NCBI GenBank assembly: GCA_019116445.1
Contig: DXBP01000032.1
Span: 1-61,218 of the forward strand
Source of the DNA: Candidatus Gemmiger excrementigallinarum
Lineage (GTDB): Bacteria; Bacillota; Clostridia; Oscillospirales; Ruminococcaceae
Direction of reading: 5' to 3'
DNA: 61,218 nucleotides
This document shows, in pieces, positions 1 through 61,218 of this stretch. Numbering within the stretch: the stretch's first letter is position 1; every line of letters begins with the position of its first letter. The position numbers were made by a program, and so were the translations under genes. A model generated the notes under the pieces. It was given only the letters and a program-made list of their open reading frames with translations. It did not search any database and was not told the DNA's origin.

Positions 1-160
1 TGAAATTGAACGGGATGCTGCAAGGGGTGGATTCGAACAGCCTGTGCCCGCCGTCTGCGTCCCGGCGGGCAAAAACAGTCCTGCGGACTGTTTTTAAGGC
101 GCGGCTCGGCGAATCCCCCCGGCCGCACCAAGAGCAGTGCTTTTTAGGCACTGCTCTTTT
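1..160. repeat. Palindromic tRNA-end-like intergenic element
   Basis: Seen: a T-arm-like string (GGATTCGAAC, about 28-37), a GC-rich inverted repeat (about 48-70), a perfect 11-bp-stem hairpin flanked by A and T runs (71-95), and then a stretch ending in GGCCGCACCA (121-130) that resembles the 3' end of a tRNA. A second hairpin follows directly. I cannot fold the segment into a complete tRNA cloverleaf, because the 5' acceptor half is not visible. It may be a dispersed repeat, an attachment-site remnant or the scar of a tRNA-associated element. No protein-coding gene is supported here. Confidence 0.3.
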
Positions 161-161
161 T
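131..161 (+). terminator. Hairpin terminator behind the tRNA-like end
   Basis: AGAGCAGTGC (131-140) pairs with GCACTGCTCT (148-157), followed by a T run. This is a typical rho-independent terminator for something transcribed on the plus strand and ending near the CCA-like sequence at 128-130. Confidence 0.6.
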
Positions 162-221
162 GTTTATGAAGGAATAAAAAAGCGCTGCTATTGAAAAAGG
201 GACAGCGCCTGTAAAGCGTTC

Positions 222-980
222 TTATTGGGCCCAGTTTGCCACGGCGTCCCGCAGAAATTGCGCGCAGCCGGGAACCTTCCGGTCGTAGTAGGCAGTGAAC
301 CGGTCATCCAGTACATACAGTTCGGCAATGCCGTTCTGTTTGGCAGCCGTCAGCGTTTTGTCTGTCATGGCAAGCCAACGCCGGTGCAGCTCACACAGCG
401 CCTTCCCTTCCTCACCGGCAGGAGAATGTCCGGCATCTACGGCGTTCTCCAGCCGTTGCCGAAGTTCCGCATCCAGTGCGGTCCAGGTTTCATACTGTGC
501 CGCAGTCATTCCCAGCAGGGTCTTGTTGGAAGCGTCTACCGCCTGGTCTCCGTAGCACTTCCGTGCCTCCTGGCCGTAAGCTGCCTCATTTTCTGCCACA
601 ACCTGCTCTTTCAGAGCAGCAAATTTTGCTTCGTCTTTCATAGGTTCCTTCCTTTCTTCCCGGCGGATGGTTTGCTCCACCGAACCAATCATAGACTCCA
701 ACCGGGCCTTTTGGGCATACAATGCAGTCAGGTGCTGCCGCAGCAGGGCCAGTCGGTCGAAGGAAGGGGCGTCCAGGCAATCCCGGATGCGGGCCAACTC
801 CACCCCGAGGGCCCGATAGGTCAGGATCGCCTGCAAACGGTCCACTTGTGCCGGACCGTAGTAGCGGTAGCCACTGTCTGCAACACGGCCCGGCTTCAGC
901 AGATCAATCTCGTCGTACCATCGCAGGGTACGGGTGGACACCCCGGAAAGTTTCGACAGGTCATGAATGGAATACTCCAT
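222..980 (-). CDS. MerR-family regulator with TipAS-like ligand domain
   Basis: 252 aa. Residues 1-70 form a MerR winged helix (start MEYSIHDLSKLSGVSTRTLR, then the family's WYDEIDLLKP and GYRYY motifs), followed by a dimerisation coiled coil around 75-110. Residues about 120-250 resemble the TipAS domain, which binds thiopeptide-like ligands in TipAL-type activators. It is probably a ligand-responsive activator of its own promoter, which has the unusual 19-bp spacing typical of MerR targets. It stands alone, with no obvious target gene next to it except the small acetyltransferase upstream. The ligand is unknown. The family call is secure; the ligand class is inference. Confidence 0.9.
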   Translation of the reverse strand: MEYSIHDLSKLSGVSTRTLRWYDEIDLLKPGRVADSGYRYYGPAQVDRLQAILTYRALGVELARIRDCLDAPSFDRLALLRQHLTALYAQKARLESMIGSVEQTIRREERKEPMKDEAKFAALKEQVVAENEAAYGQEARKCYGDQAVDASNKTLLGMTAAQYETWTALDAELRQRLENAVDAGHSPAGEEGKALCELHRRWLAMTDKTLTAAKQNGIAELYVLDDRFTAYYDRKVPGCAQFLRDAVANWAQ

Positions 981-1003
981 AGCGGATGCCTCCTTCCGCT
1001 TTC

Positions 1004-1034
1004 AGTGTAGCAGTTGACGCCGCGGCAGAGTCAA
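1004..1034 (-). promoter_or_regulatory. MerR-type autoregulatory promoter with 19-bp spacer
   Basis: On the minus strand a -35 TTGACT (1029-1034) and a -10 TACACT (1004-1009) are separated by exactly 19 bp. The spacer contains most of a dyad: TTGAC and GTCAA arms 11 bp apart (1014-1034). A 19-bp spacer carrying a dyad is the hallmark of promoters activated by MerR proteins through DNA twisting. It sits directly upstream of the MerR gene. Confidence 0.8.
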
Positions 1035-1061
1035 GGGGGAAGAAAACATTTTTTCCCGCTG

Positions 1062-1337
1062 TTACGGCTCCAGCAGATCCTGCTCCTCGGGGTGGGTCTG
1101 AAACCAGTGTATGGCGTAGGAACAGGTGGCCCTGGCCTTGCGGCCATCCTGGCGCAGAGTATCGGCCACCGCACGCAGAAGCTGCCCGGCAACTCCCTGT
1201 CCCCGCAGAGAATCATCCACAAAGGTATGGTTGATGACGGCGACACCCTCCCGTTCCGGGAAGGTTACCTCTGCCAGCAGCTTTCCTGTTTCATCCGTGG
1301 CAAAAATCCGGCCGGATTCTTTGCGAAACTCCATCAT
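1062..1337 (-). CDS. Small GNAT-like N-acetyltransferase
   Basis: 91 aa from ATG at 1337, chosen because AGAGGTGATT lies just upstream; a longer reading from 1382 has no ribosome site. The short GNAT fold of the COG2388/NatD1 type is visible: MEFRKESGRIFA, then INHTFVDDSLRGQGVAGQLL (the acetyl-CoA loop is RGQGVAG), then CSYAIHWFQTHPE. These proteins are about 90 residues long, so it looks complete. The substrate is not predictable. Its promoter shares the GCTACACTGA string with the neighbouring MerR promoter, but the two genes are separately transcribed. Confidence 0.85.
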   Translation of the reverse strand: MMEFRKESGRIFATDETGKLLAEVTFPEREGVAVINHTFVDDSLRGQGVAGQLLRAVADTLRQDGRKARATCSYAIHWFQTHPEEQDLLEP

Positions 1338-1353
1338 AATCACCTCTGCTCTC

Positions 1354-1382
1354 AGTGTAGCAAAGAAACTCGGCAATAGCAA
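1354..1382 (-). promoter_or_regulatory. Promoter of the small acetyltransferase gene
   Basis: On the minus strand -35 TTGCTA (1377-1382) and -10 TACACT (1354-1359) have a 17-bp spacer and lie just upstream of the ribosome site. Confidence 0.5.
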
Positions 1383-1420
1383 CAGCCATGTTCCTGATGC
1401 TTTGTCAGGAGCATGGCTGT
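1382..1420. terminator. Hairpin between degraded region and acetyltransferase
   Basis: The arms ACAGCCATGTTCCTGA (1382-1397) and TCAGGAGCATGGCTGT (1405-1420) pair almost perfectly. No strong T run follows on either strand, so it is a weak terminator or simply a stem-loop. Confidence 0.4.
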
Positions 1421-1433
1421 GCAGATCCGTTTA

Positions 1434-1890
1434 TTACTCCATCGCCTTTCCCGGCTTTTCCGGGGTCTCTCGCTTGGGTTTGTACACCCGCCAGGCCGGG
1501 TGATGGGTCATGTACTCCTCGTCTGCGGCACCGGGCACAAAAAAGCGAAAGGGTTGCAAACATAACCATAAGTGATGATTTCACTTTGTTGAAAATCCTC
1601 ACTGCGGGTGTGTCAGACAAACAACCTCCGGGACGTGTGGTTGTCGCGGAAAATATCAGTCCTGCAAAGCGTCATAGGATTTCTCCCCTGCCGGAGCCAG
1701 CAGAGAATCAAAAAGCCTGGCAGCCTCCTATTTGCAGACATCCTGTGGATGGCAGTAGGTTCGTTCCAAGAAGGCAGTATCTACGCGTCCCGGCAGACAA
1801 GCGGCGAAGAAATGCCGCATGGTGTGCAGGGGGACTCCGCGGTCAGATGCAAAGCGCGGCCCCCCAAGAAAGTATACCGTGGTGGCTGGT
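1434..1890 (-). pseudogene. Possible degraded gene of unknown function
   Basis: No intact gene fits 1338-2086. Two minus-strand segments nevertheless read like protein. About 1640-1890 encodes text such as YFLGGPRFASDRG and RVDTAFLERTYCHPQD, with stop codons inside. About 1434-1545 ends in RVYKPKRETPEKPGKAME and a stop. The segments are separated by stops and frame changes, as expected for a decayed gene. I do not recognise the family, and chance open reading in GC-rich DNA remains possible. Confidence 0.25.
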
Positions 1891-2016
1891 CAGCCAGAAG
1901 ACAAGCATTTTGGCGGTATGGAATTTCTCAAGGGTATAGGGCTTGAATACGTTTGGATATCCAATAAAATTGCAGACTAAAAGGAAACCCGGCCGCTTTT
2001 CCCGAAAACACTCATG

Positions 2017-2054
2017 ATTCTATCAAACAAATTTCATTTTCTATTTCGTATAAT
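2017..2054 (+). promoter_or_regulatory. Promoter of lipoprotein esterase with TTGATAGAAT box
   Basis: A consensus -10 TATAAT lies at 2049-2054. The -35 region is poor, which suggests activation. Just upstream, 2017-2026 reads ATTCTATCAA, the reverse complement of TTGATAGAAT, a string also found in both divergent promoters at 29161-29170 and 29289-29298. A shared activator is inferred. Confidence 0.55.
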
Positions 2055-2086
2055 AGAGGCTCATGAAAGGCAAAGGGAGGTATTTT

Positions 2087-4327
2087 ATGCTGCACAAAAA
2101 AGTACCGACGCTGCTGTTGGCCGGTTCCATGCTTCTGTCCCTCGGCGGCTGCGGGCAGAGCGCCGATTCAACGCCCCAAAGTGAAACGACGGTCACGACC
2201 GGTGATGCCGCTGCCGTGGCCGACCCCGAACAGAAAACCTATATTGAGGAAACGCTGAACCTGGCCAACAACGCCGCCCAGGCCTGGACTTATTCCGCCG
2301 AAGCGGACGCCTGGGTGCTGTCGGAGGTATCGGCAGTGGCCTACCCCGAACTGCCCGACCAGCAGGGGGTATCGGTCTGCGTGCCGGGAGCCTATGTCAC
2401 CGGCATTGACACCGACGGGGACGGCACCGCCGATGTAACGGCCGACAGTGCAGGCACCGATGTCGTAAACGGCGGGCTGGTCATCGACTATGATGCCGAG
2501 ATCACCAGCACCAACGGCCAGACCTACACGGCAGCCACGGCGCCCGTCATTCTGAACACCGGTGCGGCGGGGTATGGCTCCCAGCAAAACAGCCCTGCCG
2601 CTACCATCTATGCCGCCGACGGATATATCAATGTATTCTGTGGCAACCGGGGCAAGCAGGACACCGCCACCGATGAAACCGGCGCTGCCTACTATACCGG
2701 CGACGCTCCCAGCTGTCTGGCCGACCAGAAAGCGGCGGCCCGGTTCATCCAGTACAACATCCTGCTGGGCAACCTGCCCGGCGATGGGAACCGCCTGATC
2801 TCCACCGGCGGGTCGGGCGGCGGCGCCCATGCCGTGATGTTTGCCACCACCTCCAACAGCCCCGATTTCTATGACTACCAGATCGAGGCCGGTGCAGTGG
2901 GCGTCTATGCGGCAGCGGATGGCGGTTATGTCACCACGGCGGAGGTCAACGGCACCGAGCAGGAGATCTCTGACGGAGCCTGGGGCTGCATTGCCTACAG
3001 CCCCATTACCTCGCTGACCGAAGCGGATATGGCCCTGGCATTTGAGTATACGCTGGATGGAAACTACGATTTCTCCACCGACTTTCAGGCCCAGCTGGCC
3101 CGGTATCTCTCGGAGGAATACCGCGAGTACATCAACGGCCAGAATCTGACGGTGGCGGAAAGCGACGTGGGCTTTGACCTGGACGGCGACGGCAGTCTGA
3201 CCGGCACGGTAGCCCTGACCATCGAATACGACCCCGACGCCTACCCCGAAACCAACGGCTACTACGGTAGCTATCTGGACCTGTACCTGGCGGAGTTCAC
3301 CCAGAACCTGCAATGGTATCTGGATAACCTGGCCTACGGCACCGACTGGACCTGGTTCGATGCGGACGGCAATGCCCTGAGCGATGAAGCCGTCGCCGCC
3401 ATGACCAGCGAGGAAAAGGCCCAGGCCTTTTTGGAAGGCCGGTACGCCAAGGGCGCTTCCGCCAGCAGCATGGGCGGTATGCGCGGCGGCATGGGCCAGA
3501 AGCCGGAGGGCGAACTGCCGGAAGGCACCGCACCGGAGGGCAAATTTGCGGGTGAACTGCCTGAAAAAGGTGAGGGCGCTGCGGGCGGCCCCGGCGGCCG
3601 GGATATGATCGTGGGTACCCCCGACGCAGGCACCACCCAGGCTGCCGGCAGCACGGTGGATTCCAACAATTACGCCACCTATGAGGAGATGCTGGCCGCC
3701 TATCAGGCGGAGATTGCCGAGATCGAGGCCGGGGACGAATACGGCAACAATCTGGTGGAACTGTACAACCCGCTGAACTATATCGGCAATGCAGAGAATG
3801 ACAGCCCCGTGTGGGTCAGGGTGATGTGCGGCGCGGCGGAAGGGGACATCTCGATGTTCAATTCCCTGAACCTGCAGATCGCCATGCTCAACGCCGGCAT
3901 TGATGCCGAACTGGAATGGCAGTGGGACGGCGGCCATGTGCCCTCCGAGGTATTGGGTTCGTCCTTCAGCCTGTATGTGGATGAGATGGTGGGCGAACAT
4001 GGGGGCGGTACGGCAGTGACCAAACCGGCCGCCGAACCCCAGACCACCAACGGTACCGCTACCGAGGCCACCGGCACCGATCTTTCGGCCTGGGTCAGCC
4101 TGGAAAACGGCATGGTCAACTTCTCGTTGGCGGATGCCGCCGCCTACCGTACCGCAGGCGCCAGCAAGGCCATGCCCGGGTTTGATTCCATCGACTACGG
4201 GCAGGAGGACTACGTCTTCGGGGACGAAACCCGGGACGCCCGGCACTGGGACCGGTATCTTCTGAATGTGCTGGAAACCTACGCCGATACGCTGGCCCCG
4301 CTGTTCAACAGCGGCGCGGCGTCCTGA
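2087..4327 (+). CDS. Secreted lipoprotein alpha/beta-hydrolase, tannase/feruloyl-esterase-like
   Basis: 746 aa from ATG 2087 (AGGGAGGT 6 bases upstream). It has a lipoprotein signal peptide with lipobox LSLGGC, so it is probably anchored outside the cell. The nucleophile elbow is TGGSGGGAHA (Ser about 243) and the catalytic His is in WDGGHVPSE (about 617), a pattern I associate with bacterial tannases and feruloyl esterases. A low-complexity Gly/Glu/Pro-rich insert (about 463-510) separates the two halves. It should hydrolyse aryl or acyl esters at the surface. It is monocistronic, ends in a strong terminator, and its promoter carries the same box as the esterase cluster 27 kb away, so it may be that pathway's surface enzyme. 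Subfamily and substrate are uncertain. Confidence 0.75.
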   Translation: MLHKKVPTLLLAGSMLLSLGGCGQSADSTPQSETTVTTGDAAAVADPEQKTYIEETLNLANNAAQAWTYSAEADAWVLSEVSAVAYPELPDQQGVSVCVPGAYVTGIDTDGDGTADVTADSAGTDVVNGGLVIDYDAEITSTNGQTYTAATAPVILNTGAAGYGSQQNSPAATIYAADGYINVFCGNRGKQDTATDETGAAYYTGDAPSCLADQKAAARFIQYNILLGNLPGDGNRLISTGGSGGGAHAVMFATTSNSPDFYDYQIEAGAVGVYAAADGGYVTTAEVNGTEQEISDGAWGCIAYSPITSLTEADMALAFEYTLDGNYDFSTDFQAQLARYLSEEYREYINGQNLTVAESDVGFDLDGDGSLTGTVALTIEYDPDAYPETNGYYGSYLDLYLAEFTQNLQWYLDNLAYGTDWTWFDADGNALSDEAVAAMTSEEKAQAFLEGRYAKGASASSMGGMRGGMGQKPEGELPEGTAPEGKFAGELPEKGEGAAGGPGGRDMIVGTPDAGTTQAAGSTVDSNNYATYEEMLAAYQAEIAEIEAGDEYGNNLVELYNPLNYIGNAENDSPVWVRVMCGAAEGDISMFNSLNLQIAMLNAGIDAELEWQWDGGHVPSEVLGSSFSLYVDEMVGEHGGGTAVTKPAAEPQTTNGTATEATGTDLSAWVSLENGMVNFSLADAAAYRTAGASKAMPGFDSIDYGQEDYVFGDETRDARHWDRYLLNVLETYADTLAPLFNSGAAS

Positions 4328-4342
4328 GGACGATATAGCAAC

Positions 4343-4380
4343 AAAAAAGTGACGCCAACCGCGGTTGGCGTCACTTTTTT
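4343..4380. terminator. Bidirectional terminator
   Basis: A perfect palindrome with a GTGACGCCAACCG arm is flanked by six A and six T residues. It serves the lipoprotein gene (plus) and the deacetylase operon (minus). Confidence 0.9.
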
Positions 4381-4389
4381 ACTTGATGA

Positions 4390-5151
4390 TTACAGGTCGC
4401 TGTAGCGGATGAGCTCTACATCCTGCTGCCGCAGCCACCGGGCCACGGCGGGGTCACAAAGCATTTCCACCTCTTTGGTACGGTTGACCGTCAGGCTGGA
4501 GGAGCGCAGCAGGAACGCATCCAGATAGCCCGGATGGCAGACAAAGACGTTGGGCATATCGGTGCGGGCCTTATCCACGGCGTCCCGCAGCGCCTGCCAG
4601 AGGTCATAGTCGGGTTCCATGCTGTGCATGGCGCAGGCGGCAATGGGCTTGCCGGCAAAGCGGCCGGTTTCGTCCCCCGGGAACATATCGCTGTATTTCA
4701 GCCCGTGGCGTTCAGCCACAATGGCCAGGCCCTGTTGCAGATGGTGGCTGAGCACGGCGTGCCCCTCAAAGTAGGCGGGCTGTATGCCGGTCAGTTCCAC
4801 AAACCGCTGGTACTGGGCCTCGATCTCCAGCACCATCTCGTCCAGCACGGTAAAGCACTCGCCCTTTTTCCAGGCTTCCCGGTAGGCGCGGCTGCTTTTC
4901 AGGTTGCCGTTTTCGTCCAGCAGGCTGGGGATGCGGGCCGGGTCGGCGCAGGGTTTGCCCAGGCAGATGTTGGTGTGCTGGCCCAGGCAGACCCCGGTGC
5001 CTTCCAGAAGCTGCAGGCCGTGGATGGCTGCCGGCATATTGGGCATGACGCCTACACTGCCGATAAGCCCCTGCCTGACGGTTTTTTCGATACCGTAGTT
5101 GACCGTCTCGCTGTAGCCCAGGTCATCGGCGCGGAATAACAACCGAACCAT
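4390..5151 (-). CDS. YdjC/ChbG-family carbohydrate deacetylase
   Basis: 253 aa, the usual length. YdjC proteins are metal-dependent deacetylases; ChbG removes one acetyl group from chitobiose-type oligosaccharides. Seen: RADDLGYS near the N-terminus (metal-binding Asp), GQHTNICLGKP, EGHAVLSHHLQ (His residues) and a C-terminal FVCHPGYLD. It lies 28 bp after a PTS EIIBC gene with a strong ribosome site (AAAGGAGG). PTS plus YdjC suggests uptake of a phosphorylated, N-acetylated oligosaccharide followed by deacetylation, but that PTS gene is frameshifted here. The family is secure; the substrate is inference. Confidence 0.88.
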   Translation of the reverse strand: MVRLLFRADDLGYSETVNYGIEKTVRQGLIGSVGVMPNMPAAIHGLQLLEGTGVCLGQHTNICLGKPCADPARIPSLLDENGNLKSSRAYREAWKKGECFTVLDEMVLEIEAQYQRFVELTGIQPAYFEGHAVLSHHLQQGLAIVAERHGLKYSDMFPGDETGRFAGKPIAACAMHSMEPDYDLWQALRDAVDKARTDMPNVFVCHPGYLDAFLLRSSSLTVNRTKEVEMLCDPAVARWLRQQDVELIRYSDL

Positions 5152-5179
5152 TGTGATTTCCTCCTTTTGATGATGGTAT

Positions 5180-6588
5180 TCAGACCGTCGCGGTTTCGGG
5201 TTCCAGGTCGGCGGCGGTAAAGCCGAAGAAATAGGTCAGGGCTGCGGAAGCGCCCAGGGCGATGACACAGCCGATGCAGCCGTTGATCATGTTGCCGGTG
5301 CCGCCGCTGACGTAGCCCAGCACCGACAGGAAGTTGGTGGCACCCATGACATAGGTGCCCACATGGGTCAGACCGGCGTACAGGCCGCCCAGGAAGCCGC
5401 CGATGGCCATAGCCACGAAGGGGCGCTTGTACTTGAAGCCGACGCCGTACAGGGCGGGTTCGGTGACGCCGCCCAGAATGCCGGAGATGAAGTAACCCAG
5501 GGCCAGGGCTTTTTCGTTTTTATTGCGCAGGCGCAGGAAGGCACCCAGAGCCATGCCGAAGGCGGCCCAGGTGGCGTAACCGCCGGCGGTCAGCACGAAG
5601 TTGTCCACACCGTTGGTCATCATGGCGGAGATGGCAAAGACGATGAGCACCTGGTGCATACCGGTCATGACGAGGAACTCCCACAGGGCTGCCACCACAG
5701 CCACGGCCAGGAAGCCGCCCACATCACCGAAAGTCAGCAGGGCATTGCCGATGTAACCGCCCAGGAAAGCGCCCAGAGGAGCCAGTGCGCAGAAGGCAAT
5801 GGGGACCATGACGGCCATAGTCAGGAAGGGGGGTGAAGATGGTGGAGAGGGTATCGGGGATGACCTTTTTGAAAAAGCGCTCCACGTAGCTCATGACCCA
5901 GACACTGAGGATGACGGGCAGCACGGTCTGGGCGTAGTTGTTGACCATGCAGGGGATGCCGTAGACCGAGAAACTTTCCCCGGCATCGGCCAGGGCGACG
6001 AAATCCGGCACCAGCAGCATACAGGCGGTGAACATACCCATGACCGGGCTGGCACCCAGCTTTTTGGCGGCGGTGTAGCCCAGGTAGATGGGCAGGAAGT
6101 AGAAGAAGGCGTTGTACAGGATGCCGCACAGCAGATAGAAGTCACTTTCTGCCGTGACAAAGCCCAGCATATCGGGGCCCAGCAGGACCTGCAGCGTCTT
6201 GAACATGGCAGCGGTGATCATGGCGGGGATCAGCGGGGTCATGCTGCCGGCCAGGTAGTTCAGGATGTTGCTGCCAACGCGGGCGGGGGGCAGTTTTTCC
6301 TTGGGGGCGTCCAGGTTTTCGTCGATGGCCTTCTGTTCCTGGATGCCGGTCATACGGCAGACGATGGAGTAGACTTTGGGCACGTTCTGGCCGATGATGA
6401 CCTGGAACTGCCCGCCCTTGATCTGAAACGCTCATAACGCCGGGGATCTTCTTCACTTCTTCCACGCTGGCCTTCTCGTTCTCTTTCAGGTTAAAACGTA
6501 TCCGGGTGAAGCAGTGGGTGGCATCCAGAATGTTTTCTTTTCCGCTGCATTTCTCAATGATCTGATCTGCTGTTTTCTGATAGTCCAT
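5180..6588 (-). pseudogene. PTS EIIBC, glucose/beta-glucoside type, two frameshifts
   Basis: Conceptually about 470 aa. The EIIB domain starts at 6588 (MDYQKTADQIIEKCSGKEN; phospho-acceptor Cys in HCFTRIRF) and is followed by a multi-span EIIC with the GGVTEPALYG motif typical of this family. Two single-base insertions break it. Near 6416-6420, after VMSVSDQ, removing one base restores QFQVIIGQNVPK. At the G6 run 5828-5833, five G would restore IFTPFLTMAVMV. Everything else is well conserved, so this is recent decay, homopolymer phase variation or a sequencing error. Only a frameshift-corrected protein would transport. It shares an operon with the YdjC deacetylase. Confidence 0.85.
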
Positions 6589-6654
6589 CTGGTTTCGCTC
6601 CTTCTTGCTGAATTTGAGTCCGTCGGGTTCTGGAACCGCTTCTCTGTTGTCTTC

Positions 6655-6720
6655 ATTATACCCTACGCACCCGGCGAAAGATTTCTTTCATGATATAAAA
6701 CAAAGGGATATTTTTATCTC
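6655..6720 (-). promoter_or_regulatory. PTS operon promoter with two dyads
   Basis: A consensus -10 TATAAT lies at 6655-6660 on the minus strand. Upstream, GAAAG and CTTTC arms sit 4 bp apart (6676-6689), and a second imperfect dyad has GATATAAAA/TTTTATCTC arms (about 6692-6720). These are plausible operator sites for a sugar-responsive regulator that is not encoded nearby. The rest of the gap 6721-6867 shows nothing I can name. Confidence 0.5.
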
Positions 6721-6869
6721 ATAGGAGAGTTTTGGGCAGGCAGGAATTCCCGTTCTTTCCGCCAAGGCCGCACCCCCCTGCTGCCGGGAGCACCCCCGCG
6801 CCACCACAGAGGGAAATGTTCGGCGGCCGAAAGCATCAAGGAACGGCAACGGGACCGGCCCCCAATCAC

Positions 6870-6908
6870 AAAAAGCCCCTCTGCCGGTTTTCATCGGCAG
6901 AGGGGCTT
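6870..6908 (-). terminator. Terminator of the 18-gene esterase operon
   Basis: The arms AAGCCCCTCTGCCG (6873-6886) and CGGCAGAGGGGCTT (6895-6908) pair perfectly. Read on the minus strand the stem ends in a run of T. It lies 17 bp after the last gene. Confidence 0.9.
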
Positions 6909-6925
6909 GGTTGTTTTGGGTGCTT

Positions 6926-8113
6926 TCAATCTTCAGCAAAGCAGCAGTCCAGAACGGCGCGGGCCATTTTGGCACCACCCTTCCAGTTGGGATGCACGCC
7001 GTCGCCTAAATGCAGGCCGGCCTGCATACGGTGGGGATCGTCGGGGTCCCGCAGCACCGCATCCAGGTCCAGCACCTTGTCGGCAAGGCCGTCGGCCCGG
7101 ATCAGGTCATTGCAGGCGCAGCGCAGCGCCTCGGCCTGATCCCGCCAGACTTCCCCGAAGGCGCCGAAGGGCGGAATGGTGCAAAGGCAGACCCGACTGC
7201 CCCGGCGGTGGGCTATATCCACGACCTGGGTCAAGGCTCCGTAGATGTCCCGGGAGGAAGGAACATCCGGTTCATGGAAAACCAGGCTGTGGGAGCAGTC
7301 GTTGACCCCTTCCAGCACAAAGACAAGGTCGGGGGTCATGCCGTCATAGAGGTCCTGTACAAAGCGGTCCCGGCCGGCAATGCCGAACTGGTGCCCGCCA
7401 CCGGGAAAATTCCGGGCATCGGGAAAGGATTTCTGGATGCGGTTCCCGGCAATGCCGCCGTTGATCAGCGCGCATTTCCCGGGAAAGCGGCGGTACAGTT
7501 CCGCCAGCAAGCAGTCGCTGAAGTAGGACATCTGGGTGATGGAATCCCCGAACAACGCAACCAGCAAAGGCGAATCCTCGGCCAGCACCGAAACTTCGCT
7601 GAGTCCGGCGGCAAACTGGCAGGGGGTAGGGTCAGCCGCCAGGGCCGGGGCCAGTTGCTGCTGCAGGGTGAAGCCCAGAGGTTCCCCTGCAAAAAAGTTG
7701 CCGGTGTGGTGGGTGCTTTGCCAGCTGTGCCAGGTGCTTGTGGTGCAGACCGAGCGGAATACGGTCTTTTGGCCGAAATACTGCCAGACCAGCAGATCGT
7801 CCTCCGGGGTGACCGGAAGGAAAATTTCATCGGAGCAGGGCCTGGCATTGGGGGCTACCCGGATCTGCCGGTTGCCGTTGAGGGTGACGGCAACCGGGGA
7901 AGACTGCCTGCCGGTGAGCCGGTTACAGGTCGCTACGGCCACGTGCTCCATGGTAACGGGCCGGTCGTTGTAGAGGTTGCTGAACCGGATACGAACCTTG
8001 CTGCCCCGCAGATTGTTGGTGAACAGGCAGCGCTGGGTAATGTTTTCAAATACGGCAAGGTCCTGGTTATAGTCCGGCGATACGCAGTGCCATGCCGGGG
8101 TCCACTGATTCAT
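6926..8113 (-). CDS. SGNH/GDSL-family esterase, two-domain
   Basis: 395 aa from ATG 8113 (AAAGGA 9 bases upstream); longer readings overlap the preceding gene without a ribosome site. Residues 1-165 form a beta-rich domain, often substrate-binding in such enzymes. Residues 180-395 form the SGNH hydrolase: LFGDSITQ (Ser about 191), GGIAGNRI, EGVNDCSHS (Asn block) and DGVHPNWKG (catalytic Asp and His). Related enzymes deacetylate carbohydrates. There is no signal peptide, so it acts in the cytoplasm. It is the last gene of the long esterase operon, 61 bp after the preceding gene. The fold and active site are clear; the substrate is not. Confidence 0.88.
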   Translation of the reverse strand: MNQWTPAWHCVSPDYNQDLAVFENITQRCLFTNNLRGSKVRIRFSNLYNDRPVTMEHVAVATCNRLTGRQSSPVAVTLNGNRQIRVAPNARPCSDEIFLPVTPEDDLLVWQYFGQKTVFRSVCTTSTWHSWQSTHHTGNFFAGEPLGFTLQQQLAPALAADPTPCQFAAGLSEVSVLAEDSPLLVALFGDSITQMSYFSDCLLAELYRRFPGKCALINGGIAGNRIQKSFPDARNFPGGGHQFGIAGRDRFVQDLYDGMTPDLVFVLEGVNDCSHSLVFHEPDVPSSRDIYGALTQVVDIAHRRGSRVCLCTIPPFGAFGEVWRDQAEALRCACNDLIRADGLADKVLDLDAVLRDPDDPHRMQAGLHLGDGVHPNWKGGAKMARAVLDCCFAED

Positions 8114-8174
8114 GGTTTGCATCCTTTCTTGTGGGACGGGGCTGTTTGCCGGTAACGCTGCGGATAAGAGAAAA

Positions 8175-9632
8175 TCAGAGGAGCTGCTCTTTGAGGATCT
8201 CCGCCATAAAGGTGGAAAGCTCGGCAAAATGGTCGGTGGCATAGACGACCCCGTTGCAGACCGAAACATGAAGATTGAAAAGGAACCGGCAGAACCATTC
8301 CACGCTGACCATCAGTTCACCTTCCCGGTGCAGGGCTTCGCAGTACATGGCATAGAGATCGTCATCCACCAGGCAGCCGATCACGCCCCGGGAAATCTTT
8401 ACGGTGCGGCCGTCCGCCAGCTGCAGGGTGGCTTCCAGCCCGGTTTCATCGGTGGTGTAAGATGCCCCGAAAACCTCTGCCAGGAACCGCAGGCTGACGC
8501 AGAGGTATTCGCCCCGCACAAGCTGGCCGCCTTCCAGACCGTGGTACTTGAGTTTCTGCCACCACAACGGCGCCACGGGCATTTCCGTAGTGGTATTGTG
8601 GAACCAGGCTTTGCGGGTGCCGGGAGTCAGGGCCAGGGCAAAGCGGTCCCCTTCGGGGGCCAGGCGGGAAGGCTGCCGCACCAGGGTGCCGTCGGGGGCC
8701 CGCCGCACGCCCGAGAACAGGTAATTCCAGTAGTAAAAGGCTTCGTCCAGGGCCTGGCCGTGGTCCCGGTTCTTGATGTCCAGAAATACCAGGTCAGCTT
8801 TGTCGCCGGTGTAGAAGGCAAAGTTATCTTCCCCCACAATACGGATGCGGGGCGGGGTATGTACGCCATTGACTTTCATCCAGTATTCCCGGCCGCCTTT
8901 TTGGTCGGCGTTTTCCGCCTCAGGGGAATTGTCCATGCCGTTTTTCTCGGGGTGAGAAATCCACATGGGGACCGGGCCGCCCCAGTTGCGCAGGGAACCG
9001 TCATCGTTGTAAAGCTGGCTGTCTACTGCCGAAGCCCCCGAGCCGGCGGCACCGGCCAGCAGGTTGCCATAATACCGGGCAAACTGGTCGGTCATCATGT
9101 GGCCCATGCTCATGCCCTGCATATAAATGCGGCCGGGGTCGATATTGTAAGTTTCCTGCATCCGGCCGATCAGGGCTTTGACGTAGTTCAGGTCGTGGTT
9201 GTCGTGGTAATCCTCGGGGTCCACAGGCAGGGGCAGTACCAGTTGGGGATTGGCGCGCACACGGGCCTGCATCCCCTGGATGGTCCACATCTGCAGTTCG
9301 TGGCAGTCGGGAAATACACAGATGAATCCTTCCCGTTCGGCCAGCAGAGTCCAGGAACTGTATACCGCCTGGGCCCAGCCGTTCATCATACCGCCGTGGT
9401 TGCTCACCACCAGCGGTACAGGCCGGCTGCCATCGTAGCTGGTGGGGATATACTCGTACCAGCGGTCTTCCAGGCCGTCGGCCAGCACGCCGGTGCACTC
9501 CCGCAACCGGGCGGGATACACCTGGGAATTGTTTCCGTTTTCATTCACCGTCATATCGGTTCCCTTGATGCCCAGGGGAACATACTCCCGGTTGGCATCG
9601 TTGGGGGAACCGGCTTGCAATCGAAGACTCAT
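8175..9632 (-). CDS. CE1/PHB-depolymerase-like esterase with CuAO-like C-terminus, paralogue 1
   Basis: 485 aa, no signal peptide. The N-terminal signature shared by all five paralogues is VNENGNNSQVYPARL. An alpha/beta-hydrolase domain (about 55-310) follows, with the oxyanion region VVSNHGG, nucleophile QGMSMG (Ser about 175) and catalytic His in NRDHGQ (about 291). Residues about 360-470 resemble the copper-amine-oxidase N-terminal-like (stalk) domain: GEYLCVSLRFLAEVFGA, then ADGRTVKI, then VSVEWFCRFLF. Esterases of this class cleave feruloyl, acetyl or polyester bonds. It lies 9 bp after its upstream neighbour. The domain pairing in a cytoplasmic protein is unusual. Confidence 0.8.
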   Translation of the reverse strand: MSLRLQAGSPNDANREYVPLGIKGTDMTVNENGNNSQVYPARLRECTGVLADGLEDRWYEYIPTSYDGSRPVPLVVSNHGGMMNGWAQAVYSSWTLLAEREGFICVFPDCHELQMWTIQGMQARVRANPQLVLPLPVDPEDYHDNHDLNYVKALIGRMQETYNIDPGRIYMQGMSMGHMMTDQFARYYGNLLAGAAGSGASAVDSQLYNDDGSLRNWGGPVPMWISHPEKNGMDNSPEAENADQKGGREYWMKVNGVHTPPRIRIVGEDNFAFYTGDKADLVFLDIKNRDHGQALDEAFYYWNYLFSGVRRAPDGTLVRQPSRLAPEGDRFALALTPGTRKAWFHNTTTEMPVAPLWWQKLKYHGLEGGQLVRGEYLCVSLRFLAEVFGASYTTDETGLEATLQLADGRTVKISRGVIGCLVDDDLYAMYCEALHREGELMVSVEWFCRFLFNLHVSVCNGVVYATDHFAELSTFMAEILKEQLL

Positions 9633-9641
9633 ACATTCACC

Positions 9642-10511
9642 TCATTGAAACAGATAGGGCAGATAATGGTACAGATAGTTGCACACCGCTTCGTAGGCGT
9701 GCACTTCGCCTTCGGCTACCTGGTAATGCAGATTGCCCCGGGCGGGGTCCTCGTCAAAAGCAAAGACGTCAGGGTATTGGCGCATTTGCTGAATTTGCGG
9801 CGTCATGGCAGGGAAGGCTGCATCCGCGGTGCCGGTGGCTGCATAGATGCAAAAATCCAACCCGGCATCTTTTGCAGCTGCGGCGGCCTGGTACAGCAGT
9901 TCGGCGGTCCGGGTCGGATGCAGTTCACCGCCCTTGGTGCATACGGCCCAGCAGTCGCCGCTCAGCGGCAGGAAGGTGCGGAAATAGGCCAGATTCTGCA
10001 GGAAGTTATACCAGGTGGTACAGCTGCCCATGGAAAATCCGCCGAACCCGCGGTGTGCACGGGCGGCGCGCAGCCCCTGGTCCGAGGTATCGGTGAGGTA
10101 GGTGTTGTAGCGGCTTTCCACAGCGGGCAGCAGTTCAGCGGTTACCTCGGGCAGGAACTCCAGCACCTTGGTGCGCTCCACCTCGGCCACCGGCTCCCCT
10201 GTGCGGGAGATCTGCTCCTTGTAAAAGGAGGGGAACACCACGATCATCGGCGCAGCCACCCCTTCGGCAAAACAGTAGTCCAGCATATTCTTCACTTTGC
10301 AGCAGTCCAGCCAGGCGTCGGGGTTTCCGCCGCCGCCGTGCATCAGATAGAGCACATTGTATTTCTTTTGCCGGTCGGCGGCGTCATAGCCGTAGGGCAG
10401 ATAGACGTTGGCATACTTGGTCCGGGGTTCCCCCGCCGGGTTGGTGGTGGCGTAAGTTACGCGTTCCACCCGTCCGCGAAAATTCACGTCGTGGTACAGG
10501 TATTTTTCCAT
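9642..10511 (-). CDS. Esterase-D/CE1-family esterase (active site intact)
   Basis: 289 aa from ATG 10511 (AAAGGATGG upstream; the longer frame overlaps the preceding gene and lacks a start signal). Single alpha/beta-hydrolase domain: KYANVYLPYGYD, LYLMHGGGGN (oxyanion hole), GGFSMGS with Ser about 160, and a C-terminal His in GEVHAYEA. It resembles bacterial feruloyl/acetyl-xylan esterase domains of CE1 but has no secretion signal or carbohydrate-binding module, so it is probably cytosolic. It sits 46 bp downstream of paralogue 2 in the esterase operon. Its substrate is probably an acylated sugar, by context only. Confidence 0.85.
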   Translation of the reverse strand: MEKYLYHDVNFRGRVERVTYATTNPAGEPRTKYANVYLPYGYDAADRQKKYNVLYLMHGGGGNPDAWLDCCKVKNMLDYCFAEGVAAPMIVVFPSFYKEQISRTGEPVAEVERTKVLEFLPEVTAELLPAVESRYNTYLTDTSDQGLRAARAHRGFGGFSMGSCTTWYNFLQNLAYFRTFLPLSGDCWAVCTKGGELHPTRTAELLYQAAAAAKDAGLDFCIYAATGTADAAFPAMTPQIQQMRQYPDVFAFDEDPARGNLHYQVAEGEVHAYEAVCNYLYHYLPYLFQ

Positions 10512-10557
10512 CCCAAATCCATCCTTTCGCAATATGGTGCAGTGATTTTCGTCCGGC

Positions 10558-12063
10558 TCATACCATGCCGCGCTGTTCCTGCTCCCTGTCCAGCAGCAGG
10601 TCAGACAGCACCCATGCGGCATACCGGGAGAGCACGGCGTAATGGTCTGTGGCGTACAGGGTGTCGCCGTAGGCGGAAACGTGCCAGTTGTACAGCGCAG
10701 CACAGAACCACCGGGCCGGAATGTACAGTTTGCCCTCCACCGTAATGGCATCGCAGAGCATTGCCTCCACGGTATTGTCGATGGTGCAGCCGATGCAGCC
10801 GTGAGCAAAGGTCAGTTCCCGGCCATCGGCCAGGCGGATCGCAGCGGTATCGCCGTCTGCCAGTAGGGTGCCGCCGAAGGCTTCGGCCAGGAAAGCCACC
10901 GGTGCATAGAGATAGCTTCCGCGGACCAGGCTGTCGCCGTTCAGGCCGTGGTATTTGAGTTTGTCCCGGCGGAACACCTTGCCGCCAATGGGGGTGAGCT
11001 TGCCGTTGACCAGTGCCCGGGTCGCCCTTTCGGTCAGAGCCAGGGCGGCCTGGTCGGGGTGGAAGGTGCGGCGGGTGGGGGTGTGATGCACCACGCCGTC
11101 CGCCGTTTTGTAAACGCCTGAGAACAGGTAGTCCCAGACCATCTGGGCGTCGTCAAAGGTCTGGCCATGGTCCCGGTTGTGGACGTCCATCAGCATGACG
11201 TTGGCCTTTTTGCCGCGGTAGAACAGCAGGTTCTTTTCCCCCTGGATGTTGATTTCGGGCTGGCCCATGGCTTCGTTGAGCCGCCGCCAGTAGTTGATGT
11301 TACCCAGCACCACGGGCCGGTCGTCCTCGCCGTAATGGGGCGGGGTATGGTCAAACTCCAGCCGGGACTGCCAGATGTCCATGGGGCCGCCCACGTTCAG
11401 CAAGCGGTTGTCCTTGTCAAACAGCAGTTTGGGATTGGTGGGGCATCCGGACCCTGCCGCGGCGGCAAAATGTGCTCCCATATAGCGGGCTACCTGGCTG
11501 GTCATGGCATTGCCCATGCTCATGCCCTGGATATAGACGCGGCTCTCGTCGATGTTGTAATTCCGGCGCATCCGCTCCAGAAGTTTCATCACCATCCGCA
11601 CATCGTGGAACTGGTCCACTGTGCCTACGGGGCGGTTGAGCACCGGCACGCCGGGGTCCGCGGTGGTGGTGATCTGATCTACCGTTGCGCTGTCGCACTC
11701 GATCATCCACATACGGTTGGCGCTGGCGTTGGGAAAAACACAGATAAACCCTTCTTTGTCCGCCACATGGGTCCAGCTGGTGTAGATGCACTGTCCCCAG
11801 CCGGTCATCAGACCGCCGTGCATCGAAAAGACCAGCGGCGTTTTTTTGTTGGGATCGTAACTTTCGGGCACATATTCATACCACACGTCCAGGACGCCGT
11901 CCTCCAGCAGTTCCTCGGTATGTTCGGTCAACCGGGCGGGATATACCTGGGAGTTGTTGCCGTTCTCATTCACGACCATGCGGCTGCCTTTGATGGCGGG
12001 GGGCAGGTAATCCCGGTTTTCATCGTTGAGATCACCCGGCTGCAACAGGATTTTGTGTTCCAC
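10558..12063 (-). CDS. CE1/PHB-depolymerase-like esterase with CuAO-like C-terminus, paralogue 2
   Basis: 501 aa. Same build as the other four: VVNENGNNSQVYPARL near the N-terminus, SMHGGLMTGWGQ, nucleophile IQGMSMGNAM (Ser about 182), catalytic His in NRDHGQTFDDAQ, and a C-terminal stalk-like domain starting at LKYHGLNGDSLVRGSYLYA. It is the most divergent of the five. The usual NHGG is MHGG, the middle cap (SATVDQITTTADPG) has no match in the others, and the C-terminus carries an extra basic/acidic tail (DREQEQRGMV). That suggests a different acyl group or position. It has no signal peptide and follows the EstA-like gene by 54 bp. Confidence 0.8.
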   Translation of the reverse strand: MEHKILLQPGDLNDENRDYLPPAIKGSRMVVNENGNNSQVYPARLTEHTEELLEDGVLDVWYEYVPESYDPNKKTPLVFSMHGGLMTGWGQCIYTSWTHVADKEGFICVFPNASANRMWMIECDSATVDQITTTADPGVPVLNRPVGTVDQFHDVRMVMKLLERMRRNYNIDESRVYIQGMSMGNAMTSQVARYMGAHFAAAAGSGCPTNPKLLFDKDNRLLNVGGPMDIWQSRLEFDHTPPHYGEDDRPVVLGNINYWRRLNEAMGQPEINIQGEKNLLFYRGKKANVMLMDVHNRDHGQTFDDAQMVWDYLFSGVYKTADGVVHHTPTRRTFHPDQAALALTERATRALVNGKLTPIGGKVFRRDKLKYHGLNGDSLVRGSYLYAPVAFLAEAFGGTLLADGDTAAIRLADGRELTFAHGCIGCTIDNTVEAMLCDAITVEGKLYIPARWFCAALYNWHVSAYGDTLYATDHYAVLSRYAAWVLSDLLLDREQEQRGMV

Positions 12064-12117
12064 AATGATTTCTCCTTTTGGCTTTACCGGGGAAAGACCC
12101 CGGTGTTGGGGTGGTGG

Positions 12118-13224
12118 TCAGTTTTTCCGGTGAGAGAGCATCCAGTCCAGGATGCCGTATTCATTATGCAGCACCGGGATCCAGCTGTTGTGGTTTTCCA
12201 TATAAAGATCCCGGGCAGAAAGACCGGGGGTCAGGCCGATGCCGTAGGCCGCCAGTTCCTCCGGCGTAAACAGGGTAAAGCGAATATCCCTGCGGCCTTT
12301 TTCCCACAGCTTTTGCACGGCCCGCAGCAGATAGGCGTGGCGCGCGACCTGGTGGTCGATGTAAGCGGTGGCGATGTAGGCGGGCACATCGGGAAAGTTT
12401 TCCAGGATGGGATAACTTTCCCCGTTCATGCTGGGGCAGATGGGCACACAGGCGGTAAACAATTCCGGCGCCGAGGAAACGGCCTTGATGGTTCCGAAAC
12501 CGCCCATGCTCATGCCGATGGCGTAGACCCGGCGGGGGTCTACCTTGCCCTGGGCGATCATTCTGCGGATGACATCGCAGACCCGGCCCAGATAGGCGCG
12601 GTTCCAGCCCCGGTCGTTTCGGTCGTTGTCCGGGTCTGCGCCGATCTCCACCTTGTAGGGATCGCCTTTGGCACGCATTTTGGCAAACATTTCCTCCATG
12701 CTCAACCCGCCAGAAGGTGCCTGGGGCGCCAGAACATACAGATCGGGCAGGCGTTCGGCCAGCTTGATGGCACCAAGGGTATCGGTAAGCTGCAGCAGGT
12801 TGTCCTCACCGCTGCCCCCGCCGCCGTGCAGAAAAAGAATCAGCGGGCGGGGTTCGGTACATTCCGGTTCATACAGCCGGTAACGGACGCCGTTTTCCAC
12901 AACGGGGCGGAAAAGCTCCTCGTGGAACAGAGTAATACGGTCAGCGTTTTCTTTGGTGATGGTAAGGGGCAGCGCGGTGGAAACACACTGTACCGAAAAA
13001 TCGCAGCGCAGCAGAAAGGGGTCGGTGGCCAGTTCCAGGGTATTGCCCTGTTTTGCTACGGTCTTTACCCCGGAAATGGGGCGTACCGCGCCCAGGTCGT
13101 CATAACAATGGGTGCAGCGGAAGTCTGCCGGCTGCAGGTCGGGGGCTTCGGTATCCAGCTTTACGGTGATGCCGTCCACCATCTGGCCGAAATCTTCCAT
13201 TCGTGTGTGCAGTGTGATTTCCAT
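12118..13224 (-). CDS. EstA-like esterase with N-terminal Ig-like domain
   Basis: 368 aa. Residues 1-90 are beta-rich (VKLDTEAPDLQP, then TLELATDPF), matching the Ig-like N-terminal domain of EstA-type esterases. Residues 105-368 form an alpha/beta-hydrolase: LILFLHGGGGSG (oxyanion), nucleophile AIGMSMGG (Ser about 239), and a C-terminal MENHNSWIPV region holding the likely catalytic His. Thermostable EstA relatives act on short acyl esters and are often periplasmic, whereas this one has no signal peptide. It lies 15 bp after paralogue 3, so it is translated from the same long transcript. Confidence 0.85.
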   Translation of the reverse strand: MEITLHTRMEDFGQMVDGITVKLDTEAPDLQPADFRCTHCYDDLGAVRPISGVKTVAKQGNTLELATDPFLLRCDFSVQCVSTALPLTITKENADRITLFHEELFRPVVENGVRYRLYEPECTEPRPLILFLHGGGGSGEDNLLQLTDTLGAIKLAERLPDLYVLAPQAPSGGLSMEEMFAKMRAKGDPYKVEIGADPDNDRNDRGWNRAYLGRVCDVIRRMIAQGKVDPRRVYAIGMSMGGFGTIKAVSSAPELFTACVPICPSMNGESYPILENFPDVPAYIATAYIDHQVARHAYLLRAVQKLWEKGRRDIRFTLFTPEELAAYGIGLTPGLSARDLYMENHNSWIPVLHNEYGILDWMLSHRKN

Positions 13225-13239
13225 AACGTGCTCCTTTTC

Positions 13240-14742
13240 TTATTCCACAACAATATGGGAAAAATCATCCGGCAAGGCATTGCCGGCCAAAAGATCCTTG
13301 ATCAGGTCGGCCATGAAGTAGGAAAGATCAATGAAGTGATCGGTCACATACACGACCCCGTTGCAGGTGGACACATGGTAATTGAACAAGTATTTGCAGA
13401 ACCACTCCACGCTCACCAGCAGCTCACCGTTGCGGTGCAGTGCCTCACAGTACATACAGCGCATGGTATCGTCGATCAGGCAGCCGATGCTGCCCCGGGC
13501 AAACTGGACGCGCCGTCCGTCCGCAAGCACCAGCTCGGCAGTCAGGGTATCTGCGCCGGGCAGATATTGGGCCCCCACTGCTTCGGCCAGGAAGCTGACC
13601 GGTACGCAAAGGTATTCTCCGCGCACGATCTGGCCGCCGTTCAGGCCATGGTATTTCAGTTTCTGCCAAAGCACCGGTGCGGTTTTCAGGGGATGCAGCC
13701 GGTTGCGGAACCAGCACTGCTCATACCCGGCGGAAAGGGCGATGGCAAAGGTGTCACCGACCCGGGGCAGGATGCTTTCCCCCATCACAAGGGTACCGTC
13801 GGTTTCCCGGCGCGCCCCCGAGAAAAGGTAATCCCAGTAGAGGAAGGCTTCATCCAGAGTCTGGCCGTGGTCCCGGTTCTTGATGTCCAGGTAAACCAGA
13901 TCCGCCTTTTTGCCGCGATAGAAGGCAAAGTTGTTTTCGCCCTCAATGCGGATCTGGGGAACGGGGTCGCACTCGTTGATCTTGAGCCAGTAAAAGCGGT
14001 CGTACTTGTTGACGGCGGCTTCGTCATAGCGGCCGCCCGGAGGCAGGCCGTTTTTTTCGGGGCGGGACTGCCAGATGGCCATGGGACCACCCAGGTTCAG
14101 CAGGCGTCCGTCCTCGGTGTAAAGCCGTTCCGGTTTGGTGGGACCGCCGGACCCGGCGGCGCCCGCCAGCAGCTGACCACGGTAACGGGCAAACATACTG
14201 GTCATCAGGTTGCCCATGGACATCCCCTGCATAAAGACGCGGCCGGGGTCGATGTTGTACCGGTCCTTCATGTGGGCGATCAGAGCCTCCAGGAACTTCA
14301 TGTCGTGGTTTTCGGTCCAGTCTTTTGGGGCAGGCTGAAGGGGCAGGTCGGGGGCATCCTTGGGGTCAAAGTTGTCAAACACCCCTTCCACGGTCCACAT
14401 CCGTTTGGAGTGAGCGTCGGGAAATACGCAGATGAACCCTTCCCGGTCGGCTACCATGGTCCAGGAGGTATAAACGGCATGGCCCCAGCCGGTCATCAGG
14501 CCGCCGTGGTTGCCCACCACCAGCGGCACCGGCCTGGCCGGGTCGTAGCTGGCGGGTACGTATTCGTACCAGCGGTCTTCCACGCCGTCGGCCAGGATGC
14601 CGGTGACTTCCCGCAGACCGGCGGGGTAGGGCAGGGAGTTGTTGCCGTTTTCGTTCACTACAATGTCGCTGCCCCGGATGGCCTCGGGCAGGTAGTCCCG
14701 GTTGGCGTCATCGGGGGTTCCAGCACGCAGATGCAGCTTCAT
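13240..14742 (-). CDS. CE1/PHB-depolymerase-like esterase with CuAO-like C-terminus, paralogue 3
   Basis: 500 aa. The N-terminus RAGTPDDANRDYLPEAIRGS and VNENGNNSLPYP mark it as one of the five repeats. The esterase domain has GNHGGLMTGWG, nucleophile MQGMSMGNLM (Ser about 175) and NRDHGQTLDEAF (catalytic His). The C-terminal stalk-like domain runs from about 370 to 485 (VRGEYLCVPVSFLAEAVGA). It is closest by eye to paralogue 4. The cytoplasmic location is inferred from the absence of a signal peptide. It lies 15 bp behind an esterase-D-like gene that has lost its serine. Confidence 0.8.
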   Translation of the reverse strand: MKLHLRAGTPDDANRDYLPEAIRGSDIVVNENGNNSLPYPAGLREVTGILADGVEDRWYEYVPASYDPARPVPLVVGNHGGLMTGWGHAVYTSWTMVADREGFICVFPDAHSKRMWTVEGVFDNFDPKDAPDLPLQPAPKDWTENHDMKFLEALIAHMKDRYNIDPGRVFMQGMSMGNLMTSMFARYRGQLLAGAAGSGGPTKPERLYTEDGRLLNLGGPMAIWQSRPEKNGLPPGGRYDEAAVNKYDRFYWLKINECDPVPQIRIEGENNFAFYRGKKADLVYLDIKNRDHGQTLDEAFLYWDYLFSGARRETDGTLVMGESILPRVGDTFAIALSAGYEQCWFRNRLHPLKTAPVLWQKLKYHGLNGGQIVRGEYLCVPVSFLAEAVGAQYLPGADTLTAELVLADGRRVQFARGSIGCLIDDTMRCMYCEALHRNGELLVSVEWFCKYLFNYHVSTCNGVVYVTDHFIDLSYFMADLIKDLLAGNALPDDFSHIVVE

Positions 14743-14757
14743 ATCGGCCGCCTCCCT

Positions 14758-15525
14758 TCAGTTCTGCATCAGCCATTCCACTGCAGCAGGCAGGCTGGTC
14801 TGGCAGGAACCCAGGTCGGCCCCGGTATCCAGTTCACGGGTCTGGGCGGCATCCCCCAGCAGAGTGGCCAGCCGGCGGTTTTCCCCGGCAAGGAGGCTTC
14901 CTTTTTCCCAGGTCATCCAGAATTTGCTGCCGGTGGGGCGGCAGGCCAGGGCATACAGGTCGTTTTCACTGCCGTGGAAGGTATCCAGCGAACCGAACAC
15001 CGCCTCCAGGGAGGCTTTGTTGTGGCAGATGCCGGTATCCTCCCCGGCGGCAGCCTTCTGGCAGAGTGCTTCCAGGTCCAGCACGCCGTTGAGAGATACC
15101 GCACGGGAGAAGGTTCCGGGATATTTGAGCGCCATTTTAACCGCGCCGTAAGCGCCGGTACCCACGCCGCCGATCCAGTTCAGAGCGGGATCGTCCGACA
15201 GGGGCAGATTGTTGCGGCAGATCCCCGGAAGTTCGGTGCTCATGAATACTTCGTACCGGGGACCATACTTCATGTTGGTGCAAAGGCTGTGGTGCTGGTC
15301 GGGGGCGATGATAAAAATGCCGTACCGGGCGGCGCAGCGCTCTGCCGGAGTGGCAAGCCAGTCCAGGGCGGCGCCGCCCTCGGTGTGCAGCAGCCACAGA
15401 ACAGGATATTTTTTCTGGTGGTCTTTGTCGTTCAGGTCCAGCAGGTTCATCTCGGGCAGAAAGACCCGGGCAGAAAAAGACCCGCAGGTGATGACCGACA
15501 GTGCATTCATTTCAATTTGTGCCAT
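14758..15525 (-). CDS. Catalytically dead esterase-D-like protein (Ser to Gly), copy A
   Basis: 255 aa. The esterase-D fold is recognisable: MNALSVITCGSFSARVFLPE, YPVLWLLHTEGG, then WIGGVGTGAYGAVKMALKYP. Where active relatives have AGFSMGGYG, this protein has GGVGTGAYG, so the nucleophile is Gly about 122. The C-terminal GxHxW block holding the catalytic His is also gone (GADLGSCQ instead). The rest is well kept and the gene is intact, so this looks like a maintained pseudoenzyme, not a decaying gene. It directly follows an active paralogue (15541-16368), an arrangement repeated at 25576-27163. A partner or scaffold role is inferred. Confidence 0.8.
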   Translation of the reverse strand: MAQIEMNALSVITCGSFSARVFLPEMNLLDLNDKDHQKKYPVLWLLHTEGGAALDWLATPAERCAARYGIFIIAPDQHHSLCTNMKYGPRYEVFMSTELPGICRNNLPLSDDPALNWIGGVGTGAYGAVKMALKYPGTFSRAVSLNGVLDLEALCQKAAAGEDTGICHNKASLEAVFGSLDTFHGSENDLYALACRPTGSKFWMTWEKGSLLAGENRRLATLLGDAAQTRELDTGADLGSCQTSLPAAVEWLMQN

Positions 15526-15540
15526 GATACCGTCCCCTCC

Positions 15541-16368
15541 TTACTCGCTGGCCCGGACAAATGTTTCTTTGATCTTGCCCTCGGCAACGAGCCAGTCCAG
15601 ATACTTTTTGACGTGTTTGTCGCAATATTCCCAGTTGTGGTACCCGTGGTCGATGGTACGGTAGACGTCGATGCCCTGGGCGGCATACTTGTTCATGAAG
15701 GTCACGTTGTCCTGGTAATGGGCGTCCTCCACACCGGTGGCCATATAGGCGCGGGGAAACTTTTTGCCGGCGGCCATTTGCTTGTCGATCATGTAACAGA
15801 TGTCATTCTCGGTGTTGACGATGTATTCCTGCTTGCCGAAAGCGGAAGCAAACATATAGAATTCATCGTTGCCGTCCTGCATGCCATCGTCGATGGGCAG
15901 ATCGGCCACGTTTTTCAGGCCGGAGAACAGGCCGATGGCGCCGAACTGTTCGGGGTCACGCACCAGCCATTTCAGGGAACCGTAGCCGCCCATGGAGAAA
16001 CCCGCCAGGAAATTCTGCTGGGGGTCCTCCGAAAGGGGGAACAGATGGCGGACGACCCGGGGCGTTTCGATGGAAAGCTGAGAAAAGTACTTGAAGTCGC
16101 CGTGGATGGTGTCCATGTAACCAGAGCAGTAGGTGCCGGAACAGACCACCGCCACGCCGGCCTGAGAGGCGTACAGTTCCAGGGCGGTGTAGCGCTGCCA
16201 GTCGGTGTAGTCGAAGCCGCCGCCGGACTGGAGCCAAAGCACCGGATAGCGGTAGTCCTTGGGGCGGTCGGCCAGGGAATGACCCCAGGTGTTTTCCGGG
16301 ATGATAACGTTGACGCCGACCTTCATTTTCAGAACTTCGGAATAGTAATACAGTCGGAAGTTTGCCAT
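15541..16368 (-). CDS. Esterase-D-like esterase, active partner A
   Basis: 275 aa. Single alpha/beta-hydrolase domain: VGVNVIIPENTWGHSLADRP, YPVLWLQSGGGFDYTDW, nucleophile LAGFSMGGYG (Ser about 125), an Asp in GVEDAHYQDN and the catalytic His in GYHNWEYCDKHV. It is a clear paralogue of 26318-27163, with the same length of lead-in and Ser 125 in both. It is transcribed just before the serine-less copy A (15 bp gap). It probably deacylates a small sugar ester in the cytoplasm; the substrate is unknown. Confidence 0.87.
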   Translation of the reverse strand: MANFRLYYYSEVLKMKVGVNVIIPENTWGHSLADRPKDYRYPVLWLQSGGGFDYTDWQRYTALELYASQAGVAVVCSGTYCSGYMDTIHGDFKYFSQLSIETPRVVRHLFPLSEDPQQNFLAGFSMGGYGSLKWLVRDPEQFGAIGLFSGLKNVADLPIDDGMQDGNDEFYMFASAFGKQEYIVNTENDICYMIDKQMAAGKKFPRAYMATGVEDAHYQDNVTFMNKYAAQGIDVYRTIDHGYHNWEYCDKHVKKYLDWLVAEGKIKETFVRASE

Positions 16369-16384
16369 GGCTTGTTTTCACTCC

Positions 16385-17266
16385 TCAGATAGATTCAGGA
16401 TAGATGGCGCAGCGCTTGAGGGGCAGCAGCCGGTCCAGCGCCAGCTGCAGATAATGGTCCCACAGCTTGAAGTCGTGGCGGTAGCCCTGGGCGCAAAGAT
16501 AGGTTACATCCATATCCAGCGCCTGCATGGCGCGCACGTCCCCCTCCACCCGCCGGCGGATGAACTCATCGCTGCCGCAGACCAGAATAAACCGGCATTC
16601 AGGGTCCCCTGCCGCGCGGTGGCGCAGCAGCTGGGCCCGCAGGTCGGCGGGTGTGCCGGCGATTTCCGAGCCGGGACCGAAGGTGTGGTTGAAAAGGGGC
16701 AGCACATTCCTGAAATGCTCCCCTTCCAGTTCTGCCTTCAGGGTTTCGGGGCACATCGTCATGCCAATGCCGCCCGAAATATCCATGCACACTGCGTAGC
16801 GGTCGGGGCGGTTCACGGCTGCGCCCAATGCCGCGTTGCCGCCCATGGCATAACCCAGGATGAAGTTGTCCTCCCGTGCGGGGGAGGAGGCGAACAGCGC
16901 CTGGATCACGGTGGGCAGTTCTTCGGTAAGAAAGGTCTGGTAGGCAATGCCGTACCGTGTATCAAGGCCGAAGCTGTTGGCAATGTCGGGGGTAACAAGC
17001 ATCACGTGATTGCGCTGGGCGGCCTCCTCCACATTGGTGTAGCGGTAGGTCAGGGTGTCGTCATCCCCACCGCCGTGGAGCAGGTAGACGGTCTGGAACT
17101 TCATGCCGGGCCGGTACAGGGATTTGGAGCCGTCCTCGGCCCGGTGGGCGCGGTTGGCCATCGGCGGGGTGGGTGGGCAACGGTAGCTGTCGGTGGGGTA
17201 CGCCACCGATACATCCACGTACCGTCCCAGGATCTCGCTCCGATAATTAAAACGCAAAATCCCCAT
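16385..17266 (-). CDS. Esterase-D-like protein with Ser to Ala at the nucleophile
   Basis: 293 aa. The fold is typical: LRFNYRSEILGRYVDVSVAY, TVYLLHGGGDDD, and EDNFILGYAMGGNAALGAAV. The elbow reads GYAMGG instead of GFSMGG, so Ala about 140 replaces the nucleophile. Unlike the other dead copies, the Asp (VCGSDEF) and the His region (QGYRHDFKLWDHY) remain, so this may bind substrate without hydrolysing it or use another chemistry. A Pro-rich insert (about 29-37) is peculiar to it. It lies 16 bp before active partner A and 6 bp after the two-domain esterase. Confidence 0.8.
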   Translation of the reverse strand: MGILRFNYRSEILGRYVDVSVAYPTDSYRCPPTPPMANRAHRAEDGSKSLYRPGMKFQTVYLLHGGGDDDTLTYRYTNVEEAAQRNHVMLVTPDIANSFGLDTRYGIAYQTFLTEELPTVIQALFASSPAREDNFILGYAMGGNAALGAAVNRPDRYAVCMDISGGIGMTMCPETLKAELEGEHFRNVLPLFNHTFGPGSEIAGTPADLRAQLLRHRAAGDPECRFILVCGSDEFIRRRVEGDVRAMQALDMDVTYLCAQGYRHDFKLWDHYLQLALDRLLPLKRCAIYPESI

Positions 17267-17272
17267 GGTGCA

Positions 17273-18898
17273 TCAGTCCTCTTCAATCTTCAGGCTGCCA
17301 TCGGGCATACGGCGGAAGTGACGCAGGTATTCCCACGCCAGGCGGCAGTCCTCGGGGTTGCTGTCGTGCCCTTTGCCCTCCACCAGCGTATAGTTGTAAA
17401 GGTTCAGGGGCTTTTCGTCCCGGCTGAAAAAGCGGTGGGTGGTTACCTTGCGGGTGGGGAACTGGGGATTGGGGTACCGTTCTTCTATCACATCGCCGGG
17501 CACGCCCACGCCGCAGCTTTCGGGGGTGGCAAGGTAGGGGGTTTCTTTGCAGGGAATGTTGTTGTAGGACTTCCACCAGTCATAGGCAACCTGCTGACCG
17601 CTGCCGCGCACGGCAGGATACTCTACATCACGGCTGCCGTAGACGTACCATACCGGCATACGGTAGTCGTATTGCAGTTTTTTGGCCCCGGCTACGGTAA
17701 AGCACTTCATGTTGCGGTCCTGGCAGAAGCGGGTGTTGTTGGCAAAAACCGCTGCGACTTTTTCGGGGTTGGTCATGGCAAAGACCTGGCTCATGGCCGA
17801 ACCGTTGGAGAACCCCGCCATATAGATGCGTGTTTCATCCACGGCATAGGTCTGCTTCATGTGTTCGATCAGAGCGTTCAGATAGGCGATGTCGTCGTAC
17901 TGGTCGTCGGCCATCTCCATGTTCCAGCCCCAGTGGGAGGAACACCAGGGGAATACCAGCAAAAAGCCCTTTTCCTCGGCTACCTGGTGGAATTTGGTGG
18001 TGTTGGCCATGTTGCCGGGGGTATCGGCGCCGCCGTGGTTGAAGATGACCAGCGGTACTTTCCGGTAGGGGTCCCGGCGCACGGCTTCGGGCACATACTC
18101 AAACCAGGTATGGGCCAGACCGTTGTTGTCGCCCAGGGTGGTATCATCCTCGTGGATGATGAATTTGTACTCATCCCGTACCAGGCGGAAGTCCATAACG
18201 CCGTATTCGGTGGTGTTGGGGCGGCATACACGGGAGAAGAGAACATCCCAACCGGTGGTGAGCAATGCGGCCAGCGAATCAGGGGCATTGCCCTCGGGCA
18301 GCCGCACAAACTGGGCGGGGTTGGTTTTGTTGTAATGCAGGTCCCCTTCGCAGGCGTTGACGCGGTTCAACAGCCGGAAAAAATCTGCCGAAGTTTCATC
18401 GGCGTTCCACAACACTGCCGAAACGGAGGCATCTTTGGTGTGGCAGGGCACGGCGGGGTGAAGGCTGCCACCCACCGACAGGATGCCCGCTACGTTGACC
18501 GGGGTGCAGGCGGCGATGCTCTGGGCCAGGCTGGCGCCGGTGCCGATGCCGGCCAGATACCGGGCATTGTGCATATTGTGGTAGATGCCGCTGTCCCGGA
18601 AATCCGGCATATAGTGGAACAGGCGCAGCATCTCGTTGACGTCAGCCAGATCCCTGCCCATAGGGTCGGCGTCCCAGCGGCCGTCCAACGGATTGGGAAA
18701 GAGCAGTACCAGGCGCCGGTAGTCTGCCATTTGGCAGAAAGCCTCGTCCTGCAGCAGCGCTTCCAGCGGTTCGGGGCTGCTGCTCTCCCGCAGGATGGTG
18801 ACCAGGGTATTATCGTAGCAGCACAGCCGCTCCCCGGCGGGATACAGTACATACATGCTGCGGTTGATCTCAGGATATTCTTTCAGTTCCAGGCGCAT
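17273..18898 (-). CDS. Two-domain esterase: degenerate N-half, LpqC-like C-half
   Basis: 541 aa. Residues about 1-230 are a degenerate hydrolase-like half with YLAGIGTGASLAQSIA, where Gly about 119 occupies the nucleophile position. Residues about 260-541 form a PHB-depolymerase/LpqC-type esterase: IFNHGGADTPGN, nucleophile MAGFSNGSAMS (Ser about 364), Asp in YGSRDVEYP, His in EGKGHDSNPED (about 511). The inactive half resembles the GVGTG subtype of dead copy A, so an inactive and an active unit are fused here as they are paired elsewhere in the operon. There is no signal peptide. The gap to the next gene is 6 bp. Confidence 0.8.
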   Translation of the reverse strand: MRLELKEYPEINRSMYVLYPAGERLCCYDNTLVTILRESSSPEPLEALLQDEAFCQMADYRRLVLLFPNPLDGRWDADPMGRDLADVNEMLRLFHYMPDFRDSGIYHNMHNARYLAGIGTGASLAQSIAACTPVNVAGILSVGGSLHPAVPCHTKDASVSAVLWNADETSADFFRLLNRVNACEGDLHYNKTNPAQFVRLPEGNAPDSLAALLTTGWDVLFSRVCRPNTTEYGVMDFRLVRDEYKFIIHEDDTTLGDNNGLAHTWFEYVPEAVRRDPYRKVPLVIFNHGGADTPGNMANTTKFHQVAEEKGFLLVFPWCSSHWGWNMEMADDQYDDIAYLNALIEHMKQTYAVDETRIYMAGFSNGSAMSQVFAMTNPEKVAAVFANNTRFCQDRNMKCFTVAGAKKLQYDYRMPVWYVYGSRDVEYPAVRGSGQQVAYDWWKSYNNIPCKETPYLATPESCGVGVPGDVIEERYPNPQFPTRKVTTHRFFSRDEKPLNLYNYTLVEGKGHDSNPEDCRLAWEYLRHFRRMPDGSLKIEED

Positions 18899-18910
18899 AG
18901 GGAGCCTCCT

Positions 18911-20080
18911 TTACAGTTCCAGGCCTTCGTAGGTCAGATCGCGGATGGTGGGATGGATCTCGCTGTAAGCCTCCAGCATACCCAGGATCTGGTGGGCGTA
19001 ATACAGGCACAGGTGGTTTGCGGGGTCCACCAGGGAGAAAGCCCCGGCTGCGCCGTCCCAGCCGAATTCCCCCACGGGGCTTTTGGCTTTGGTGCCGTCC
19101 ATCAGGGTGCGTACGCCCAGGCCGTAGCCATAGCCGTCTTTGCCGCATTTGGCAAAGTCCGCCAGCTGCTGCTCGTTGAGCCAGTTGCGGCTCATCAGGG
19201 CGATGGATTCGGGTTTCAGGATGCGCCGGCCATTGGCACCCACGCCGCCGTTGGCCAGGGCGTCCAGGACTTTGCTGTACTCGTCCACCGTGGTGCACAG
19301 TCCGGCACCGCCGCTCTCATAATTCTTGGTGAAGCGGTAGGCCATGGTCTGGTCCGGCCGGATCTCGCCGGTGTTCCAGTCCTTGGCGTACTGGGCGGCC
19401 AGGCGGTCTTCCGCCCCGGCAGGGACCTGATAGTACATCTCGGTAATGCCCAGCGGGGCAAAAAGATTCTCCTGCATATACCGGCCAAAGGTCATGCCGG
19501 TGACCACTTCCACCACGGCAGCCAGCACATCATGGCCCAGCGCGTAGGAATACCGGGTGCCCGGTTCGCAGATCAGCGGCATTTCAGCCATGGCTGTTAC
19601 GATTTCCCGTGTACCGGCTTCGCCGTGACTCTGTTCCACCACCCGCCGGATGGGTTCAGCACCCAGGTCATAACTCAGCCCGGCCGTCATGGACATCAGA
19701 TCGTGAATACGGATCTTATTCCGGGCAGGGCGCAGGGGGGATTGGCGGGTAGGCCAGGGCTGGGGAAATTCCCCGATGCGGAAATCGGTGGCATACTGCA
19801 TGGAGGAGAAAGTGGGCAGATATTGCTCCAGACAATCGTCAAGGCCCAGGCGGCCCTGTTCGATCAGCTGCATGACGCCGGTGACGGTAATGACTTTGGA
19901 GGCGGAGTAAATGTTGTACAGATCCTTGGCCGATACCGGCACCTTGCCTTCGTAATCATGACTGCCCAGCATACAGCGGTATACTTCCCGGTGGTCTTTG
20001 GTGATTTTCAGATCCAGGCCGTGCACCCCGTAGTTGGACTCCAGGGTCTTCAGGTAGGCGGTCAGCTTGGAAAAATCCAT
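18911..20080 (-). CDS. Beta-lactamase-fold serine hydrolase (family VIII esterase-like)
   Basis: 389 aa. The class C beta-lactamase/family VIII carboxylesterase fold is clear: YSASKVITVTG carries the SxxK catalytic pair (Ser about 59, Lys about 62), RIHDLMSMTAGLSYD follows, and ICEPGTRYSYALGHDVLAAV holds the catalytic Tyr region. The C-terminus has GEFGWDGAAGAFSLVDP, in the place of the KTG-like motif. With no signal peptide it is more likely an intracellular esterase than a peptidoglycan enzyme. It fits the ester-cleaving theme of the operon; beta-lactamase activity is not implied. Confidence 0.87.
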   Translation of the reverse strand: MDFSKLTAYLKTLESNYGVHGLDLKITKDHREVYRCMLGSHDYEGKVPVSAKDLYNIYSASKVITVTGVMQLIEQGRLGLDDCLEQYLPTFSSMQYATDFRIGEFPQPWPTRQSPLRPARNKIRIHDLMSMTAGLSYDLGAEPIRRVVEQSHGEAGTREIVTAMAEMPLICEPGTRYSYALGHDVLAAVVEVVTGMTFGRYMQENLFAPLGITEMYYQVPAGAEDRLAAQYAKDWNTGEIRPDQTMAYRFTKNYESGGAGLCTTVDEYSKVLDALANGGVGANGRRILKPESIALMSRNWLNEQQLADFAKCGKDGYGYGLGVRTLMDGTKAKSPVGEFGWDGAAGAFSLVDPANHLCLYYAHQILGMLEAYSEIHPTIRDLTYEGLEL

Positions 20081-20106
20081 GGTCCTCTTCCTTTCGATTC
20101 GGGGGT

Positions 20107-21630
20107 TCAGCGGGGAATCTCCTTATATTCCAGGTAACGGAAATTCTCGGGGAAAATCTTGCCGTAGAGAAGTTCGCGGATCAGGTCTGCCATGTTGGCC
20201 GACAGGGTGCTGAAATGGTCGGTGATGTAGAGGACATCGTCACAGGCAGAAACCTGCAGATTGAGCAGATAACGGCAGAACCATTCGGCGCTGACCAGCA
20301 GTTCGCCGCCGCGGTGGAGTGCCTCGCAGTACATACTGCGCAGGTCGTTGTCGATCACGCAGCCGATGCTGCCGCGGGCAAATTGCAGGTGCCGGCCGTC
20401 TTTCAGGACCAGTTCGGCGGTCAGGGTATCGGCGGCGGGGTGGTATTCGGCACCGCATACCCAGGCCAGAAAACGCAGCGGAACGCAGATGTATTCCCCC
20501 CGCACCTTCTGGCCGCCGTTCAGGCCATGGTACTTCAGCTTCTGCCATTTGACTGCCGGTACAGGCATGGGAACAATCTCGTTGTGGAACCAGGCGTTGT
20601 CGGAGCCGGCGGCAAAGGCCACTGCGAAGGCATCCCCGGTACGGGGCAGGCGGGTTTCGGTCTTTTCAATGGAGCCATCGGGATTGCGCCGCAGGCCGGA
20701 GAAGAAATAATCCCAGTAGAGGAAGGCTTCGTCCAGGGTCTGGCCATGGTCGCGGTTCTTGATGTCGTGGTACACCACATCGCCTTTGGCGCCGGTGTAA
20801 AAGGCAAAGTTGTTTTCCCCCACAATGCTGATCCGGGGCAGCTTTTCACATTCATTCAGCTGCATCCAGTAGAAGCGGTTGAACCGGTTCAGCAGCATCT
20901 TGCTGTAAGCGGTGTCCGGCGGGGTGCCGTTGGTTTCGGGGCGGGCCTGCCACACCGGCAGCGGGCCGGCGGTGTTTTTCAGCGCCCCTTCCGGGGTAAA
21001 AAGCATCTCCAGCTGGGTGGGACCGCCGGAACCGGCGGCGCCGGCCAGCATATCGCCGTAATACCGGCAGAACTGACCGGTCATTAGGTTGCCGGCGGAC
21101 ATACCCTGCATATAAATGCGGCCTTTGTCGATGTTGAATTTTTCCTGCATCGCTTCGATCAGGCCCTTGAGGAAGTTCAGGTCGTGATTCTTCCGGTAGT
21201 CCTTGGGTACCGGCGCCAGATCCAATCCGGCGAAGAAATCGGGGGTGGGGCGGTCAAACATTCCTTCCACCTGCCAGATGCGGGCCTGGTGAGCATCGGG
21301 AAATACACAGATGAATCCTTCCCGGTCGGCCAGCATCGTCCAGGAAGTGTAGATGGCCTGGCCCCAGCCAGTCATCAGACCGCCGTGATTGCTTACGACC
21401 AGGGGGACCGGTTTGCTGCCGTCATAGCTGGCGGGAACGTATTCATACCAGCAGTCGGTCAGACCGTCCCCGGCCAGGGTACCGGTACATTCCACCAGGC
21501 GCTCGGGATAGGGCTGGGAGTTGTTGCCGTTTTCGTTGACGACCATGTCACTGCCTTTGATGGCCTCGGGCAGATATTCGCGGTTGGCGTCGTTGGGCGT
21601 GCCGGCCCGCAGGAATACTTTGTTTTCCAT
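20107..21630 (-). CDS. CE1/PHB-depolymerase-like esterase with CuAO-like C-terminus, paralogue 4
   Basis: 507 aa from ATG 21630; the preceding in-frame ATG lies inside the ribosome site GTGAGG. It shares RAGTPNDANREYLPEAIKGS and VNENGNNSQPYPERL with its siblings. Nucleophile MQGMSAGNLM (Ser about 178, the only copy with Ala instead of Met after Ser), catalytic His in NRDHGQTLDEAF, and a C-terminal stalk-like domain from KVRGEYICVPLRFLAWVCGA onwards. Paralogues 4 and 5 are adjacent (8 bp gap), which suggests tandem duplication. Cytoplasmic esterase of unknown substrate. Confidence 0.8.
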   Translation of the reverse strand: MENKVFLRAGTPNDANREYLPEAIKGSDMVVNENGNNSQPYPERLVECTGTLAGDGLTDCWYEYVPASYDGSKPVPLVVSNHGGLMTGWGQAIYTSWTMLADREGFICVFPDAHQARIWQVEGMFDRPTPDFFAGLDLAPVPKDYRKNHDLNFLKGLIEAMQEKFNIDKGRIYMQGMSAGNLMTGQFCRYYGDMLAGAAGSGGPTQLEMLFTPEGALKNTAGPLPVWQARPETNGTPPDTAYSKMLLNRFNRFYWMQLNECEKLPRISIVGENNFAFYTGAKGDVVYHDIKNRDHGQTLDEAFLYWDYFFSGLRRNPDGSIEKTETRLPRTGDAFAVAFAAGSDNAWFHNEIVPMPVPAVKWQKLKYHGLNGGQKVRGEYICVPLRFLAWVCGAEYHPAADTLTAELVLKDGRHLQFARGSIGCVIDNDLRSMYCEALHRGGELLVSAEWFCRYLLNLQVSACDDVLYITDHFSTLSANMADLIRELLYGKIFPENFRYLEYKEIPR

Positions 21631-21638
21631 AACAAACC

Positions 21639-23165
21639 TCACTTTTCAAGTTTCAGGGCGTCGTAGTCCGGAAGAACGCCTCCGCCGCGCAGAAGATCGC
21701 GGATCAGGTCGGCCATATTGCAGGAAAGTTCGGCAAAATGGTCGGTGGCATATACAACGCCGTCACATTCGCTGACCGTCATGTGGAACAGCGCACGGCA
21801 GAACCATTCGATGCTCACCAGCAACTGCCCTTCGCGGTGCAGGGCCTCGCAGTACATACTGCGCAGGTCGTTGTCGATCAGGCAGCCGATGCTGCCCCGG
21901 GCAAACTGCAGCCGGCGTCCGTCTGCAAGTTGCATCTCGGCGGTCAGGGTATCCGCAGCGTAACACAGCGCAGCCCCGAAAAACTCTGCCAGCAGGGAAA
22001 GTGGTACCATGCAGTAGCGGCCGTTGACTTTCTGGCCGCCATTGAGGCCGTGGTATTTCAGCTTTTCCCAGGGGCGGGCGGCTGCGGTCATGGGTCGGAT
22101 GCAGTTGTTCACCCAGGCGTTGGTGCAGTCCGTGGCCACGGCCAGGGCACGGCTGTCGCCAGTACGGGGCAGATTGCCCGGCCCGCAAACCACGGTGCCG
22201 TCCGCCTTGCGGCGTGTGCCGGAAAACAGGTAGTTCCAGACCAGGGCGGCATCGTCCAGGGTTTGGCCATGGTCCCGGTTCTTGATGTCCAGGTAGACCA
22301 TGTCTGCTTTTTCCCCGTGGTAAAAAGCCAGATTGTTTTCGCCCTCAATGCGGATCTGCGGTATCGGGCTGCAGCCGTTGCGTTTCATCCAGTAGTAGCG
22401 GTTGTACTTGTTCACGTAGAGGGAATCTGCTTTGACGGGGGGAATGTCGTTGTTTTCTGGCCGGGATTGCCATACCGGCAGGCAGGGGTCCCCGTTTTTC
22501 AGTGTGCCGTCGGGGGTAAAAAGCTGGTCGGTGAAGGTGGAACAGCCGGACCCGGCAGCCCCGGCCAGAAGATGGGCGAACTGGCGGGCGAAAAGGGAGG
22601 TCATCAGGTTGCCCATGGACATACCCTGCAGGTAGATCCGCTCGGGATCGATGTTGTATTTTTGCTCCATCCGCCGGATCACGCCAAGGATCCGCTGTAC
22701 GTCGTAATTTTCCAGGTCATCATCGGGTGCCTGGGCGGCTTCCGGGGGTGGGGCTTCGTTTTCGTGCGTGCCGTCGGAACCGTCAAAGCGCCATTGGCCC
22801 CACTTGACGCACCAGACCCGTTTGCGGCAGGCATCGGGAAAGGCAACGATAAAACCGTGAACTTCGGCCATCATGGTCCAGGAAGTGTATATGGCCTGGC
22901 CCCAGCCGGTCATCATGCCGCCGTGAAGCGAAACCACCAGCGGGGTCTTTTGCGTGGAGTCGTAACTGGCAGGCACGTACTCATACCAGGTGTCGGAGGC
23001 GCCGCCGGGGGTCAGGGCTTCGTGAAATTCTTTCAGCCGTGGGGGATAGGGTTGGGAGTTGTTGCCGTTTTCGTTGACAACGATGTCGCTGCCTTTGATT
23101 TTTTCCGGCAGGTATTCCCGGTTGTTGTCATCGGGGGTGCCTGCACGCAGAAGGATTTCCTGCAT
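21639..23165 (-). CDS. CE1/PHB-depolymerase-like esterase with CuAO-like C-terminus, paralogue 5
   Basis: 508 aa. RAGTPDDNNREYLPEKIKGS and VNENGNNSQPYPPRL identify the family. Esterase domain: SLHGGMMTGWGQ, nucleophile LQGMSMGNLM (Ser about 183), NRDHGQTLDDAA with the catalytic His. It has a longer acidic cap insert than its siblings (about 125-152, with EAPPPEAAQAPDDD), likely to change access to the active site. The C-terminal domain starts near GGQKVNGRYCMVPLSLLAE. No signal peptide. It follows an esterase-D-like gene by 18 bp. Confidence 0.8.
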   Translation of the reverse strand: MQEILLRAGTPDDNNREYLPEKIKGSDIVVNENGNNSQPYPPRLKEFHEALTPGGASDTWYEYVPASYDSTQKTPLVVSLHGGMMTGWGQAIYTSWTMMAEVHGFIVAFPDACRKRVWCVKWGQWRFDGSDGTHENEAPPPEAAQAPDDDLENYDVQRILGVIRRMEQKYNIDPERIYLQGMSMGNLMTSLFARQFAHLLAGAAGSGCSTFTDQLFTPDGTLKNGDPCLPVWQSRPENNDIPPVKADSLYVNKYNRYYWMKRNGCSPIPQIRIEGENNLAFYHGEKADMVYLDIKNRDHGQTLDDAALVWNYLFSGTRRKADGTVVCGPGNLPRTGDSRALAVATDCTNAWVNNCIRPMTAAARPWEKLKYHGLNGGQKVNGRYCMVPLSLLAEFFGAALCYAADTLTAEMQLADGRRLQFARGSIGCLIDNDLRSMYCEALHREGQLLVSIEWFCRALFHMTVSECDGVVYATDHFAELSCNMADLIRDLLRGGGVLPDYDALKLEK

Positions 23166-23183
23166 ATCGTCTGCCTCCCTGCC

Positions 23184-24020
23184 TCAGAACGGATTGCCGC
23201 CGTTTTCGGTCAGGCCAAAGAAGGTAAGAGCCTCCTGAATGGCCAGGTCCCAAAACCGCCACTCGTGTTTGTAGCCTGGGCGGGTGAACCAGTAGGCATC
23301 CAGGCCGATTTGCTCCGCATGGGTCCTGAATTCGCAGAACAGTTTGTACAGCAGGGCGTCATCCTCTCCGCAGGCAAACATCAGGCGGGGCAATTCCCCG
23401 GTGCGGGCTTTCTCGTCCAGGATGGCCCAGACGTTTTCGTTGGAATGCAGGAAGGCATCCAGCCCGCCCGCGTTGAGCAGGGTGGTGCGGGTACGCTCGT
23501 CGTTGGTGTTCAGCATGGGGCAGCTGTTGTCGGGCGTCATCCGGGTCAGATCCATAGGGATGGCAGACAGTACTGCCGCAGCTGCAAATTTTTCGGGATG
23601 ATTTACCGCGTATTTGATGGTGCCCCGGCCGCCCATACTCAGCCCGGCAATGAAGTTGTCCTCCCGGCGGGAAGAAACCGGCAGCCAGCCGTAGACCAGC
23701 GGCATCAGTTCTTCGGTGAGGTAATCGTACATATTGAAGCCCAGCATGAAGTCTTTCCAGTTGGAGTAGTTGGAGTTCAGGGCCGAGGGCATCACTACCA
23801 CAAGATTCTTTTCGGCGGCATACATTTCGATGTTGGTTTTGCGCACCCAGTCGGTGTGGTCACCGTAGGTGCCGTGGAGCAGCCACAGCACCTTGTACTT
23901 TTTGCCGCTGCCGTAGAAGTCCGCCGGTGTTACGCCGCGGGGCTTGTCCGGCAGGATCACGGTGATCTGGGTGTTGTTGTTCAGATACTGGCTTTCGTAG
24001 GTGTAGGTCAGAATAGACAT
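23184..24020 (-). CDS. Esterase-D-like esterase (active site intact)
   Basis: 278 aa from ATG 24020 (GGGAGGAG upstream); the longer frame has no ribosome site. Alpha/beta-hydrolase: YLNNNTQITVILPDKPRGVT, VLWLLHGTYGDHTDW, nucleophile FIAGLSMGGRGTIKYA (Ser about 128), an Asp in ACGEDDALLY and the catalytic His in PGYKHEWRFWD. It belongs to the same broad family as 15541-16368 but is a distinct branch, without the ADRPxDYRYP signature. A 99-bp gap containing a hairpin separates it from the sucrose phosphorylase gene. Confidence 0.87.
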   Translation of the reverse strand: MSILTYTYESQYLNNNTQITVILPDKPRGVTPADFYGSGKKYKVLWLLHGTYGDHTDWVRKTNIEMYAAEKNLVVVMPSALNSNYSNWKDFMLGFNMYDYLTEELMPLVYGWLPVSSRREDNFIAGLSMGGRGTIKYAVNHPEKFAAAAVLSAIPMDLTRMTPDNSCPMLNTNDERTRTTLLNAGGLDAFLHSNENVWAILDEKARTGELPRLMFACGEDDALLYKLFCEFRTHAEQIGLDAYWFTRPGYKHEWRFWDLAIQEALTFFGLTENGGNPF

Positions 24021-24063
24021 GGCGGCTCCTCCCGTTGGTTTTTCTTTTGGGTCGATCATTGCC

Positions 24064-24100
24064 CCGGGCCGCCGATCTGTTCCTCACAGCGGCGGCCCGG
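24064..24100 (-). promoter_or_regulatory. Intra-operon GC hairpin after sucrose phosphorylase
   Basis: The arms CCGGGCCGCCG (24064-24074) and CGGCGGCCCGG (24090-24100) form an 11-bp perfect stem in the only sizeable gap near the start of the operon. No T run follows on the minus strand, so it looks like an mRNA-stability or processing element that sets upstream and downstream expression apart, not a terminator. Confidence 0.45.
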
Positions 24101-24119
24101 TTCTGGCAGATATGCAGGT

Positions 24120-25589
24120 TCAGCTTTCCTGGCGGAAGCGTTCGGTAACGGTATCCCCCTTGCGTTCGGTGATCCGGAAGCATTTGTCTTTGAAGTCGGC
24201 GTCCAGGGTGGCGGCGCAGTCACCATTGCGCCAGGTGATATGCAGCATACCGTTGCTGCCGTCCTGGTCGATCTCGATGGTGCCGTTGAAGGCGGGGCAG
24301 CTGTTGCGGAACCGCAGCAGTTCCAGCAGCTGCTGCACCACCGGCTTTTGTGCCGCAGCCCGGATCTCGGGTTCGGTGAAGGAATGGCGGTTGACGGTAC
24401 GGGGATCGGTGTCGTTTTTTACACCCTCGATGTCGTTTTCGCCCGCCAGCAGGCCCACGTAGTACACCTGGGGTGTGCCCGGGGCAAAGAACTGCACCGC
24501 GCGGGCCAGCAGATAGGCCCGGTCATCGCAGCCCAGGGCCGAATAATAGGTGGTCATCATCTGGTACCGCTGGACCGGTTTGCCCGGTACCCGCACCACG
24601 GTGGGGAAGGGGATGTAGGGCTTGACGTCAGCAGTCAGACGGTCTACCAGTTCCTGGGTGGCGTCGATCTCTTCCTCGGTAAGCAGCCCTGCTACATCCA
24701 CCAGGCCGATGCCGTCGTGGGTATCCAGGGTGGTGAACTGCTTGCGGGGGCAGATGTTGAGCCAATGGATCAGCCGGTCGGTACGGCCGAAGTGCAGCCC
24801 GTGGAGCAGCAGCATCGGCAGAGCAAAGTCGTAGACCCAATAGCCCTTTTCGGCCATTTTTTGCTGGATGGTGTAGTTTTCATGGATCTCGGGCAGCATT
24901 TCGGCACCTGCCTCCCGCAACGGTTTCATGCCGATTTCCAGCACCTCCCAGATTTTCGGTTCCACAAAGAAGCAGGAAGTACCCGGCTCTTTGGAAGCGT
25001 AGGCAAAAGCGTCAAAGCGGACCAGAGGCACATGGGAAGCCAGGCGGCTCAGGTTGCGGCGGTAGTATTCCTGCGTGGGTTTGGCGTAGGGGTCAATGTC
25101 GATCTGTTCGCCAAAGAAGGTGTTCCACAGCCGGACCTGTTTGCCGTCTTTCCGGGTAAAGGTCAGGTAGGGGCCGCCGTCCTTGCGGCGGTACAGGGCG
25201 CTCAGTTCCGCTTCGGTAGGTTCCCCGTTGGGCCAGAAGGTGTCCCAGTGGATGAACATATCCTTGTAGGCGGAAGCATCGCCTTTCTCCATATAATCGC
25301 GGAATTCCTCGCTGCGGATGGAAACGTGGTTGAGCATGAAATCCGCCATCAGGTAGTAGCGGCTCCCCAGGCGGTCGATGTCCTCCCAGGTGCCGAATTC
25401 CGGCGCCACGGTGTCATAGTGGATGACCGCAAACCCGCGATCCCCCGAGGAGGGGAAGAAGGGCAGCACGTGTACGCCGCCAAAGGCATCGGGAAAATAT
25501 TGGTCCAGTACACGGTCCAGCTGTTTCAGGTCGCCGCCTAGGGTGTCGGCGTAGGTGATCAGCATGGCTTTGTTTTCAATTTTTTTCAT
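24120..25589 (-). CDS. gtfA: Sucrose phosphorylase (GH13_18)
   Basis: 489 aa from ATG 25589 (AAAGGA upstream), the normal length. It converts sucrose and phosphate to glucose-1-phosphate and fructose. Visible GH13_18 features: AMLITYADTLGGDLK, GGVHVLPFFPSSGDRGF, nucleophile Asp in RFDAFAYA, acid/base Glu in LPEIHENYT, transition-state Asp in LDTHDGIGLVDV, and VYYVGLLAGENDIE. It reads closely like streptococcal GtfA as I remember it. It is cytoplasmic and overlaps the 3' end of a serine-less esterase gene by 14 bp, so it is translationally coupled into the esterase operon. It is the only sugar-bond enzyme in the run and therefore points to sucrose as the core of the esterase substrates. A related GH13_18 specificity (glucosylglycerol or sucrose-6-phosphate) is possible. 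Confidence 0.92.
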   Translation of the reverse strand: MKKIENKAMLITYADTLGGDLKQLDRVLDQYFPDAFGGVHVLPFFPSSGDRGFAVIHYDTVAPEFGTWEDIDRLGSRYYLMADFMLNHVSIRSEEFRDYMEKGDASAYKDMFIHWDTFWPNGEPTEAELSALYRRKDGGPYLTFTRKDGKQVRLWNTFFGEQIDIDPYAKPTQEYYRRNLSRLASHVPLVRFDAFAYASKEPGTSCFFVEPKIWEVLEIGMKPLREAGAEMLPEIHENYTIQQKMAEKGYWVYDFALPMLLLHGLHFGRTDRLIHWLNICPRKQFTTLDTHDGIGLVDVAGLLTEEEIDATQELVDRLTADVKPYIPFPTVVRVPGKPVQRYQMMTTYYSALGCDDRAYLLARAVQFFAPGTPQVYYVGLLAGENDIEGVKNDTDPRTVNRHSFTEPEIRAAAQKPVVQQLLELLRFRNSCPAFNGTIEIDQDGSNGMLHITWRNGDCAATLDADFKDKCFRITERKGDTVTERFRQES

Positions 25590-26316
25590 GGCAGTCCTTT
25601 CCTTCATCACACAGCCAGCGCAGGCCGGCATCCCAAAGGGCTTCGGGGGTTCCGCCCAGGCAGGCCATGGTCTTGCACCGGTTGGCAAGATGCAGGCTGT
25701 CCTCCAGGGCGGGGAAATCTTCCTCACAGCCGATAAACAGTTCTTTCGGAGCGGGAGCTCCGGGGCGCAAAATATCCAGCCCGGAACCCCGTACGCCCTG
25801 CAGATCACCGAAAACCGCTTCCAGGTTGGGGCGGGTCAGGTGGGGCAGCGCCTCGCCCCGGGCCGCGGCTTCGCACAGGGCGGCTGCGTCAAACCGGCCG
25901 TTGACCACCATGCACTTGGCAAAGGCTTCAGGGTGGTTTGCGGCGTTCCAATATGCACCGTACGCGCCGCCGCCCGTGCCGCCCACATACTGGTGGAGGG
26001 GGTCCAACGGGAACAGGTGCCGGCAGATTCCGGGCAGTTCCCGGCGGACGAAGTCACCATACTTGCCGCCCCAGGGCAGGTCCATGCCGAAGGAGTGCAT
26101 CAGGGCGGGGCAGATGACAAACAGGCCCAGTTCGTTGCACAGCGCCTCCAGATTGTGCAGGGGGCGCAGGTCGGTGTCGTTGCCCCCGATGTCGTGCAGG
26201 AAGTACAGCGCCGGGTAGCTTTTTGTTTCCATCCGGGGCTGGTCGGGGAAGAACACCGTTGCCGAAAAACTTCCGCTGAGAGCGGTGGAAAGCGCGTTCA
26301 GTTCCAATACAGCCAT
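25576..26316 (-). CDS. Catalytically dead esterase-D-like protein (Ser to Gly), copy B
   Basis: 246 aa from ATG 26316 (GGAGGATC upstream). Paralogue of 14758-15525: MAVLELNALSTALSGSFSAT matches MAQIEMNALSVITCGSFSAR. The nucleophile elbow is VGGTGGGAYGAYWNA, with Gly about 115 in place of Ser. The C-terminal His block is missing (CLGGTPEALWDAGLRWL). It starts 1 bp after its active partner B and overlaps the sucrose phosphorylase start by 14 bp. The intact frame and the repeated pairing argue for a selected non-catalytic role, for example as a subunit. Confidence 0.8.
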   Translation of the reverse strand: MAVLELNALSTALSGSFSATVFFPDQPRMETKSYPALYFLHDIGGNDTDLRPLHNLEALCNELGLFVICPALMHSFGMDLPWGGKYGDFVRRELPGICRHLFPLDPLHQYVGGTGGGAYGAYWNAANHPEAFAKCMVVNGRFDAAALCEAAARGEALPHLTRPNLEAVFGDLQGVRGSGLDILRPGAPAPKELFIGCEEDFPALEDSLHLANRCKTMACLGGTPEALWDAGLRWLCDEGKDCHEKN

Positions 26317-26317
26317 C

Positions 26318-27163
26318 TTACTGATCCTCCATAATGTACACACTGTGAAGTGGGATCCAGTCCAGGAAGGCGGCAATGTGACGGTTGCAGTACACCCAGT
26401 CGTGCATACCCTGGTCACGGACCTCGTGCACATCCACGCCCAGTTCCTTCATGTAATCCATCACAGCGTAGCCGTCCTGGGCACCGGGGTCCTGGGCCCC
26501 TATGGCCATATAGAACCGGGGCAGATCGGTGCCTGCCTTTACGTGGTTTTCCAGCATATAAAGGTTGTCGTCGGGGGTGTTGCGCCGCGTGGCCGCCGAA
26601 CCAAAGGCGGCCCACAGGGTGGCAAAGGGCGGCTCGCAAAAGTCATCCCGCAGGCAAGGCTGGCCCAGCTTTTCATCGGGCGCTACCGGCGTTCTGGGGA
26701 TCAGGCCGATGGGCCCGGAAAAGTTCCCGCAGGCGGCGAACATTTCGGGGCGCTGCATGGCAAACTTGAAGGCGCCGTAGCCACCCATGGAGAAGCCGGC
26801 CACGAAGTTGTCCTCCCGCCGGAGGGAGAGGGGGAACACTTTGGTCAGATATTCGGGCAGCTCGTAGGCAATCTGATCCCACCAGCGGTAGTCGCCCTCG
26901 GCGGTGTTTACGTACCCGCAGTACGAGATGCCGGGCAGCACTACGGCAATGCCGTGTTTGGCAGCATACAGTTCCAGGGCCGTGTAGCGGAGCCAGTCGG
27001 TGTGGTCAAAGCCACCGCCGCACAGCAGCCACAGGGTGGGATAGCGGTAATCGGCGGGGCGGTCTGCCAGGGAATAGCCCCATTTGTTTTCGGGGATGAT
27101 AACACACACGCCCATCTTCTGCTGCATTGCCTGGGAGTAGTAATCAATTTTGCACAGTGCCAT
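26318..27163 (-). CDS. Esterase-D-like esterase, active partner B
   Basis: 281 aa. Clear paralogue of 15541-16368: VCVIIPENKWGYSLADRPAD, TLWLLCGGGFDHTDWLRYTA, nucleophile VAGFSMGGYG (Ser about 125), Asp in GAQDPGAQDG, catalytic His in QGMHDWVYCNRHI. It is the first enzyme gene of the operon after the permeases, 33 bp downstream, and its stop is 1 bp from the start of dead copy B, so the two are probably made in equal amounts. Cytoplasmic; substrate unknown but presumably the imported ester. Confidence 0.87.
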   Translation of the reverse strand: MALCKIDYYSQAMQQKMGVCVIIPENKWGYSLADRPADYRYPTLWLLCGGGFDHTDWLRYTALELYAAKHGIAVVLPGISYCGYVNTAEGDYRWWDQIAYELPEYLTKVFPLSLRREDNFVAGFSMGGYGAFKFAMQRPEMFAACGNFSGPIGLIPRTPVAPDEKLGQPCLRDDFCEPPFATLWAAFGSAATRRNTPDDNLYMLENHVKAGTDLPRFYMAIGAQDPGAQDGYAVMDYMKELGVDVHEVRDQGMHDWVYCNRHIAAFLDWIPLHSVYIMEDQ

Positions 27164-27196
27164 GAGTCATTCTCCTTTTATGGTACGGCAGAAGGC

Positions 27197-28078
27197 TCAG
27201 CCTTTCACTGAACCCAGCGTGATACCCTTGACGAAGTATTTCTGGAAGAAGGGGTAGGCGACCAGCAGCGGGATCACCGCGATGACGGCAATGGCCATGC
27301 GCACACTGGTGCTGGGGATGTCGGCGGCGCTGATATTTCCGGTTACATGGGACTGCAGGAAGGCCGCTTTGTTCATTACGTCATTGAGGTAGTTCTGGAT
27401 ACCGTACAGGTCGGTCCGGGTGGTCAGGAAGTAGATGCCGTTAGTCCAGTTGTTCCAGTAGGAAATCAGGGTCATCAGGCTTACGGTGGCAATGATGGGC
27501 TTGCTCATGGGGATGACGATTCTTACCAGGGCCTGGGTTTCGGTGGCGCCGTCGATCTTGGCGGCCTCAATGACTTCGTTGGGCACGCTGGAGGTAAAAT
27601 AGGTACGCATCATAATGACCAGGAAGGGGTTGAGCAGCAGATAGGGGATGATCATGCCCCAGATGGAATCCTTGACGTTGATGATGTTGGTGTAGACCAG
27701 GTAGGTGGGCACCAGGCCGCCGTTGAACAGCATGGGGATGAACAAAATCAACGAAAAGACGTTGCGGCCGGGCAGATCGCTGCGGGACAGGGGATAGGCG
27801 AAAAGAATGGTCATGACCACGTTGGCAGTAACGCCGATGGCGGCGATGATCACACTCATAAGGTAGGCGCGGCCGATGGACCCGCGGGCGTTCCACAGGT
27901 ATTCATAGGCGCCCAGGCTGAATTCCCGGGGGAACATGGAGTAGCCGTTTTGCACCAGCGAGGTTTCGGAGGTGAAGGAGCTGGCAATCAGCAGCCAGAA
28001 AGGTACCAGGCAGGCCAGGACCAGAAAAATCAGCAGGGCATTAAAGAAAATGCTGTAGGCTTTGTTGTTGTTGATCAT
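27197..28078 (-). CDS. Carbohydrate ABC transporter permease, LplC/YtcP-like
   Basis: 293 aa, six predicted membrane spans. The EAA loop reads EVIEAAKIDGATETQALVRI, followed by the conserved IPMSKP. The C-terminus PFFQKYFVKGITLGSVKG is typical of LplC-type permeases that import oligosaccharides. Its partner is the preceding LplB-like gene (15 bp gap). The matching binding protein is divergent at 29383, and no ATPase is in the window. That is normal for this class, which often shares one MsmK-type ATPase. Confidence 0.93.
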   Translation of the reverse strand: MINNNKAYSIFFNALLIFLVLACLVPFWLLIASSFTSETSLVQNGYSMFPREFSLGAYEYLWNARGSIGRAYLMSVIIAAIGVTANVVMTILFAYPLSRSDLPGRNVFSLILFIPMLFNGGLVPTYLVYTNIINVKDSIWGMIIPYLLLNPFLVIMMRTYFTSSVPNEVIEAAKIDGATETQALVRIVIPMSKPIIATVSLMTLISYWNNWTNGIYFLTTRTDLYGIQNYLNDVMNKAAFLQSHVTGNISAADIPSTSVRMAIAVIAVIPLLVAYPFFQKYFVKGITLGSVKG

Positions 28079-28093
28079 TGTATGTTTCCTCCC

Positions 28094-29074
28094 TTAGAAC
28101 AGGGCGCTGTCCCGGTCGATTTTGGAAACCAGGGTGTTGGCCGTAAATACCAGGACAAAGCCCAGTATGGACTGCAGGAAGCCTGCGGCGGAGGAACGTC
28201 CCACGTCGTTGAGTTCCAGCAGCGCGCGGTAGACGAAGGTGTCGATGGTTTGGGTGGTGGAATACAGCATACCGCTGTGCTGCGGAATCTGGTAGAATAG
28301 ACCAAAGTCGGAGTAGCAGATGCGGCCTACCGCAAGCAGTACCAGGGTAATGATGGTGAACTTCAGGCCGGGCAGGGTGACATAAATGATCTGCTGCCAG
28401 GTGGAGGCACCGTCGATAACCGCGGCCTCATACAGCGAACGGTCGATGCTGATGAGGGTGGAGTAATACAGGATCGAGTTGTAGCCGAAGGACATCCACA
28501 GGTAAACGATGGTGATGATGACCGGCCAGTACTCCGGTTCGTTGTACCATTTGATGGGCTCCTCAATACCCAGCAGCGGAAGGATGGAATTGTTCATGAA
28601 ACCGGTGGTGGGGCTGAGGAAGGCGAACACGATGTAGCTGATGATAACGGTGGACAGAAGGAAAGGAATCAGAATAACAATCTGGCTGAACCGCCGCAAA
28701 AACTTGCTGGCAACGCAGTCCAGCGCAATGGCTACCACGATGGCCAGCAAATTGCCGAACACAATGAAGCCGAGGTTATATAAAATAGTATTGCGCATGG
28801 CGTACAGGGCGTCGTTGTTGCTGAACAGGTAGGTGAAGTTGCTCAGCCCCGCCCACGGGCTGCCGAAGATGCCCAGGGAGTAATCGATTTTTTTAAAGGC
28901 GATGATCAGGCCGGTCATCGGCAGATAGTTATTGATGAGCAGATACAAAAGGCCCGGCAGCAACATTATGTAAAAGGGGAAATACTGCAGGATGCGCCGC
29001 CGCGTACGGCTGCGTTTGCGCTGCTTTTCCAGGTCGGACAGCGCGGGTTTGCGTTTTTTAAGGGTACGTTCCAT
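28094..29074 (-). CDS. Carbohydrate ABC transporter permease, LplB-like
   Basis: 326 aa from ATG 29074 (GGAGG upstream; the in-frame ATG at 29089 lacks one). A basic N-tail (LKKRKPALSDLEKQRKRSR) precedes six spans. The EAA loop is SLYEAAVIDGASTWQQIIYV followed by LPGLK. LplB-type proteins form the heterodimeric channel with LplC. It is the first gene of the 22-kb operon and is read from the promoter at 29137-29175. Confidence 0.93.
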   Translation of the reverse strand: MERTLKKRKPALSDLEKQRKRSRTRRRILQYFPFYIMLLPGLLYLLINNYLPMTGLIIAFKKIDYSLGIFGSPWAGLSNFTYLFSNNDALYAMRNTILYNLGFIVFGNLLAIVVAIALDCVASKFLRRFSQIVILIPFLLSTVIISYIVFAFLSPTTGFMNNSILPLLGIEEPIKWYNEPEYWPVIITIVYLWMSFGYNSILYYSTLISIDRSLYEAAVIDGASTWQQIIYVTLPGLKFTIITLVLLAVGRICYSDFGLFYQIPQHSGMLYSTTQTIDTFVYRALLELNDVGRSSAAGFLQSILGFVLVFTANTLVSKIDRDSALF

Positions 29075-29136
29075 CTTTGGTTCCTCCATTTCCGGGGTGG
29101 ATTCAGCCTTCTCCCAAGCTGAAATTTTCTATTCTT

Positions 29137-29175
29137 ATGCTAGCAAAATCCGGCGACGGGATTCTATCAATTTTC
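29137..29175 (-). promoter_or_regulatory. Operon promoter with TTGATAGAAT box
   Basis: On the minus strand the TTGATAGAAT box (29161-29170) lies 18 bp upstream of an extended -10, TGC-TAGCAT (29137-29145). There is no good -35, so activator dependence is likely. Its mirror copy drives the substrate-binding gene. The box context CAGAAAATTGATAGAA here matches CAGATATTTGATAGAA there at 14 of 16 positions. Confidence 0.6.
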
Positions 29176-29283
29176 TGCCGCAATTTGTCAATTATCTGAA
29201 ACAATAATCCACAGATATATTTGCTTTCGTACAATACAACCAATTTCGAGGGGCTAAAGGCAGGAATCCGACAAAACAGAACA

Positions 29284-29321
29284 GATATTTGATAGAAAGT
29301 ATTTCGGCGGTTTGTTATGCT
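29284..29321 (+). promoter_or_regulatory. Binding-protein promoter with TTGATAGAA box
   Basis: The box TTGATAGAA (29289-29297) is followed at nearly the same distance as on the other strand by an extended -10 (TGT-TATGCT, -10 hexamer 29316-29321). Both arms also have a TCGGCGG/TCGCCGG string in the spacer. The gap 29075-29382 (308 bp) thus holds two divergent, similarly built promoters. Control by the two-component system at 34898-38259 is inferred from proximity. Confidence 0.6.
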
Positions 29322-29382
29322 AAAACTGTCGAAAGGCGATGAAAGACTCGCCGAAAAAGAAACACCAAAAGGAGAAAAAACC

Positions 29383-30909
29383 ATGAAAAAGATCATTGCG
29401 CTATTGATGGCCGGGGCCATGACGGTTGGCTTGACGGCGTGCGGTGGTTCCGGGGCTTCCAGTTCCGCTGCTTCCGGTTCGACGGCCAGTGCGGAAACCA
29501 GTACCGGTGAGTATCCGGTGGTCAAAATGGCCTATTCCCGTATGTTCTCCACCGACTCGGAGGCCAAGGTGGAGGAGGCCATGAATGAGATCCTGCGGGA
29601 AACTGCCCAGGCAGAGATCGACCTGGTTCCCATTGATTTTTCCAGCATGACCCAGCAGCTGAACCTGCTGCTTTCGGGCGGCGGTGATTCCATCGATATC
29701 TTCAGTTCTTTCTGGTATCTGCCCATGAACACCCTCTACGCCAACGGGCAGCTGGCAGATATGACCGAACTGCTGGAGGAACATCCCGAGGTACTGGAAC
29801 TGTTCGCGGACTACCCTGAAGTGCTGGAATGCTGCAAGATCGACGGCAAGTTCTATGCGCTGCCCACCGTTGCGGCCTACTCCTCCCCCATGGTGTATCT
29901 GTGCAAAAAGACCGACTCTGACTCCGCCAACATCGACTGGAGCCAGGTCAACACCCTGGATGACGCCACTCAGGCCATGCTGGCCATGAAAGAGGTCAAT
30001 CCCGACCACTACTATATCCCCGGTGCTACCGAAACCTACTACATCCCCAAGGATATCGACTACCTGGGCGATACCTATTTCTTCGGCGTGCTGACCGACC
30101 CGCTCAACAGCACCAAGGTGGAAAACTACTACGAGTCCGACTATTTCATGAACTTCCTGGACAATGTAAAGATCTGGCAGGAAAATGACCTTATCACGCC
30201 GGACCCCATGTCCAACACCAACCCCACCCTGATGAGCCTGCAGTTCGGTCTGTGCTCCGGTACCCCGGGCTATGCCTTTGATGCGGATGAATTCTGCTAC
30301 GAAGCCAACATTTCCCAGCAATACGGCGATGATCTGGTGGGCACCAACCTGGGCGAGCGCCTGATCACCACCGGCAACGTCAACACCTACCTGTGGCATA
30401 TCACCAGCTTCTGCCAGGATAAAGAGGCTGCTATGCGCGTGCTGGCCGCCTTCTATACCGACAGCCGCCTGGACAACCTGCTGGGCAACGGCATCGAAGG
30501 CGAAAACTACGTGGTTACCGAGAACGGCACCCTGGCCTATCCGGAAGGCAAGGACAACACCAACTGCGGTTGGACCGGTATGACGGCTTCCTACAACCTG
30601 CCCAACTCTTCCGGCTGCCCTGTGTGGAACTATCAGCCCGAAAACTACTGGGATCTGCTGCTGGACTCCAATGCAGAGGCAAAGTCCTCGCTGGCGCTGG
30701 GCTTCAACTTTGACGCCACGCCGGTGGCCGACCAGATCACGGCCTGCACCAACGTGTATTCCCAGTACTATCTGCCTTTGATCAACGGTGAAGTGGACAT
30801 CGACGAGGTTCTGCCGGTCTTCCAGCAGGCCCTGCACGATGCCGGCATCGACGATATTATTGCAGAAAAGCAGGCTCAGCTGGATGCATGGCTGGCTGCG
30901 AAAGCATAA
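29383..30909 (+). CDS. Sugar ABC transporter substrate-binding lipoprotein
   Basis: 508 aa from ATG 29383 (AAAAGGAG upstream). Signal peptide with lipobox GLTACGG. The family 1 extracellular solute-binding fold is apparent: AEIDLVPIDFSSMTQQLNLL, DIFSSFWYLP and MRVLAAFYTDSRLDNLL resemble LplA-class proteins that bind complex oligosaccharides. It should deliver ligand to the LplB/LplC-like pair encoded divergently. A terminator right after it would keep its expression higher than that of the following MFS operon. The ligand is unknown; acylated sucrose is my inference. Confidence 0.9.
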   Translation: MKKIIALLMAGAMTVGLTACGGSGASSSAASGSTASAETSTGEYPVVKMAYSRMFSTDSEAKVEEAMNEILRETAQAEIDLVPIDFSSMTQQLNLLLSGGGDSIDIFSSFWYLPMNTLYANGQLADMTELLEEHPEVLELFADYPEVLECCKIDGKFYALPTVAAYSSPMVYLCKKTDSDSANIDWSQVNTLDDATQAMLAMKEVNPDHYYIPGATETYYIPKDIDYLGDTYFFGVLTDPLNSTKVENYYESDYFMNFLDNVKIWQENDLITPDPMSNTNPTLMSLQFGLCSGTPGYAFDADEFCYEANISQQYGDDLVGTNLGERLITTGNVNTYLWHITSFCQDKEAAMRVLAAFYTDSRLDNLLGNGIEGENYVVTENGTLAYPEGKDNTNCGWTGMTASYNLPNSSGCPVWNYQPENYWDLLLDSNAEAKSSLALGFNFDATPVADQITACTNVYSQYYLPLINGEVDIDEVLPVFQQALHDAGIDDIIAEKQAQLDAWLAAKA

Positions 30910-30932
30910 CGCTTACAAACACCACATACCGC

Positions 30933-30966
30933 AAAAGAGAGGGCATGAAGATGCCCTCTCTTTTTA
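30933..30966 (+). terminator. Terminator after the substrate-binding gene
   Basis: The arms AAAAGAGAGGGCAT and ATGCCCTCTCTTTT with a 4-base loop are followed by a T run. It lies 23 bp after the stop codon. Confidence 0.9.
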
Positions 30967-31040
30967 AAAGATGAACTCTGATTCGATCCACGGCCTGTCC
31001 GGTGAGATTGATTTGGGTGCTCCGATGAAAGGAGAATAAA

Positions 31041-32231
31041 ATGAATCAGGCACAATCTCTCCGTGGGCCGGAGAAACTGTGGAACAGCTCGTACATTCTG
31101 GTACTTACGGTCAGTACCCTAAGTTCCTTCTCTTTTTACATGGTTGCCACCATCATGTCCAAATACCTGGTCAGTCTGGGGGCAAGCATCGCCTTTGCCG
31201 GGTTTGTGGTGGGCCTGTTTTCCATCACCAGCCTGGTCTGCCGTCCCTTCTGCGGTGTTATGGCCGATAATCTGAACAATATCCGGCTGCTCATCGTCAG
31301 CAATGTACTTATGAGCATCGGTCTGTTCGGCTTCGCCCTCAGCAGCGGCAATATGGCCACCATGATTTTGTTCCGGGTGCTCAACGGTGTGGGCTTTTCC
31401 ATCAACGGAACGGTGCAGGTGGCCCTGATCATCCATTTCATTCCCCAGAACCGCACCGGGGAGGGAATCGGCTACCTGGGGATCAGCCAGCTGATCGGTT
31501 CTGCCTGTGCACCGGCCTTTGGCCTGGCTGTGGCCGAATCCTTCGGAATGTCCGGTACGTTTATTATCGCTGCGGTGCTGCCCCTGCTGGCCTGCGTCAT
31601 GCTGCTTTTCCTGCGCAACATTCGGGTGGAACGTAAAAAAACGGCGCAAAAAGGGATTCACTTCAACGATATCATTGATCTCAAAGCCATTCCCTTTACC
31701 ATCCCTTATTCCACCTTCTCCTTTACCAACGGCGTGATCAACGGGTATCTGGTCATGTTTGCCGACCAGTACAGCATCCGCAACGTCAGCATCTACTTTA
31801 CGCTGTACGCCGTGGCGGTCTTTCTGGTGCGGCCGGTATCGGGCAAAATCATGGACCGTAAGGGTCTGCAGTACACCGTTTTCCCGGGGATGATCCTCTG
31901 TGCCCTCTCTCTGTTCCTGTTGGGGTGGAGCACGGCCCTCTGGATGATCCTGGCCACCGGTCTGCTGCGTGCACTGGGGCAGGGGGCGGCGCAGCCCTCG
32001 CTGCAGGCGGGCTGCATCAACAAAGTCGGTCGTGACCGCAGCGGCGTTGCCACCAGCACCTACTTCCTGGGCGGGGATATCGGCCAGGGCATCGGCCCCA
32101 TGATCGGCGGCTTTATCCTGGCCCAGATCACCGGCGTGGCCGGTTACCGGGTGCTGTTCAGTTTCTGCGCCGTCCTTATGCTGGCTGCCATGGTTTACTT
32201 CTACTTCATGAACAAAAAGGAGCACTACTGA
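31041..32231 (+). CDS. MFS transporter
   Basis: 396 aa with twelve predicted spans. The A-motif-like loop is GVMADNLNNIRLL, repeated in the second half as GKIMDRKGLQYTVFPG. The YVGIS-type motif IGYLGISQLIG and FLGGDIGQGIGPMIGG suggest a drug/metabolite exporter-like branch. It may export released acyl acids or import a ligand; the sequence does not decide. A ribosome site AAAGGAG precedes it. Its stop overlaps the next start by one base (TGATG), so it is coupled to a serine hydrolase. Confidence 0.88.
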   Translation: MNQAQSLRGPEKLWNSSYILVLTVSTLSSFSFYMVATIMSKYLVSLGASIAFAGFVVGLFSITSLVCRPFCGVMADNLNNIRLLIVSNVLMSIGLFGFALSSGNMATMILFRVLNGVGFSINGTVQVALIIHFIPQNRTGEGIGYLGISQLIGSACAPAFGLAVAESFGMSGTFIIAAVLPLLACVMLLFLRNIRVERKKTAQKGIHFNDIIDLKAIPFTIPYSTFSFTNGVINGYLVMFADQYSIRNVSIYFTLYAVAVFLVRPVSGKIMDRKGLQYTVFPGMILCALSLFLLGWSTALWMILATGLLRALGQGAAQPSLQAGCINKVGRDRSGVATSTYFLGGDIGQGIGPMIGGFILAQITGVAGYRVLFSFCAVLMLAAMVYFYFMNKKEHY

Positions 32232-33745
32232 TGCAAACTGCGCCGTTACCCCGTTGTACGCCGGAAGAGATCGGCCTTTCCAGCCGGCAGGCAGCCGCCT
32301 GCATCCGGGCGCTGGCCCACGATAAAACCACCATGAACGGCTTTATGGCGGCCCGCCATGGCAAGGTGTTTGCCGAATGCTGGTGGGCGCCCTACCGGAC
32401 GGAAATGCTCCACTCCAACCATTCCTTTGGCAAAAGCTACACTTCCACCGCCATCGGTATTGCGGTGGGGGAAGGGCTGCTTTCGCTGGAAGAAAAGATG
32501 GTGGACATTTTTGCCGAGGAGATCCGGGAAAGAAACATCACCCTGCCCGCGGGTATGGAAAAAATCACCGTCAGGCATGTACTTACCATGACCAACGGAA
32601 TGGCGTTCCACCCGGATATGCGGGGGGATTTCATCGCAAACTATTTTAAAACACCGCTGGACCGGGAACCGGGCACCTACTTTGCCTACAACTCCACCGG
32701 TTCCTGTATGCTGGGCGCTCTGATACGAAAACGCACCGGGAAAAACCTCAAGGAATACCTGACGCCGCGTCTGTTTGAACCCATCGGCATTGATCCTGCT
32801 GCATTTGAGTGGCGGCAGTTCCGGCAATTGGACCTTGATGGGGAACCGGGGACTTTTGCCACCACCGAAGCCAATCTGCGGCTGGCTCTGCTGTATGTGC
32901 AGGGCGGGCGGTGGAAGGGACGGCAGATCCTTCCGGAATCCTATGTGAGGGATTCTCTTTCGGTGCAGATCCGCAATGAGTATGCCCCGGAGCAAAAGGA
33001 TGGGCGCTGTGGTTACGGGTACCAGCTCTGGGCGTGCAGCATCCCCGGGGTATACCGCTTTGACGGCGGTCAGGGGCAGTATGGCATCCTTTGGCCGGAA
33101 AAGGATCTGGTGGTTTCGATTCATGAAGGGGCTCTTGTCCCCTACGGGCCCCAGAAAACGCTGGACATCCTGTATGATACGCTGCTTCGCCCCCTTGGGG
33201 ATGCGCCTCTGCCCGAGGACCTGGAGGGCCGGGCGCTGCTGGCAAAGACCCGGCAGGAAGCGGCCCTGCCCGACGACCTGCCCTCGCCGCTTCCGCCGGA
33301 ACCGGCTTTTGCCGGCCGCTACACCGTTTCCCGGGGAACCTTCGACCCCTGGTTTGCGGTGGCCCCGCCGGGCAACGAGGATCTCTTTGTAATGTTCCGC
33401 ACGCCGGCGCTGGATCGCCCGGTCACCCGGTTTTCGCTGGCGGTCACGCCCGGGGCCTGCATCCTGGATATGGGGGAAGGCCGGGTGGTGAACGCTGCCT
33501 GGGACGGAAAGCTCACAGCCCGCTTCCTGAAGAATTCACCCTACGATCCGCTGGGGGACTATGCGGCCACTGCCCGCTGTTCCGCCGATGGCACACTGGA
33601 CATCAGGATCCACTGGCTCAACGGCTGGTTTGAAACCGACCTGCTGTTTGCGCCTGCGGCGCAGGGGCTGCACATCACCATCCGCAAACTGCGCCTGAAC
33701 GAAGCCGACAATTATCTGACATATCAAGCGGAAGCCATCCGCTGA
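32231..33745 (+). CDS. Beta-lactamase-fold serine hydrolase with C-terminal beta domain
   Basis: 504 aa. Residues 1-330 form a class C beta-lactamase-type fold: SFGKSYTSTA (SxxK, Ser about 65, Lys about 68), VLTMTNGMAFHPD, FAYNSTGSCMLG (YxN), and a terminal DGGQGQYGILWPEKDLVVS in place of the KTG box. Residues 360-504 are a beta-rich tail (FAGRYTVSRGTFDPWFAVAP), as in related esterases. No signal peptide, so it is cytosolic. It lies between a coupled MFS gene and a CE2-like esterase, and another esterase role is likely. Confidence 0.85.
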   Translation: MQTAPLPRCTPEEIGLSSRQAAACIRALAHDKTTMNGFMAARHGKVFAECWWAPYRTEMLHSNHSFGKSYTSTAIGIAVGEGLLSLEEKMVDIFAEEIRERNITLPAGMEKITVRHVLTMTNGMAFHPDMRGDFIANYFKTPLDREPGTYFAYNSTGSCMLGALIRKRTGKNLKEYLTPRLFEPIGIDPAAFEWRQFRQLDLDGEPGTFATTEANLRLALLYVQGGRWKGRQILPESYVRDSLSVQIRNEYAPEQKDGRCGYGYQLWACSIPGVYRFDGGQGQYGILWPEKDLVVSIHEGALVPYGPQKTLDILYDTLLRPLGDAPLPEDLEGRALLAKTRQEAALPDDLPSPLPPEPAFAGRYTVSRGTFDPWFAVAPPGNEDLFVMFRTPALDRPVTRFSLAVTPGACILDMGEGRVVNAAWDGKLTARFLKNSPYDPLGDYAATARCSADGTLDIRIHWLNGWFETDLLFAPAAQGLHITIRKLRLNEADNYLTYQAEAIR

Positions 33746-33757
33746 GAAGGGGATACT

Positions 33758-34846
33758 ATGCAACGCTATTCTGTATCGGATCTGTCCGACCGGCTGATCA
33801 CCTATGGCCGGACCTTCCGCGAACCGGGAGAGGACATCCTGTTTTTCAACTGGAGCTGCAGTACGGTGGAAGTGGTTTTTTCCGGAACCCATCTGAATGT
33901 CAGCTTCCGTGCCGATTGCGGGTATGAGTGCGAAGGGATGCCCACCGATCCCGATGCCCCCAAACGGCCCACCTGGCCCTGGGTGGCGGTTTTTCTGGAT
34001 GATATGGAAACACCTCTGCGGAAATTCCAGGTGGCTTCCCCCAACGAAACCTGGCTGCTGTACCAGAGTGCCCGGCCCGAAACCCACTGCATCCGCCTGA
34101 CCAAACTGACGGAAAACAGCAAGACCTTTTTGGGCATTACGGCTTTTACGGCCGAAGGCGAATTCCTTCCGGCGGTCCGCAAGCCGGCCCGACGCATAGA
34201 GATCGTGGGGGATTCCATCACCTGCGGATACGGCAATCTGGTCAAGGAACCGGGCCGGCACTTTTTCTCGGCGGATGAGGACGGATGGCAGGCCTACGGC
34301 CCGATGGCAGCCCGCAAGCTGGGAATGGAATGGTCTTGTGTCAGCGTTTCCGGCATCACGGCGGTGCGCCACCCCGGCTGGCCCGGCGACTTCGCCATGG
34401 CGGAACTGTACGGGTATACCGACCGGGTCTGCCAGACCCGGCTGGGCATGGAACCGGAACGCTGGAACTTTGCCGCCCGGCCCAACGACTATGTGGTGGT
34501 CAATCTTGGCACCAACGATTGCTTCGGCATCCTCTTTTCGGGGGCGGAAGGGGAACTGGAACGCTTCCCCCGGGCGTACATGGATTTTTTGCGGGAAATA
34601 CGAAGGTTCAACGGCCCTGATACCCATATTGTCTGTGCTTTGGGGACCATGAACTACTATCTGTACCACGATATTGCCCGGGCGGTGGAGGACTACCGCC
34701 GGCAGACAGGGGACCCGCGGGTCCATCTGCTGCGGTTTCGTCCCATCCATCCCTTTGACAGTTTGGGGGCTGACGGACATCCCGCCTTGGATACCCACAA
34801 AAAGATGGCTGATGAATTGGCGGATTTCCTGCAACATCTGGCGTAA
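33758..34846 (+). CDS. CE2-like SGNH acetyl esterase
   Basis: 362 aa. The N-terminal beta-sandwich (about 1-140: STVEVVFSGTHLNVSFRADC) and C-terminal SGNH domain match carbohydrate esterase family 2, which removes acetyl groups from sugars. Catalytic features: IVGDSITCGYGN (Ser about 153), VVNLGTNDCFG (Asn block), GADGHPALDTHKKMADEL (His near 345). Known CE2 enzymes are often secreted, but this one has no signal peptide. It is the last gene of the MFS operon, followed by a terminator shared with the regulator genes. Confidence 0.88.
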   Translation: MQRYSVSDLSDRLITYGRTFREPGEDILFFNWSCSTVEVVFSGTHLNVSFRADCGYECEGMPTDPDAPKRPTWPWVAVFLDDMETPLRKFQVASPNETWLLYQSARPETHCIRLTKLTENSKTFLGITAFTAEGEFLPAVRKPARRIEIVGDSITCGYGNLVKEPGRHFFSADEDGWQAYGPMAARKLGMEWSCVSVSGITAVRHPGWPGDFAMAELYGYTDRVCQTRLGMEPERWNFAARPNDYVVVNLGTNDCFGILFSGAEGELERFPRAYMDFLREIRRFNGPDTHIVCALGTMNYYLYHDIARAVEDYRRQTGDPRVHLLRFRPIHPFDSLGADGHPALDTHKKMADELADFLQHLA

Positions 34847-34852
34847 AACACA

Positions 34853-34885
34853 AAAAAGCCGCTGCCCTGTGGCAGCGGCTTTTTG
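34853..34885. terminator. Bidirectional terminator
   Basis: AAAAAGCCGCTGCC pairs with GGCAGCGGCTTTTT around a 4-base loop. It serves the esterase operon (plus) and the response-regulator operon (minus). Confidence 0.9.
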
Positions 34886-34897
34886 TTTTGGACGGTA

Positions 34898-36514
34898 TCA
34901 TTTGCCGGCGTCGGTTTTGTCCCCGATAAAACGGTTGCGGTACTCGCTGGGGGAAACGTTTTCGTATTTTTTGAAAACCTGGGAAAAATGAGAGAAGTTG
35001 GTATAGCCCAGTTCCAAAGCGACCATGCCCACCGGAATATTGGTGTGCTCCAGCATATCCTTGGCAGCTTCCACCTTGGTGGAGGTAATGTATTCCTTGA
35101 TGTTCTGGCCGGTTTCTTTTTTGAAAGATTTGGTAAAGTATTCAGCACTCAGGCAGACGTAATCTGCTACGTCCTTCACCGTGATGGGGTCGGCGATATT
35201 TTCAATGATAAAGCTCTTGGCTTTTTCGATGTCGCTTTTGGGGGCGGTGGCCTTTCCCAGCTCTTTGACCTGCTTCATCATGTAGGTCATGGCTTCCCGC
35301 AGGGAAGCCGGGTCGGAGCAGCTGTCCATGTAGGCATTGTAGGAGTAGGCACCGTGGAACAGCTCGTGGACATCAGCACTGTTTTCATAAAAATAATTAA
35401 AGAACATATGGGTCATCCGCTGGTGCAGATCACAAAGGGATTTTTCCTTGTTGACGGCATAGTTCTCGATCTGCTCCAGGCATTTTTCAAACTCCTCCAT
35501 CAGCAGGCGGTGCTGCCCCGCCGCCAGCATGGACCGCCACTGCCCTCCGCTGCCGGCGATGTAGTCAGATACATTATGGGTCAGGTGGTCAGGATTGTAG
35601 CCGAGGCTCAGGATGTCATCATCCGTGGCTTTGCCGCTGATATGGTTGCACAGCTTGCGGTACTCCTCCCGCAGATTGGCAAAGGGAACTTCGCCGGCAA
35701 GGTAGCAGTGGATGATGTCTTTGGGCATACGCTGGCACAGCAGATCAAAGAAGTGCCGCAGCTTGTCCGTTGCCAGGCCGGTGGTGTTCTGTGTGGCGGA
35801 AAACAACAGCAGGATAAACTGCTTTTCGTGGTTGAGGGTGCTCAGCGGAACAATGGGGTAGGAGATTTCGGCCTGTTTCAGGCAGCCGAAAATATGCTTG
35901 TGGATTTCTTTTTCCGAGGTAATGGGATTGTCGCTTTTGCTGAACTGGCTGAAGGTCAGCGCCAGAATACGGGCCTGCTTTTCTTCGCTGACGCTGTAAC
36001 CCAGCAGGGTCAGCAGTTCCAGGGCGCTGCGTACATCCTCGGCTTTGGAAGAGAACAGATTCATGGCCACGCCGTCCAGCAGTTCCATCTCCCCGGTCTG
36101 CATCCGCTTGCCCACCTCGTAAAGCTGGTTGCGCTTTTTGCGCTCATAGATATATTGCAGCACGTTGCGCAGTACCCGCTCGATCTCCTCCGCGGGGGTA
36201 GGCTGCACCAGATAGTCGAAGCAGCCCAGGCGGATGCTTTCCTGGGCATATTCAAAATCAGCGTGGGAGGTCAGCATGATGGTCAGTACGCCGGGGTACT
36301 GTTCCTTGATGCTGCGGATCAGGGAGATGCCGTCCTCACCCGGCATTTCAATATCGGATAGTACCACGTCGATAGGATACGCCGCAAGAATCTCCATGGC
36401 CTGTTTGGCGCCGGTGGCGTAGCGTACATCCTCCACGCCCAGTTTCTCGAAATGAACGCTTGCCGCAATTCCTTCCAGAACACTTAGCTGGTCATCAACA
36501 AATAATACGTTCAC
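34898..36514 (-). CDS. YesN-type response regulator with AraC output domain
   Basis: 538 aa from a GTG start at 36514 (AAAGGAG upstream) that overlaps the kinase stop in GTGA. Receiver domain 1-120: VLFVDDQ (acidic pair), phospho-acceptor Asp in VVLSDIEMPGEDG (about 54), LTSHADF. A central regulator-specific region (120-420) is followed by an AraC-type double helix-turn-helix (435-535): VKDVADYVCLSAEYFTKSFK and LELGYTNFSHFSQVFKKYEN. YesN-like regulators usually activate neighbouring oligosaccharide ABC operons, so the TTGATAGAA boxes at 29161 and 29289 are candidate targets. The target assignment is inference. Confidence 0.93.
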   Translation of the reverse strand: MNVLFVDDQLSVLEGIAASVHFEKLGVEDVRYATGAKQAMEILAAYPIDVVLSDIEMPGEDGISLIRSIKEQYPGVLTIMLTSHADFEYAQESIRLGCFDYLVQPTPAEEIERVLRNVLQYIYERKKRNQLYEVGKRMQTGEMELLDGVAMNLFSSKAEDVRSALELLTLLGYSVSEEKQARILALTFSQFSKSDNPITSEKEIHKHIFGCLKQAEISYPIVPLSTLNHEKQFILLLFSATQNTTGLATDKLRHFFDLLCQRMPKDIIHCYLAGEVPFANLREEYRKLCNHISGKATDDDILSLGYNPDHLTHNVSDYIAGSGGQWRSMLAAGQHRLLMEEFEKCLEQIENYAVNKEKSLCDLHQRMTHMFFNYFYENSADVHELFHGAYSYNAYMDSCSDPASLREAMTYMMKQVKELGKATAPKSDIEKAKSFIIENIADPITVKDVADYVCLSAEYFTKSFKKETGQNIKEYITSTKVEAAKDMLEHTNIPVGMVALELGYTNFSHFSQVFKKYENVSPSEYRNRFIGDKTDAGK

Positions 36515-38259
36515 GATTGCTCTCCTTTGTGCGTTTCTTGTGCATCGGCAGGGGGGTCCAGGGGCAGGTAGAATATGGTCAATGCCCCGCCGCCGGGGTT
36601 GTTCAGGAAGGCCTTTTTGCACTGCTTCTGGTACAGGATGTCCATACGTCGGCACAGGTTCTGCACCCCAACGTGGTTGCGTTCAAAAATGCCGTCGGAA
36701 TTTTGCAGCCCTTTCAGCGCTTCCTCGCTGTATCCGATCCCGTTGTCGGTCAACCGGATGCGCACATAATCCTGGTCGTCCAGGTTGACTTTGTCCACCC
36801 GGATGCAGAAGCGCAGGATCTGGGTACCCTGCGCGTTATGCTTGTTGAAATTTTCCACAAAAGTCTGGATGATAAGCGGGGGAACCGGGAAATCCAACAG
36901 CTGGGGGGCCACCGTCTGGTTGAGCAAAATATGGTCGCAGCGTTCCAGTTCGATGATGCTGAAATAATCCTGGACTTCCTCCAGTTCGGCGCGCAGCGGC
37001 ACGAAGGAAAGACTGTCGTGATACACATAACGCAGATGGTTGGAAAACAGGCCGATGACTTTCATCGTCTTTTCCTGATCGCCCTGCACGGTCAGGCTGT
37101 AGATGGTTTTGAGGCAGTTAAGAACAAAATGGGAGCGGGTCTGCAGCTGATAATATTGCAGCAGGGCGTGTTCCTTTTGGTAGATCTGGTTCATGTTGTC
37201 CTTCGCCAGCGAAACTTTCTGTTCCACAAGGCGGCTCAACGCGTCCTGGATCTCCTGAAATTCCCGGATGGATTCCGGCTGCTTTTCAATGGAAGTGGTT
37301 CCGTCGGTAATCTGGCGGGTGGCGGCGGCGATCTGGTCCAGCGGATAGATCAGCAGCTGATTGAGCAGGTGGTACATGAGGGCAAACAGGGCACAGATGA
37401 CCAGAAAAGCCGCCGTCAGCAGGATCACGTAAACCCGCAGATGATTCCATACCCCTCCAAGAGAGATTATGCCGCAGATGCCCACGCCGGTCTTATTGTC
37501 CAGCCGGGTCTGCAAAACGCAGGAATAGGAGTGCCAGCTGGGATCTTCCACCGCCGAAAGCATATCCTCGATGCTGACAGAATGCTGCTGTACGGCCTGG
37601 GCGTTGGTCAGGATCTCTTCCCGGGTAAGGAAAGAAATATCGATGGTATCCATCTGTGCAGCTTCGGTGTACCGCTGCGCAAAAGCACTTATATCCACCA
37701 TGGAACAGATGTAGACGCCCCGCTGTTTGAAGATGTTCATCAGCAGAGTGGTATCCCCGTTGATGTAGCTCACCCAGCACTGGGTCACCGGCGGGTCGTC
37801 CGAAAGCCAGTGTGTGCGGATGTTCTGCATCTCCTGGGAAACACCGGGGGTGACGACCCCGCCCAGAAAATCCTCCCCGATCGAGAAGAACAGCTCATCC
37901 TGCCGGTCGTTGAAGAGCAGAATACCGGTGTTTTCCCCCACACGGCTGCGGATCAGCCGCTGCAGATTCATCTCGCTCTCGATTTGGTGCGCCCCCACCA
38001 GCGTGGGATTTTCCAGTGATAGGGCCCGGAAATCCAGATTGTTGGAATAAACATCCTGGTTGAATTTTTCCAGTTCCCGCATGGTATAGGTCAGGTCATT
38101 GAGGTAAACGTCCAGTGAGGCCCGGTTGTAGCGCAGCAACTCCTGCACCGAGGTGTAGATGGTGTATCCGCCGCAGACGGCAAAGCAGAAAACCGTCACC
38201 GCCAGCAGTGTGCAGAAAATCGAGAGCAGAAGCGCTTTTACGGACTTTTGATGTTTCAT
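36511..38259 (-). CDS. YesM-type sensor histidine kinase
   Basis: 582 aa from ATG 38259 (GTGAGGTG upstream). One span near 10-30, an extracellular sensor region (about 35-285), a second span about 290-315, and a HAMP-like linker. The His_kinase domain contains LQTRSHFVLNCLKTIYSL; the conserved His is present, although the usual NP before HF is RS. The ATP domain has FVENFNKHN (N box), DNGIGYSEEAL (G box) and HVGVQNLCRRMDILY. It probably senses the sugar outside or its binding protein and phosphorylates the coupled response regulator. Confidence 0.93.
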   Translation of the reverse strand: MKHQKSVKALLLSIFCTLLAVTVFCFAVCGGYTIYTSVQELLRYNRASLDVYLNDLTYTMRELEKFNQDVYSNNLDFRALSLENPTLVGAHQIESEMNLQRLIRSRVGENTGILLFNDRQDELFFSIGEDFLGGVVTPGVSQEMQNIRTHWLSDDPPVTQCWVSYINGDTTLLMNIFKQRGVYICSMVDISAFAQRYTEAAQMDTIDISFLTREEILTNAQAVQQHSVSIEDMLSAVEDPSWHSYSCVLQTRLDNKTGVGICGIISLGGVWNHLRVYVILLTAAFLVICALFALMYHLLNQLLIYPLDQIAAATRQITDGTTSIEKQPESIREFQEIQDALSRLVEQKVSLAKDNMNQIYQKEHALLQYYQLQTRSHFVLNCLKTIYSLTVQGDQEKTMKVIGLFSNHLRYVYHDSLSFVPLRAELEEVQDYFSIIELERCDHILLNQTVAPQLLDFPVPPLIIQTFVENFNKHNAQGTQILRFCIRVDKVNLDDQDYVRIRLTDNGIGYSEEALKGLQNSDGIFERNHVGVQNLCRRMDILYQKQCKKAFLNNPGGGALTIFYLPLDPPADAQETHKGEQS

Positions 38260-38287
38260 GGCAGGCACCTCACCGGAACTTTTATAA

Positions 38288-38316
38288 ATTTTAACACACT
38301 GTCCAAAAAGGTTCAA
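38288..38316 (-). promoter_or_regulatory. Promoter of the two-component operon
   Basis: On the minus strand -35 TTGAAC (38311-38316) and -10 TAAAAT (38288-38293) are separated by 17 bp, close to the sigma-70-type consensus. Confidence 0.7.
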
Positions 38317-38384
38317 TAAGCCCTGGGCGGAAATAGAACGGCCTTCCGCGGCAAAATCTGGCAAACAAAATGCAGAACACACCC

Positions 38385-38420
38385 TTAAGGGCTGCCGCAC
38401 AGTGCTGCGGCAACCCTTAA
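38385..38420 (-). terminator. Hairpin after the deacetylase gene
   Basis: TTAAGGGCTGCCGCA pairs with TGCGGCAACCCTTAA (one mismatch). It separates the deacetylase/MATE operon from the kinase promoter. The T run is weak, so termination is probable but not certain. Confidence 0.6.
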
Positions 38421-38471
38421 AGGCGTGAAATCTTTTTTCTTTACTGGCGCCCGGCTCCGGGCGGAAAATAC

Positions 38472-39335
38472 TTACAGCGGCGTGGCCGCAATGCGGGTGT
38501 GGCACCCGGCCCTGATGCGCTGGGTCTGCTCCATGCTGGTACGCAGGAAGACATCCACGGCGCTGGGGTTGTAGATAACCGAGCCGTCTACCGAGTACTC
38601 CAACCGATGATAAGCCGTTACATAGCGCAGGATTTCTCCGTTGGTGGCAAACCAGATCTTGTCCTTGTGCCGGGCCATATAGGCTGCCAATTCCTCCATC
38701 ACTGACCAGTTGTTCAGGTCATCGAACTCGTAGGCATGGCCCCAGACGTAGAACAGCATGGGGAAGAAGGGCGGCCCCTCTACAAACTGCCGGGCCAGTT
38801 CCATCAGCCGGGGGTCATTGTGATGGCAGGTGGGATTCCACTGCAAAAAATCTTCGGGCAGATCGAATCCGTGGCTGGAAACAATGGTCCGCGCACCCTG
38901 GTAGCCGGCCAGGCGCAGCAGGTGGGTCACGTCCGGGGAATACATCCCGAAAGGATAAGCAAACATTTGCAGAGGCTTGCCGGTCAGTGCCTCCAGACGG
39001 CGCTTATCCTCCACGATCTCGTAGGCAGCCAGCGGCGTACCTACTTTGTCCAGGGAGGAGTGGTACAGCCCGTGCCCGGCGATTTCATGGGTGGCATAGA
39101 CCGTTTCCAACTCTTCGGGGCTGACTTTGGAAAGATCCAGATCCGGTTTGCCCGGAAATCCACCCTTGTCCGGGTGGCCCAGCAGGCCGGACCCCAGGTT
39201 GAAGGTGCATTTCAATCCGTATTGCCGCAGCAGCTCGGCCAGGCGGCGGTCCTGCACTACACCGTCATCATAACTCAGGGTGAATGCCTTGGGTTTTCCA
39301 CCCGGAAATACCAGGGAATCAAACCGTTTTCCCAT
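38472..39335 (-). CDS. Polysaccharide deacetylase (NodB/CE4-like)
   Basis: 287 aa from ATG 39335 (GGGAGGT 8 bases upstream; a TTG two codons earlier is too close to it). NodB-fold motifs: FTLSYDDGVVQDRRLAELL (metal Asp; SYDDG instead of TFDDG), HEIAGHGLYHSSLD (metal HxxxH-like) and FAYPFGMYSPDV. No signal peptide or membrane anchor is visible, unlike cell-wall deacetylases, so it may act on small imported or intracellular sugars. It is co-transcribed with the MATE gene (29 bp gap). Confidence 0.87.
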   Translation of the reverse strand: MGKRFDSLVFPGGKPKAFTLSYDDGVVQDRRLAELLRQYGLKCTFNLGSGLLGHPDKGGFPGKPDLDLSKVSPEELETVYATHEIAGHGLYHSSLDKVGTPLAAYEIVEDKRRLEALTGKPLQMFAYPFGMYSPDVTHLLRLAGYQGARTIVSSHGFDLPEDFLQWNPTCHHNDPRLMELARQFVEGPPFFPMLFYVWGHAYEFDDLNNWSVMEELAAYMARHKDKIWFATNGEILRYVTAYHRLEYSVDGSVIYNPSAVDVFLRTSMEQTQRIRAGCHTRIAATPL

Positions 39336-39364
39336 TTTCAATTACCTCCCATGGTCCGGCGCCA

Positions 39365-40756
39365 TCAGGCGGCTTCGGGAAGCCGCTCGGCGCCGATTTT
39401 TTTGATCCATTTTCCGCTGCGCAGTCGCCAGACGCACCAAATGGCTTTGACGATCTGGTCGCAGTACAGCAGCAGATAGGTATAAAACGCGGGCAGGTGC
39501 AACACCAGGCCGCCCAAGGCACCCAGCGGCACCGCCAACAGCCACATGGTGGACATATCTGCTGCCAGCAGAAAGCGGGTGTCACCACCGCCGCGCAGCA
39601 CGCCTTTGGTCAGGATGGAGTTGGTGGAACGGAACACCACGATCACACACAGCGCATCCATCAGTTCGCGGGCAATCTCTTTGGTTTCGTCGGTGATTTT
39701 GTAGGCGTCTATGATGCTGCCGCTGATGATCTGGATGATGAATGCGGCAGCCAGGCCCACACAGGCCCCCAGGATCAGGTAGGTGAATCCCTGCTTTCGG
39801 GCTTTTTCGATCTGACCTTCGCCCATCATCTGCCCGGTGAGGAAACAGCCGGAGAAGGACAATCCCGAGATAAAGATGGTGCTGACCCGCTGTACCAGCG
39901 TGGTGATGGAGTTGGCGGATACAAACCCGGAACCGATTTGTCCCATGATAATGGCCAGCACATTGTCCCCCAGACCCAGCAGACAGTCGGAAAGCATGAC
40001 CGGTACGCTGATGCGCAGGAACGTTGCAACCAGTTCCCGGCAGGGAATCATCAGATCCCGCAGAGAATAACGCATCCTGGTGTTGCGCAGGAAGCAGACG
40101 ACCAGAATGGTGGTTTCCACCAGGCGGGCAAGCACAGTGCCCAGGGCGGCGCCGGCAACCCCCATTTCTGGAAAGCCGAACTTGCCAAAGATCAGAACAT
40201 AGTTGGCGCCGATGTTGACGCTGAAAGCGCAGACCGCCGCGACCAGGGGCGTGTTGGACAAATCTATGCTGCGCATGATGTTGGTCAGCACCACCGATAC
40301 CGACATCAGCAGATAGCAGGCGGTGGACCAGCGGAGGTAAATGATGCCGGCCTCGATCTCGGCGACAGCTTCGGGGCGGAAATACAGTTCCATGATCTGC
40401 CGGGTCAACAGGACGTTGGCCAGGGTAAAGGCCAGACCCAGCAAAAGGCAAAAGCGCAGGGCAATGGCAATGACTTTTTTCAGGGAAGGAATGTCCCGTG
40501 CACCCCAGTAGCGGGCGGATAACACCGAGGCCCCCATGCTGATCCCCATGATGGCATAGGTGAATAGCATGACAAACTGATTGGCCTGGGTGGAACCGCT
40601 GAGCGCCGTTTCGGTAAGCTGCCCCAGCATGATGTTGTCCACCAGATTGACCCCGGTGGTGATCACGCTCTGAAGAATCACGGGAATGGCGATTTGCAGC
40701 AGCCTGCGGTAAAAAACACGGTCGGTTTCCAGATAGCGCTCAACAAGGTGCATCAT
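39365..40756 (-). CDS. MATE-family efflux transporter
   Basis: 463 aa from ATG 40756 (AAGGAGGAG upstream). Twelve predicted spans in two halves: QIAIPVILQSVITTGVNLVD starts the first and LRISVPVMLSDCLLGLGDNV the second, the typical MATE repeat. It exports cationic or aromatic compounds using a sodium or proton gradient. The substrate cannot be read from sequence. It is the first gene of an operon with the deacetylase. A possible -10 TACAAT lies just upstream in the AT-rich gap. Confidence 0.93.
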   Translation of the reverse strand: MMHLVERYLETDRVFYRRLLQIAIPVILQSVITTGVNLVDNIMLGQLTETALSGSTQANQFVMLFTYAIMGISMGASVLSARYWGARDIPSLKKVIAIALRFCLLLGLAFTLANVLLTRQIMELYFRPEAVAEIEAGIIYLRWSTACYLLMSVSVVLTNIMRSIDLSNTPLVAAVCAFSVNIGANYVLIFGKFGFPEMGVAGAALGTVLARLVETTILVVCFLRNTRMRYSLRDLMIPCRELVATFLRISVPVMLSDCLLGLGDNVLAIIMGQIGSGFVSANSITTLVQRVSTIFISGLSFSGCFLTGQMMGEGQIEKARKQGFTYLILGACVGLAAAFIIQIISGSIIDAYKITDETKEIARELMDALCVIVVFRSTNSILTKGVLRGGGDTRFLLAADMSTMWLLAVPLGALGGLVLHLPAFYTYLLLYCDQIVKAIWCVWRLRSGKWIKKIGAERLPEAA

Positions 40757-40929
40757 CCGTTTCTCCTCCTTACAAATACTATTGTAATTTTTCCGGGCGG
40801 GTTTCTCTATCGAAAATATGGCTTCTTTTGTTGTAAAGATGTCCTTTTGCGGCACAACCTGCCATCCCCTTGGCAGAAAAGAAAAAGACTGCCCGCCCCA
40901 TCCCGCCGATGACCACTTTACTGAAAATT

Positions 40930-40982
40930 AACTTTCATTTTACTGCATCATGGTGGAGGAACTTTCATAAACGGCCTACAAT
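40930..40982 (+). promoter_or_regulatory. ECF operon promoter region with direct repeats
   Basis: AACTTTCAT occurs at 40930-40938 and again at 40960-40968, exactly 30 bp (about three helical turns) apart, just before a -10-like TACAAT (40977-40982). Such same-face spacing suggests a dimeric regulator; the RpiR protein of this locus is a candidate. I see no riboswitch fold in 40757-41045. Confidence 0.5.
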
Positions 40983-41045
40983 GAAACCGTACCCCGCAAC
41001 AGGGTACCACAAACGGAGCAAACGATATTGGGGAGGCAATCCACT

Positions 41046-41876
41046 ATGAATCCGACGCAAACCAGAATGAATCAGTCCCAGAAACTGATGGTCTTTGTGC
41101 TGACCATGTCCCTGTACGGTCTGGCGACCCTGTTTACCGAGTTGATCCCGAAATTCCAGGTGGGCCTGGTGGAATTTTCCGTAGAATATTTCCTGTTCAT
41201 CCCGCTGGTGCTGGCCATGCTGTTTGACCCGTTGTCGGCGGCGCTGGGCGCAGCCACCGGTGAGCTGGTCTTCAGCGAGATCATGCTGGGCCAGTTCGGC
41301 GGCCTGGGCGAACTGGAAAAGTTCATCACCGTTACCCTGGGCGTTTATCTGGCGGGCCGCCTGGTCCGTGACCCCCGCGACACCCGCATGGTGGGCATTG
41401 CGGCGTTCCTGGGCACCGGCGCCCAGCTGCTCATGGGCACCATCGTGGACATCTGCAAGGTGCAGTTCGCCGTGGAGGATTTTGAGGCCGTGGCCGGCCT
41501 GCCCGAGAGCGTCTTTGCCACCGAGGGTTTTGCCTTCCTCAACGACCTGCTGTTCTCCGGCATCTTCTTCTGCCTGCTGCCCACGCTCTACCTGGTTCCC
41601 AAACTCTACGGCAAGATCGAACCGCTGCTGGGCATGAGCCCCCGCACGCCGGAAAACGCCGCCCCCGCCCTCAGCGGCAAAACGCTGGCGGGCTGCGCCG
41701 TGGCCTTTGTGTGCGCTGTAGTTGCCGAGATGCTGGCCACCAGCGGTCTGGAACTCATCGACTGGGAGGCTTCCTGGGCCGAGAGCGGCACCTCCTTTGC
41801 GGTGGGCATCATCGTGGCCGCTGTGCTGGCGCTGGCGGTGCTGGTGGTCATGAAGAAAAAGGCTGAGGCGAAGTAA
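41046..41876 (+). CDS. ECF transporter S component (substrate-specific)
   Basis: 276 aa from ATG 41046 (GGGGAGG upstream). Six or seven predicted spans: LMVFVLTMSLYGLATLF, FLFIPLVLAMLFDPLSAALG, VGIAAFLGTGAQLLMGTIVD. The first gene of an S-A-T set, it captures the ligand and docks on the energising module encoded next. The position before a fused double ATPase and an EcfT supports the call; the vitamin, metal or nucleoside it carries is not evident. The C-terminus ends in a short Lys-rich tail. Confidence 0.75.
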   Translation: MNPTQTRMNQSQKLMVFVLTMSLYGLATLFTELIPKFQVGLVEFSVEYFLFIPLVLAMLFDPLSAALGAATGELVFSEIMLGQFGGLGELEKFITVTLGVYLAGRLVRDPRDTRMVGIAAFLGTGAQLLMGTIVDICKVQFAVEDFEAVAGLPESVFATEGFAFLNDLLFSGIFFCLLPTLYLVPKLYGKIEPLLGMSPRTPENAAPALSGKTLAGCAVAFVCAVVAEMLATSGLELIDWEASWAESGTSFAVGIIVAAVLALAVLVVMKKKAEAK

Positions 41877-41882
41877 GATACC

Positions 41883-43586
41883 ATGGCCATCATTGAGATC
41901 CGGGACCTTTGTTATACCTATCCCGGCGCGGCGCAGCCCACGCTGGATCATCTGGACCTGACGGTGGAACCGGGGGACTTCCTGGCCATCGTGGGCAACA
42001 ACGGCTGCGGCAAATCCACCCTGTGCAAGGTGCTCAACGGGCTGATCCCCCACTTCATCACCGGCACCTTTACCGGTTCGGTGAAGGTGGCCGGGCAGGA
42101 CACCCTGCAGAGCGACGTGGGGGACCTGGCCCGCAAGGTGGGCTATGTCTACCAGGATTTTGAGAACCAGATCGTCCGCCCCACGGTGCTGGACGATGCC
42201 TCCTACGCCTGCCTGAACTACGGCATGGAGGACTACCAGGCCCAGGGCCGGCAGGCGCTGGCCCGGTGCGGCCTGCAGGGGCGGGAGGAAGAGTACGTCT
42301 GGCAGCTTTCCGGCGGGCAGACCCATCTGCTGGCATTGGCGGGGGCGGTGGCCCTGGGGCCCGATATCCTCATTCTGGATGAGCCCATCGCCCAGCTGGA
42401 CCCCGGCCATGCCGACCGCATCTACGGCGTGCTGCGGGAACTGAACGAAAAATGGGGCAAGACCATCCTGGTCATCGAGCACCATACCGAGTACATTGCC
42501 GACTACTGCAAACACGTGCTGCTGCTCAAAGAGGGCCGCGTCCGCTGGATGCTGCCCACCCGCCAGGCCCTGGCCCGGGTGGAGGAACTGCGGCAGAGCA
42601 ACATCTTCCCGCCCCAGGTGACCCAGGCGGGCTACGCCCTGCAGCAAAAGGGTCTGCTGGACCCTGCCCAGGCCCTGCCCACCACGGTGGCGGAAGGCAA
42701 AACTGCCTTTGCCCCGCTGGCGCGCACCCCCATTGCCCGGGAAAAACCGCCCCGCCCCCAGCCCGGCCCCGAAGCCGCCGCCCTGCATGGGGTGACGGTT
42801 GCCTACCGCAGCGTCAAGGGGGAACCCCGGGTGGTCTTTGACGGGCTGGACCTGACCTTCCGCAAAGGGGAAAAGATCGCCCTCATCGGTTCCAACGGCG
42901 CGGGCAAATCCACCCTGATGAAACTGCTGGTGGGGCTTCTCAAACCCAACAAGGGCAGCGTTTCGCTGGAAGGCACCCTGCTGCGGGATACCAAACCCGA
43001 GGAACTTTCCCGTCGCATTTCGCTGGTGTACCAGAACCCCGAGGAGATGTTCATCAAGGACAGCATCCGGGCGGACATTGCCTACGCCATGCAGGTGCGG
43101 GGCGTGGACCAATGGCAGCAGAAGACCGACGTCCTGCTGGAACGGTTCCGGCTGAGCGAACTGGCGGACCGGGACGGGCGGCTGCTTTCCGGCGGGCAGA
43201 TGCGCCGGGCCAGCCTGGCCATCGGCGTGGCGCTGAACCCCGGCATCCTGCTGCTGGACGAACCCACCGCCAACCTGGACATCGCCACCCGGCGGGAGAT
43301 CCTGCGCACCCTCAACGATATGAAAAAAATCACCGAAACGGTGCTCATCGCCACCCACGATATGCAGCTGGTCTGCGAATGGGCCCAGCGCATCGTGGTG
43401 CTCTGCGGCGGTAAGGTGGTGGCGGATGGCACCCGGGACGAGATCTTCGGGGATGCTGCCCTGGCGGCCCGGGTGGGCATCCGCCCGCCGGAAATCTTCA
43501 CCATGGGCCGCGCCCTGGACGAACAGGCCCTGTGCTACACGGTGCCGGAATTTCTGCGCCAGTTTGAAAGAGAGAATGGGGTATGA
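41883..43586 (+). CDS. ECF transporter fused double ATPase (EcfA-EcfA')
   Basis: 567 aa with two ABC domains in one chain. Domain 1 (1-235): Walker A GNNGCGKSTLCK, signature WQLSGGQTH, Walker B DILILDEP. Domain 2 (about 290-540): Walker A GSNGAGKSTLMK, signature LLSGGQMRR, Walker B GILLLDEPTANLD. A Pro/Ala-rich linker (about 265-300) joins them. Fused ECF ATPases of this YkoD type are known. It starts 6 bp after the S component and overlaps EcfT by 4 bp. Confidence 0.93.
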   Translation: MAIIEIRDLCYTYPGAAQPTLDHLDLTVEPGDFLAIVGNNGCGKSTLCKVLNGLIPHFITGTFTGSVKVAGQDTLQSDVGDLARKVGYVYQDFENQIVRPTVLDDASYACLNYGMEDYQAQGRQALARCGLQGREEEYVWQLSGGQTHLLALAGAVALGPDILILDEPIAQLDPGHADRIYGVLRELNEKWGKTILVIEHHTEYIADYCKHVLLLKEGRVRWMLPTRQALARVEELRQSNIFPPQVTQAGYALQQKGLLDPAQALPTTVAEGKTAFAPLARTPIAREKPPRPQPGPEAAALHGVTVAYRSVKGEPRVVFDGLDLTFRKGEKIALIGSNGAGKSTLMKLLVGLLKPNKGSVSLEGTLLRDTKPEELSRRISLVYQNPEEMFIKDSIRADIAYAMQVRGVDQWQQKTDVLLERFRLSELADRDGRLLSGGQMRRASLAIGVALNPGILLLDEPTANLDIATRREILRTLNDMKKITETVLIATHDMQLVCEWAQRIVVLCGGKVVADGTRDEIFGDAALAARVGIRPPEIFTMGRALDEQALCYTVPEFLRQFERENGV

Positions 43587-44410
43587 TGCAAAAACTGTCT
43601 GAAAACATCCTGGACAAATTCTCCATGGATTTTCTGCGCAATCAGGTACTCAAAAACGCCTACGGCAACAACGATACCGTCATTGCTGCCCGGGATCCCC
43701 GGGTACTGCTGGTGTGGTATCTCTTCTTCGGGCTGGTGCCCTGGTTCGTGCAGGATACCACCTTTTTGCTGGGCTGCTTTGTGCTGGTCATGATCACCAC
43801 CCTGCTGGCCCGGGTGGCAGGGCTGGTGCTGCTGCTGTTTGCCGTGGGGGTCTTCTCCCAGACCGGCTACCTGCTGCTGGCTACCTGGCTCTTCGGGGGC
43901 GATGCCTCCGCCATTGCGCCGCTGCTGGTGCTCACTCTCAAGGTGGCCACCATCTCCCTGGCGTCGGTGACGGTGTTCTCGGGGCTGGACCCCGACCGGC
44001 TGGCCAACGGCCTCATGTGGTACGGCTGCCCGGAACGGCTGTCCTTCTCCATCTCCTACGCCTACCGCATCCTGCCCATGCTCATGGAGGAATTCCAGAA
44101 CGTGCTGCTCAGCTACCGGCTGCGGGGCAACCCGCCCGCCCACGATACCTTTACCGGCAAAGTCAGATACCTGGCCTACCAGGTCAGGATCATCATGGCC
44201 GCCTTCTATCCGCTCATGCTCAACACCGCCAAGCGCAGCCGCACCACGGTAGAAGCGCTGGAACTGCGCGGCTACCGCTACGCCGCCACCAACAAGGCGG
44301 TGCGGCGCATCAAGCTGGCCGGTATGCACCTCACCTGGGACGACGGCATCTTCGCCGCCCTGTCGGTGCTGTGGGTGGCTGTCACCGTGCTGCTGGCCGG
44401 CCTTGTGTAA
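43583..44410 (+). CDS. ecfT: ECF transporter T component
   Basis: 275 aa, start overlapping the ATPase stop in ATGA. Membrane protein with several N-terminal spans and the two cytoplasmic coupling-helix motifs of EcfT: SRTTVEALELRGYRY contains the Ala-Arg-Gly-like motif, preceded by VLLSYRLRGNPPAHDTF. It couples ATP hydrolysis to movement of the S component. Confidence 0.92.
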   Translation: MMQKLSENILDKFSMDFLRNQVLKNAYGNNDTVIAARDPRVLLVWYLFFGLVPWFVQDTTFLLGCFVLVMITTLLARVAGLVLLLFAVGVFSQTGYLLLATWLFGGDASAIAPLLVLTLKVATISLASVTVFSGLDPDRLANGLMWYGCPERLSFSISYAYRILPMLMEEFQNVLLSYRLRGNPPAHDTFTGKVRYLAYQVRIIMAAFYPLMLNTAKRSRTTVEALELRGYRYAATNKAVRRIKLAGMHLTWDDGIFAALSVLWVAVTVLLAGLV

Positions 44411-44423
44411 CAGGAGGAAGAAG

Positions 44424-45248
44424 ATGTATCTGGATTTTCATACCCACGGCAAGCTGGCCAAAAAGCTGCCTTTTTCCCAGGAATATACCCACTGGCTCTT
44501 TGGCGAAGCCCGCTCCGCCGGGCTGGATGCCCTCTGCCTCACCGAGCATTTCAACACCTGGGGCTTTGCCGAACTCTACCGCTATATCGCCTCCCAGTCC
44601 GACCGGGAGGGGGATACCCTGGTCTTTGACGGGCTGCCCATCTTCCCCGGCATGGAAACCGACATTGCCGAGGGCGGGCATATCCTCTCGGTAGGCCCCA
44701 TGGAAGCCATCCTGGAACTGAACCGCCGCCTGGAACCCTACAAGGCCAAGGGGAACTTCCTGCCCTTTGCCCAACTGATGGACCTGTTTGCGGAATACCC
44801 CGTCTTTGTGGGCGGGGCCCATCCCTTCCGGGCCGGGGGGCATATCCCCGAACTGCCCACCGACCAGCTCACCCGGCTGGATTTTCTGGATATGAACGGC
44901 AAGGACCTGGCCGAAGACCGGGAGCGCACCCAGCGCTTGACCACAGGGCTGGGCAAGGCCCTGGGCCTGCCGGTGGTCAGCGGCAGCGATACCCACCAGG
45001 CCGTGCAGTACGGCTGCGTGCGCACCCGCTTTGCCGAATCCTTCAACACGGTGGAAGCCCTGCGCCGGGCGGTGAACGGCGGCGCGTACGAGATCTGTAT
45101 TTCCGACAACGCCGCCCGTCAGGTGGCCACGGCGGCGCTGCTCAAACGCTCCCTCAAGGAGATTCACGCCCTGGGCGGGGACTATGTTTCGGTGCTGCTG
45201 GGCAAAGAACCGGCCTGGGCTGCCCAATACGCCCCGGCTGTGGTATAA
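44424..45248 (+). CDS. PHP-domain metal-dependent phosphoesterase
   Basis: 274 aa from ATG 44424 (AGGAGGAAG upstream). PHP motifs: LDFHTHGKLAK (HxH), CLTEHFNTWG (metal His), METDIAEGGHIL, GGAHPFRAGGHIPE, SGSDTHQAVQYG (DxH). Such proteins hydrolyse small phosphate esters or nucleotides. Its place directly after EcfT, 13 bp apart, suggests that it processes or salvages the imported compound, but the substrate is unknown. Confidence 0.85.
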   Translation: MYLDFHTHGKLAKKLPFSQEYTHWLFGEARSAGLDALCLTEHFNTWGFAELYRYIASQSDREGDTLVFDGLPIFPGMETDIAEGGHILSVGPMEAILELNRRLEPYKAKGNFLPFAQLMDLFAEYPVFVGGAHPFRAGGHIPELPTDQLTRLDFLDMNGKDLAEDRERTQRLTTGLGKALGLPVVSGSDTHQAVQYGCVRTRFAESFNTVEALRRAVNGGAYEICISDNAARQVATAALLKRSLKEIHALGGDYVSVLLGKEPAWAAQYAPAVV

Positions 45249-45281
45249 TAGTCCCATCATCTTTCCCAGGGAGGGTACCCT

Positions 45282-46106
45282 ATGCCGCTGCAGTTTCCCC
45301 AAAGCCCCGAAAAACTCACCCCCGCCGAACGCCGCCTGCTGGAATTTATCGAGAGTCACCGGGAAGAATTTCTCTTTATGACCATCGGCCAGCTTTCGGC
45401 GGATCTGGGCGTGTCGGAGGCGACCATCTCCCGGTTTGCCCGGCATCTGGGCTGCCAGGACTTCAAGCAGCTGAAAAACCATGTGCTGGCCCAGAACCAT
45501 CTGGAAGGCCCGGCGGGCAAGCTGGCCCGCACGGTGCTGGCGGAAGGGGAGTTCGACCCCCGCCGCTACCTGCAGCAGCAACAGGCCTGCCTGCAAAAAA
45601 CCATGGAAGCCCTGGACCCCGCCGCCTTTGAGCAGGCGCTGGAAGCCCTGCTTTCTGCCCGGCGCATCTTCATCCAGGCCAAAAGTGCTTCGGCCTCCAT
45701 GGGGCAGCTGCTGTTTTTCCGGCTGCGGCGGCTGGGCCTGCCGGTGGAACTGCTGCCCGGCAGCGGCACCGAACTGCTGGAAGGTCTGGTCCAGGCCGGG
45801 GCAGGGGACCTGGTGGTGTTTTTCGGCTTCTCCAAGGTATCGGCGGAAGGGCGTATGATCCTGCGCCGCCAGCCGGCGGCGGGGTACCGCACCCTTTGCT
45901 TCACCGGGCGGCTCCACCCGCCCGCCGAGGAACGGGCCGACGTGAATCTGTATGTCTACCGCGGCACCGAGAAAGAGTACCACTCCATGACGGCGGCCGC
46001 CGCCCTGGTGGATACCCTGGTGGTGGCGGCTTCCCAGCGGCTGGGAGCCGACGGCGCCGCCCGCTTAAAGGAACTGCACCGGATGAAACAGCAGTTCGGC
46101 CGCTGA
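45282..46106 (+). CDS. RpiR/MurR-family regulator with SIS domain
   Basis: 274 aa. N-terminal helix-turn-helix: FMTIGQLSADLGVSEATISR, then FARHLGCQDFKQLK. C-terminal SIS fold (about 105-260) with RIFIQAKSASASMGQLLFF and VVFFGFSKVSAEG, which normally binds a sugar phosphate. It is the last gene of the ECF locus, with a -10 TATAAT (45244-45249) overlapping the end of the PHP gene, so it may also be expressed on its own. It probably controls the ECF operon through the AACTTTCAT repeats; that link is inference. Confidence 0.9.
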   Translation: MPLQFPQSPEKLTPAERRLLEFIESHREEFLFMTIGQLSADLGVSEATISRFARHLGCQDFKQLKNHVLAQNHLEGPAGKLARTVLAEGEFDPRRYLQQQQACLQKTMEALDPAAFEQALEALLSARRIFIQAKSASASMGQLLFFRLRRLGLPVELLPGSGTELLEGLVQAGAGDLVVFFGFSKVSAEGRMILRRQPAAGYRTLCFTGRLHPPAEERADVNLYVYRGTEKEYHSMTAAAALVDTLVVAASQRLGADGAARLKELHRMKQQFGR

Positions 46107-46119
46107 ATCCCTGCAACAA

Positions 46120-46153
46120 AACAGGCCCGCAGCCTTGGCTGCGGGCCTGTTTC
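46120..46153 (+). terminator. Terminator of the ECF locus
   Basis: AACAGGCCCGCAGCC pairs with GGCTGCGGGCCTGTT around a 2-base loop. It lies 13 bp after the regulator gene. A second GC hairpin at 46206-46233 may end the converging 4Fe-4S remnant. Confidence 0.85.
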
Positions 46154-46251
46154 CGTTATGGGCGCTGTATCAGCTGATTTTTGGGCGGGCGTACCCCTAA
46201 CCGCAAAGCCGCCGGCAGAGATGCCGGCGGCTTGTTTGGGTGCGGCGGGGA

Positions 46252-46692
46252 TCAGACGGCCCGGCCGTTTTTGGCTTTGCAGATCAGCTGGGTCATGGTG
46301 CCCATGGGGCAATAAACGCACCAGCTGCGGGGCTTGAAGAGCACCATGGTGATGAGCCCCAGCACGGTGGAGGTGAGCATGACGCTGTAGAATCCAAAGG
46401 CGAACTGAGCCACGCCGGGGTGGAACAGGGTGCCGTGGTAGGCCCAGTGCCAGGGCAGCTTGAAGGTCCACAGCAGGGTGACCACCTGTTTCAGGTCCCG
46501 GGCCCCGGCAAAGACCAGGTAGGTGTTCCACAGCATCAGGAAGAACATGGCAAAGAAAAAGACCAGGAACCCGTAGCGGAACGCCTTGCTTTTCATCCAG
46601 CGGGGCATATCCCGTTTGCGGGAGAGCCCGAACCGTCCGCCCAGCATCCCGAAAAGCTGGCCCCGGCCGCAGTAGCGCTTGCCATGTGGGCA
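46252..46692 (-). pseudogene. 4Fe-4S membrane protein, 5'-truncated
   Basis: The readable frame has no start. It opens with CPHGKRYCGRGQLFGMLGG right after an in-frame stop at 46693-46695. It continues with about three spans (FRYGFLVFFFAMFFLML, YSVMLTSTVLGLITMVLF) and a terminal cluster motif WCVYCPMGTMTQLICK. This is the C-terminal part of a NapH/NosR-like [4Fe-4S] membrane protein, whose N-terminal spans are missing. An internal ATG at 46647 could give a 131-aa product but would lack half the cysteines. The truncation coincides with the end of a plus-strand fragment. Confidence 0.7.
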
Positions 46693-46736
46693 TCAACGCC
46701 GCGGGCACCGGCATCCTGAAAAAGGAAGCGGACTGA
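46684..46736 (+). pseudogene. 3' end fragment of an unidentified plus-strand gene
   Basis: The plus strand reads CHVGINAAGTGILKKEAD and a stop at 46734-46736, followed 26 bp later by a strong terminator on the same strand. That looks like the tail of a gene whose body is absent, because the sequence upstream is the oppositely oriented 4Fe-4S remnant. The family is not recognisable from so little sequence. A chance reading cannot be excluded. Confidence 0.35.
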
Positions 46737-46762
46737 TCCCGATGGCATTATAAAGGAAACGC

Positions 46763-46792
46763 AAAAAGGCATCCGTCAGGATGCCTTTTTTG
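46763..46792 (+). terminator. Terminator with no intact gene in front
   Basis: AAAAAGGCATCC pairs with GGATGCCTTTTT around GTCA, with a T run. It would end the plus-strand gene of which only the tail at 46684-46736 is left. Confidence 0.85.
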
Positions 46793-46830
46793 TATAAGGT
46801 CCTTTCTTTTCTCCCCGGTTGTGCAGACAA

Positions 46831-46859
46831 CGGATTTCCCGGGGCAAAAGGTCTATACT
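46831..46859 (+). promoter_or_regulatory. Promoter with GGGGCA...TATACT motif (PH-domain gene)
   Basis: CGGATTTCCCGGGGCAAAAG precedes a -10 TATACT at 46854-46859. It resembles the region before 48020 (GGGGGCATAGGGCG then TATACT, 47964-47969) and, more weakly, that before 50493 (CCCCAAAAGCCC then TATACT, 50393-50398). Confidence 0.45.
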
Positions 46860-46912
46860 AACAGCATAGGGACCGCAGAAGCGGACCCCGGGAAATGAAA
46901 GAGGTGGAAGCC

Positions 46913-47287
46913 ATGGATTTGGAAAATCGAGCATTTTTGAAACTGCGTCCGGTACAGGACGCCAAGCTGGCCCAGCTGGTGCAGCCCATGCTGCTGCCGC
47001 AGGAACAGGTCCTGCAGCAATACCAGGGCATCCGGGACGGGGTGGTCTTTACCGACCGGCGATTGATCGCCGTGAACACCCAGGGCGTTACCGGCAAGAA
47101 AAAAATGTACGCGGTGCTGCCCTACACCCGCATCCAGGCTTACACCCTGGAATCCGCGGGGGTGCTGGACTTTGACAGCGAAATACAGTTGTGGTTTTCG
47201 GGCCTGGGCTGCGTCACGCTGGAGTTTTTGGCCGGGTCGGACCTGTTTGCCCTCAGCCGCCTGATGGATCAGGCAATTTTACGGTGA
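46913..47287 (+). CDS. PH-domain-like protein
   Basis: 124 aa from ATG 46913 (AGAGGTGG upstream, better than the ATG at 46895). Bacterial pleckstrin-homology-like fold: LLPQEQVLQQYQGIRDGVVF, TDRRLIAVNTQG, KKKMYAVLPYTRIQAYTLES. These small proteins are often linked to stress responses, and their ligand is unknown. It is followed 32 bp later by an HdeD-like membrane protein on the same strand. Confidence 0.8.
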   Translation: MDLENRAFLKLRPVQDAKLAQLVQPMLLPQEQVLQQYQGIRDGVVFTDRRLIAVNTQGVTGKKKMYAVLPYTRIQAYTLESAGVLDFDSEIQLWFSGLGCVTLEFLAGSDLFALSRLMDQAILR

Positions 47288-47319
47288 GCCGCGCCACGCG
47301 GCAGAAAAGGAGAAGTTTC

Positions 47320-47859
47320 ATGGTCATGTATTTCTGGGAGCGCAGCGCCTCGGTCTGGATCGCGCTGCTGTATATGGTAATGGGCGGGCTGCTGCTGGCA
47401 TTCCCCGCCGCCACCAGCACGGTGTTTGTATGGGCGCTGGCGGGGGGCGCCGCCTGCTACGGCGTCAGCCACCTGCTTAGGTATCTGCAAACACGCAAAA
47501 ACGGCACCGCCTCCCCGGCGGATCTCTTCCTCACGGTGCTGCCGGTAGCCTTCGCGGTCTTTGCGCTGGTCTGGCCTCAGACGCTGCTGTCCTTCCTGCC
47601 GCTGGTGCTGGGCTCGCTGCTTCTGCTGGACGGCGTGGGCAAGCTGCCCCTGGCCATCATGGCCATGCGTGCCCACACGCCGGACGCCACCGCCCTGCTG
47701 CTGTCCAGCCTGATCCCCCTGGTGCTGGGCGCGGTCATCGTGGTCAACCCCTTCCAGACCGTGCAGCTGGTGGTACGCATCTTCGGTGTGGGACTCATCG
47801 CTGACGGTGTGGCGGACTTCGCCGCCGTGCTTACATCCCGCAGCGCCGGGAACCGCTGA
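47320..47859 (+). CDS. HdeD/DUF308-family membrane protein
   Basis: 179 aa from ATG 47320 (AAAAGGAG upstream). Six predicted spans in three hairpins: WIALLYMVMGGLLLAFPAAT, FLTVLPVAFAVFALVWP, LLLSSLIPLVLGAVIVVNP. The repeated GxxLLxxP pattern is typical of HdeD/DUF308 proteins, implicated in acid stress in enterobacteria. It is probably co-transcribed with the PH-domain gene. Confidence 0.85.
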   Translation: MVMYFWERSASVWIALLYMVMGGLLLAFPAATSTVFVWALAGGAACYGVSHLLRYLQTRKNGTASPADLFLTVLPVAFAVFALVWPQTLLSFLPLVLGSLLLLDGVGKLPLAIMAMRAHTPDATALLLSSLIPLVLGAVIVVNPFQTVQLVVRIFGVGLIADGVADFAAVLTSRSAGNR

Positions 47860-47879
47860 CCCCAACCAACCCAACCAGA

Positions 47880-47908
47880 CCGCCGCCCCGCCGGGCGGCG
47901 GCTTTTTA
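47880..47908 (+). terminator. Terminator after the HdeD-like gene
   Basis: A GC-rich stem (CCGCCGCC with GGCGGCGG) is followed by five T. Confidence 0.8.
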
Positions 47909-48019
47909 TTGCCCCCGGTGCCTTCCCGTTGGCCGGACAACCGCTTTCGGGGGGCATAGGGCGTATACTGTAACTACAGGGCGGGGAAAGACCCCCGCCC
48001 GCAGAAAGGAACCTACCTT

Positions 48020-48946
48020 ATGAACAAAACCATCACAGGCACCCAGGTCCCCGCCGCCAACGAAGCCATTCTCGCGGCGCTGCGCAAGGTGCATAACATC
48101 GCATCCCCCGCCTCCACCGCTCCGGAAGACCTGAAGCGGCAGCGGCTGGGGCAGGAAACCCTGGGCCGTCTGCTGACGCCGCCCATCGGGTTCAGCTGGG
48201 AGCCTTTCGAGATCGAGGGCATCCCCGCGGCGTGGGTCCGGCCGGAAGGCGGCCACGACCGCAGCAAAATGATCCTGTACTGCCATGGCGGCGGCTACAC
48301 CAGCGGTACCCTCGGGTACGCGCGGCTGCTGGCCTCCCGCATGGCACTGGCCACCGGGTACGAGGTGCTGGCATTCCAGTACCGGCTTGCGCCGGAACAC
48401 CCCTATCCCGAAGCGTTGGAGGACGCACGCCTGGTCTGGGAACACCTGATGTTCCTGGGCTGGGGTGCCAGAGAGATTATCCTGGCCGGCGATTCCGCTG
48501 GTGGGAATCTGGCGCTGGAACTGGCCCTGGATCTGCGGGATGCAGACCGTATGCTGCCCTGGCGGCTGGTGCTGTTTTCGCCCTGGACCGATATGACCGC
48601 CTCGGGCGAAAGCTACGAGGCCTGCCGCGACCGGGACCCGCTGTTGACCCGGGAATATATAGAAGCCGTGCGGGAAGCCTACGCCCCCGGCGCCGACTGG
48701 GCCCAGGCAGCCTACTCCCCCTTGTTTGCGGACCTGCGGGGGCTGCCGCCCACGCTGATCCAGGTAGGCGGGCGGGAGATCCTGCGGGATGACTCCACCC
48801 GATTGCACCAGAACCTGCAGGCGGCGGGGGTACCCGCGGTACTGCAGGCCTGGCCCGAAATGTGGCACGTATTCCAGATGTTCCCGTTGAAAGCGGCGGG
48901 GGAGGCCATGGACCAAATGGCCCGCTACCTGGAACTGCTGCGCTGA
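48020..48946 (+). CDS. HSL-family alpha/beta-hydrolase esterase
   Basis: 308 aa. Hormone-sensitive-lipase family: MILYCHGGGYTSG (HGGG oxyanion), nucleophile LAGDSAGGNLALE (Ser about 156), Asp in GREILRDDSTRL, catalytic His in EMWHVFQMFP. Acts on short or medium acyl esters in the cytoplasm. It is monocistronic, with its own TATACT-type promoter and terminator, and is not part of the esterase operon. It is unrelated in sequence to the CE1-like group. Confidence 0.9.
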   Translation: MNKTITGTQVPAANEAILAALRKVHNIASPASTAPEDLKRQRLGQETLGRLLTPPIGFSWEPFEIEGIPAAWVRPEGGHDRSKMILYCHGGGYTSGTLGYARLLASRMALATGYEVLAFQYRLAPEHPYPEALEDARLVWEHLMFLGWGAREIILAGDSAGGNLALELALDLRDADRMLPWRLVLFSPWTDMTASGESYEACRDRDPLLTREYIEAVREAYAPGADWAQAAYSPLFADLRGLPPTLIQVGGREILRDDSTRLHQNLQAAGVPAVLQAWPEMWHVFQMFPLKAAGEAMDQMARYLELLR

Positions 48947-48951
48947 ATCCC

Positions 48952-49007
48952 CGGTGTTTGCCGCCCCGGCAGGGATAAACTGCCCCCCGGCGGGGAACAC
49001 CGTTTTT
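48952..49007 (+). terminator. Terminator after the HSL-family esterase
   Basis: A long hairpin whose outer arms CGGTGTT and AACACCG enclose GC-rich inner arms, followed by five T. Confidence 0.75.
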
Positions 49008-49107
49008 ATGAAACACACAAAACAGAACAAGGAACACGCCCGCTGTTGTTTGCGGCACATCTGGTGATGAATCGGTTCTTACAAGCAAGACACAGTGGGG
49101 TGTATCC

Positions 49108-49827
49108 ATGACGATACTGGTAGCGGCGGCGGTAGTGGCCGTCATACTCTGGAGCCGGCGGACCGACCCGGGCAGCGCCCGGGCGGGCCTGGGCTGGTAT
49201 GAACTGTTCTTCCTCTTTTTAAGCAGCGCCTTCCTGGGCGATCTTTTTGAAACCGTCTTTGTCTACCTGCGCACCGGGGTGCTCATGAGCCGCAGCAGCC
49301 TGCTGTACGGCTCCCTGAGCCTGGTCTGGGGGCTGGGCGCCGTGCTGATGACGCTGGTGCTCACACCGCTGGCCCGCCGGGGCACCGGGGCCCTCTTTGC
49401 CGGGGGCGTGGTGCTGGGCGGCGGGTTCGAGTACCTGGCCAGCTGGGTGCTGGAAAAAACCACCGGCCGGCTGTTCTGGGACTATTCCCGGATGCCCTTC
49501 AACCTGGACGGCCGCACCAATCTGCTGTTCGCCCTGTTCTGGGGCGCCGCGGGGGTGTTCTGGGTCCGGCTGGCAGCCCCCTGGCTGCTGGGCTGGCTGG
49601 GCCGGGTGCCCCGCCGCACCGGGCAGGCCCTGGCCATGACGGCTGCCCTGCTGCTTACGGCGGATATGAGCCTTTCCGCCGCGGCGCTGCTGCGGATGGA
49701 CGAACGCAGCCGGGGGCTGACGGCCTCCAACCGGGTGGAACAGGTGCTGGACACCTGGTACACCGACGACCTGCTGACCCAACGCTACCGCAATATGCAG
49801 CTGCCGGGCCAGATCCTGGAATTCTGA
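49108..49827 (+). CDS. Putative membrane protein, PF06541 type
   Basis: 239 aa. Five or six predicted spans. The motif RSSLLYGSLSLVWGLGAVLM followed by GGGFEYLASWVLEKTTGRLF and WDYSRMPFNLDGR is typical of the 'putative ABC-transporter type IV' family, where the WDY..PFN.G.. block is highly conserved. Function unknown. The ribosome site is modest (GGGGTG). A 161-bp gap upstream holds only the previous terminator. Confidence 0.8.
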   Translation: MTILVAAAVVAVILWSRRTDPGSARAGLGWYELFFLFLSSAFLGDLFETVFVYLRTGVLMSRSSLLYGSLSLVWGLGAVLMTLVLTPLARRGTGALFAGGVVLGGGFEYLASWVLEKTTGRLFWDYSRMPFNLDGRTNLLFALFWGAAGVFWVRLAAPWLLGWLGRVPRRTGQALAMTAALLLTADMSLSAAALLRMDERSRGLTASNRVEQVLDTWYTDDLLTQRYRNMQLPGQILEF

Positions 49828-49877
49828 AACATCACCGCGCCGGCGTGCTGCGCCGCCTGGAACCGGGAGGTTATCCC

Positions 49878-50342
49878 ATGAAAAAACTTGGATTCGTTCT
49901 TTTCCCCGCCATTTCTCTGGGCGTGGGGGCGCTGGCAGGCTATCTCACCCGGGACAGCCTGGCCACCGTCTACCCGCTGCTGGAAAAATCCGTCCTCACC
50001 CCTCCGGGCTGGGTGTTCCCCATCGCCTGGACCATCCTCTACCTGCTCATGGGCATCGGCATGGCGCTGGTGAACGAAAAGGGCGGCCCCGAACGGCCCC
50101 GGGCCCTGGGCCTGTGGGGCATCCAGCTGGCGCTGAACTTCGGCTGGAGCCTGCTGTTCTTCAACAGCGGCGGCTACTTCTCGGCCCTGCTCTGCCTGGT
50201 GGTGCTGGAAGTGATGATCCTGGCCATGGCCGGGTCCTTCGCCACGGTCAGCCGGCTGGCGGCCCGGCTGCAGATCCCCTACTTACTGTGGGTGGCCTTC
50301 GCCGGCTGCCTGAACGCCGCGGTCTGGGTGCTGAACTGGTAA
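49878..50342 (+). CDS. tspO: TspO/MBR-family protein
   Basis: 154 aa from ATG 49878 (GGGAGG upstream). Five spans with the conserved TspO residues: LEKSVLTPPGWVFPIAWTIL (PPxWVFPxxW), ALNFGWSLLFFN and YLLWVAFAGCLNAAVWVLNW. It binds porphyrins or sterol-like molecules and is linked to oxidative or stress signalling. It is 50 bp after the PF06541 gene and probably in one transcript with it. Confidence 0.93.
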   Translation: MKKLGFVLFPAISLGVGALAGYLTRDSLATVYPLLEKSVLTPPGWVFPIAWTILYLLMGIGMALVNEKGGPERPRALGLWGIQLALNFGWSLLFFNSGGYFSALLCLVVLEVMILAMAGSFATVSRLAARLQIPYLLWVAFAGCLNAAVWVLNW

Positions 50343-50492
50343 AAAACTTCGGTTTCGTTGTCCAGCCCACCGAATCCCCACCCCAAAAGCCCTATACTGA
50401 TACCACGCTGATGGCGGGCACAACCTGCCGGGGGCGGAACCCAACACACAACACACCCGGCGGGCAGACCCCGCCGGCACAGGAGGTACACT

Positions 50493-52268
50493 ATGTACTA
50501 CACCAATGGCAATTATGAAGCATTCGCCCGTCCCCGCAAACCCGCCGGGGTGGAAAACAAACAGGCCTGGCTGGTAGGCAGCGGGCTGGCCAGCCTGGCC
50601 GCCGCGGCCTTCCTCATCCGGGACGGTCAGATGGAAGGCAGCCGCATCCATATTCTGGAGGAAGCCGAGCTGCCCGGCGGCGCCTGCGACGGCATCCTGC
50701 GGCCCGACATCGGCTTCGTGATCCGGGGCGGCCGGGAGATGGAGAACCACTACGAGTGCCTGTGGGACCTCTACCGCTCCATCCCTTCGCTGGAAAAGGA
50801 AGGGGAGAGCGTGCTGGACGAGTTCTACCGCCTGAACCACGACGACCCCAATGTATCCCACAACCGGGCTACCCTGGAGCGGGGCCGCAGCGCCAACACC
50901 GGCAACCGGTTTGAGCTGGAGGACGAAGCCGCCCTGGAACTGATGGCCCTCTTCTTCACCCCCGATGCGCAGCTCTACAACAAGACCATCGACGATGTGC
51001 TGGGGGAATCCTTCTTCCGCTCCAACTTCTGGCTCTACTGGCAGACCATGTTCGCCTTTGAAACCTGGCACTCCGCCCTGGAAATGAAGCGGTACCTGCA
51101 GCGGTTTTTGCACCACATCGGCGGCCTGCCCGACCTCTCGGCGCTGAAATTCACCAAGTACAACCAGTACGAGTCCCTTATCCAGCCGCTGGTGGCTTAT
51201 CTGCAGCAAAACGGCGTGCAGTTTGAGTACGGCGTCCGGGTACGCAATGTACTGTTCCACTTCCTGCCCGGCAAAAAGGTGGCCCACCAGCTGGTGCTGG
51301 AACGCCACGGCCAGCCCGAAACGCTGGAACTCACCGAGAACGACCTGGTCTTTGTGACCAACGGCTCCTGCGCCGAAGCCAGCGCCCTGGGCGACAACGA
51401 CCACGCCCCCGAACTGGATCTGGAATCCGGCCAGGGTTCCAGCTGGGAACTGTGGAAGAACATCGCCGTGCAGAACCCGGCCTTCGGCCGCCCGGAAGTC
51501 TTCTGCTCCAACATCGAAGCCACCAAGTGGGAATCCGCCACCGTCACCCTGCTGGATGACCGCATCGCACCCTATGTGCAGCAGGTCTGCGGCCGGGACC
51601 CCTACGCGGGCAAGGTGGTCACCGGCGGCATCGTGACCGTCAAGGACTCCGCCTGGCTCATGAGCTGGACCTTCAACCGCCAGCCCCACTTCAAAGCCCA
51701 GCCTGAAGGCCAGCTGGTAGGCTGGATCTACGGCCTCTACCCCGAGCTCCCCGGCGACTATGTGGGCAAACCCATGGAGGAGTGCACCGGCGCCGAGATC
51801 TGCATGGAATGGCTCTATCACCTGGGTGTGCCGGAAAGCGAGATCGAAACCCTCGCCCGGGAAGCCGCCAGCACAGTGCCCTGCCTGATGCCCTACATCA
51901 CCGCCTTCTTCATGCCCCGCCAGGCGGGGGACCGCCCCCAGGTGGTGCCCGAAGGCTGCGTGAACTTTGCCTTCCTGGGCCAGTTCACCGAAACGCCCCG
52001 GGACACCGTCTTCACGGTGGAATACTCGGTCCGCACGGCCATGGAGGCCGTCTACACCCTGCTGGATGTGGAACGGGGCGTGCCGGAAGTCTTCGGCTCG
52101 GTGTACGATGTACGGTGCCTGCTCAACGCCACCCACTACCTGCTGGATGGCCGCAAGCTCACCGATATGAAGCTGCCCTTGCCCTACAAGCTGGCCCTCC
52201 ACGCCGGGTTGGAAAAAGTCCAGGGGACCACCCTGGAAGAACTGCTCACCACCTATGAACTGATCTGA
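50493..52268 (+). CDS. ohyA: Oleate hydratase
   Basis: 591 aa. FAD-dependent hydration of oleic acid to 10-hydroxystearate, a detoxification of unsaturated fatty acids in gut bacteria. Seen: AWLVGSGLASLAAAAFLIRD (FAD Rossmann GxGxxxL), RGGREMENHYECLWDL (catalytic Glu region), YWQTMFAFETWHSALEMKRY, VTNGSCAEASALGDN, CVNFAFLGQFTE. Full family length, with a strong ribosome site (AGGAGG). A TATACT -10 lies 95 bp upstream. The following 63-aa membrane peptide is in the same transcript. Confidence 0.96.
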   Translation: MYYTNGNYEAFARPRKPAGVENKQAWLVGSGLASLAAAAFLIRDGQMEGSRIHILEEAELPGGACDGILRPDIGFVIRGGREMENHYECLWDLYRSIPSLEKEGESVLDEFYRLNHDDPNVSHNRATLERGRSANTGNRFELEDEAALELMALFFTPDAQLYNKTIDDVLGESFFRSNFWLYWQTMFAFETWHSALEMKRYLQRFLHHIGGLPDLSALKFTKYNQYESLIQPLVAYLQQNGVQFEYGVRVRNVLFHFLPGKKVAHQLVLERHGQPETLELTENDLVFVTNGSCAEASALGDNDHAPELDLESGQGSSWELWKNIAVQNPAFGRPEVFCSNIEATKWESATVTLLDDRIAPYVQQVCGRDPYAGKVVTGGIVTVKDSAWLMSWTFNRQPHFKAQPEGQLVGWIYGLYPELPGDYVGKPMEECTGAEICMEWLYHLGVPESEIETLAREAASTVPCLMPYITAFFMPRQAGDRPQVVPEGCVNFAFLGQFTETPRDTVFTVEYSVRTAMEAVYTLLDVERGVPEVFGSVYDVRCLLNATHYLLDGRKLTDMKLPLPYKLALHAGLEKVQGTTLEELLTTYELI

Positions 52269-52291
52269 CCGGCCCCGCCGGAGGAGGAACC

Positions 52292-52483
52292 ATGAAACGG
52301 AACGCCATTCAAACCTGGGAAGCTGCCGCCTGCCAAAGAAGTTTTGCCGAGGGCATGGTAACAGGGGCCATGATCACCGGCCTGGGGGCGGCAACCCTCA
52401 TTGCCCCGCTGCTGGGGTGGCTGCTGGGCCTTACCCGCACCGCCCGCACCGAACCCCGGGGCAGCGGCACCACCCCTGAATAA
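52292..52483 (+). CDS. Small hypothetical membrane protein
   Basis: 63 aa behind an excellent ribosome site (GGAGGAGG) 23 bp after oleate hydratase. One predicted span (GMVTGAMITGLGAATLIAPL) and a Thr/Arg-rich polar tail. I do not recognise it. The start signal, spacing and terminator directly after it argue that it is real. A link to fatty-acid stress is guilt by association only. Confidence 0.6.
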   Translation: MKRNAIQTWEAAACQRSFAEGMVTGAMITGLGAATLIAPLLGWLLGLTRTARTEPRGSGTTPE

Positions 52484-52487
52484 ATAG

Positions 52488-52524
52488 AAAAAGAGCCTTC
52501 CGCCTGCGGGCGGAAGGCTCTTTT
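52488..52524. terminator. Bidirectional terminator
   Basis: GAGCCTTCCGCC pairs with GGCGGAAGGCTC, flanked by five A and four T. It is shared by the ohyA operon and the converging Crp/Fnr gene. Confidence 0.9.
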
Positions 52525-52535
52525 GTGTGGAATGG

Positions 52536-53243
52536 TTATTCGTCGTTGGGGTCGGGTTCGTTTTCGGTAATGGGCATCTCCACCAGCAATTCAAACCGGC
52601 TGCGGTCAAAGCGCAGCAGCCCTTCGTCCCGCATTTTGCACAATTCGTTGGACAGGGCGCTGCGGTCCACAAACAGAAAATCCGCCAGGTCCTGCCGGTT
52701 CAGGGGGATCACAAAGGTGCGGCTGCCCGCCTTGTGGTACTGGGCCGAGAGATAATCCTGCAGCCGCTCCCGCATACTGCGGCGGATGCTGTCCTCCAGC
52801 TTGCGGGTCAGGTACTGGCCTTTCTGGGCCACCGCCAGGGTCAGGTTCTGCAAAAAGCGGATCTGGGTGGGGGCGGTGAGCACATTTTTGCGCAGCAGCT
52901 GGTCAACGCACAGGTACAAAATTTCGGTAGGTTCCTCGGTGGCGATGGAAAGGTGCAGCCGGTACCGGCCCACGGCGTTCACTTCCCCCACGGTGTCCCC
53001 GGCCTGCAGCACATACAAAAGGTTGTTGTTGCCGTTGCTGTCAATGTGGGCCAGGTGCAGACTGCCCGAAAGGATAATGCCGATCTCCGGGAAGAGGTCC
53101 CCGTCCTGGGCCACCACCGTCCGGCGGGGATACCGCACCCGCCGGGGGCACATGGCCGCCACCGTCTGCAAAATCTCTTCGTCGGTCATATTGCGGAACA
53201 GCATCCCGTTTTTCAGCAGCTGCAGGTCCAGTTCTTTTTCCAT
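52536..53243 (-). CDS. Crp/Fnr-family transcriptional regulator
   Basis: 235 aa. Cyclic-nucleotide-binding-like beta roll (about 15-130: VVAQDGDLFPEIGIILSGSL and VLQAGDTVGEVNAVG), dimer helix, then a C-terminal helix-turn-helix (NRQDLADFLFVDRSALSNEL). No Cys cluster for an Fnr-type iron-sulfur centre is seen. It may control ohyA or the stress genes opposite it, but no binding site could be recognised. Confidence 0.93.
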   Translation of the reverse strand: MEKELDLQLLKNGMLFRNMTDEEILQTVAAMCPRRVRYPRRTVVAQDGDLFPEIGIILSGSLHLAHIDSNGNNNLLYVLQAGDTVGEVNAVGRYRLHLSIATEEPTEILYLCVDQLLRKNVLTAPTQIRFLQNLTLAVAQKGQYLTRKLEDSIRRSMRERLQDYLSAQYHKAGSRTFVIPLNRQDLADFLFVDRSALSNELCKMRDEGLLRFDRSRFELLVEMPITENEPDPNDE

Positions 53244-53326
53244 GGAGTCGGCTTCCCTTCGATTGAGAATACTTTTATTATACTGCGGGGCAAAGGGAAC
53301 TTCAATATCTTCCCGGGCCGCTGCCC

Positions 53327-53458
53327 TTACTGCAGCATCCGGCCGATGCCCACGCCGTAGTGGCCGCTCATGCCCTCGTAGGCAATGTCCATGTTGCAGC
53401 GGATCTGCCGCTCAAAAATGCGGCTGATGTCGTCCAGGGGCACCGTGGCGAAAAATGG
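53327..53458 (-). pseudogene. Fragment of L-cysteine desulfidase-like gene
   Basis: About 44 codons on the minus strand read VPLDDISRIFERQIRCNMDI and AYEGMSGHYGVGIGRML before a stop at 53327. This resembles the middle of L-cysteine desulfidase/UPF0597 proteins (N..IA.EG...YG..IG), which are about 430 aa. Both ends are missing and no start signal is visible, so it is a relic. The remainder of 53244-53584 holds a possible promoter for the Crp/Fnr gene and a terminator. Confidence 0.55.
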
Positions 53459-53540
53459 CAGATTCTACCAACAGTATACCACGCTTTGGGGCGGCCCGCA
53501 ATTGCCTGCCCGGGGGCGGGCACCGGAACCGGCACACGCA

Positions 53541-53580
53541 AAATAATCCGGCAGACACAGAAGTGTCTGCCGGATTTTGT
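53541..53580 (-). terminator. Terminator of the GH32/ABC operon
   Basis: AATCCGGCAGACAC (53545-53558) pairs with GTGTCTGCCGGATT (53563-53576). On the minus strand the stem is followed by a T-rich stretch. It lies 9 bp after the GH32 gene. Confidence 0.85.
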
Positions 53581-53584
53581 GTTT

Positions 53585-55054
53585 TCAGTGCAGGGTATGG
53601 TGTACCAGTTCCAGGGTCAGGGGGCCTTCGCTGTGCAGCGAGATGCCCTCTGCCTCGGCGGGGGTATCCAGCAGGGCGGAGAGTACCCGCTGGCCGTCGT
53701 TGACGAAGAGTTCCAGGCAATCCCCGTCCAGGATCAGCCGCAAGGTCAGCCTGCCGTTTTGGGGGGCAGCTTTCAGGCGGCGCAGGTGGGGGATGTCCCG
53801 GCGGGTGCCGCAGCCGCTGCGGTCAAAGAGCAGCTCGTTGTAGAGGGGGCTCCATTCCACCCGGGTGCGGTAGCGGTCATTCTCCGCAAAGCAGAGGGTG
53901 AACCGGCGGCAATCGGGGCTGGCGGCGGCGTCCAGGGTCACGGTCAGGTCCAGCCGGCGCCCGGCCACGCCCTCGTAGACGGCGTCGCCGTCCAGGGTTT
54001 CCCGGCGGGTGATGGTATTCTGCCACAGGGTTTCCAGCTCCCGCACCGGGCGCTGGCAGAGCCGGCCGTCCCGCAGGAACAGTTCCCGGGGCAGTGTCAT
54101 CCGGCCGAACCACTTGTGGCGGCGGGGCGCTTCGTTCACGGTGGCCCAGTTTTCCATCCAGGCCACCATCACCCGGCGGCCGTCGGGGGTCAGCAGGGTC
54201 TGGGGGGCGTAGAAGTCGGTGCCGTAGTCGATGGGCTGCACCGCTTCCCGGGTGAACCGGGCCTCGGTTTTGTCGTAGCGGCCCAGCAGCGCCACCGTGC
54301 CGAAGCCGGGGTGGAATTCCCCGTCGGGGCTGGCTTCCATCTCCTGGGGGCTCACCAGCAGCAGCTGTTTGTCCTCCAGGGGGAAGAAGTCGGGGCACTC
54401 CCACATTTTGCCGTATTCCCAGCGGCAGCTGTCCAGGGTGGTGCGGTAGGTCCAGCGGCGGGCGTCGGGGCTTTCGTACAGCAGGATGCGGCCCTGGTCG
54501 TGGGCGTCCCGGGTGGAAACCACACAGTGGTACCGCCCGTCCTCGTACCAGATCTTGGGGTCGCGGAAATCCACCGCGCTGCCGCCCTCAGGCAGCAGGT
54601 CCGTCCCGATGACCGGGTTGGCGGCTTCCTTTACGAAGTCGGTGCCGTCCCCCACGGCCAGACATTGCAGCTGGTGCACCTCCTCGGGGCTGTCGCCCGC
54701 CTGCTGCACGCCGGTGTAGAGCAGCAGCAGTTTGCCGTCGGGGGCAGTCACCGCCGTGCCGGAAAAACACCCCTTGGCATCGGCATCGGTGTCGGGGGCC
54801 AGGGCACAGGGCCGGTAGTCCCAGTGCAGCAGGTCGGTGGTCACGGCGTGGCCCCAGTGCATGGGGCCCCACACGGTATCGTAAGGGTAATACTGGTAGA
54901 ACAGATGGTAGGCGCCCTGGTAGTAGCAGAACCCGTTGGGGTCGTTCATCCAGCCCGTGCGGGGGGTCAGGTGGAACAGGGGGCGGTCGTGGGCGGGGAT
55001 GGCGGCGCCTTCCCGCGCTTCATAGATGCGGGCTTCCTCCAGTTTGTGGGACAT
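53585..55054 (-). CDS. GH32 beta-fructofuranosidase (sucrose/sucrose-6-phosphate hydrolase)
   Basis: 489 aa from ATG 55054, the size of intracellular sucrose hydrolases. Five-bladed propeller with GWMNDPNG (nucleophile Asp about 38), VDFRDPKIW (RDP) and MWECPDFF (acid/base Glu), followed by a C-terminal beta sandwich (VEWSPLYNELLFDRSGCG, GDCLELFVNDGQRV). No signal peptide, so it cleaves sucrose or short fructans after import. It is the last gene of an ABC operon without a PTS, which favours the unphosphorylated substrate. It is co-transcribed with the binding protein, 40 bp apart. Confidence 0.93.
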   Translation of the reverse strand: MSHKLEEARIYEAREGAAIPAHDRPLFHLTPRTGWMNDPNGFCYYQGAYHLFYQYYPYDTVWGPMHWGHAVTTDLLHWDYRPCALAPDTDADAKGCFSGTAVTAPDGKLLLLYTGVQQAGDSPEEVHQLQCLAVGDGTDFVKEAANPVIGTDLLPEGGSAVDFRDPKIWYEDGRYHCVVSTRDAHDQGRILLYESPDARRWTYRTTLDSCRWEYGKMWECPDFFPLEDKQLLLVSPQEMEASPDGEFHPGFGTVALLGRYDKTEARFTREAVQPIDYGTDFYAPQTLLTPDGRRVMVAWMENWATVNEAPRRHKWFGRMTLPRELFLRDGRLCQRPVRELETLWQNTITRRETLDGDAVYEGVAGRRLDLTVTLDAAASPDCRRFTLCFAENDRYRTRVEWSPLYNELLFDRSGCGTRRDIPHLRRLKAAPQNGRLTLRLILDGDCLELFVNDGQRVLSALLDTPAEAEGISLHSEGPLTLELVHHTLH

Positions 55055-55094
55055 AGGAGAAGGACCTCTCTTTCGGATGTGGTTTTGGGGGCAA

Positions 55095-56786
55095 TTACGC
55101 AGCGCTCTCGGCGGTGGCGACTTCGGTCTCACCGGCGGTCTGCACATAGCGGTCGTAGGCGGCCTGGTAGGCTTCCAGCAGTTCCTGCATACCGTAGCTG
55201 TTCAGGTTTTCCTTGTAGGCGGCCCAGGTTTCGTCGGTGATGCCGCCGTCCCGCAGCCAGGTGGCTTCCTGCTCGGCCACGAAGTTCTCAAAGTCCACGC
55301 GCCATTTGTCGATGGTGTCCAGTTCGTCCTCGGTGTAGACGCAGTCGATGGGGTAGCAGGTGGTATCCTTCACAAAGGGCATCCAGTAATCGTACAGGTC
55401 GGTCAGACGGTCGATGGCACGGGGTTCCATCTCAAAGGTGGTGGCGTAGTAGTCCGAGAGGATCAGCTTGGGGCCGTAGACTTCGTACTCGCTCTTCACT
55501 TCGCCGGCGCTCTTGCCGAATTTCTCCTGGGCTTCGGCGTCGGTGATGCTCTGCCACAGGCCGTTTTCGTCCTGCTGGGTGAAGTAGGTGCCGATGGGGC
55601 CGTACTGCAGCTGCATGACATTCTCGGGGGCATACCACTGGTCGTAGAATTTCAGCAGGTTGAGGGGGCTTTCGCAGGCGGAGGTGATGCTCAGGCTGCC
55701 GGAGTTGATGCCGCCGCCGTCCCGGACGGTGACGTTGTAGCTGCCGTCGGGGCCGGCCAGCACCGGCAGGAAGACGTAGTCCTCGGCATAGTCGCCCATC
55801 AGTTCCTCAATGTACCACCAGGTGGCGACGCCCACCTCACCCTGGGAGCACTTGGCCATGTACTGGGTATCGGTCTGGCTGAAGGCTTCCTGGTCGATGA
55901 GGCCCTCGGCAAACCAGTTGTGGAAGTATTCCAGGGCGGCGCGGTAGTTGTCGTCGTCGCTGACGAAGTTCACGGTGCCGTCGGGCTGCAGCAGCAGGTC
56001 GGCGCAGATATCGTTGGTCCAGTTGGTGAAGCCGAACCCGGCGTAGAAGATGTTCTGGCCCCAGCACCACTGGTCGATGCCGAAACTCATGGGGATGGTG
56101 GAACCGGCATCGTTGCCGTAGTAGGTGGCGCTCATGTCGTTGTCCTTGAAGGCTTTCAGCGCATCGTGGAGTTCGTCCAGGGTGGTGGGCACGGCCAGGC
56201 CCAGCTCATCCAGCCACGCCTTGTTGATCATGGAATACTGGGGGATGGTGTAGATGTTGTAGTCCTGATCCTTGCCGATGCCGGCGGTGCCCATCTGCTC
56301 GCCGGCGGGCAGGCCGTAGATGCAGCCGTCGTCCATGGTGATGGCGGCCCGGATGTCGGGATGCTCTTCCAGGATCTTGGTCAGGTTGGGCATGTATTCT
56401 TCGGTGATGTAGGGGGTCAGGTCGATGAAGGTGCCGTCCTCACCGTAGTTGGTCAGGTCGTAGTTGGAGAAGCCCACACCGTTGAAGGCGTCGGGCAGGT
56501 CGTTGCCGGCGATGCGGATGTTCACCTGTTCCGAGAGGGAATCGCTCATGGTATCCCAGGTGATGGAGATGCCGGCGTTCTGGGCCATGGTGTTGAGGAC
56601 TTCGTTGGAATCGTAGCCGCCGGACAGGGCCGAAATGCCGCTGATGATGTTGAAGGAAGTCTGCTCGGTGTTGGTGTTGACGGTGCCGGGTTCCACGGTG
56701 TTGCCGCTGCCGCCGCAGCCGGCCAGGCTGGCGGTGATACCCAGCAGCGCGACGAGCGCGCCCATGCGTTTGGTGGAAGTTTTCAT
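55095..56786 (-). CDS. Sugar ABC substrate-binding lipoprotein
   Basis: 563 aa. Signal peptide with lipobox ASLAGCGG. LplA-class family 1 binding protein: AGNDLPDAFNGVGFSNYDL, YGLPAGEQMGTAGIGKDQDY, YDYWMPFVKDTTCYPID. It likely binds sucrose or fructo-oligosaccharides, given the GH32 enzyme. It comes after the two permease genes instead of before them, separated by a 174-bp gap with a strong stem-loop. Confidence 0.9.
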   Translation of the reverse strand: MKTSTKRMGALVALLGITASLAGCGGSGNTVEPGTVNTNTEQTSFNIISGISALSGGYDSNEVLNTMAQNAGISITWDTMSDSLSEQVNIRIAGNDLPDAFNGVGFSNYDLTNYGEDGTFIDLTPYITEEYMPNLTKILEEHPDIRAAITMDDGCIYGLPAGEQMGTAGIGKDQDYNIYTIPQYSMINKAWLDELGLAVPTTLDELHDALKAFKDNDMSATYYGNDAGSTIPMSFGIDQWCWGQNIFYAGFGFTNWTNDICADLLLQPDGTVNFVSDDDNYRAALEYFHNWFAEGLIDQEAFSQTDTQYMAKCSQGEVGVATWWYIEELMGDYAEDYVFLPVLAGPDGSYNVTVRDGGGINSGSLSITSACESPLNLLKFYDQWYAPENVMQLQYGPIGTYFTQQDENGLWQSITDAEAQEKFGKSAGEVKSEYEVYGPKLILSDYYATTFEMEPRAIDRLTDLYDYWMPFVKDTTCYPIDCVYTEDELDTIDKWRVDFENFVAEQEATWLRDGGITDETWAAYKENLNSYGMQELLEAYQAAYDRYVQTAGETEVATAESAA

Positions 56787-56917
56787 GATGGTTCTCCTTT
56801 TTATAAATATGGGTGGTGTTCCCGGAGTTTGGGGTGAAGGGAAGGCTGTTTCCTCTTGCGGTGCCCGGCGCAGGCTTCGCGCCTTGGGGCGGCGCTCGCC
56901 TTTGCCGACCGCTGCGC

Positions 56918-56964
56918 CTAAAATTTTCCCCTGTATCCGCCGCAGGCGGCGGGGAAAATTTTAG
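56918..56964 (-). promoter_or_regulatory. Long stem-loop between permease and binding-protein genes
   Basis: CTAAAATTTTCCCC (56918-56931) is exactly repeated inverted at 56951-56964, with a GC-rich inner stem (CCGCC/GGCGG). The distal arm contains the permease stop codon. The structure may act as an attenuator or as an RNA-stability element that uncouples binding-protein from permease levels. The rest of 56787-56917 shows nothing definite. Confidence 0.5.
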
Positions 56965-57875
56965 CCTTTAACCGCTCCCGCCATAAAGCCCTGCTCAAAG
57001 TATTTCTGCACAAAGGGATAGATGATGAGCATGGGAGCGGCCGCCACAATGATGGAGGCAAACTTGATCATTTCGGTCAGCTTGTTCAGTTCGGCATAGC
57101 CGCCGGAGATCATGCTGGCCTGGCTGGCGGAAGTTTCGCTGGCGATGAGGATGTTGCGCAGCACCAGGGGCAGGGGGGCGCGGCCCTCGCCGGTCATGTA
57201 GATGAGGGCGGTGAACCAGTCGTTCCAGTAGGCCACCATGCTGAACACCACCATGACCGCCATGATGGGTTTGGACAGGGGGATGATGATGTCCCAGAAG
57301 ATGCGCAGCTTGGAGGCACCGTCGATCTCGGCGGCTTCTTTCAGTTCCTTGGGGATGCTGGTTTCAAAGAAGTTGCGGGCGATGATCATGTTGGAAACCG
57401 CCACGCCGCCGGGCAGAAACATGGCCCAGATGGTGTTGATGAGGCCGGTATCCCGGACGATCAAATAGGTGGGGATGAGCCCGCCGCCGAAGTACATGGT
57501 GATGACGAAGAAGATGTTGAAGAACTTGCGCCCCGGCAGGTCGGGGTTGGAAAGCGGGTAGGCGGTAATGTAGATCATAATGACCGAGAAAGCGGTGCCC
57601 ACCACCGTGTATTTGATGCTGTTCCAGTAGCCCATCAGGATGCTGTCGTCAGAGAAGACGGCGGCGTAGCCCTTGAGGGTGAACTGGCTGGGCAGCCAGA
57701 AGGTTTTGCCGGCGTAGACGTCGTACGGGTCGGATACCGACGCCACCAGGATGTAGTACAGCGGGTAGGCGACCACCAGCAGGATGGCGATGGAAAGCAC
57801 CACCAGCACCACGTCGCTGGCGCGGTCGGACAGGCCGCCCGGACGCTTGCCCAGGGTTTTGGAATTGGCAGACAT
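56961..57875 (-). CDS. Carbohydrate ABC transporter permease, LplC-like
   Basis: 304 aa from ATG 57875 (AAAGGAGG upstream). Six spans; EAA loop ELKEAAEIDGASKLRIFWDI followed by IPLSKP; C-terminus PFVQKYFEQGFMAGAVKG. Same class as 27197-28078 but clearly diverged. It pairs with the LplB-like permease encoded 13 bp upstream. Confidence 0.93.
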   Translation of the reverse strand: MSANSKTLGKRPGGLSDRASDVVLVVLSIAILLVVAYPLYYILVASVSDPYDVYAGKTFWLPSQFTLKGYAAVFSDDSILMGYWNSIKYTVVGTAFSVIMIYITAYPLSNPDLPGRKFFNIFFVITMYFGGGLIPTYLIVRDTGLINTIWAMFLPGGVAVSNMIIARNFFETSIPKELKEAAEIDGASKLRIFWDIIIPLSKPIMAVMVVFSMVAYWNDWFTALIYMTGEGRAPLPLVLRNILIASETSASQASMISGGYAELNKLTEMIKFASIIVAAAPMLIIYPFVQKYFEQGFMAGAVKG

Positions 57876-57888
57876 ACGGACCCCTCCT

Positions 57889-58914
57889 TTATACAAACTG
57901 TACGTCGCTGGCCTTTTTGGCGATGCGGCTGACGATGATAAGCAGGATGATGTTCACCGCTGTGTTGAACAGGCCGATGGCGGTGGAGTAACTGTACTCG
58001 GCGTGCTGGATACCTTGTTCGTACACATAGACGGCGATGATGTCGCTGGTGGCCTTGTTCAGGTCGGTCTGCAGCAAAAAGACCTTTTCAAAGCCGATGT
58101 TCATCAGGTTGGAGGCACTCAGGATCAGCTGCAGCACCGCCATGGGCACCAGGGCGGGCAGGTCGATGTGCAGAATGCGCTGGAATACCGAGGCACCGTC
58201 CACCTTGGCGGCTTCGTAGAGGGCGGTGTCCACGCTGGACAGCGTCGCCAGGTAGATGATGGTGCCCCAGCCGGCCTCCTGCCAGATGCCGCTGGCCACG
58301 TAGATGGTGCGGAACAGCGTGCTCTGGTTGAGGAAGTCGATGCTGGTGCCGAAGATCAGGTTGATCAGGCCGCCGGAGGGGCTTAAGAAGATGCGCAGCA
58401 TACCGCAGATGATCATGGTGGAGATGAAGTGCGGCGCGTACAGCACCGTCTGCACCACCCGCTTGAGTTTGTGGAACCGCAGCTGGTTCAGCGCCAGCGC
58501 CAGGATGATGGGCACCGGGAAACTCCACAGCAGGCTGTACAGGCTCAGCAGCACGGTGTTCTTGATCATTCGCCCGCAGTTGGGGGAGGAGAAGAACTCC
58601 TCGAACCATTCCAGGCCCACCCATTCGCTGCCGGTGATGCCCCGGCTGGCCTTGAAGTCCCGGAAGGCGATCTGGATGCCGTACATGGGGCCGTACTTGT
58701 ACACGATGGTGATGATCACCGGGATGAGCAGCAGCAGATAAAGCTGCCAGTTTTCCGCAATGCGCTGTTTCAGCGGTTTGCGGTGGCCGGGGGCGGCGTT
58801 CTTGGCGGCCTTGCGCGGTTTGCGCTTTTCCGCCGGGGTCGAAACGGGGGCGGCCCCAAACGCCGCGGGTTTTGCCACAAGGGTGCCGTCCGCTGCGGCA
58901 CGGGAGTTCTTCAT
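57889..58914 (-). CDS. Carbohydrate ABC transporter permease, LplB-like
   Basis: 341 aa from ATG 58914 (AAGGAGG upstream). An unusually long Ala/Pro/Lys-rich cytoplasmic N-tail (about 1-55) precedes six spans. EAA loop ALYEAAKVDGASVFQRILHI. It is the first gene of the GH32 operon and lies under a consensus promoter with LacI-type dyads. Confidence 0.93.
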   Translation of the reverse strand: MKNSRAAADGTLVAKPAAFGAAPVSTPAEKRKPRKAAKNAAPGHRKPLKQRIAENWQLYLLLLIPVIITIVYKYGPMYGIQIAFRDFKASRGITGSEWVGLEWFEEFFSSPNCGRMIKNTVLLSLYSLLWSFPVPIILALALNQLRFHKLKRVVQTVLYAPHFISTMIICGMLRIFLSPSGGLINLIFGTSIDFLNQSTLFRTIYVASGIWQEAGWGTIIYLATLSSVDTALYEAAKVDGASVFQRILHIDLPALVPMAVLQLILSASNLMNIGFEKVFLLQTDLNKATSDIIAVYVYEQGIQHAEYSYSTAIGLFNTAVNIILLIIVSRIAKKASDVQFV

Positions 58915-58934
58915 GTTGGATTCCTCCTTCTTGT

Positions 58935-59003
58935 TGGATCGGTTCATGAATCGTTTCATGTATCCTGTGAAACAAAAATACCACCCTTGCCCCCAAAAGT
59001 CAA
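58935..59003 (-). promoter_or_regulatory. GH32/ABC operon promoter with LacI-type operators
   Basis: On the minus strand -35 TTGACT (58998-59003) and -10 TATTTT (58975-58980) are 17 bp apart. Downstream, CATGAAACGATTCATG (58935-58950) is a near-perfect dyad with the central CG typical of LacI/GalR operators, and GTTTCA/TGAAAC arms lie just upstream of it (about 58945-58967). Repressor binding here would block the start of transcription. Confidence 0.75.
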
Positions 59004-59115
59004 TGCTTTTGGCGGGGAAAATCTGCGTTTTACAGCGGTTTTGGCGTTTTGTACAATCAGAAGCCGGGCGTGTTGTGAAATTTGCCCCGGTGAAATGCCG
59101 TGAAAACCGTGAATT

Positions 59116-59159
59116 ATTTCATGAAATCTATTTACAATCCTCGTGAAACGATGTATAAT
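59116..59159 (+). promoter_or_regulatory. lacI-family gene promoter with operator-like dyads
   Basis: -35 TTTACA (59131-59136) and -10 TATAAT (59154-59159) have a 17-bp spacer. The spacer contains GTGAAACGATG, and ATTTCATGAAAT (59116-59127) is a perfect palindrome just upstream. These resemble the operator at 58935-58950, so autoregulation is likely. Confidence 0.75.
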
Positions 59160-59194
59160 GAAAACAAAGACAACCAACTGTGAGGTGACGATTC

Positions 59195-60199
59195 ATGAAA
59201 GGAGAAAACCAGGCAGCCACCATGAGCGATGTGGCCCGGGAGGCCGGGGTGGCCCTGGGCACGGTGTCCAAGGTCATCAACGGGCTGCCGGTGGGCGAAA
59301 GTTACCGTTTAAAAGTAGAAGCCGCCGTCAAAAAGCTGAACTACCAGGTCAACCCCAGCGCCAAGGCGCTCAAGAGCAACCGCACCAGCACCATTGCGCT
59401 GATCATCCCCAACACCATCACGCCGTTTTTTGCGCTGCTGACCCACTACGTCAACATGGCGCTGGAAAAGCGGGGCTATAAAATGATGCTCTGCTTTACC
59501 GAGTATGACCGGGACCGGGAGCAGGAGTACGTGAGCATGGTGGTGCACAACCGGGTGGACGGCATCATCGCCCTGACCTACAACCCCAAGCTGCAGATCC
59601 CCGTGGGCATCCCCTTTGTGACCATCGACCGGTTTTTCAGTGTGTCGGTGCCCTGCGTGGCGTCGGATAACTTCGGCGGCGGCCAGCTGGCGGCCAAAAA
59701 GCTGGCGGAACTGGGCTGCAAGCGGGTGGCCTGCCTGCGCACCGGTTCCTCCCTGACCAACGAACCCAGCAAACGCAAGGACGGGTTTGTCAGCGGCTGT
59801 ATGGAAGCCGGGCTGGACTTTGAGATGTGCAACCTTACCGACGGCGCGCCGCTCTCAGCCTTTGAGGTGTTTTTGCGCCATAACCTGCTGGAAACCGATA
59901 CCCCCCTGGACGGGCTGTTCTGCGGCACCGACCTGATGGCCTGGCAGGCCATCAAGATGGTGCGGGCCCTGGGGCTGCGGGTGCCGGAGGATGTGCAGGT
60001 CATCGGTTTTGACGGGGTGCGGATGTTCGGCGACCAGGACTACATCTGTTCCACCATCGTGCAGCCGGTGCCCGACCTGGCCGAAACGGCGGTGAGCATG
60101 GTGCTTTCCAACGATTTCACCGGCCTGCCGCCCCTGGTCTGCCTGCCGGTGCGGTACCAGCCCGGCGGCACCACCCGGGATTCCCAACCCGCTGTGTAA
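59195..60199 (+). CDS. LacI-family transcriptional regulator
   Basis: 334 aa (GTGAGGTG upstream). N-terminal helix-turn-helix and hinge: ATMSDVAREAGVALGTVSKV, then LNYQVNPSAKALKSNRT. Periplasmic-binding-protein-like effector domain: IALIIPNTITPFFALL, VDGIIALTYNP, IPFVTIDRFF, DVQVIGFDGVRMF. It lies divergent to the GH32/ABC operon with matching dyads between them, so it probably represses that operon until sucrose or a derivative binds. The sugar is inferred from the neighbours. Confidence 0.95.
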   Translation: MKGENQAATMSDVAREAGVALGTVSKVINGLPVGESYRLKVEAAVKKLNYQVNPSAKALKSNRTSTIALIIPNTITPFFALLTHYVNMALEKRGYKMMLCFTEYDRDREQEYVSMVVHNRVDGIIALTYNPKLQIPVGIPFVTIDRFFSVSVPCVASDNFGGGQLAAKKLAELGCKRVACLRTGSSLTNEPSKRKDGFVSGCMEAGLDFEMCNLTDGAPLSAFEVFLRHNLLETDTPLDGLFCGTDLMAWQAIKMVRALGLRVPEDVQVIGFDGVRMFGDQDYICSTIVQPVPDLAETAVSMVLSNDFTGLPPLVCLPVRYQPGGTTRDSQPAV

Positions 60200-60220
60200 A
60201 GAAAAGGAGAGGACCTGACC

Positions 60221-61012
60221 ATGAATCTCTTTCGTCCCTATCAGATGGGGGAACCCCGCCGCGACGAGCGCGGGCGGCTGGTGGGCATCGACCGGTATCA
60301 GGATGTGCTGGGCCGCAACTGGAAGCGGTTTTTCCTCACCGGCCTGGTGACGATGCTGGGCTGTCTGCCCCTGGCTGCGGGGGTGGGGTACGCCATCCTC
60401 AGCAGCAGCGTGCTGGTGCTGCTGCCCGCGGGGCTTCTGGGCGGCGCCATCGCGGGGCCGTTCCTGGCCTGTTTGTATGATACGGTTCTGCGCGCCCTGC
60501 GGGATGCCCCCGGCACCTGGGCGCAGAACTACAAGCGCAGTCTGGCCCAGAACTGGCGGGCCGCCCTGGTGCCCGGCGCCCTCACGGGGCTGTTCCTGGG
60601 GGCGGCGGCCTTTGCGGGGATGATGCTCTTTTTCTGGAGCACTTTGCGCCCCACCGTCGTGACGGTGGTGGTCTACCTGTTCAGCTGGCTGGTGTTTCTG
60701 GTGCTGTCCACCCTGTACTGGCCCCAGCTGGTGCTCTTTGACCAGCGGGCGGCGGTGCGGCTGCGCAACGCGCTGCTGTTTGCCGTGCAGTATTTCTGGG
60801 TCACGGTGGGCGCCGCCCTGCTCCAGCTGGTCTGGTGGCTGTTTATGGTGCTGTTTGCCCCCTGGACCCTGCTGCTGATGCCCTTTGTGGGCAGCTGGTT
60901 TGACCTGTTCGTGGCCCTGTTCTGGCTGTATGACCGGCTGGACAAGGCGTTCGCCATTGAGGAGAGCATTGCCCGGGCCTTCCCCGAACAGGCCCCTCAC
61001 GAGGAAAGATAA
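60221..61012 (+). CDS. YesL/DUF624-family membrane protein
   Basis: 263 aa. Five or six spans; N-terminal cytoplasmic stretch then NWKRFFLTGLVTMLGCLPLA, the start pattern of YesL/DUF624 proteins, which commonly sit in LplABC-type sugar loci. Function unknown, possibly an accessory to the transporter. It follows the LacI gene by 21 bp and precedes fructokinase by 11 bp. Confidence 0.8.
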   Translation: MNLFRPYQMGEPRRDERGRLVGIDRYQDVLGRNWKRFFLTGLVTMLGCLPLAAGVGYAILSSSVLVLLPAGLLGGAIAGPFLACLYDTVLRALRDAPGTWAQNYKRSLAQNWRAALVPGALTGLFLGAAAFAGMMLFFWSTLRPTVVTVVVYLFSWLVFLVLSTLYWPQLVLFDQRAAVRLRNALLFAVQYFWVTVGAALLQLVWWLFMVLFAPWTLLLMPFVGSWFDLFVALFWLYDRLDKAFAIEESIARAFPEQAPHEER

Positions 61013-61023
61013 GGAGATTGGCT

Positions 61024-61218
61024 ATGAAAGATGTTGTTGCACTGGGCGAACTGCTCATCGACTTTGCCCCCGTTTCCACCGACGAGTCCGGTTACCCGAC
61101 CCTGAAAGCCCAGCCGGGCGGCGCGCCGGGCAATTTTTTGGCGGCGCTGCAAAAGTACGGCTGCACCACGGCCCTCATCGGCAAGGTGGGGGACGATACC
61201 TTCGGCCATCTTTTAAAA
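61024..61218 (+). CDS. PfkB-family fructokinase (5' part)
   Basis: First 65 codons only; the gene runs off the window. VALGELLIDFAPVSTDESG and GGAPGNFLAALQKYG with IGKVGDDTFGHLL are the N-terminal signature of PfkB-type fructokinases. It would phosphorylate fructose released by the GH32 enzyme here and also that from sucrose phosphorylase. It is co-transcribed with the LacI and YesL-like genes. Confidence 0.88.
   Translation, partial: MKDVVALGELLIDFAPVSTDESGYPTLKAQPGGAPGNFLAALQKYGCTTALIGKVGDDTFGHLLK

Follow-up and report, generated by a model that had tools for sequence, protein, structure and literature searches.

Gene organization of the locus

The window, a 61,218-nucleotide stretch of contig DXBP01000032.1 from Candidatus Gemmiger excrementigallinarum, contains at positions 6926–29074 an unbroken run of 19 genes on the minus strand, one more than the 18 counted in a first-pass annotation of the same DNA (Table 1). 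The run encodes two sugar ABC permeases (g18 and g19), as that annotation had stated, together with one GH13_18 phosphorylase (g15) and 16 hydrolase-fold proteins, where fifteen had been counted before. Ribosome-binding-like motifs precede the chosen starts of these genes. Of the 18 intergenic gaps, which measure between −14 and 99 bp, 16 are shorter than 60 bp, and g16 overlaps the start of the phosphorylase gene by 14 bp. A bidirectional terminator with a stem of 14–16 pairs lies directly past the last gene. Thus, both the tight spacing and the strong terminator described earlier were recovered. The system continues beyond 29074, the end given earlier: divergent plus-strand genes at 29383–34846 code for a binding protein of the DUF3502 type, an MFS transporter, a hydrolase with beta-lactamase fold and a CE2-like SGNH esterase.

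Moreover, another Gemmiger MAG (L023) shows the identical order m1-b1-g19...g3, up to the point (g3) where its fetched stretch ends. For the 19 genes compared between the two (g3–g19, b1 and m1), dN/dS values of 0.04–0.28 were obtained; judged by these sequence ratios, the genes are under purifying selection. The gene cluster is genuine, beyond chance.

Pfam detected no other glycoside hydrolase in the run and, in particular, none directed at xylan or pectin; g6 and g12 have no Pfam match at all and were assigned by homology and fold. Nor was a fructokinase found in the run. A GH32 gene lies in the window at a distance of 24 kb (scrB_fam 354.9 bits, just below the cutoff of 356.4), so that glycoside hydrolases are missing from the run, as had been claimed, and not from the window.

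Table 1. Features of the esterase–phosphorylase locus and its flanks (positions in the window).
Feature	Position	Strand	Remarks
Intrinsic terminator, bidirectional	6873..6908	-	Stem past last gene
g1, SGNH/GDSL hydrolase	6926..8113	-	PF13472; GDS motif, residue 189
g2, A1-family esterase, PHB-depolymerase-like core + C-terminal domain	8175..9632	-	
g3, esterase D/CE1-like	9642..10511	-	PF00756; serine present
g4, A1-family esterase	10558..12063	-	
g5, alpha/beta hydrolase, Peptidase_S9/esterase type	12118..13224	-	GMSMG serine
g6, A1-family esterase	13240..14742	-	Homology
g7, pseudo-esterase, esterase fold	14758..15525	-	Serine replaced, GVGTG
g8, active-type esterase D, g7 partner	15541..16368	-	
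g9, pseudo-esterase	16385..17266	-	Ser to Ala, GYAMG
g10, two-domain esterase	17273..18898	-	N-half GIGTG, no serine; C-half PHB-type, GFSNG
g11, beta-lactamase-fold esterase	18911..20080	-	PF00144; SASK motif
g12, A1-family esterase	20107..21630	-	Homology, predicted fold
g13, A1-family esterase	21639..23165	-	
g14, esterase D	23184..24020	-	Phosphorylase's conserved companion in relatives
g15, GH13_18 phosphorylase, uncharacterised clade	24120..25589	-	Variant acceptor loop A
g16, pseudo-esterase	25576..26316	-	GTGGG; 40% identical to g7
g17, active-type esterase D, g16 partner	26318..27163	-	44% identical to g8
g18, sugar ABC permease	27197..28078	-	PF00528
g19, sugar ABC permease	28094..29074	-	PF00528
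Divergent promoter region, 308 bp	29075..29382	.	
b1, lipoprotein-type solute-binding protein	29383..30909	+	DUF3502
m1, MFS transporter	31041..32231	+	
s1, beta-lactamase-fold hydrolase	32231..33745	+	
s2, SGNH esterase	33758..34846	+	CE2 N-terminal domain
AraC-type response regulator + histidine kinase, two-component regulator (probable)	34898..38259	-	Relatives of both recur in A1 loci
Polysaccharide-deacetylase-like protein	38472..39335	-	Relatives recur in A1 loci

Active and serine-less esterases

Among the 16 hydrolases, g1 has an SGNH fold and g11 a beta-lactamase fold, the closest PDB chains of the latter carrying esterase names, while g2, g4, g6, g12 and g13 belong to the A1 family. 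The predicted fold of the catalytic part of g12 is nearest to acetyl xylan and feruloyl esterases and to PHB depolymerase (TM by query 0.31–0.39); its score against the PHB depolymerase model TIGR01840 (54.5 bits) is below the curated cutoff of 107.85. As far as a Kyte-Doolittle scan of the N-termini can tell, the enzymes have no signal peptide, in agreement with the earlier reading: the peak hydropathy of any 11-residue stretch within the first 35 residues was at most 1.46 in the 16 hydrolases vs 2.25 in b1.

The GxSxG nucleophile of the esterase D/CE1 members (PF00756) is present in g3, g8, g14 and g17 and absent from g7, g9 and g16. This loss is conserved, since it was found in 14/14 relatives of g7 and, as a Ser to Ala change, in 18/18 relatives of g9 (identity of at least 38% in both cases). 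Proteins of the g7 and g16 types adjoin an active partner in 17 of 18 cases, and g8/g7 and g17/g16 are themselves duplicated pairs of an active and a serine-less member, which makes the locus a clear case of conserved pseudo-esterases beside active esterases. Given that both the adjacency and the serine loss are conserved, the two pairs probably act as mixed complexes. The first-pass proposal of fifteen esterase-type proteins stripping the substrate position by position is too simple, because three of the 16 hydrolases have lost their nucleophile.

A GH13_18 phosphorylase with a remodelled acceptor loop

g15 scores 605 bits against TIGR03852 (cutoff 334) and falls in a clade that is sister to the canonical sucrose phosphorylases (39 tree rows, SH-aLRT 99); the esterase-linked enzymes are monophyletic even when the loop A columns are removed from the tree. 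In all 39 clade rows the catalytic Asp/Glu/Asp is invariant, as are both residues of the YQ pair (Tyr, Gln) and the histidine of PEIH. Loop A is reported to be the specificity fingerprint of GH13_18, sucrose being marked by the motif N(L/V)D(I/L/V)YQ (PMC7178133). This motif was present in all 27 rows of the canonical clade and in 0/39 rows of the g15 clade; g15 reads GKPVQRYQ at this place. In the alignment, g15 has no counterpart of Asp342, the residue by which fructosyl O4 is bound. Moreover, loop A is longer than in canonical enzymes and its mean net charge is +3.7 vs +0.7, a basic character that could mean a charged acceptor. A further 14 columns beyond loop A separate the two groups, each group being at least 85% uniform there. 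On the evidence of alignment and tree, g15 belongs to a new GH13_18 clade with a remodelled acceptor loop.

The fingerprints of three further known specificities were compared with g15, and none of them matched. A strict sucrose 6F-phosphate phosphorylase would carry KXXYYQ in loop A, which g15 does not match; within the clade this pattern occurs by letters in L050 only, which sits inside the esterase-linked group. Loop A VGAIYQ of glucosylglycerol phosphorylase is absent, as are the (T/S)ETN motif and loop A Glu of glucosylglycerate phosphorylase, in place of which PEIHENY and YQ are found. The earlier designation of g15 as a GH13_18 sucrose phosphorylase holds for the family but, in the form given, is not supported as to sucrose. 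Since loop A has neither the sucrose motif nor any other published GH13_18 fingerprint, sucrose as the core is a point that we infer.

Recurrence of the gene set in relatives

The core set of phosphorylase, A1, g14 and a transporter recurs in Bacillota, Chloroflexota and Actinomycetota. In the synteny search that the first-pass annotation had suggested, a clade-type phosphorylase lay within the fetched stretch in 34 of 58 A1-bearing loci and anywhere in the genome in 37 of the 46 A1 genomes searched. Among the 34 loci, g14 was found in 32, ABC permease or MFS relatives in 32, and ABC permease relatives in 29. When relatives were drawn by phosphorylase, the genome under study being left out, A1 was present in 7/7 clade-type genomes (three of them already listed by the A1 scan, the remaining four giving 4/4) vs 1/34 genomes with other GH13_18 enzymes (1/18 at an A1 cutoff of 1e-90 and 0/16 at 1e-40; Fisher 3.6e-7, pooled). 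Homologues of the window esterases were found near canonical phosphorylases in 0/11 neighbourhoods (tblastn 1e-8). This distribution of genes strongly supports one joint pathway for the phosphorylase and the esterases, which was the view taken at first reading.

Related loci without the phosphorylase, named beforehand as evidence against the sucrose reading, were encountered in part: 9 of the 46 A1 genomes, many A1 loci coming from draft MAGs, had no clade-type enzyme. Seven of these nine had a clear GH32, G600 a weak partial match and G619 none. L024 and L025 keep a big esterase run with no phosphorylase inside it; the enzyme is encoded on another contig in the L024 genome and is absent from that of L025. 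Replacement by xylan enzymes, also named in advance, was not seen. No glycoside hydrolase family occurred in at least three proteins, either in loci lacking the phosphorylase (97 unlabelled neighbours, 25 commonest of 110 families) or in loci with it (112 unlabelled neighbours, 25 commonest of 152 families). Isolated GH42, GH39 and arabinofuranosidase genes were present in L049, L070 and L061. Additional genes in these loci belong to further esterase families (SASA, Abhydrolase_3/BD-FAE and COesterase), of which Abhydrolase_3/BD-FAE and COesterase rank among the commonest families in neighbours of A1 loci.

The runs without phosphorylase are in line with esterases that serve acylated xylan or pectin oligosaccharides or mixed dietary esters, the phosphorylase being a separate sucrose gene carried along. 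The folds nearest to g12 fit this explanation, as does the Xua operon of R. cellulolyticum, in which intracellular esterases act on imported xylo-oligosaccharides (PMC11127375). However, Pfam places no such hydrolase in the run, and no glycoside hydrolase family in three or more of the neighbours scanned, within the scope given above. The phosphorylase–esterase link also spans phyla while being confined to a single clade of phosphorylases, so that we hold this explanation to be improbable.

Alternatively, the esterases and the MFS pump might serve mainly to detoxify plant acyl-sugars, which are surfactants or antimicrobials, with sugar use being secondary. The MFS gene shows a weak relationship to transporters of drugs and aromatic acids, and in L193 and L080 no other transporter was recognised next to A1-g14-phosphorylase; the esterases are many and of broad type. 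However, the frequency of ABC permease relatives and the presence of a phosphorylase, a catabolic and energy-saving enzyme, make such a role very improbable.

Sucrose as the presumed core and the proposed pathway

In L068, the single case of this kind, a canonical sucrose phosphorylase (NLDIYQ, TIGR03852 768 bits) occupies the same operon slot. In L034 and L062, A1 is accompanied by a gene of the strict sucrose-6F-phosphate-phosphorylase type, by an ORF resembling P-loop kinases and by a g3 esterase; since L062 and the L034 genome have both this type and the clade type, the clade enzyme need not be the one acting on free sucrose. From this slot and these neighbours we infer that sucrose is the core.

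As loop A is the published fingerprint, its novel form points to a novel acceptor, and the same order of import, deacylation and phosphorolysis could apply to an alpha-glucoside other than sucrose, such as a glucoside of glycerol, glycerate or a polyol that is acylated or acidic. The longer, basic loop without sucrose motif speaks for this, whereas the absence of both the glucosylglycerol and glucosylglycerate (ETN, loop Glu) fingerprints, the placement of the clade in the tree beside the canonical enzymes for sucrose, the invariant Tyr, Gln and histidine, and the enzymes of L068, L034 and L062 speak against it; we consider it unlikely.

Acylated sucroses are produced by plants in many forms. 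In one review, compounds 28–120 have a sucrose core, often esterified at glucose C-6 and fructose C-3 with acetyl, benzoyl or hydroxycinnamoyl groups (PMC6273327). For one of these esters, tenuifoliside A, breakdown by the gut flora is reported both in vitro and in mice and was ascribed to carboxylesterase activity of unnamed bacteria; in vitro it was degraded within 4 h, among the products being p-hydroxybenzoate, which stems from the glucose side, and the intermediate glomeratose A, a fructose-acylated sucrose, and the authors call for work on single bacteria (PMC12652610; structures in PMC6273327).

We propose, with a probability of roughly 60% and from sequence comparison, that the locus serves the import, intracellular deacylation and phosphorolysis of acylated sucrose. 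g18, g19 and b1 would bring intact acyl-sucrose into the cell, where cytoplasmic esterases of the A1, esterase D, PHB-type, SGNH and beta-lactamase-fold families would take off acyl groups. g15, whose family and catalytic residues are established and whose acceptor is the presumed part, would then split sucrose or fructose-acylated sucrose, releasing glucose 1-phosphate together with fructose or acyl-fructose. Sensing of the substrate is probably the task of the adjacent two-component system. A fuller version, in which a widespread pathway combines a new GH13_18 specificity for fructose-acylated sucrose, owed to the rebuilt loop, with mixed complexes of active and serine-less esterases, is tentative and on balance doubtful.

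The recurring core set suggests an undescribed use of plant sucrose masked by acid groups. Among the literature matches listed, most subscription journals lying outside their scope, none concerned a bacterial system of this kind. The loci provide candidate genes and cultured hosts for acyl-sucrose breakdown, Mediterraneibacter massiliensis being one cultured relative. For enzymology they offer a GH13_18 clade that is as yet uncharacterised and whose acceptor fingerprint can be read; glomeratose A is the kind of compound that fits it as a trial substrate.

Comparison with known systems

The Xua system of Ruminiclostridium cellulolyticum, whose intracellular acetyl and feruloyl esterases act on imported arabinoxylo-oligosaccharides, shares with the locus ABC import (of acylated oligosaccharides in Xua), cytoplasmic esterases in the operon and two-component regulation, which is probable in the locus (PMC11127375). 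Here too, the importer (g18, g19 and b1) is next to esterases without a hydrophobic N-terminus (hydropathy scan). Xua has two esterases with GH51, GH43, GH8 and GH39 (PMC11127375), whereas the locus has 16 hydrolase-fold proteins and a GH13_18 phosphorylase, and no xylan backbone hydrolases.

The Rgaga1 cluster of Ruminococcus gnavus is likewise from Bacillota and has an ABC transporter, a regulator and a GH13_18 enzyme; this is a sucrose 6F-phosphate phosphorylase, and an alpha-galactosidase/sucrose kinase takes the place of the esterases (PMC6521584). The main text of that paper does not use the term "esterase".

A1 resembles PHB depolymerase-like/CE1 esterases in the fold of its catalytic part and in GxSxG, but scores below curated cutoffs and has an extra conserved C-terminal domain and no hydrophobic N-terminus. 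Similarly, g15 resembles GH13_18 sucrose phosphorylases in its TIGR03852 score, catalytic residues and neighbouring clade, and differs from them in the motif and length of loop A, the lack of an Asp342 equivalent, the 14 additional columns and its linkage to esterases.

The esterase gene run and its surroundings

The window makes up the entire contig C15 of its source genome, a draft of 2.38 Mb that is 83% complete, and has a G+C content of 60%. Genes were modelled by codon-scored gene calls with starts chosen by ribosome-binding-like motifs; for the divergent binding-protein gene b1, the start carrying such a motif lies upstream of the caller's start. The minus-strand run thus modelled comprises 19 genes, namely the ABC permeases g18 and g19, the GH13_18 phosphorylase g15 and 16 hydrolase-fold proteins, so that the first-pass annotation, with counts of 18 and 15 for genes and esterases, was slightly off. 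Five of the hydrolases belong to the A1 esterase family (g2, g4, g6, g12 and g13) and seven to the esterase D/CE1 type (g3, g7, g8, g9, g14, g16 and g17), the remaining types being single in the run. Because the A1 copies are paralogues (47–64% identity of g2, g4, g6 and g13 to g12), they were not taken as five independent findings.

Intergenic gaps are below 60 bp in 16 of 18 cases (maximum 99 bp), and 308 bp separate the permeases from b1. Beyond b1, the plus strand encodes an MFS transporter (m1), a hydrolase with the beta-lactamase fold and a CE2-like esterase; a two-component system on the minus strand comes next. In the closest named relative, an uncultured Gemmiger MAG (L023), gene order is identical from m1 to g3, where the fetched stretch stops. 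The window gave no Rfam match at the gathering threshold, and a tRNA search found none.

Coordinates and assignments of features in the window
Feature	Position	Strand	Assignment
Tannase-related gene	2087-4327	+	Lipoprotein-like; candidate ester-cleaving enzyme just outside the cluster; tannase_A 127.6 bits (below the 550 cutoff), PDB tannases at ~1e-17
YdjC-like gene	4390-5151		Adjoins the PTS EIIBC-like gene
PTS EIIBC-like gene	5180-6588	-	Named by eye; coding sequence disrupted, with pieces in all three frames
Terminator	6873-6908		Strong
Gene run g1 to g19	6926-29074	-	19 genes
g1		-	SGNH
g5		-	Alpha/beta hydrolase
g10		-	Two-domain PHB-type
g11		-	Beta-lactamase-fold
Presumed oleate hydratase-like gene	50493-52268	+	Resemblance judged by eye
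Second sugar operon	52536-61218
GH32 gene	53585-55054		scrB-like; second sugar operon
Lipoprotein, two ABC permeases, LacI regulator	between GH32 and pfkB		Named by eye only; second sugar operon
pfkB kinase gene	window's edge		Start only; second sugar operon

Linkage of the A1 family to one phosphorylase clade

A scan of named genomes for A1 yielded 119 confirmed stretches, the best 80 of which were analysed and correspond to 58 loci; these are counts of loci, not of independent events, as several share one genome. Their hosts, many of them draft MAGs, include Lachnospiraceae, Oscillospiraceae, Paenibacillaceae, Anaerolineae, Actinomyces, Cellulomonas and Microbacteriaceae. A1 is rare within the window genome's own family: of 197 genomes, 11 (the window's own included) gave a match at 0.001, and the best-scoring match outside the window's genome showed 34% identity.

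Among the 58 loci from the best 80 of 119 stretches, 34 encode, within the fetched stretch, a phosphorylase of the esterase-linked GH13_18 clade that holds g15 (hereafter clade-type). One (L068) has a canonical sucrose phosphorylase only, and 23 have neither within the fetched stretch; several of the latter are short contigs, and one (L034) holds a sucrose 6F-phosphate phosphorylase (SPP) type. Of the 34 clade-type loci in this same set, 32 contain g14, 29 contain ABC permease relatives and 32 contain ABC or MFS transporters. At the genome level, a phosphorylase at ≥59% identity was found in 37 of the 46 A1 genomes searched, a count that leaves out the genome of L033. GH32 occurs in eight of the nine A1 genomes without the phosphorylase, one of these eight (G600) giving a weak partial match only; as GH32 is common, this was rejected as support.

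A1 loci also encode further esterase families (SASA, Abhydrolase_3/BD-FAE and COesterase) and polysaccharide-deacetylase-like proteins. A tally of neighbours covered 97 proteins of phosphorylase-less loci and 112 of phosphorylase loci, out of 343 unlabelled proteins; COesterase/BD-FAE/Abhydrolase_3 and regulators were prominent in the list of the commonest families, which included no glycoside hydrolase family represented by at least three of these proteins. In viral contigs, none of 99 pattern-matching stretches encodes an A1 relative.

To counter the bias of an A1-first search, genomes were also drawn by the phosphorylase only: 391 from the window's class, 348 from the family of genome G605, 51 from the genus of G610, 225 and 179 from the families of G614 and G627, and 151 from the phylum of G586. 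Fifteen drawn genomes carry the clade-type enzyme, and all 15 carry A1. Taking all of them as independent support was rejected, since the window's own genome and genomes known from the A1 scan make up 11 of them; the case is instead built on the two-way counts and the four new genomes (G945, G1032, G1167 and G1098), each of which has A1. In G945, the A1 copy has an internal stop, and A1 and the phosphorylase lie on separate contigs. Within the 348-genome set, the clade enzyme was found in four genomes, A1 in six and both in four (hypergeometric P = 2.5e-8; our P-values take no account of shared ancestry).

Genomes with other GH13_18 enzymes served as controls. A1 was present in 1 of 18 in the 348-genome set (G845; A1 cutoff 1e-90) and in 0 of 16 in a second control set (cutoff 1e-40); the class draw held 18 other such genomes, 7 of which were covered by the A1 search. 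Eleven canonical phosphorylase neighbourhoods (14–19.5 kb) contained no homologue of the window's esterases at 1e-8. These eleven include that of the second, canonical enzyme of G605 (L206), a genome whose clade-type copy (L048) is esterase-linked. In the G614-family draw, loop motifs cleanly separate the nine Paenibacillaceae controls from three new clade members. In loci L191 to L193 the phosphorylase lies immediately downstream of g14 and A1.

Two apparent esterase–phosphorylase fusions were set aside as linkage evidence. The 776-residue ORF joining esterase D to the clade phosphorylase in L051 (15104-17434) could be natural or a local fault, since a stop loss in a single genome or an assembly fault is possible, and L049 is frameshifted. 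Overall, this linkage, specific to one phosphorylase clade, gives good support to the earlier proposal that the esterases and the phosphorylase form a joint system.

The phosphorylase and its probable substrate

The product of g15 scores 605 bits against the sucrose phosphorylase model (cutoff 334). In a tree of 84 enzymes (quick search, LG+G4) from which loop A columns, 4 short rows, 23 loci repeating genomes already included and exact duplicates were removed, the 39 esterase-linked rows form one clade (SH-aLRT 99), whose sister comprises 27 canonical rows (support 90). Catalytic residues are invariant in the esterase-linked clade. Loop A averages 25 residues and a net charge of +3.7 in this clade versus 20 residues and +0.7 in the canonical enzymes, and 14 columns outside it differ between the two groups, each at least 85% uniform.

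A review of the GH13_18 subfamily (PMC7178133) regards loop A as the fingerprint of specificity, and its sections 2.1–2.4 assign N(L/V)D(I/L/V)YQ to sucrose, GFDVHQ and KXXYYQ to sucrose 6F-phosphate, VGAIYQ to glucosylglycerol, and ETN with a loop Glu to glucosylglycerate. The window's loop, GKPVQRYQ, matches none of those listed there. Thus the label "sucrose phosphorylase" given at first pass agrees with TIGR03852, where the score is above cutoff, but is too simple. A strict SPP assignment for g15, raised by KxxYYQ in L050, was rejected on the tree. Separately, three GH13_18 enzymes outside the esterase-linked clade (L148 in G854, L152 in G722 and L154 in G595) also have a loop A that fits no fingerprint in sections 2.1–2.4 of that review.

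A different alpha-glucoside is a possible, though less likely, core. The evidence for sucrose comes from A1 loci with other phosphorylases. In L068, whose genome (G620) is without a clade-type enzyme, a canonical sucrose phosphorylase (TIGR03852 768 bits; canonical clade in the tree) occupies the slot adjoining g18. In L034 (14993-18492) and L062 (13103-16613), a P-loop-kinase-like ORF, a strict-SPP-type gene and the g3 esterase stand in a row near A1. The kinase call is based on a P-loop recognised by eye and, for the L034 copy, on a Zeta_toxin match below threshold; in L062, the kinase-like ORF has no firm match in Pfam or PDB, and the phosphorylase is split over two frames. Two recognised sucrose-splitting types therefore occur at A1 loci besides the clade enzyme. 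With one or two cases each, they lend indirect support to a sucrose core, and acylated sucrose is, judging from sequence, our best guess for the substrate.

Conserved pseudo-esterases

The nucleophile serine is absent from g7 (GVGTG), g9 (GYAMG) and g16 (GTGGG). This loss is kept in all relatives of at least 38% identity and at least 75% of the length (14/14, 18/18 and 3/3, respectively), and dN/dS values of 0.16–0.28 against L023 indicate purifying selection on the three genes. The predicted structure of g7 is a confident esterase fold (mean pLDDT 88.6), most similar to 4rgy, an esterase of marine origin, and to the FphF/EstA group. Identities of 40% between g16 and g7 and of 44% between g17 and g8 mean that the window carries the pair of one active and one dead protein twice. 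In relatives from the best 80 of 119 A1 stretches, 17 of 18 dead g7/g16-type proteins have an active neighbour on the same strand; the remaining one is encoded at the very start of its fetched stretch. The pseudo-esterases may therefore serve in a mixed complex or hold the substrate.

Proposed pathway and known parallels

The sequences themselves show the gene families, their linkage, the catalytic residues, the kept loss of serine and the selection on the genes. In the model that we infer, which extends to substrate, step order, complexes and regulation, the intact ester would be imported, deacylated in the cytoplasm and then cleaved by phosphorolysis to yield glucose 1-phosphate. According to PMC7178133, the glucosyl site of GH13_18 enzymes tolerates not even minor modification, while the acceptor site is plastic; acyl groups on the glucose side would therefore have to leave first, and those on the fructose side might remain.

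The breakdown of tenuifoliside A by gut flora, in vitro and in mice, is reported to proceed via glomeratose A, which retains the fructose-side group only (PMC12652610; PMC6273327). This route does not involve the genes described here and fits the proposed order. As for import followed by deacylation, the Xua operon (PMC11127375) is a known precedent for the same logic.
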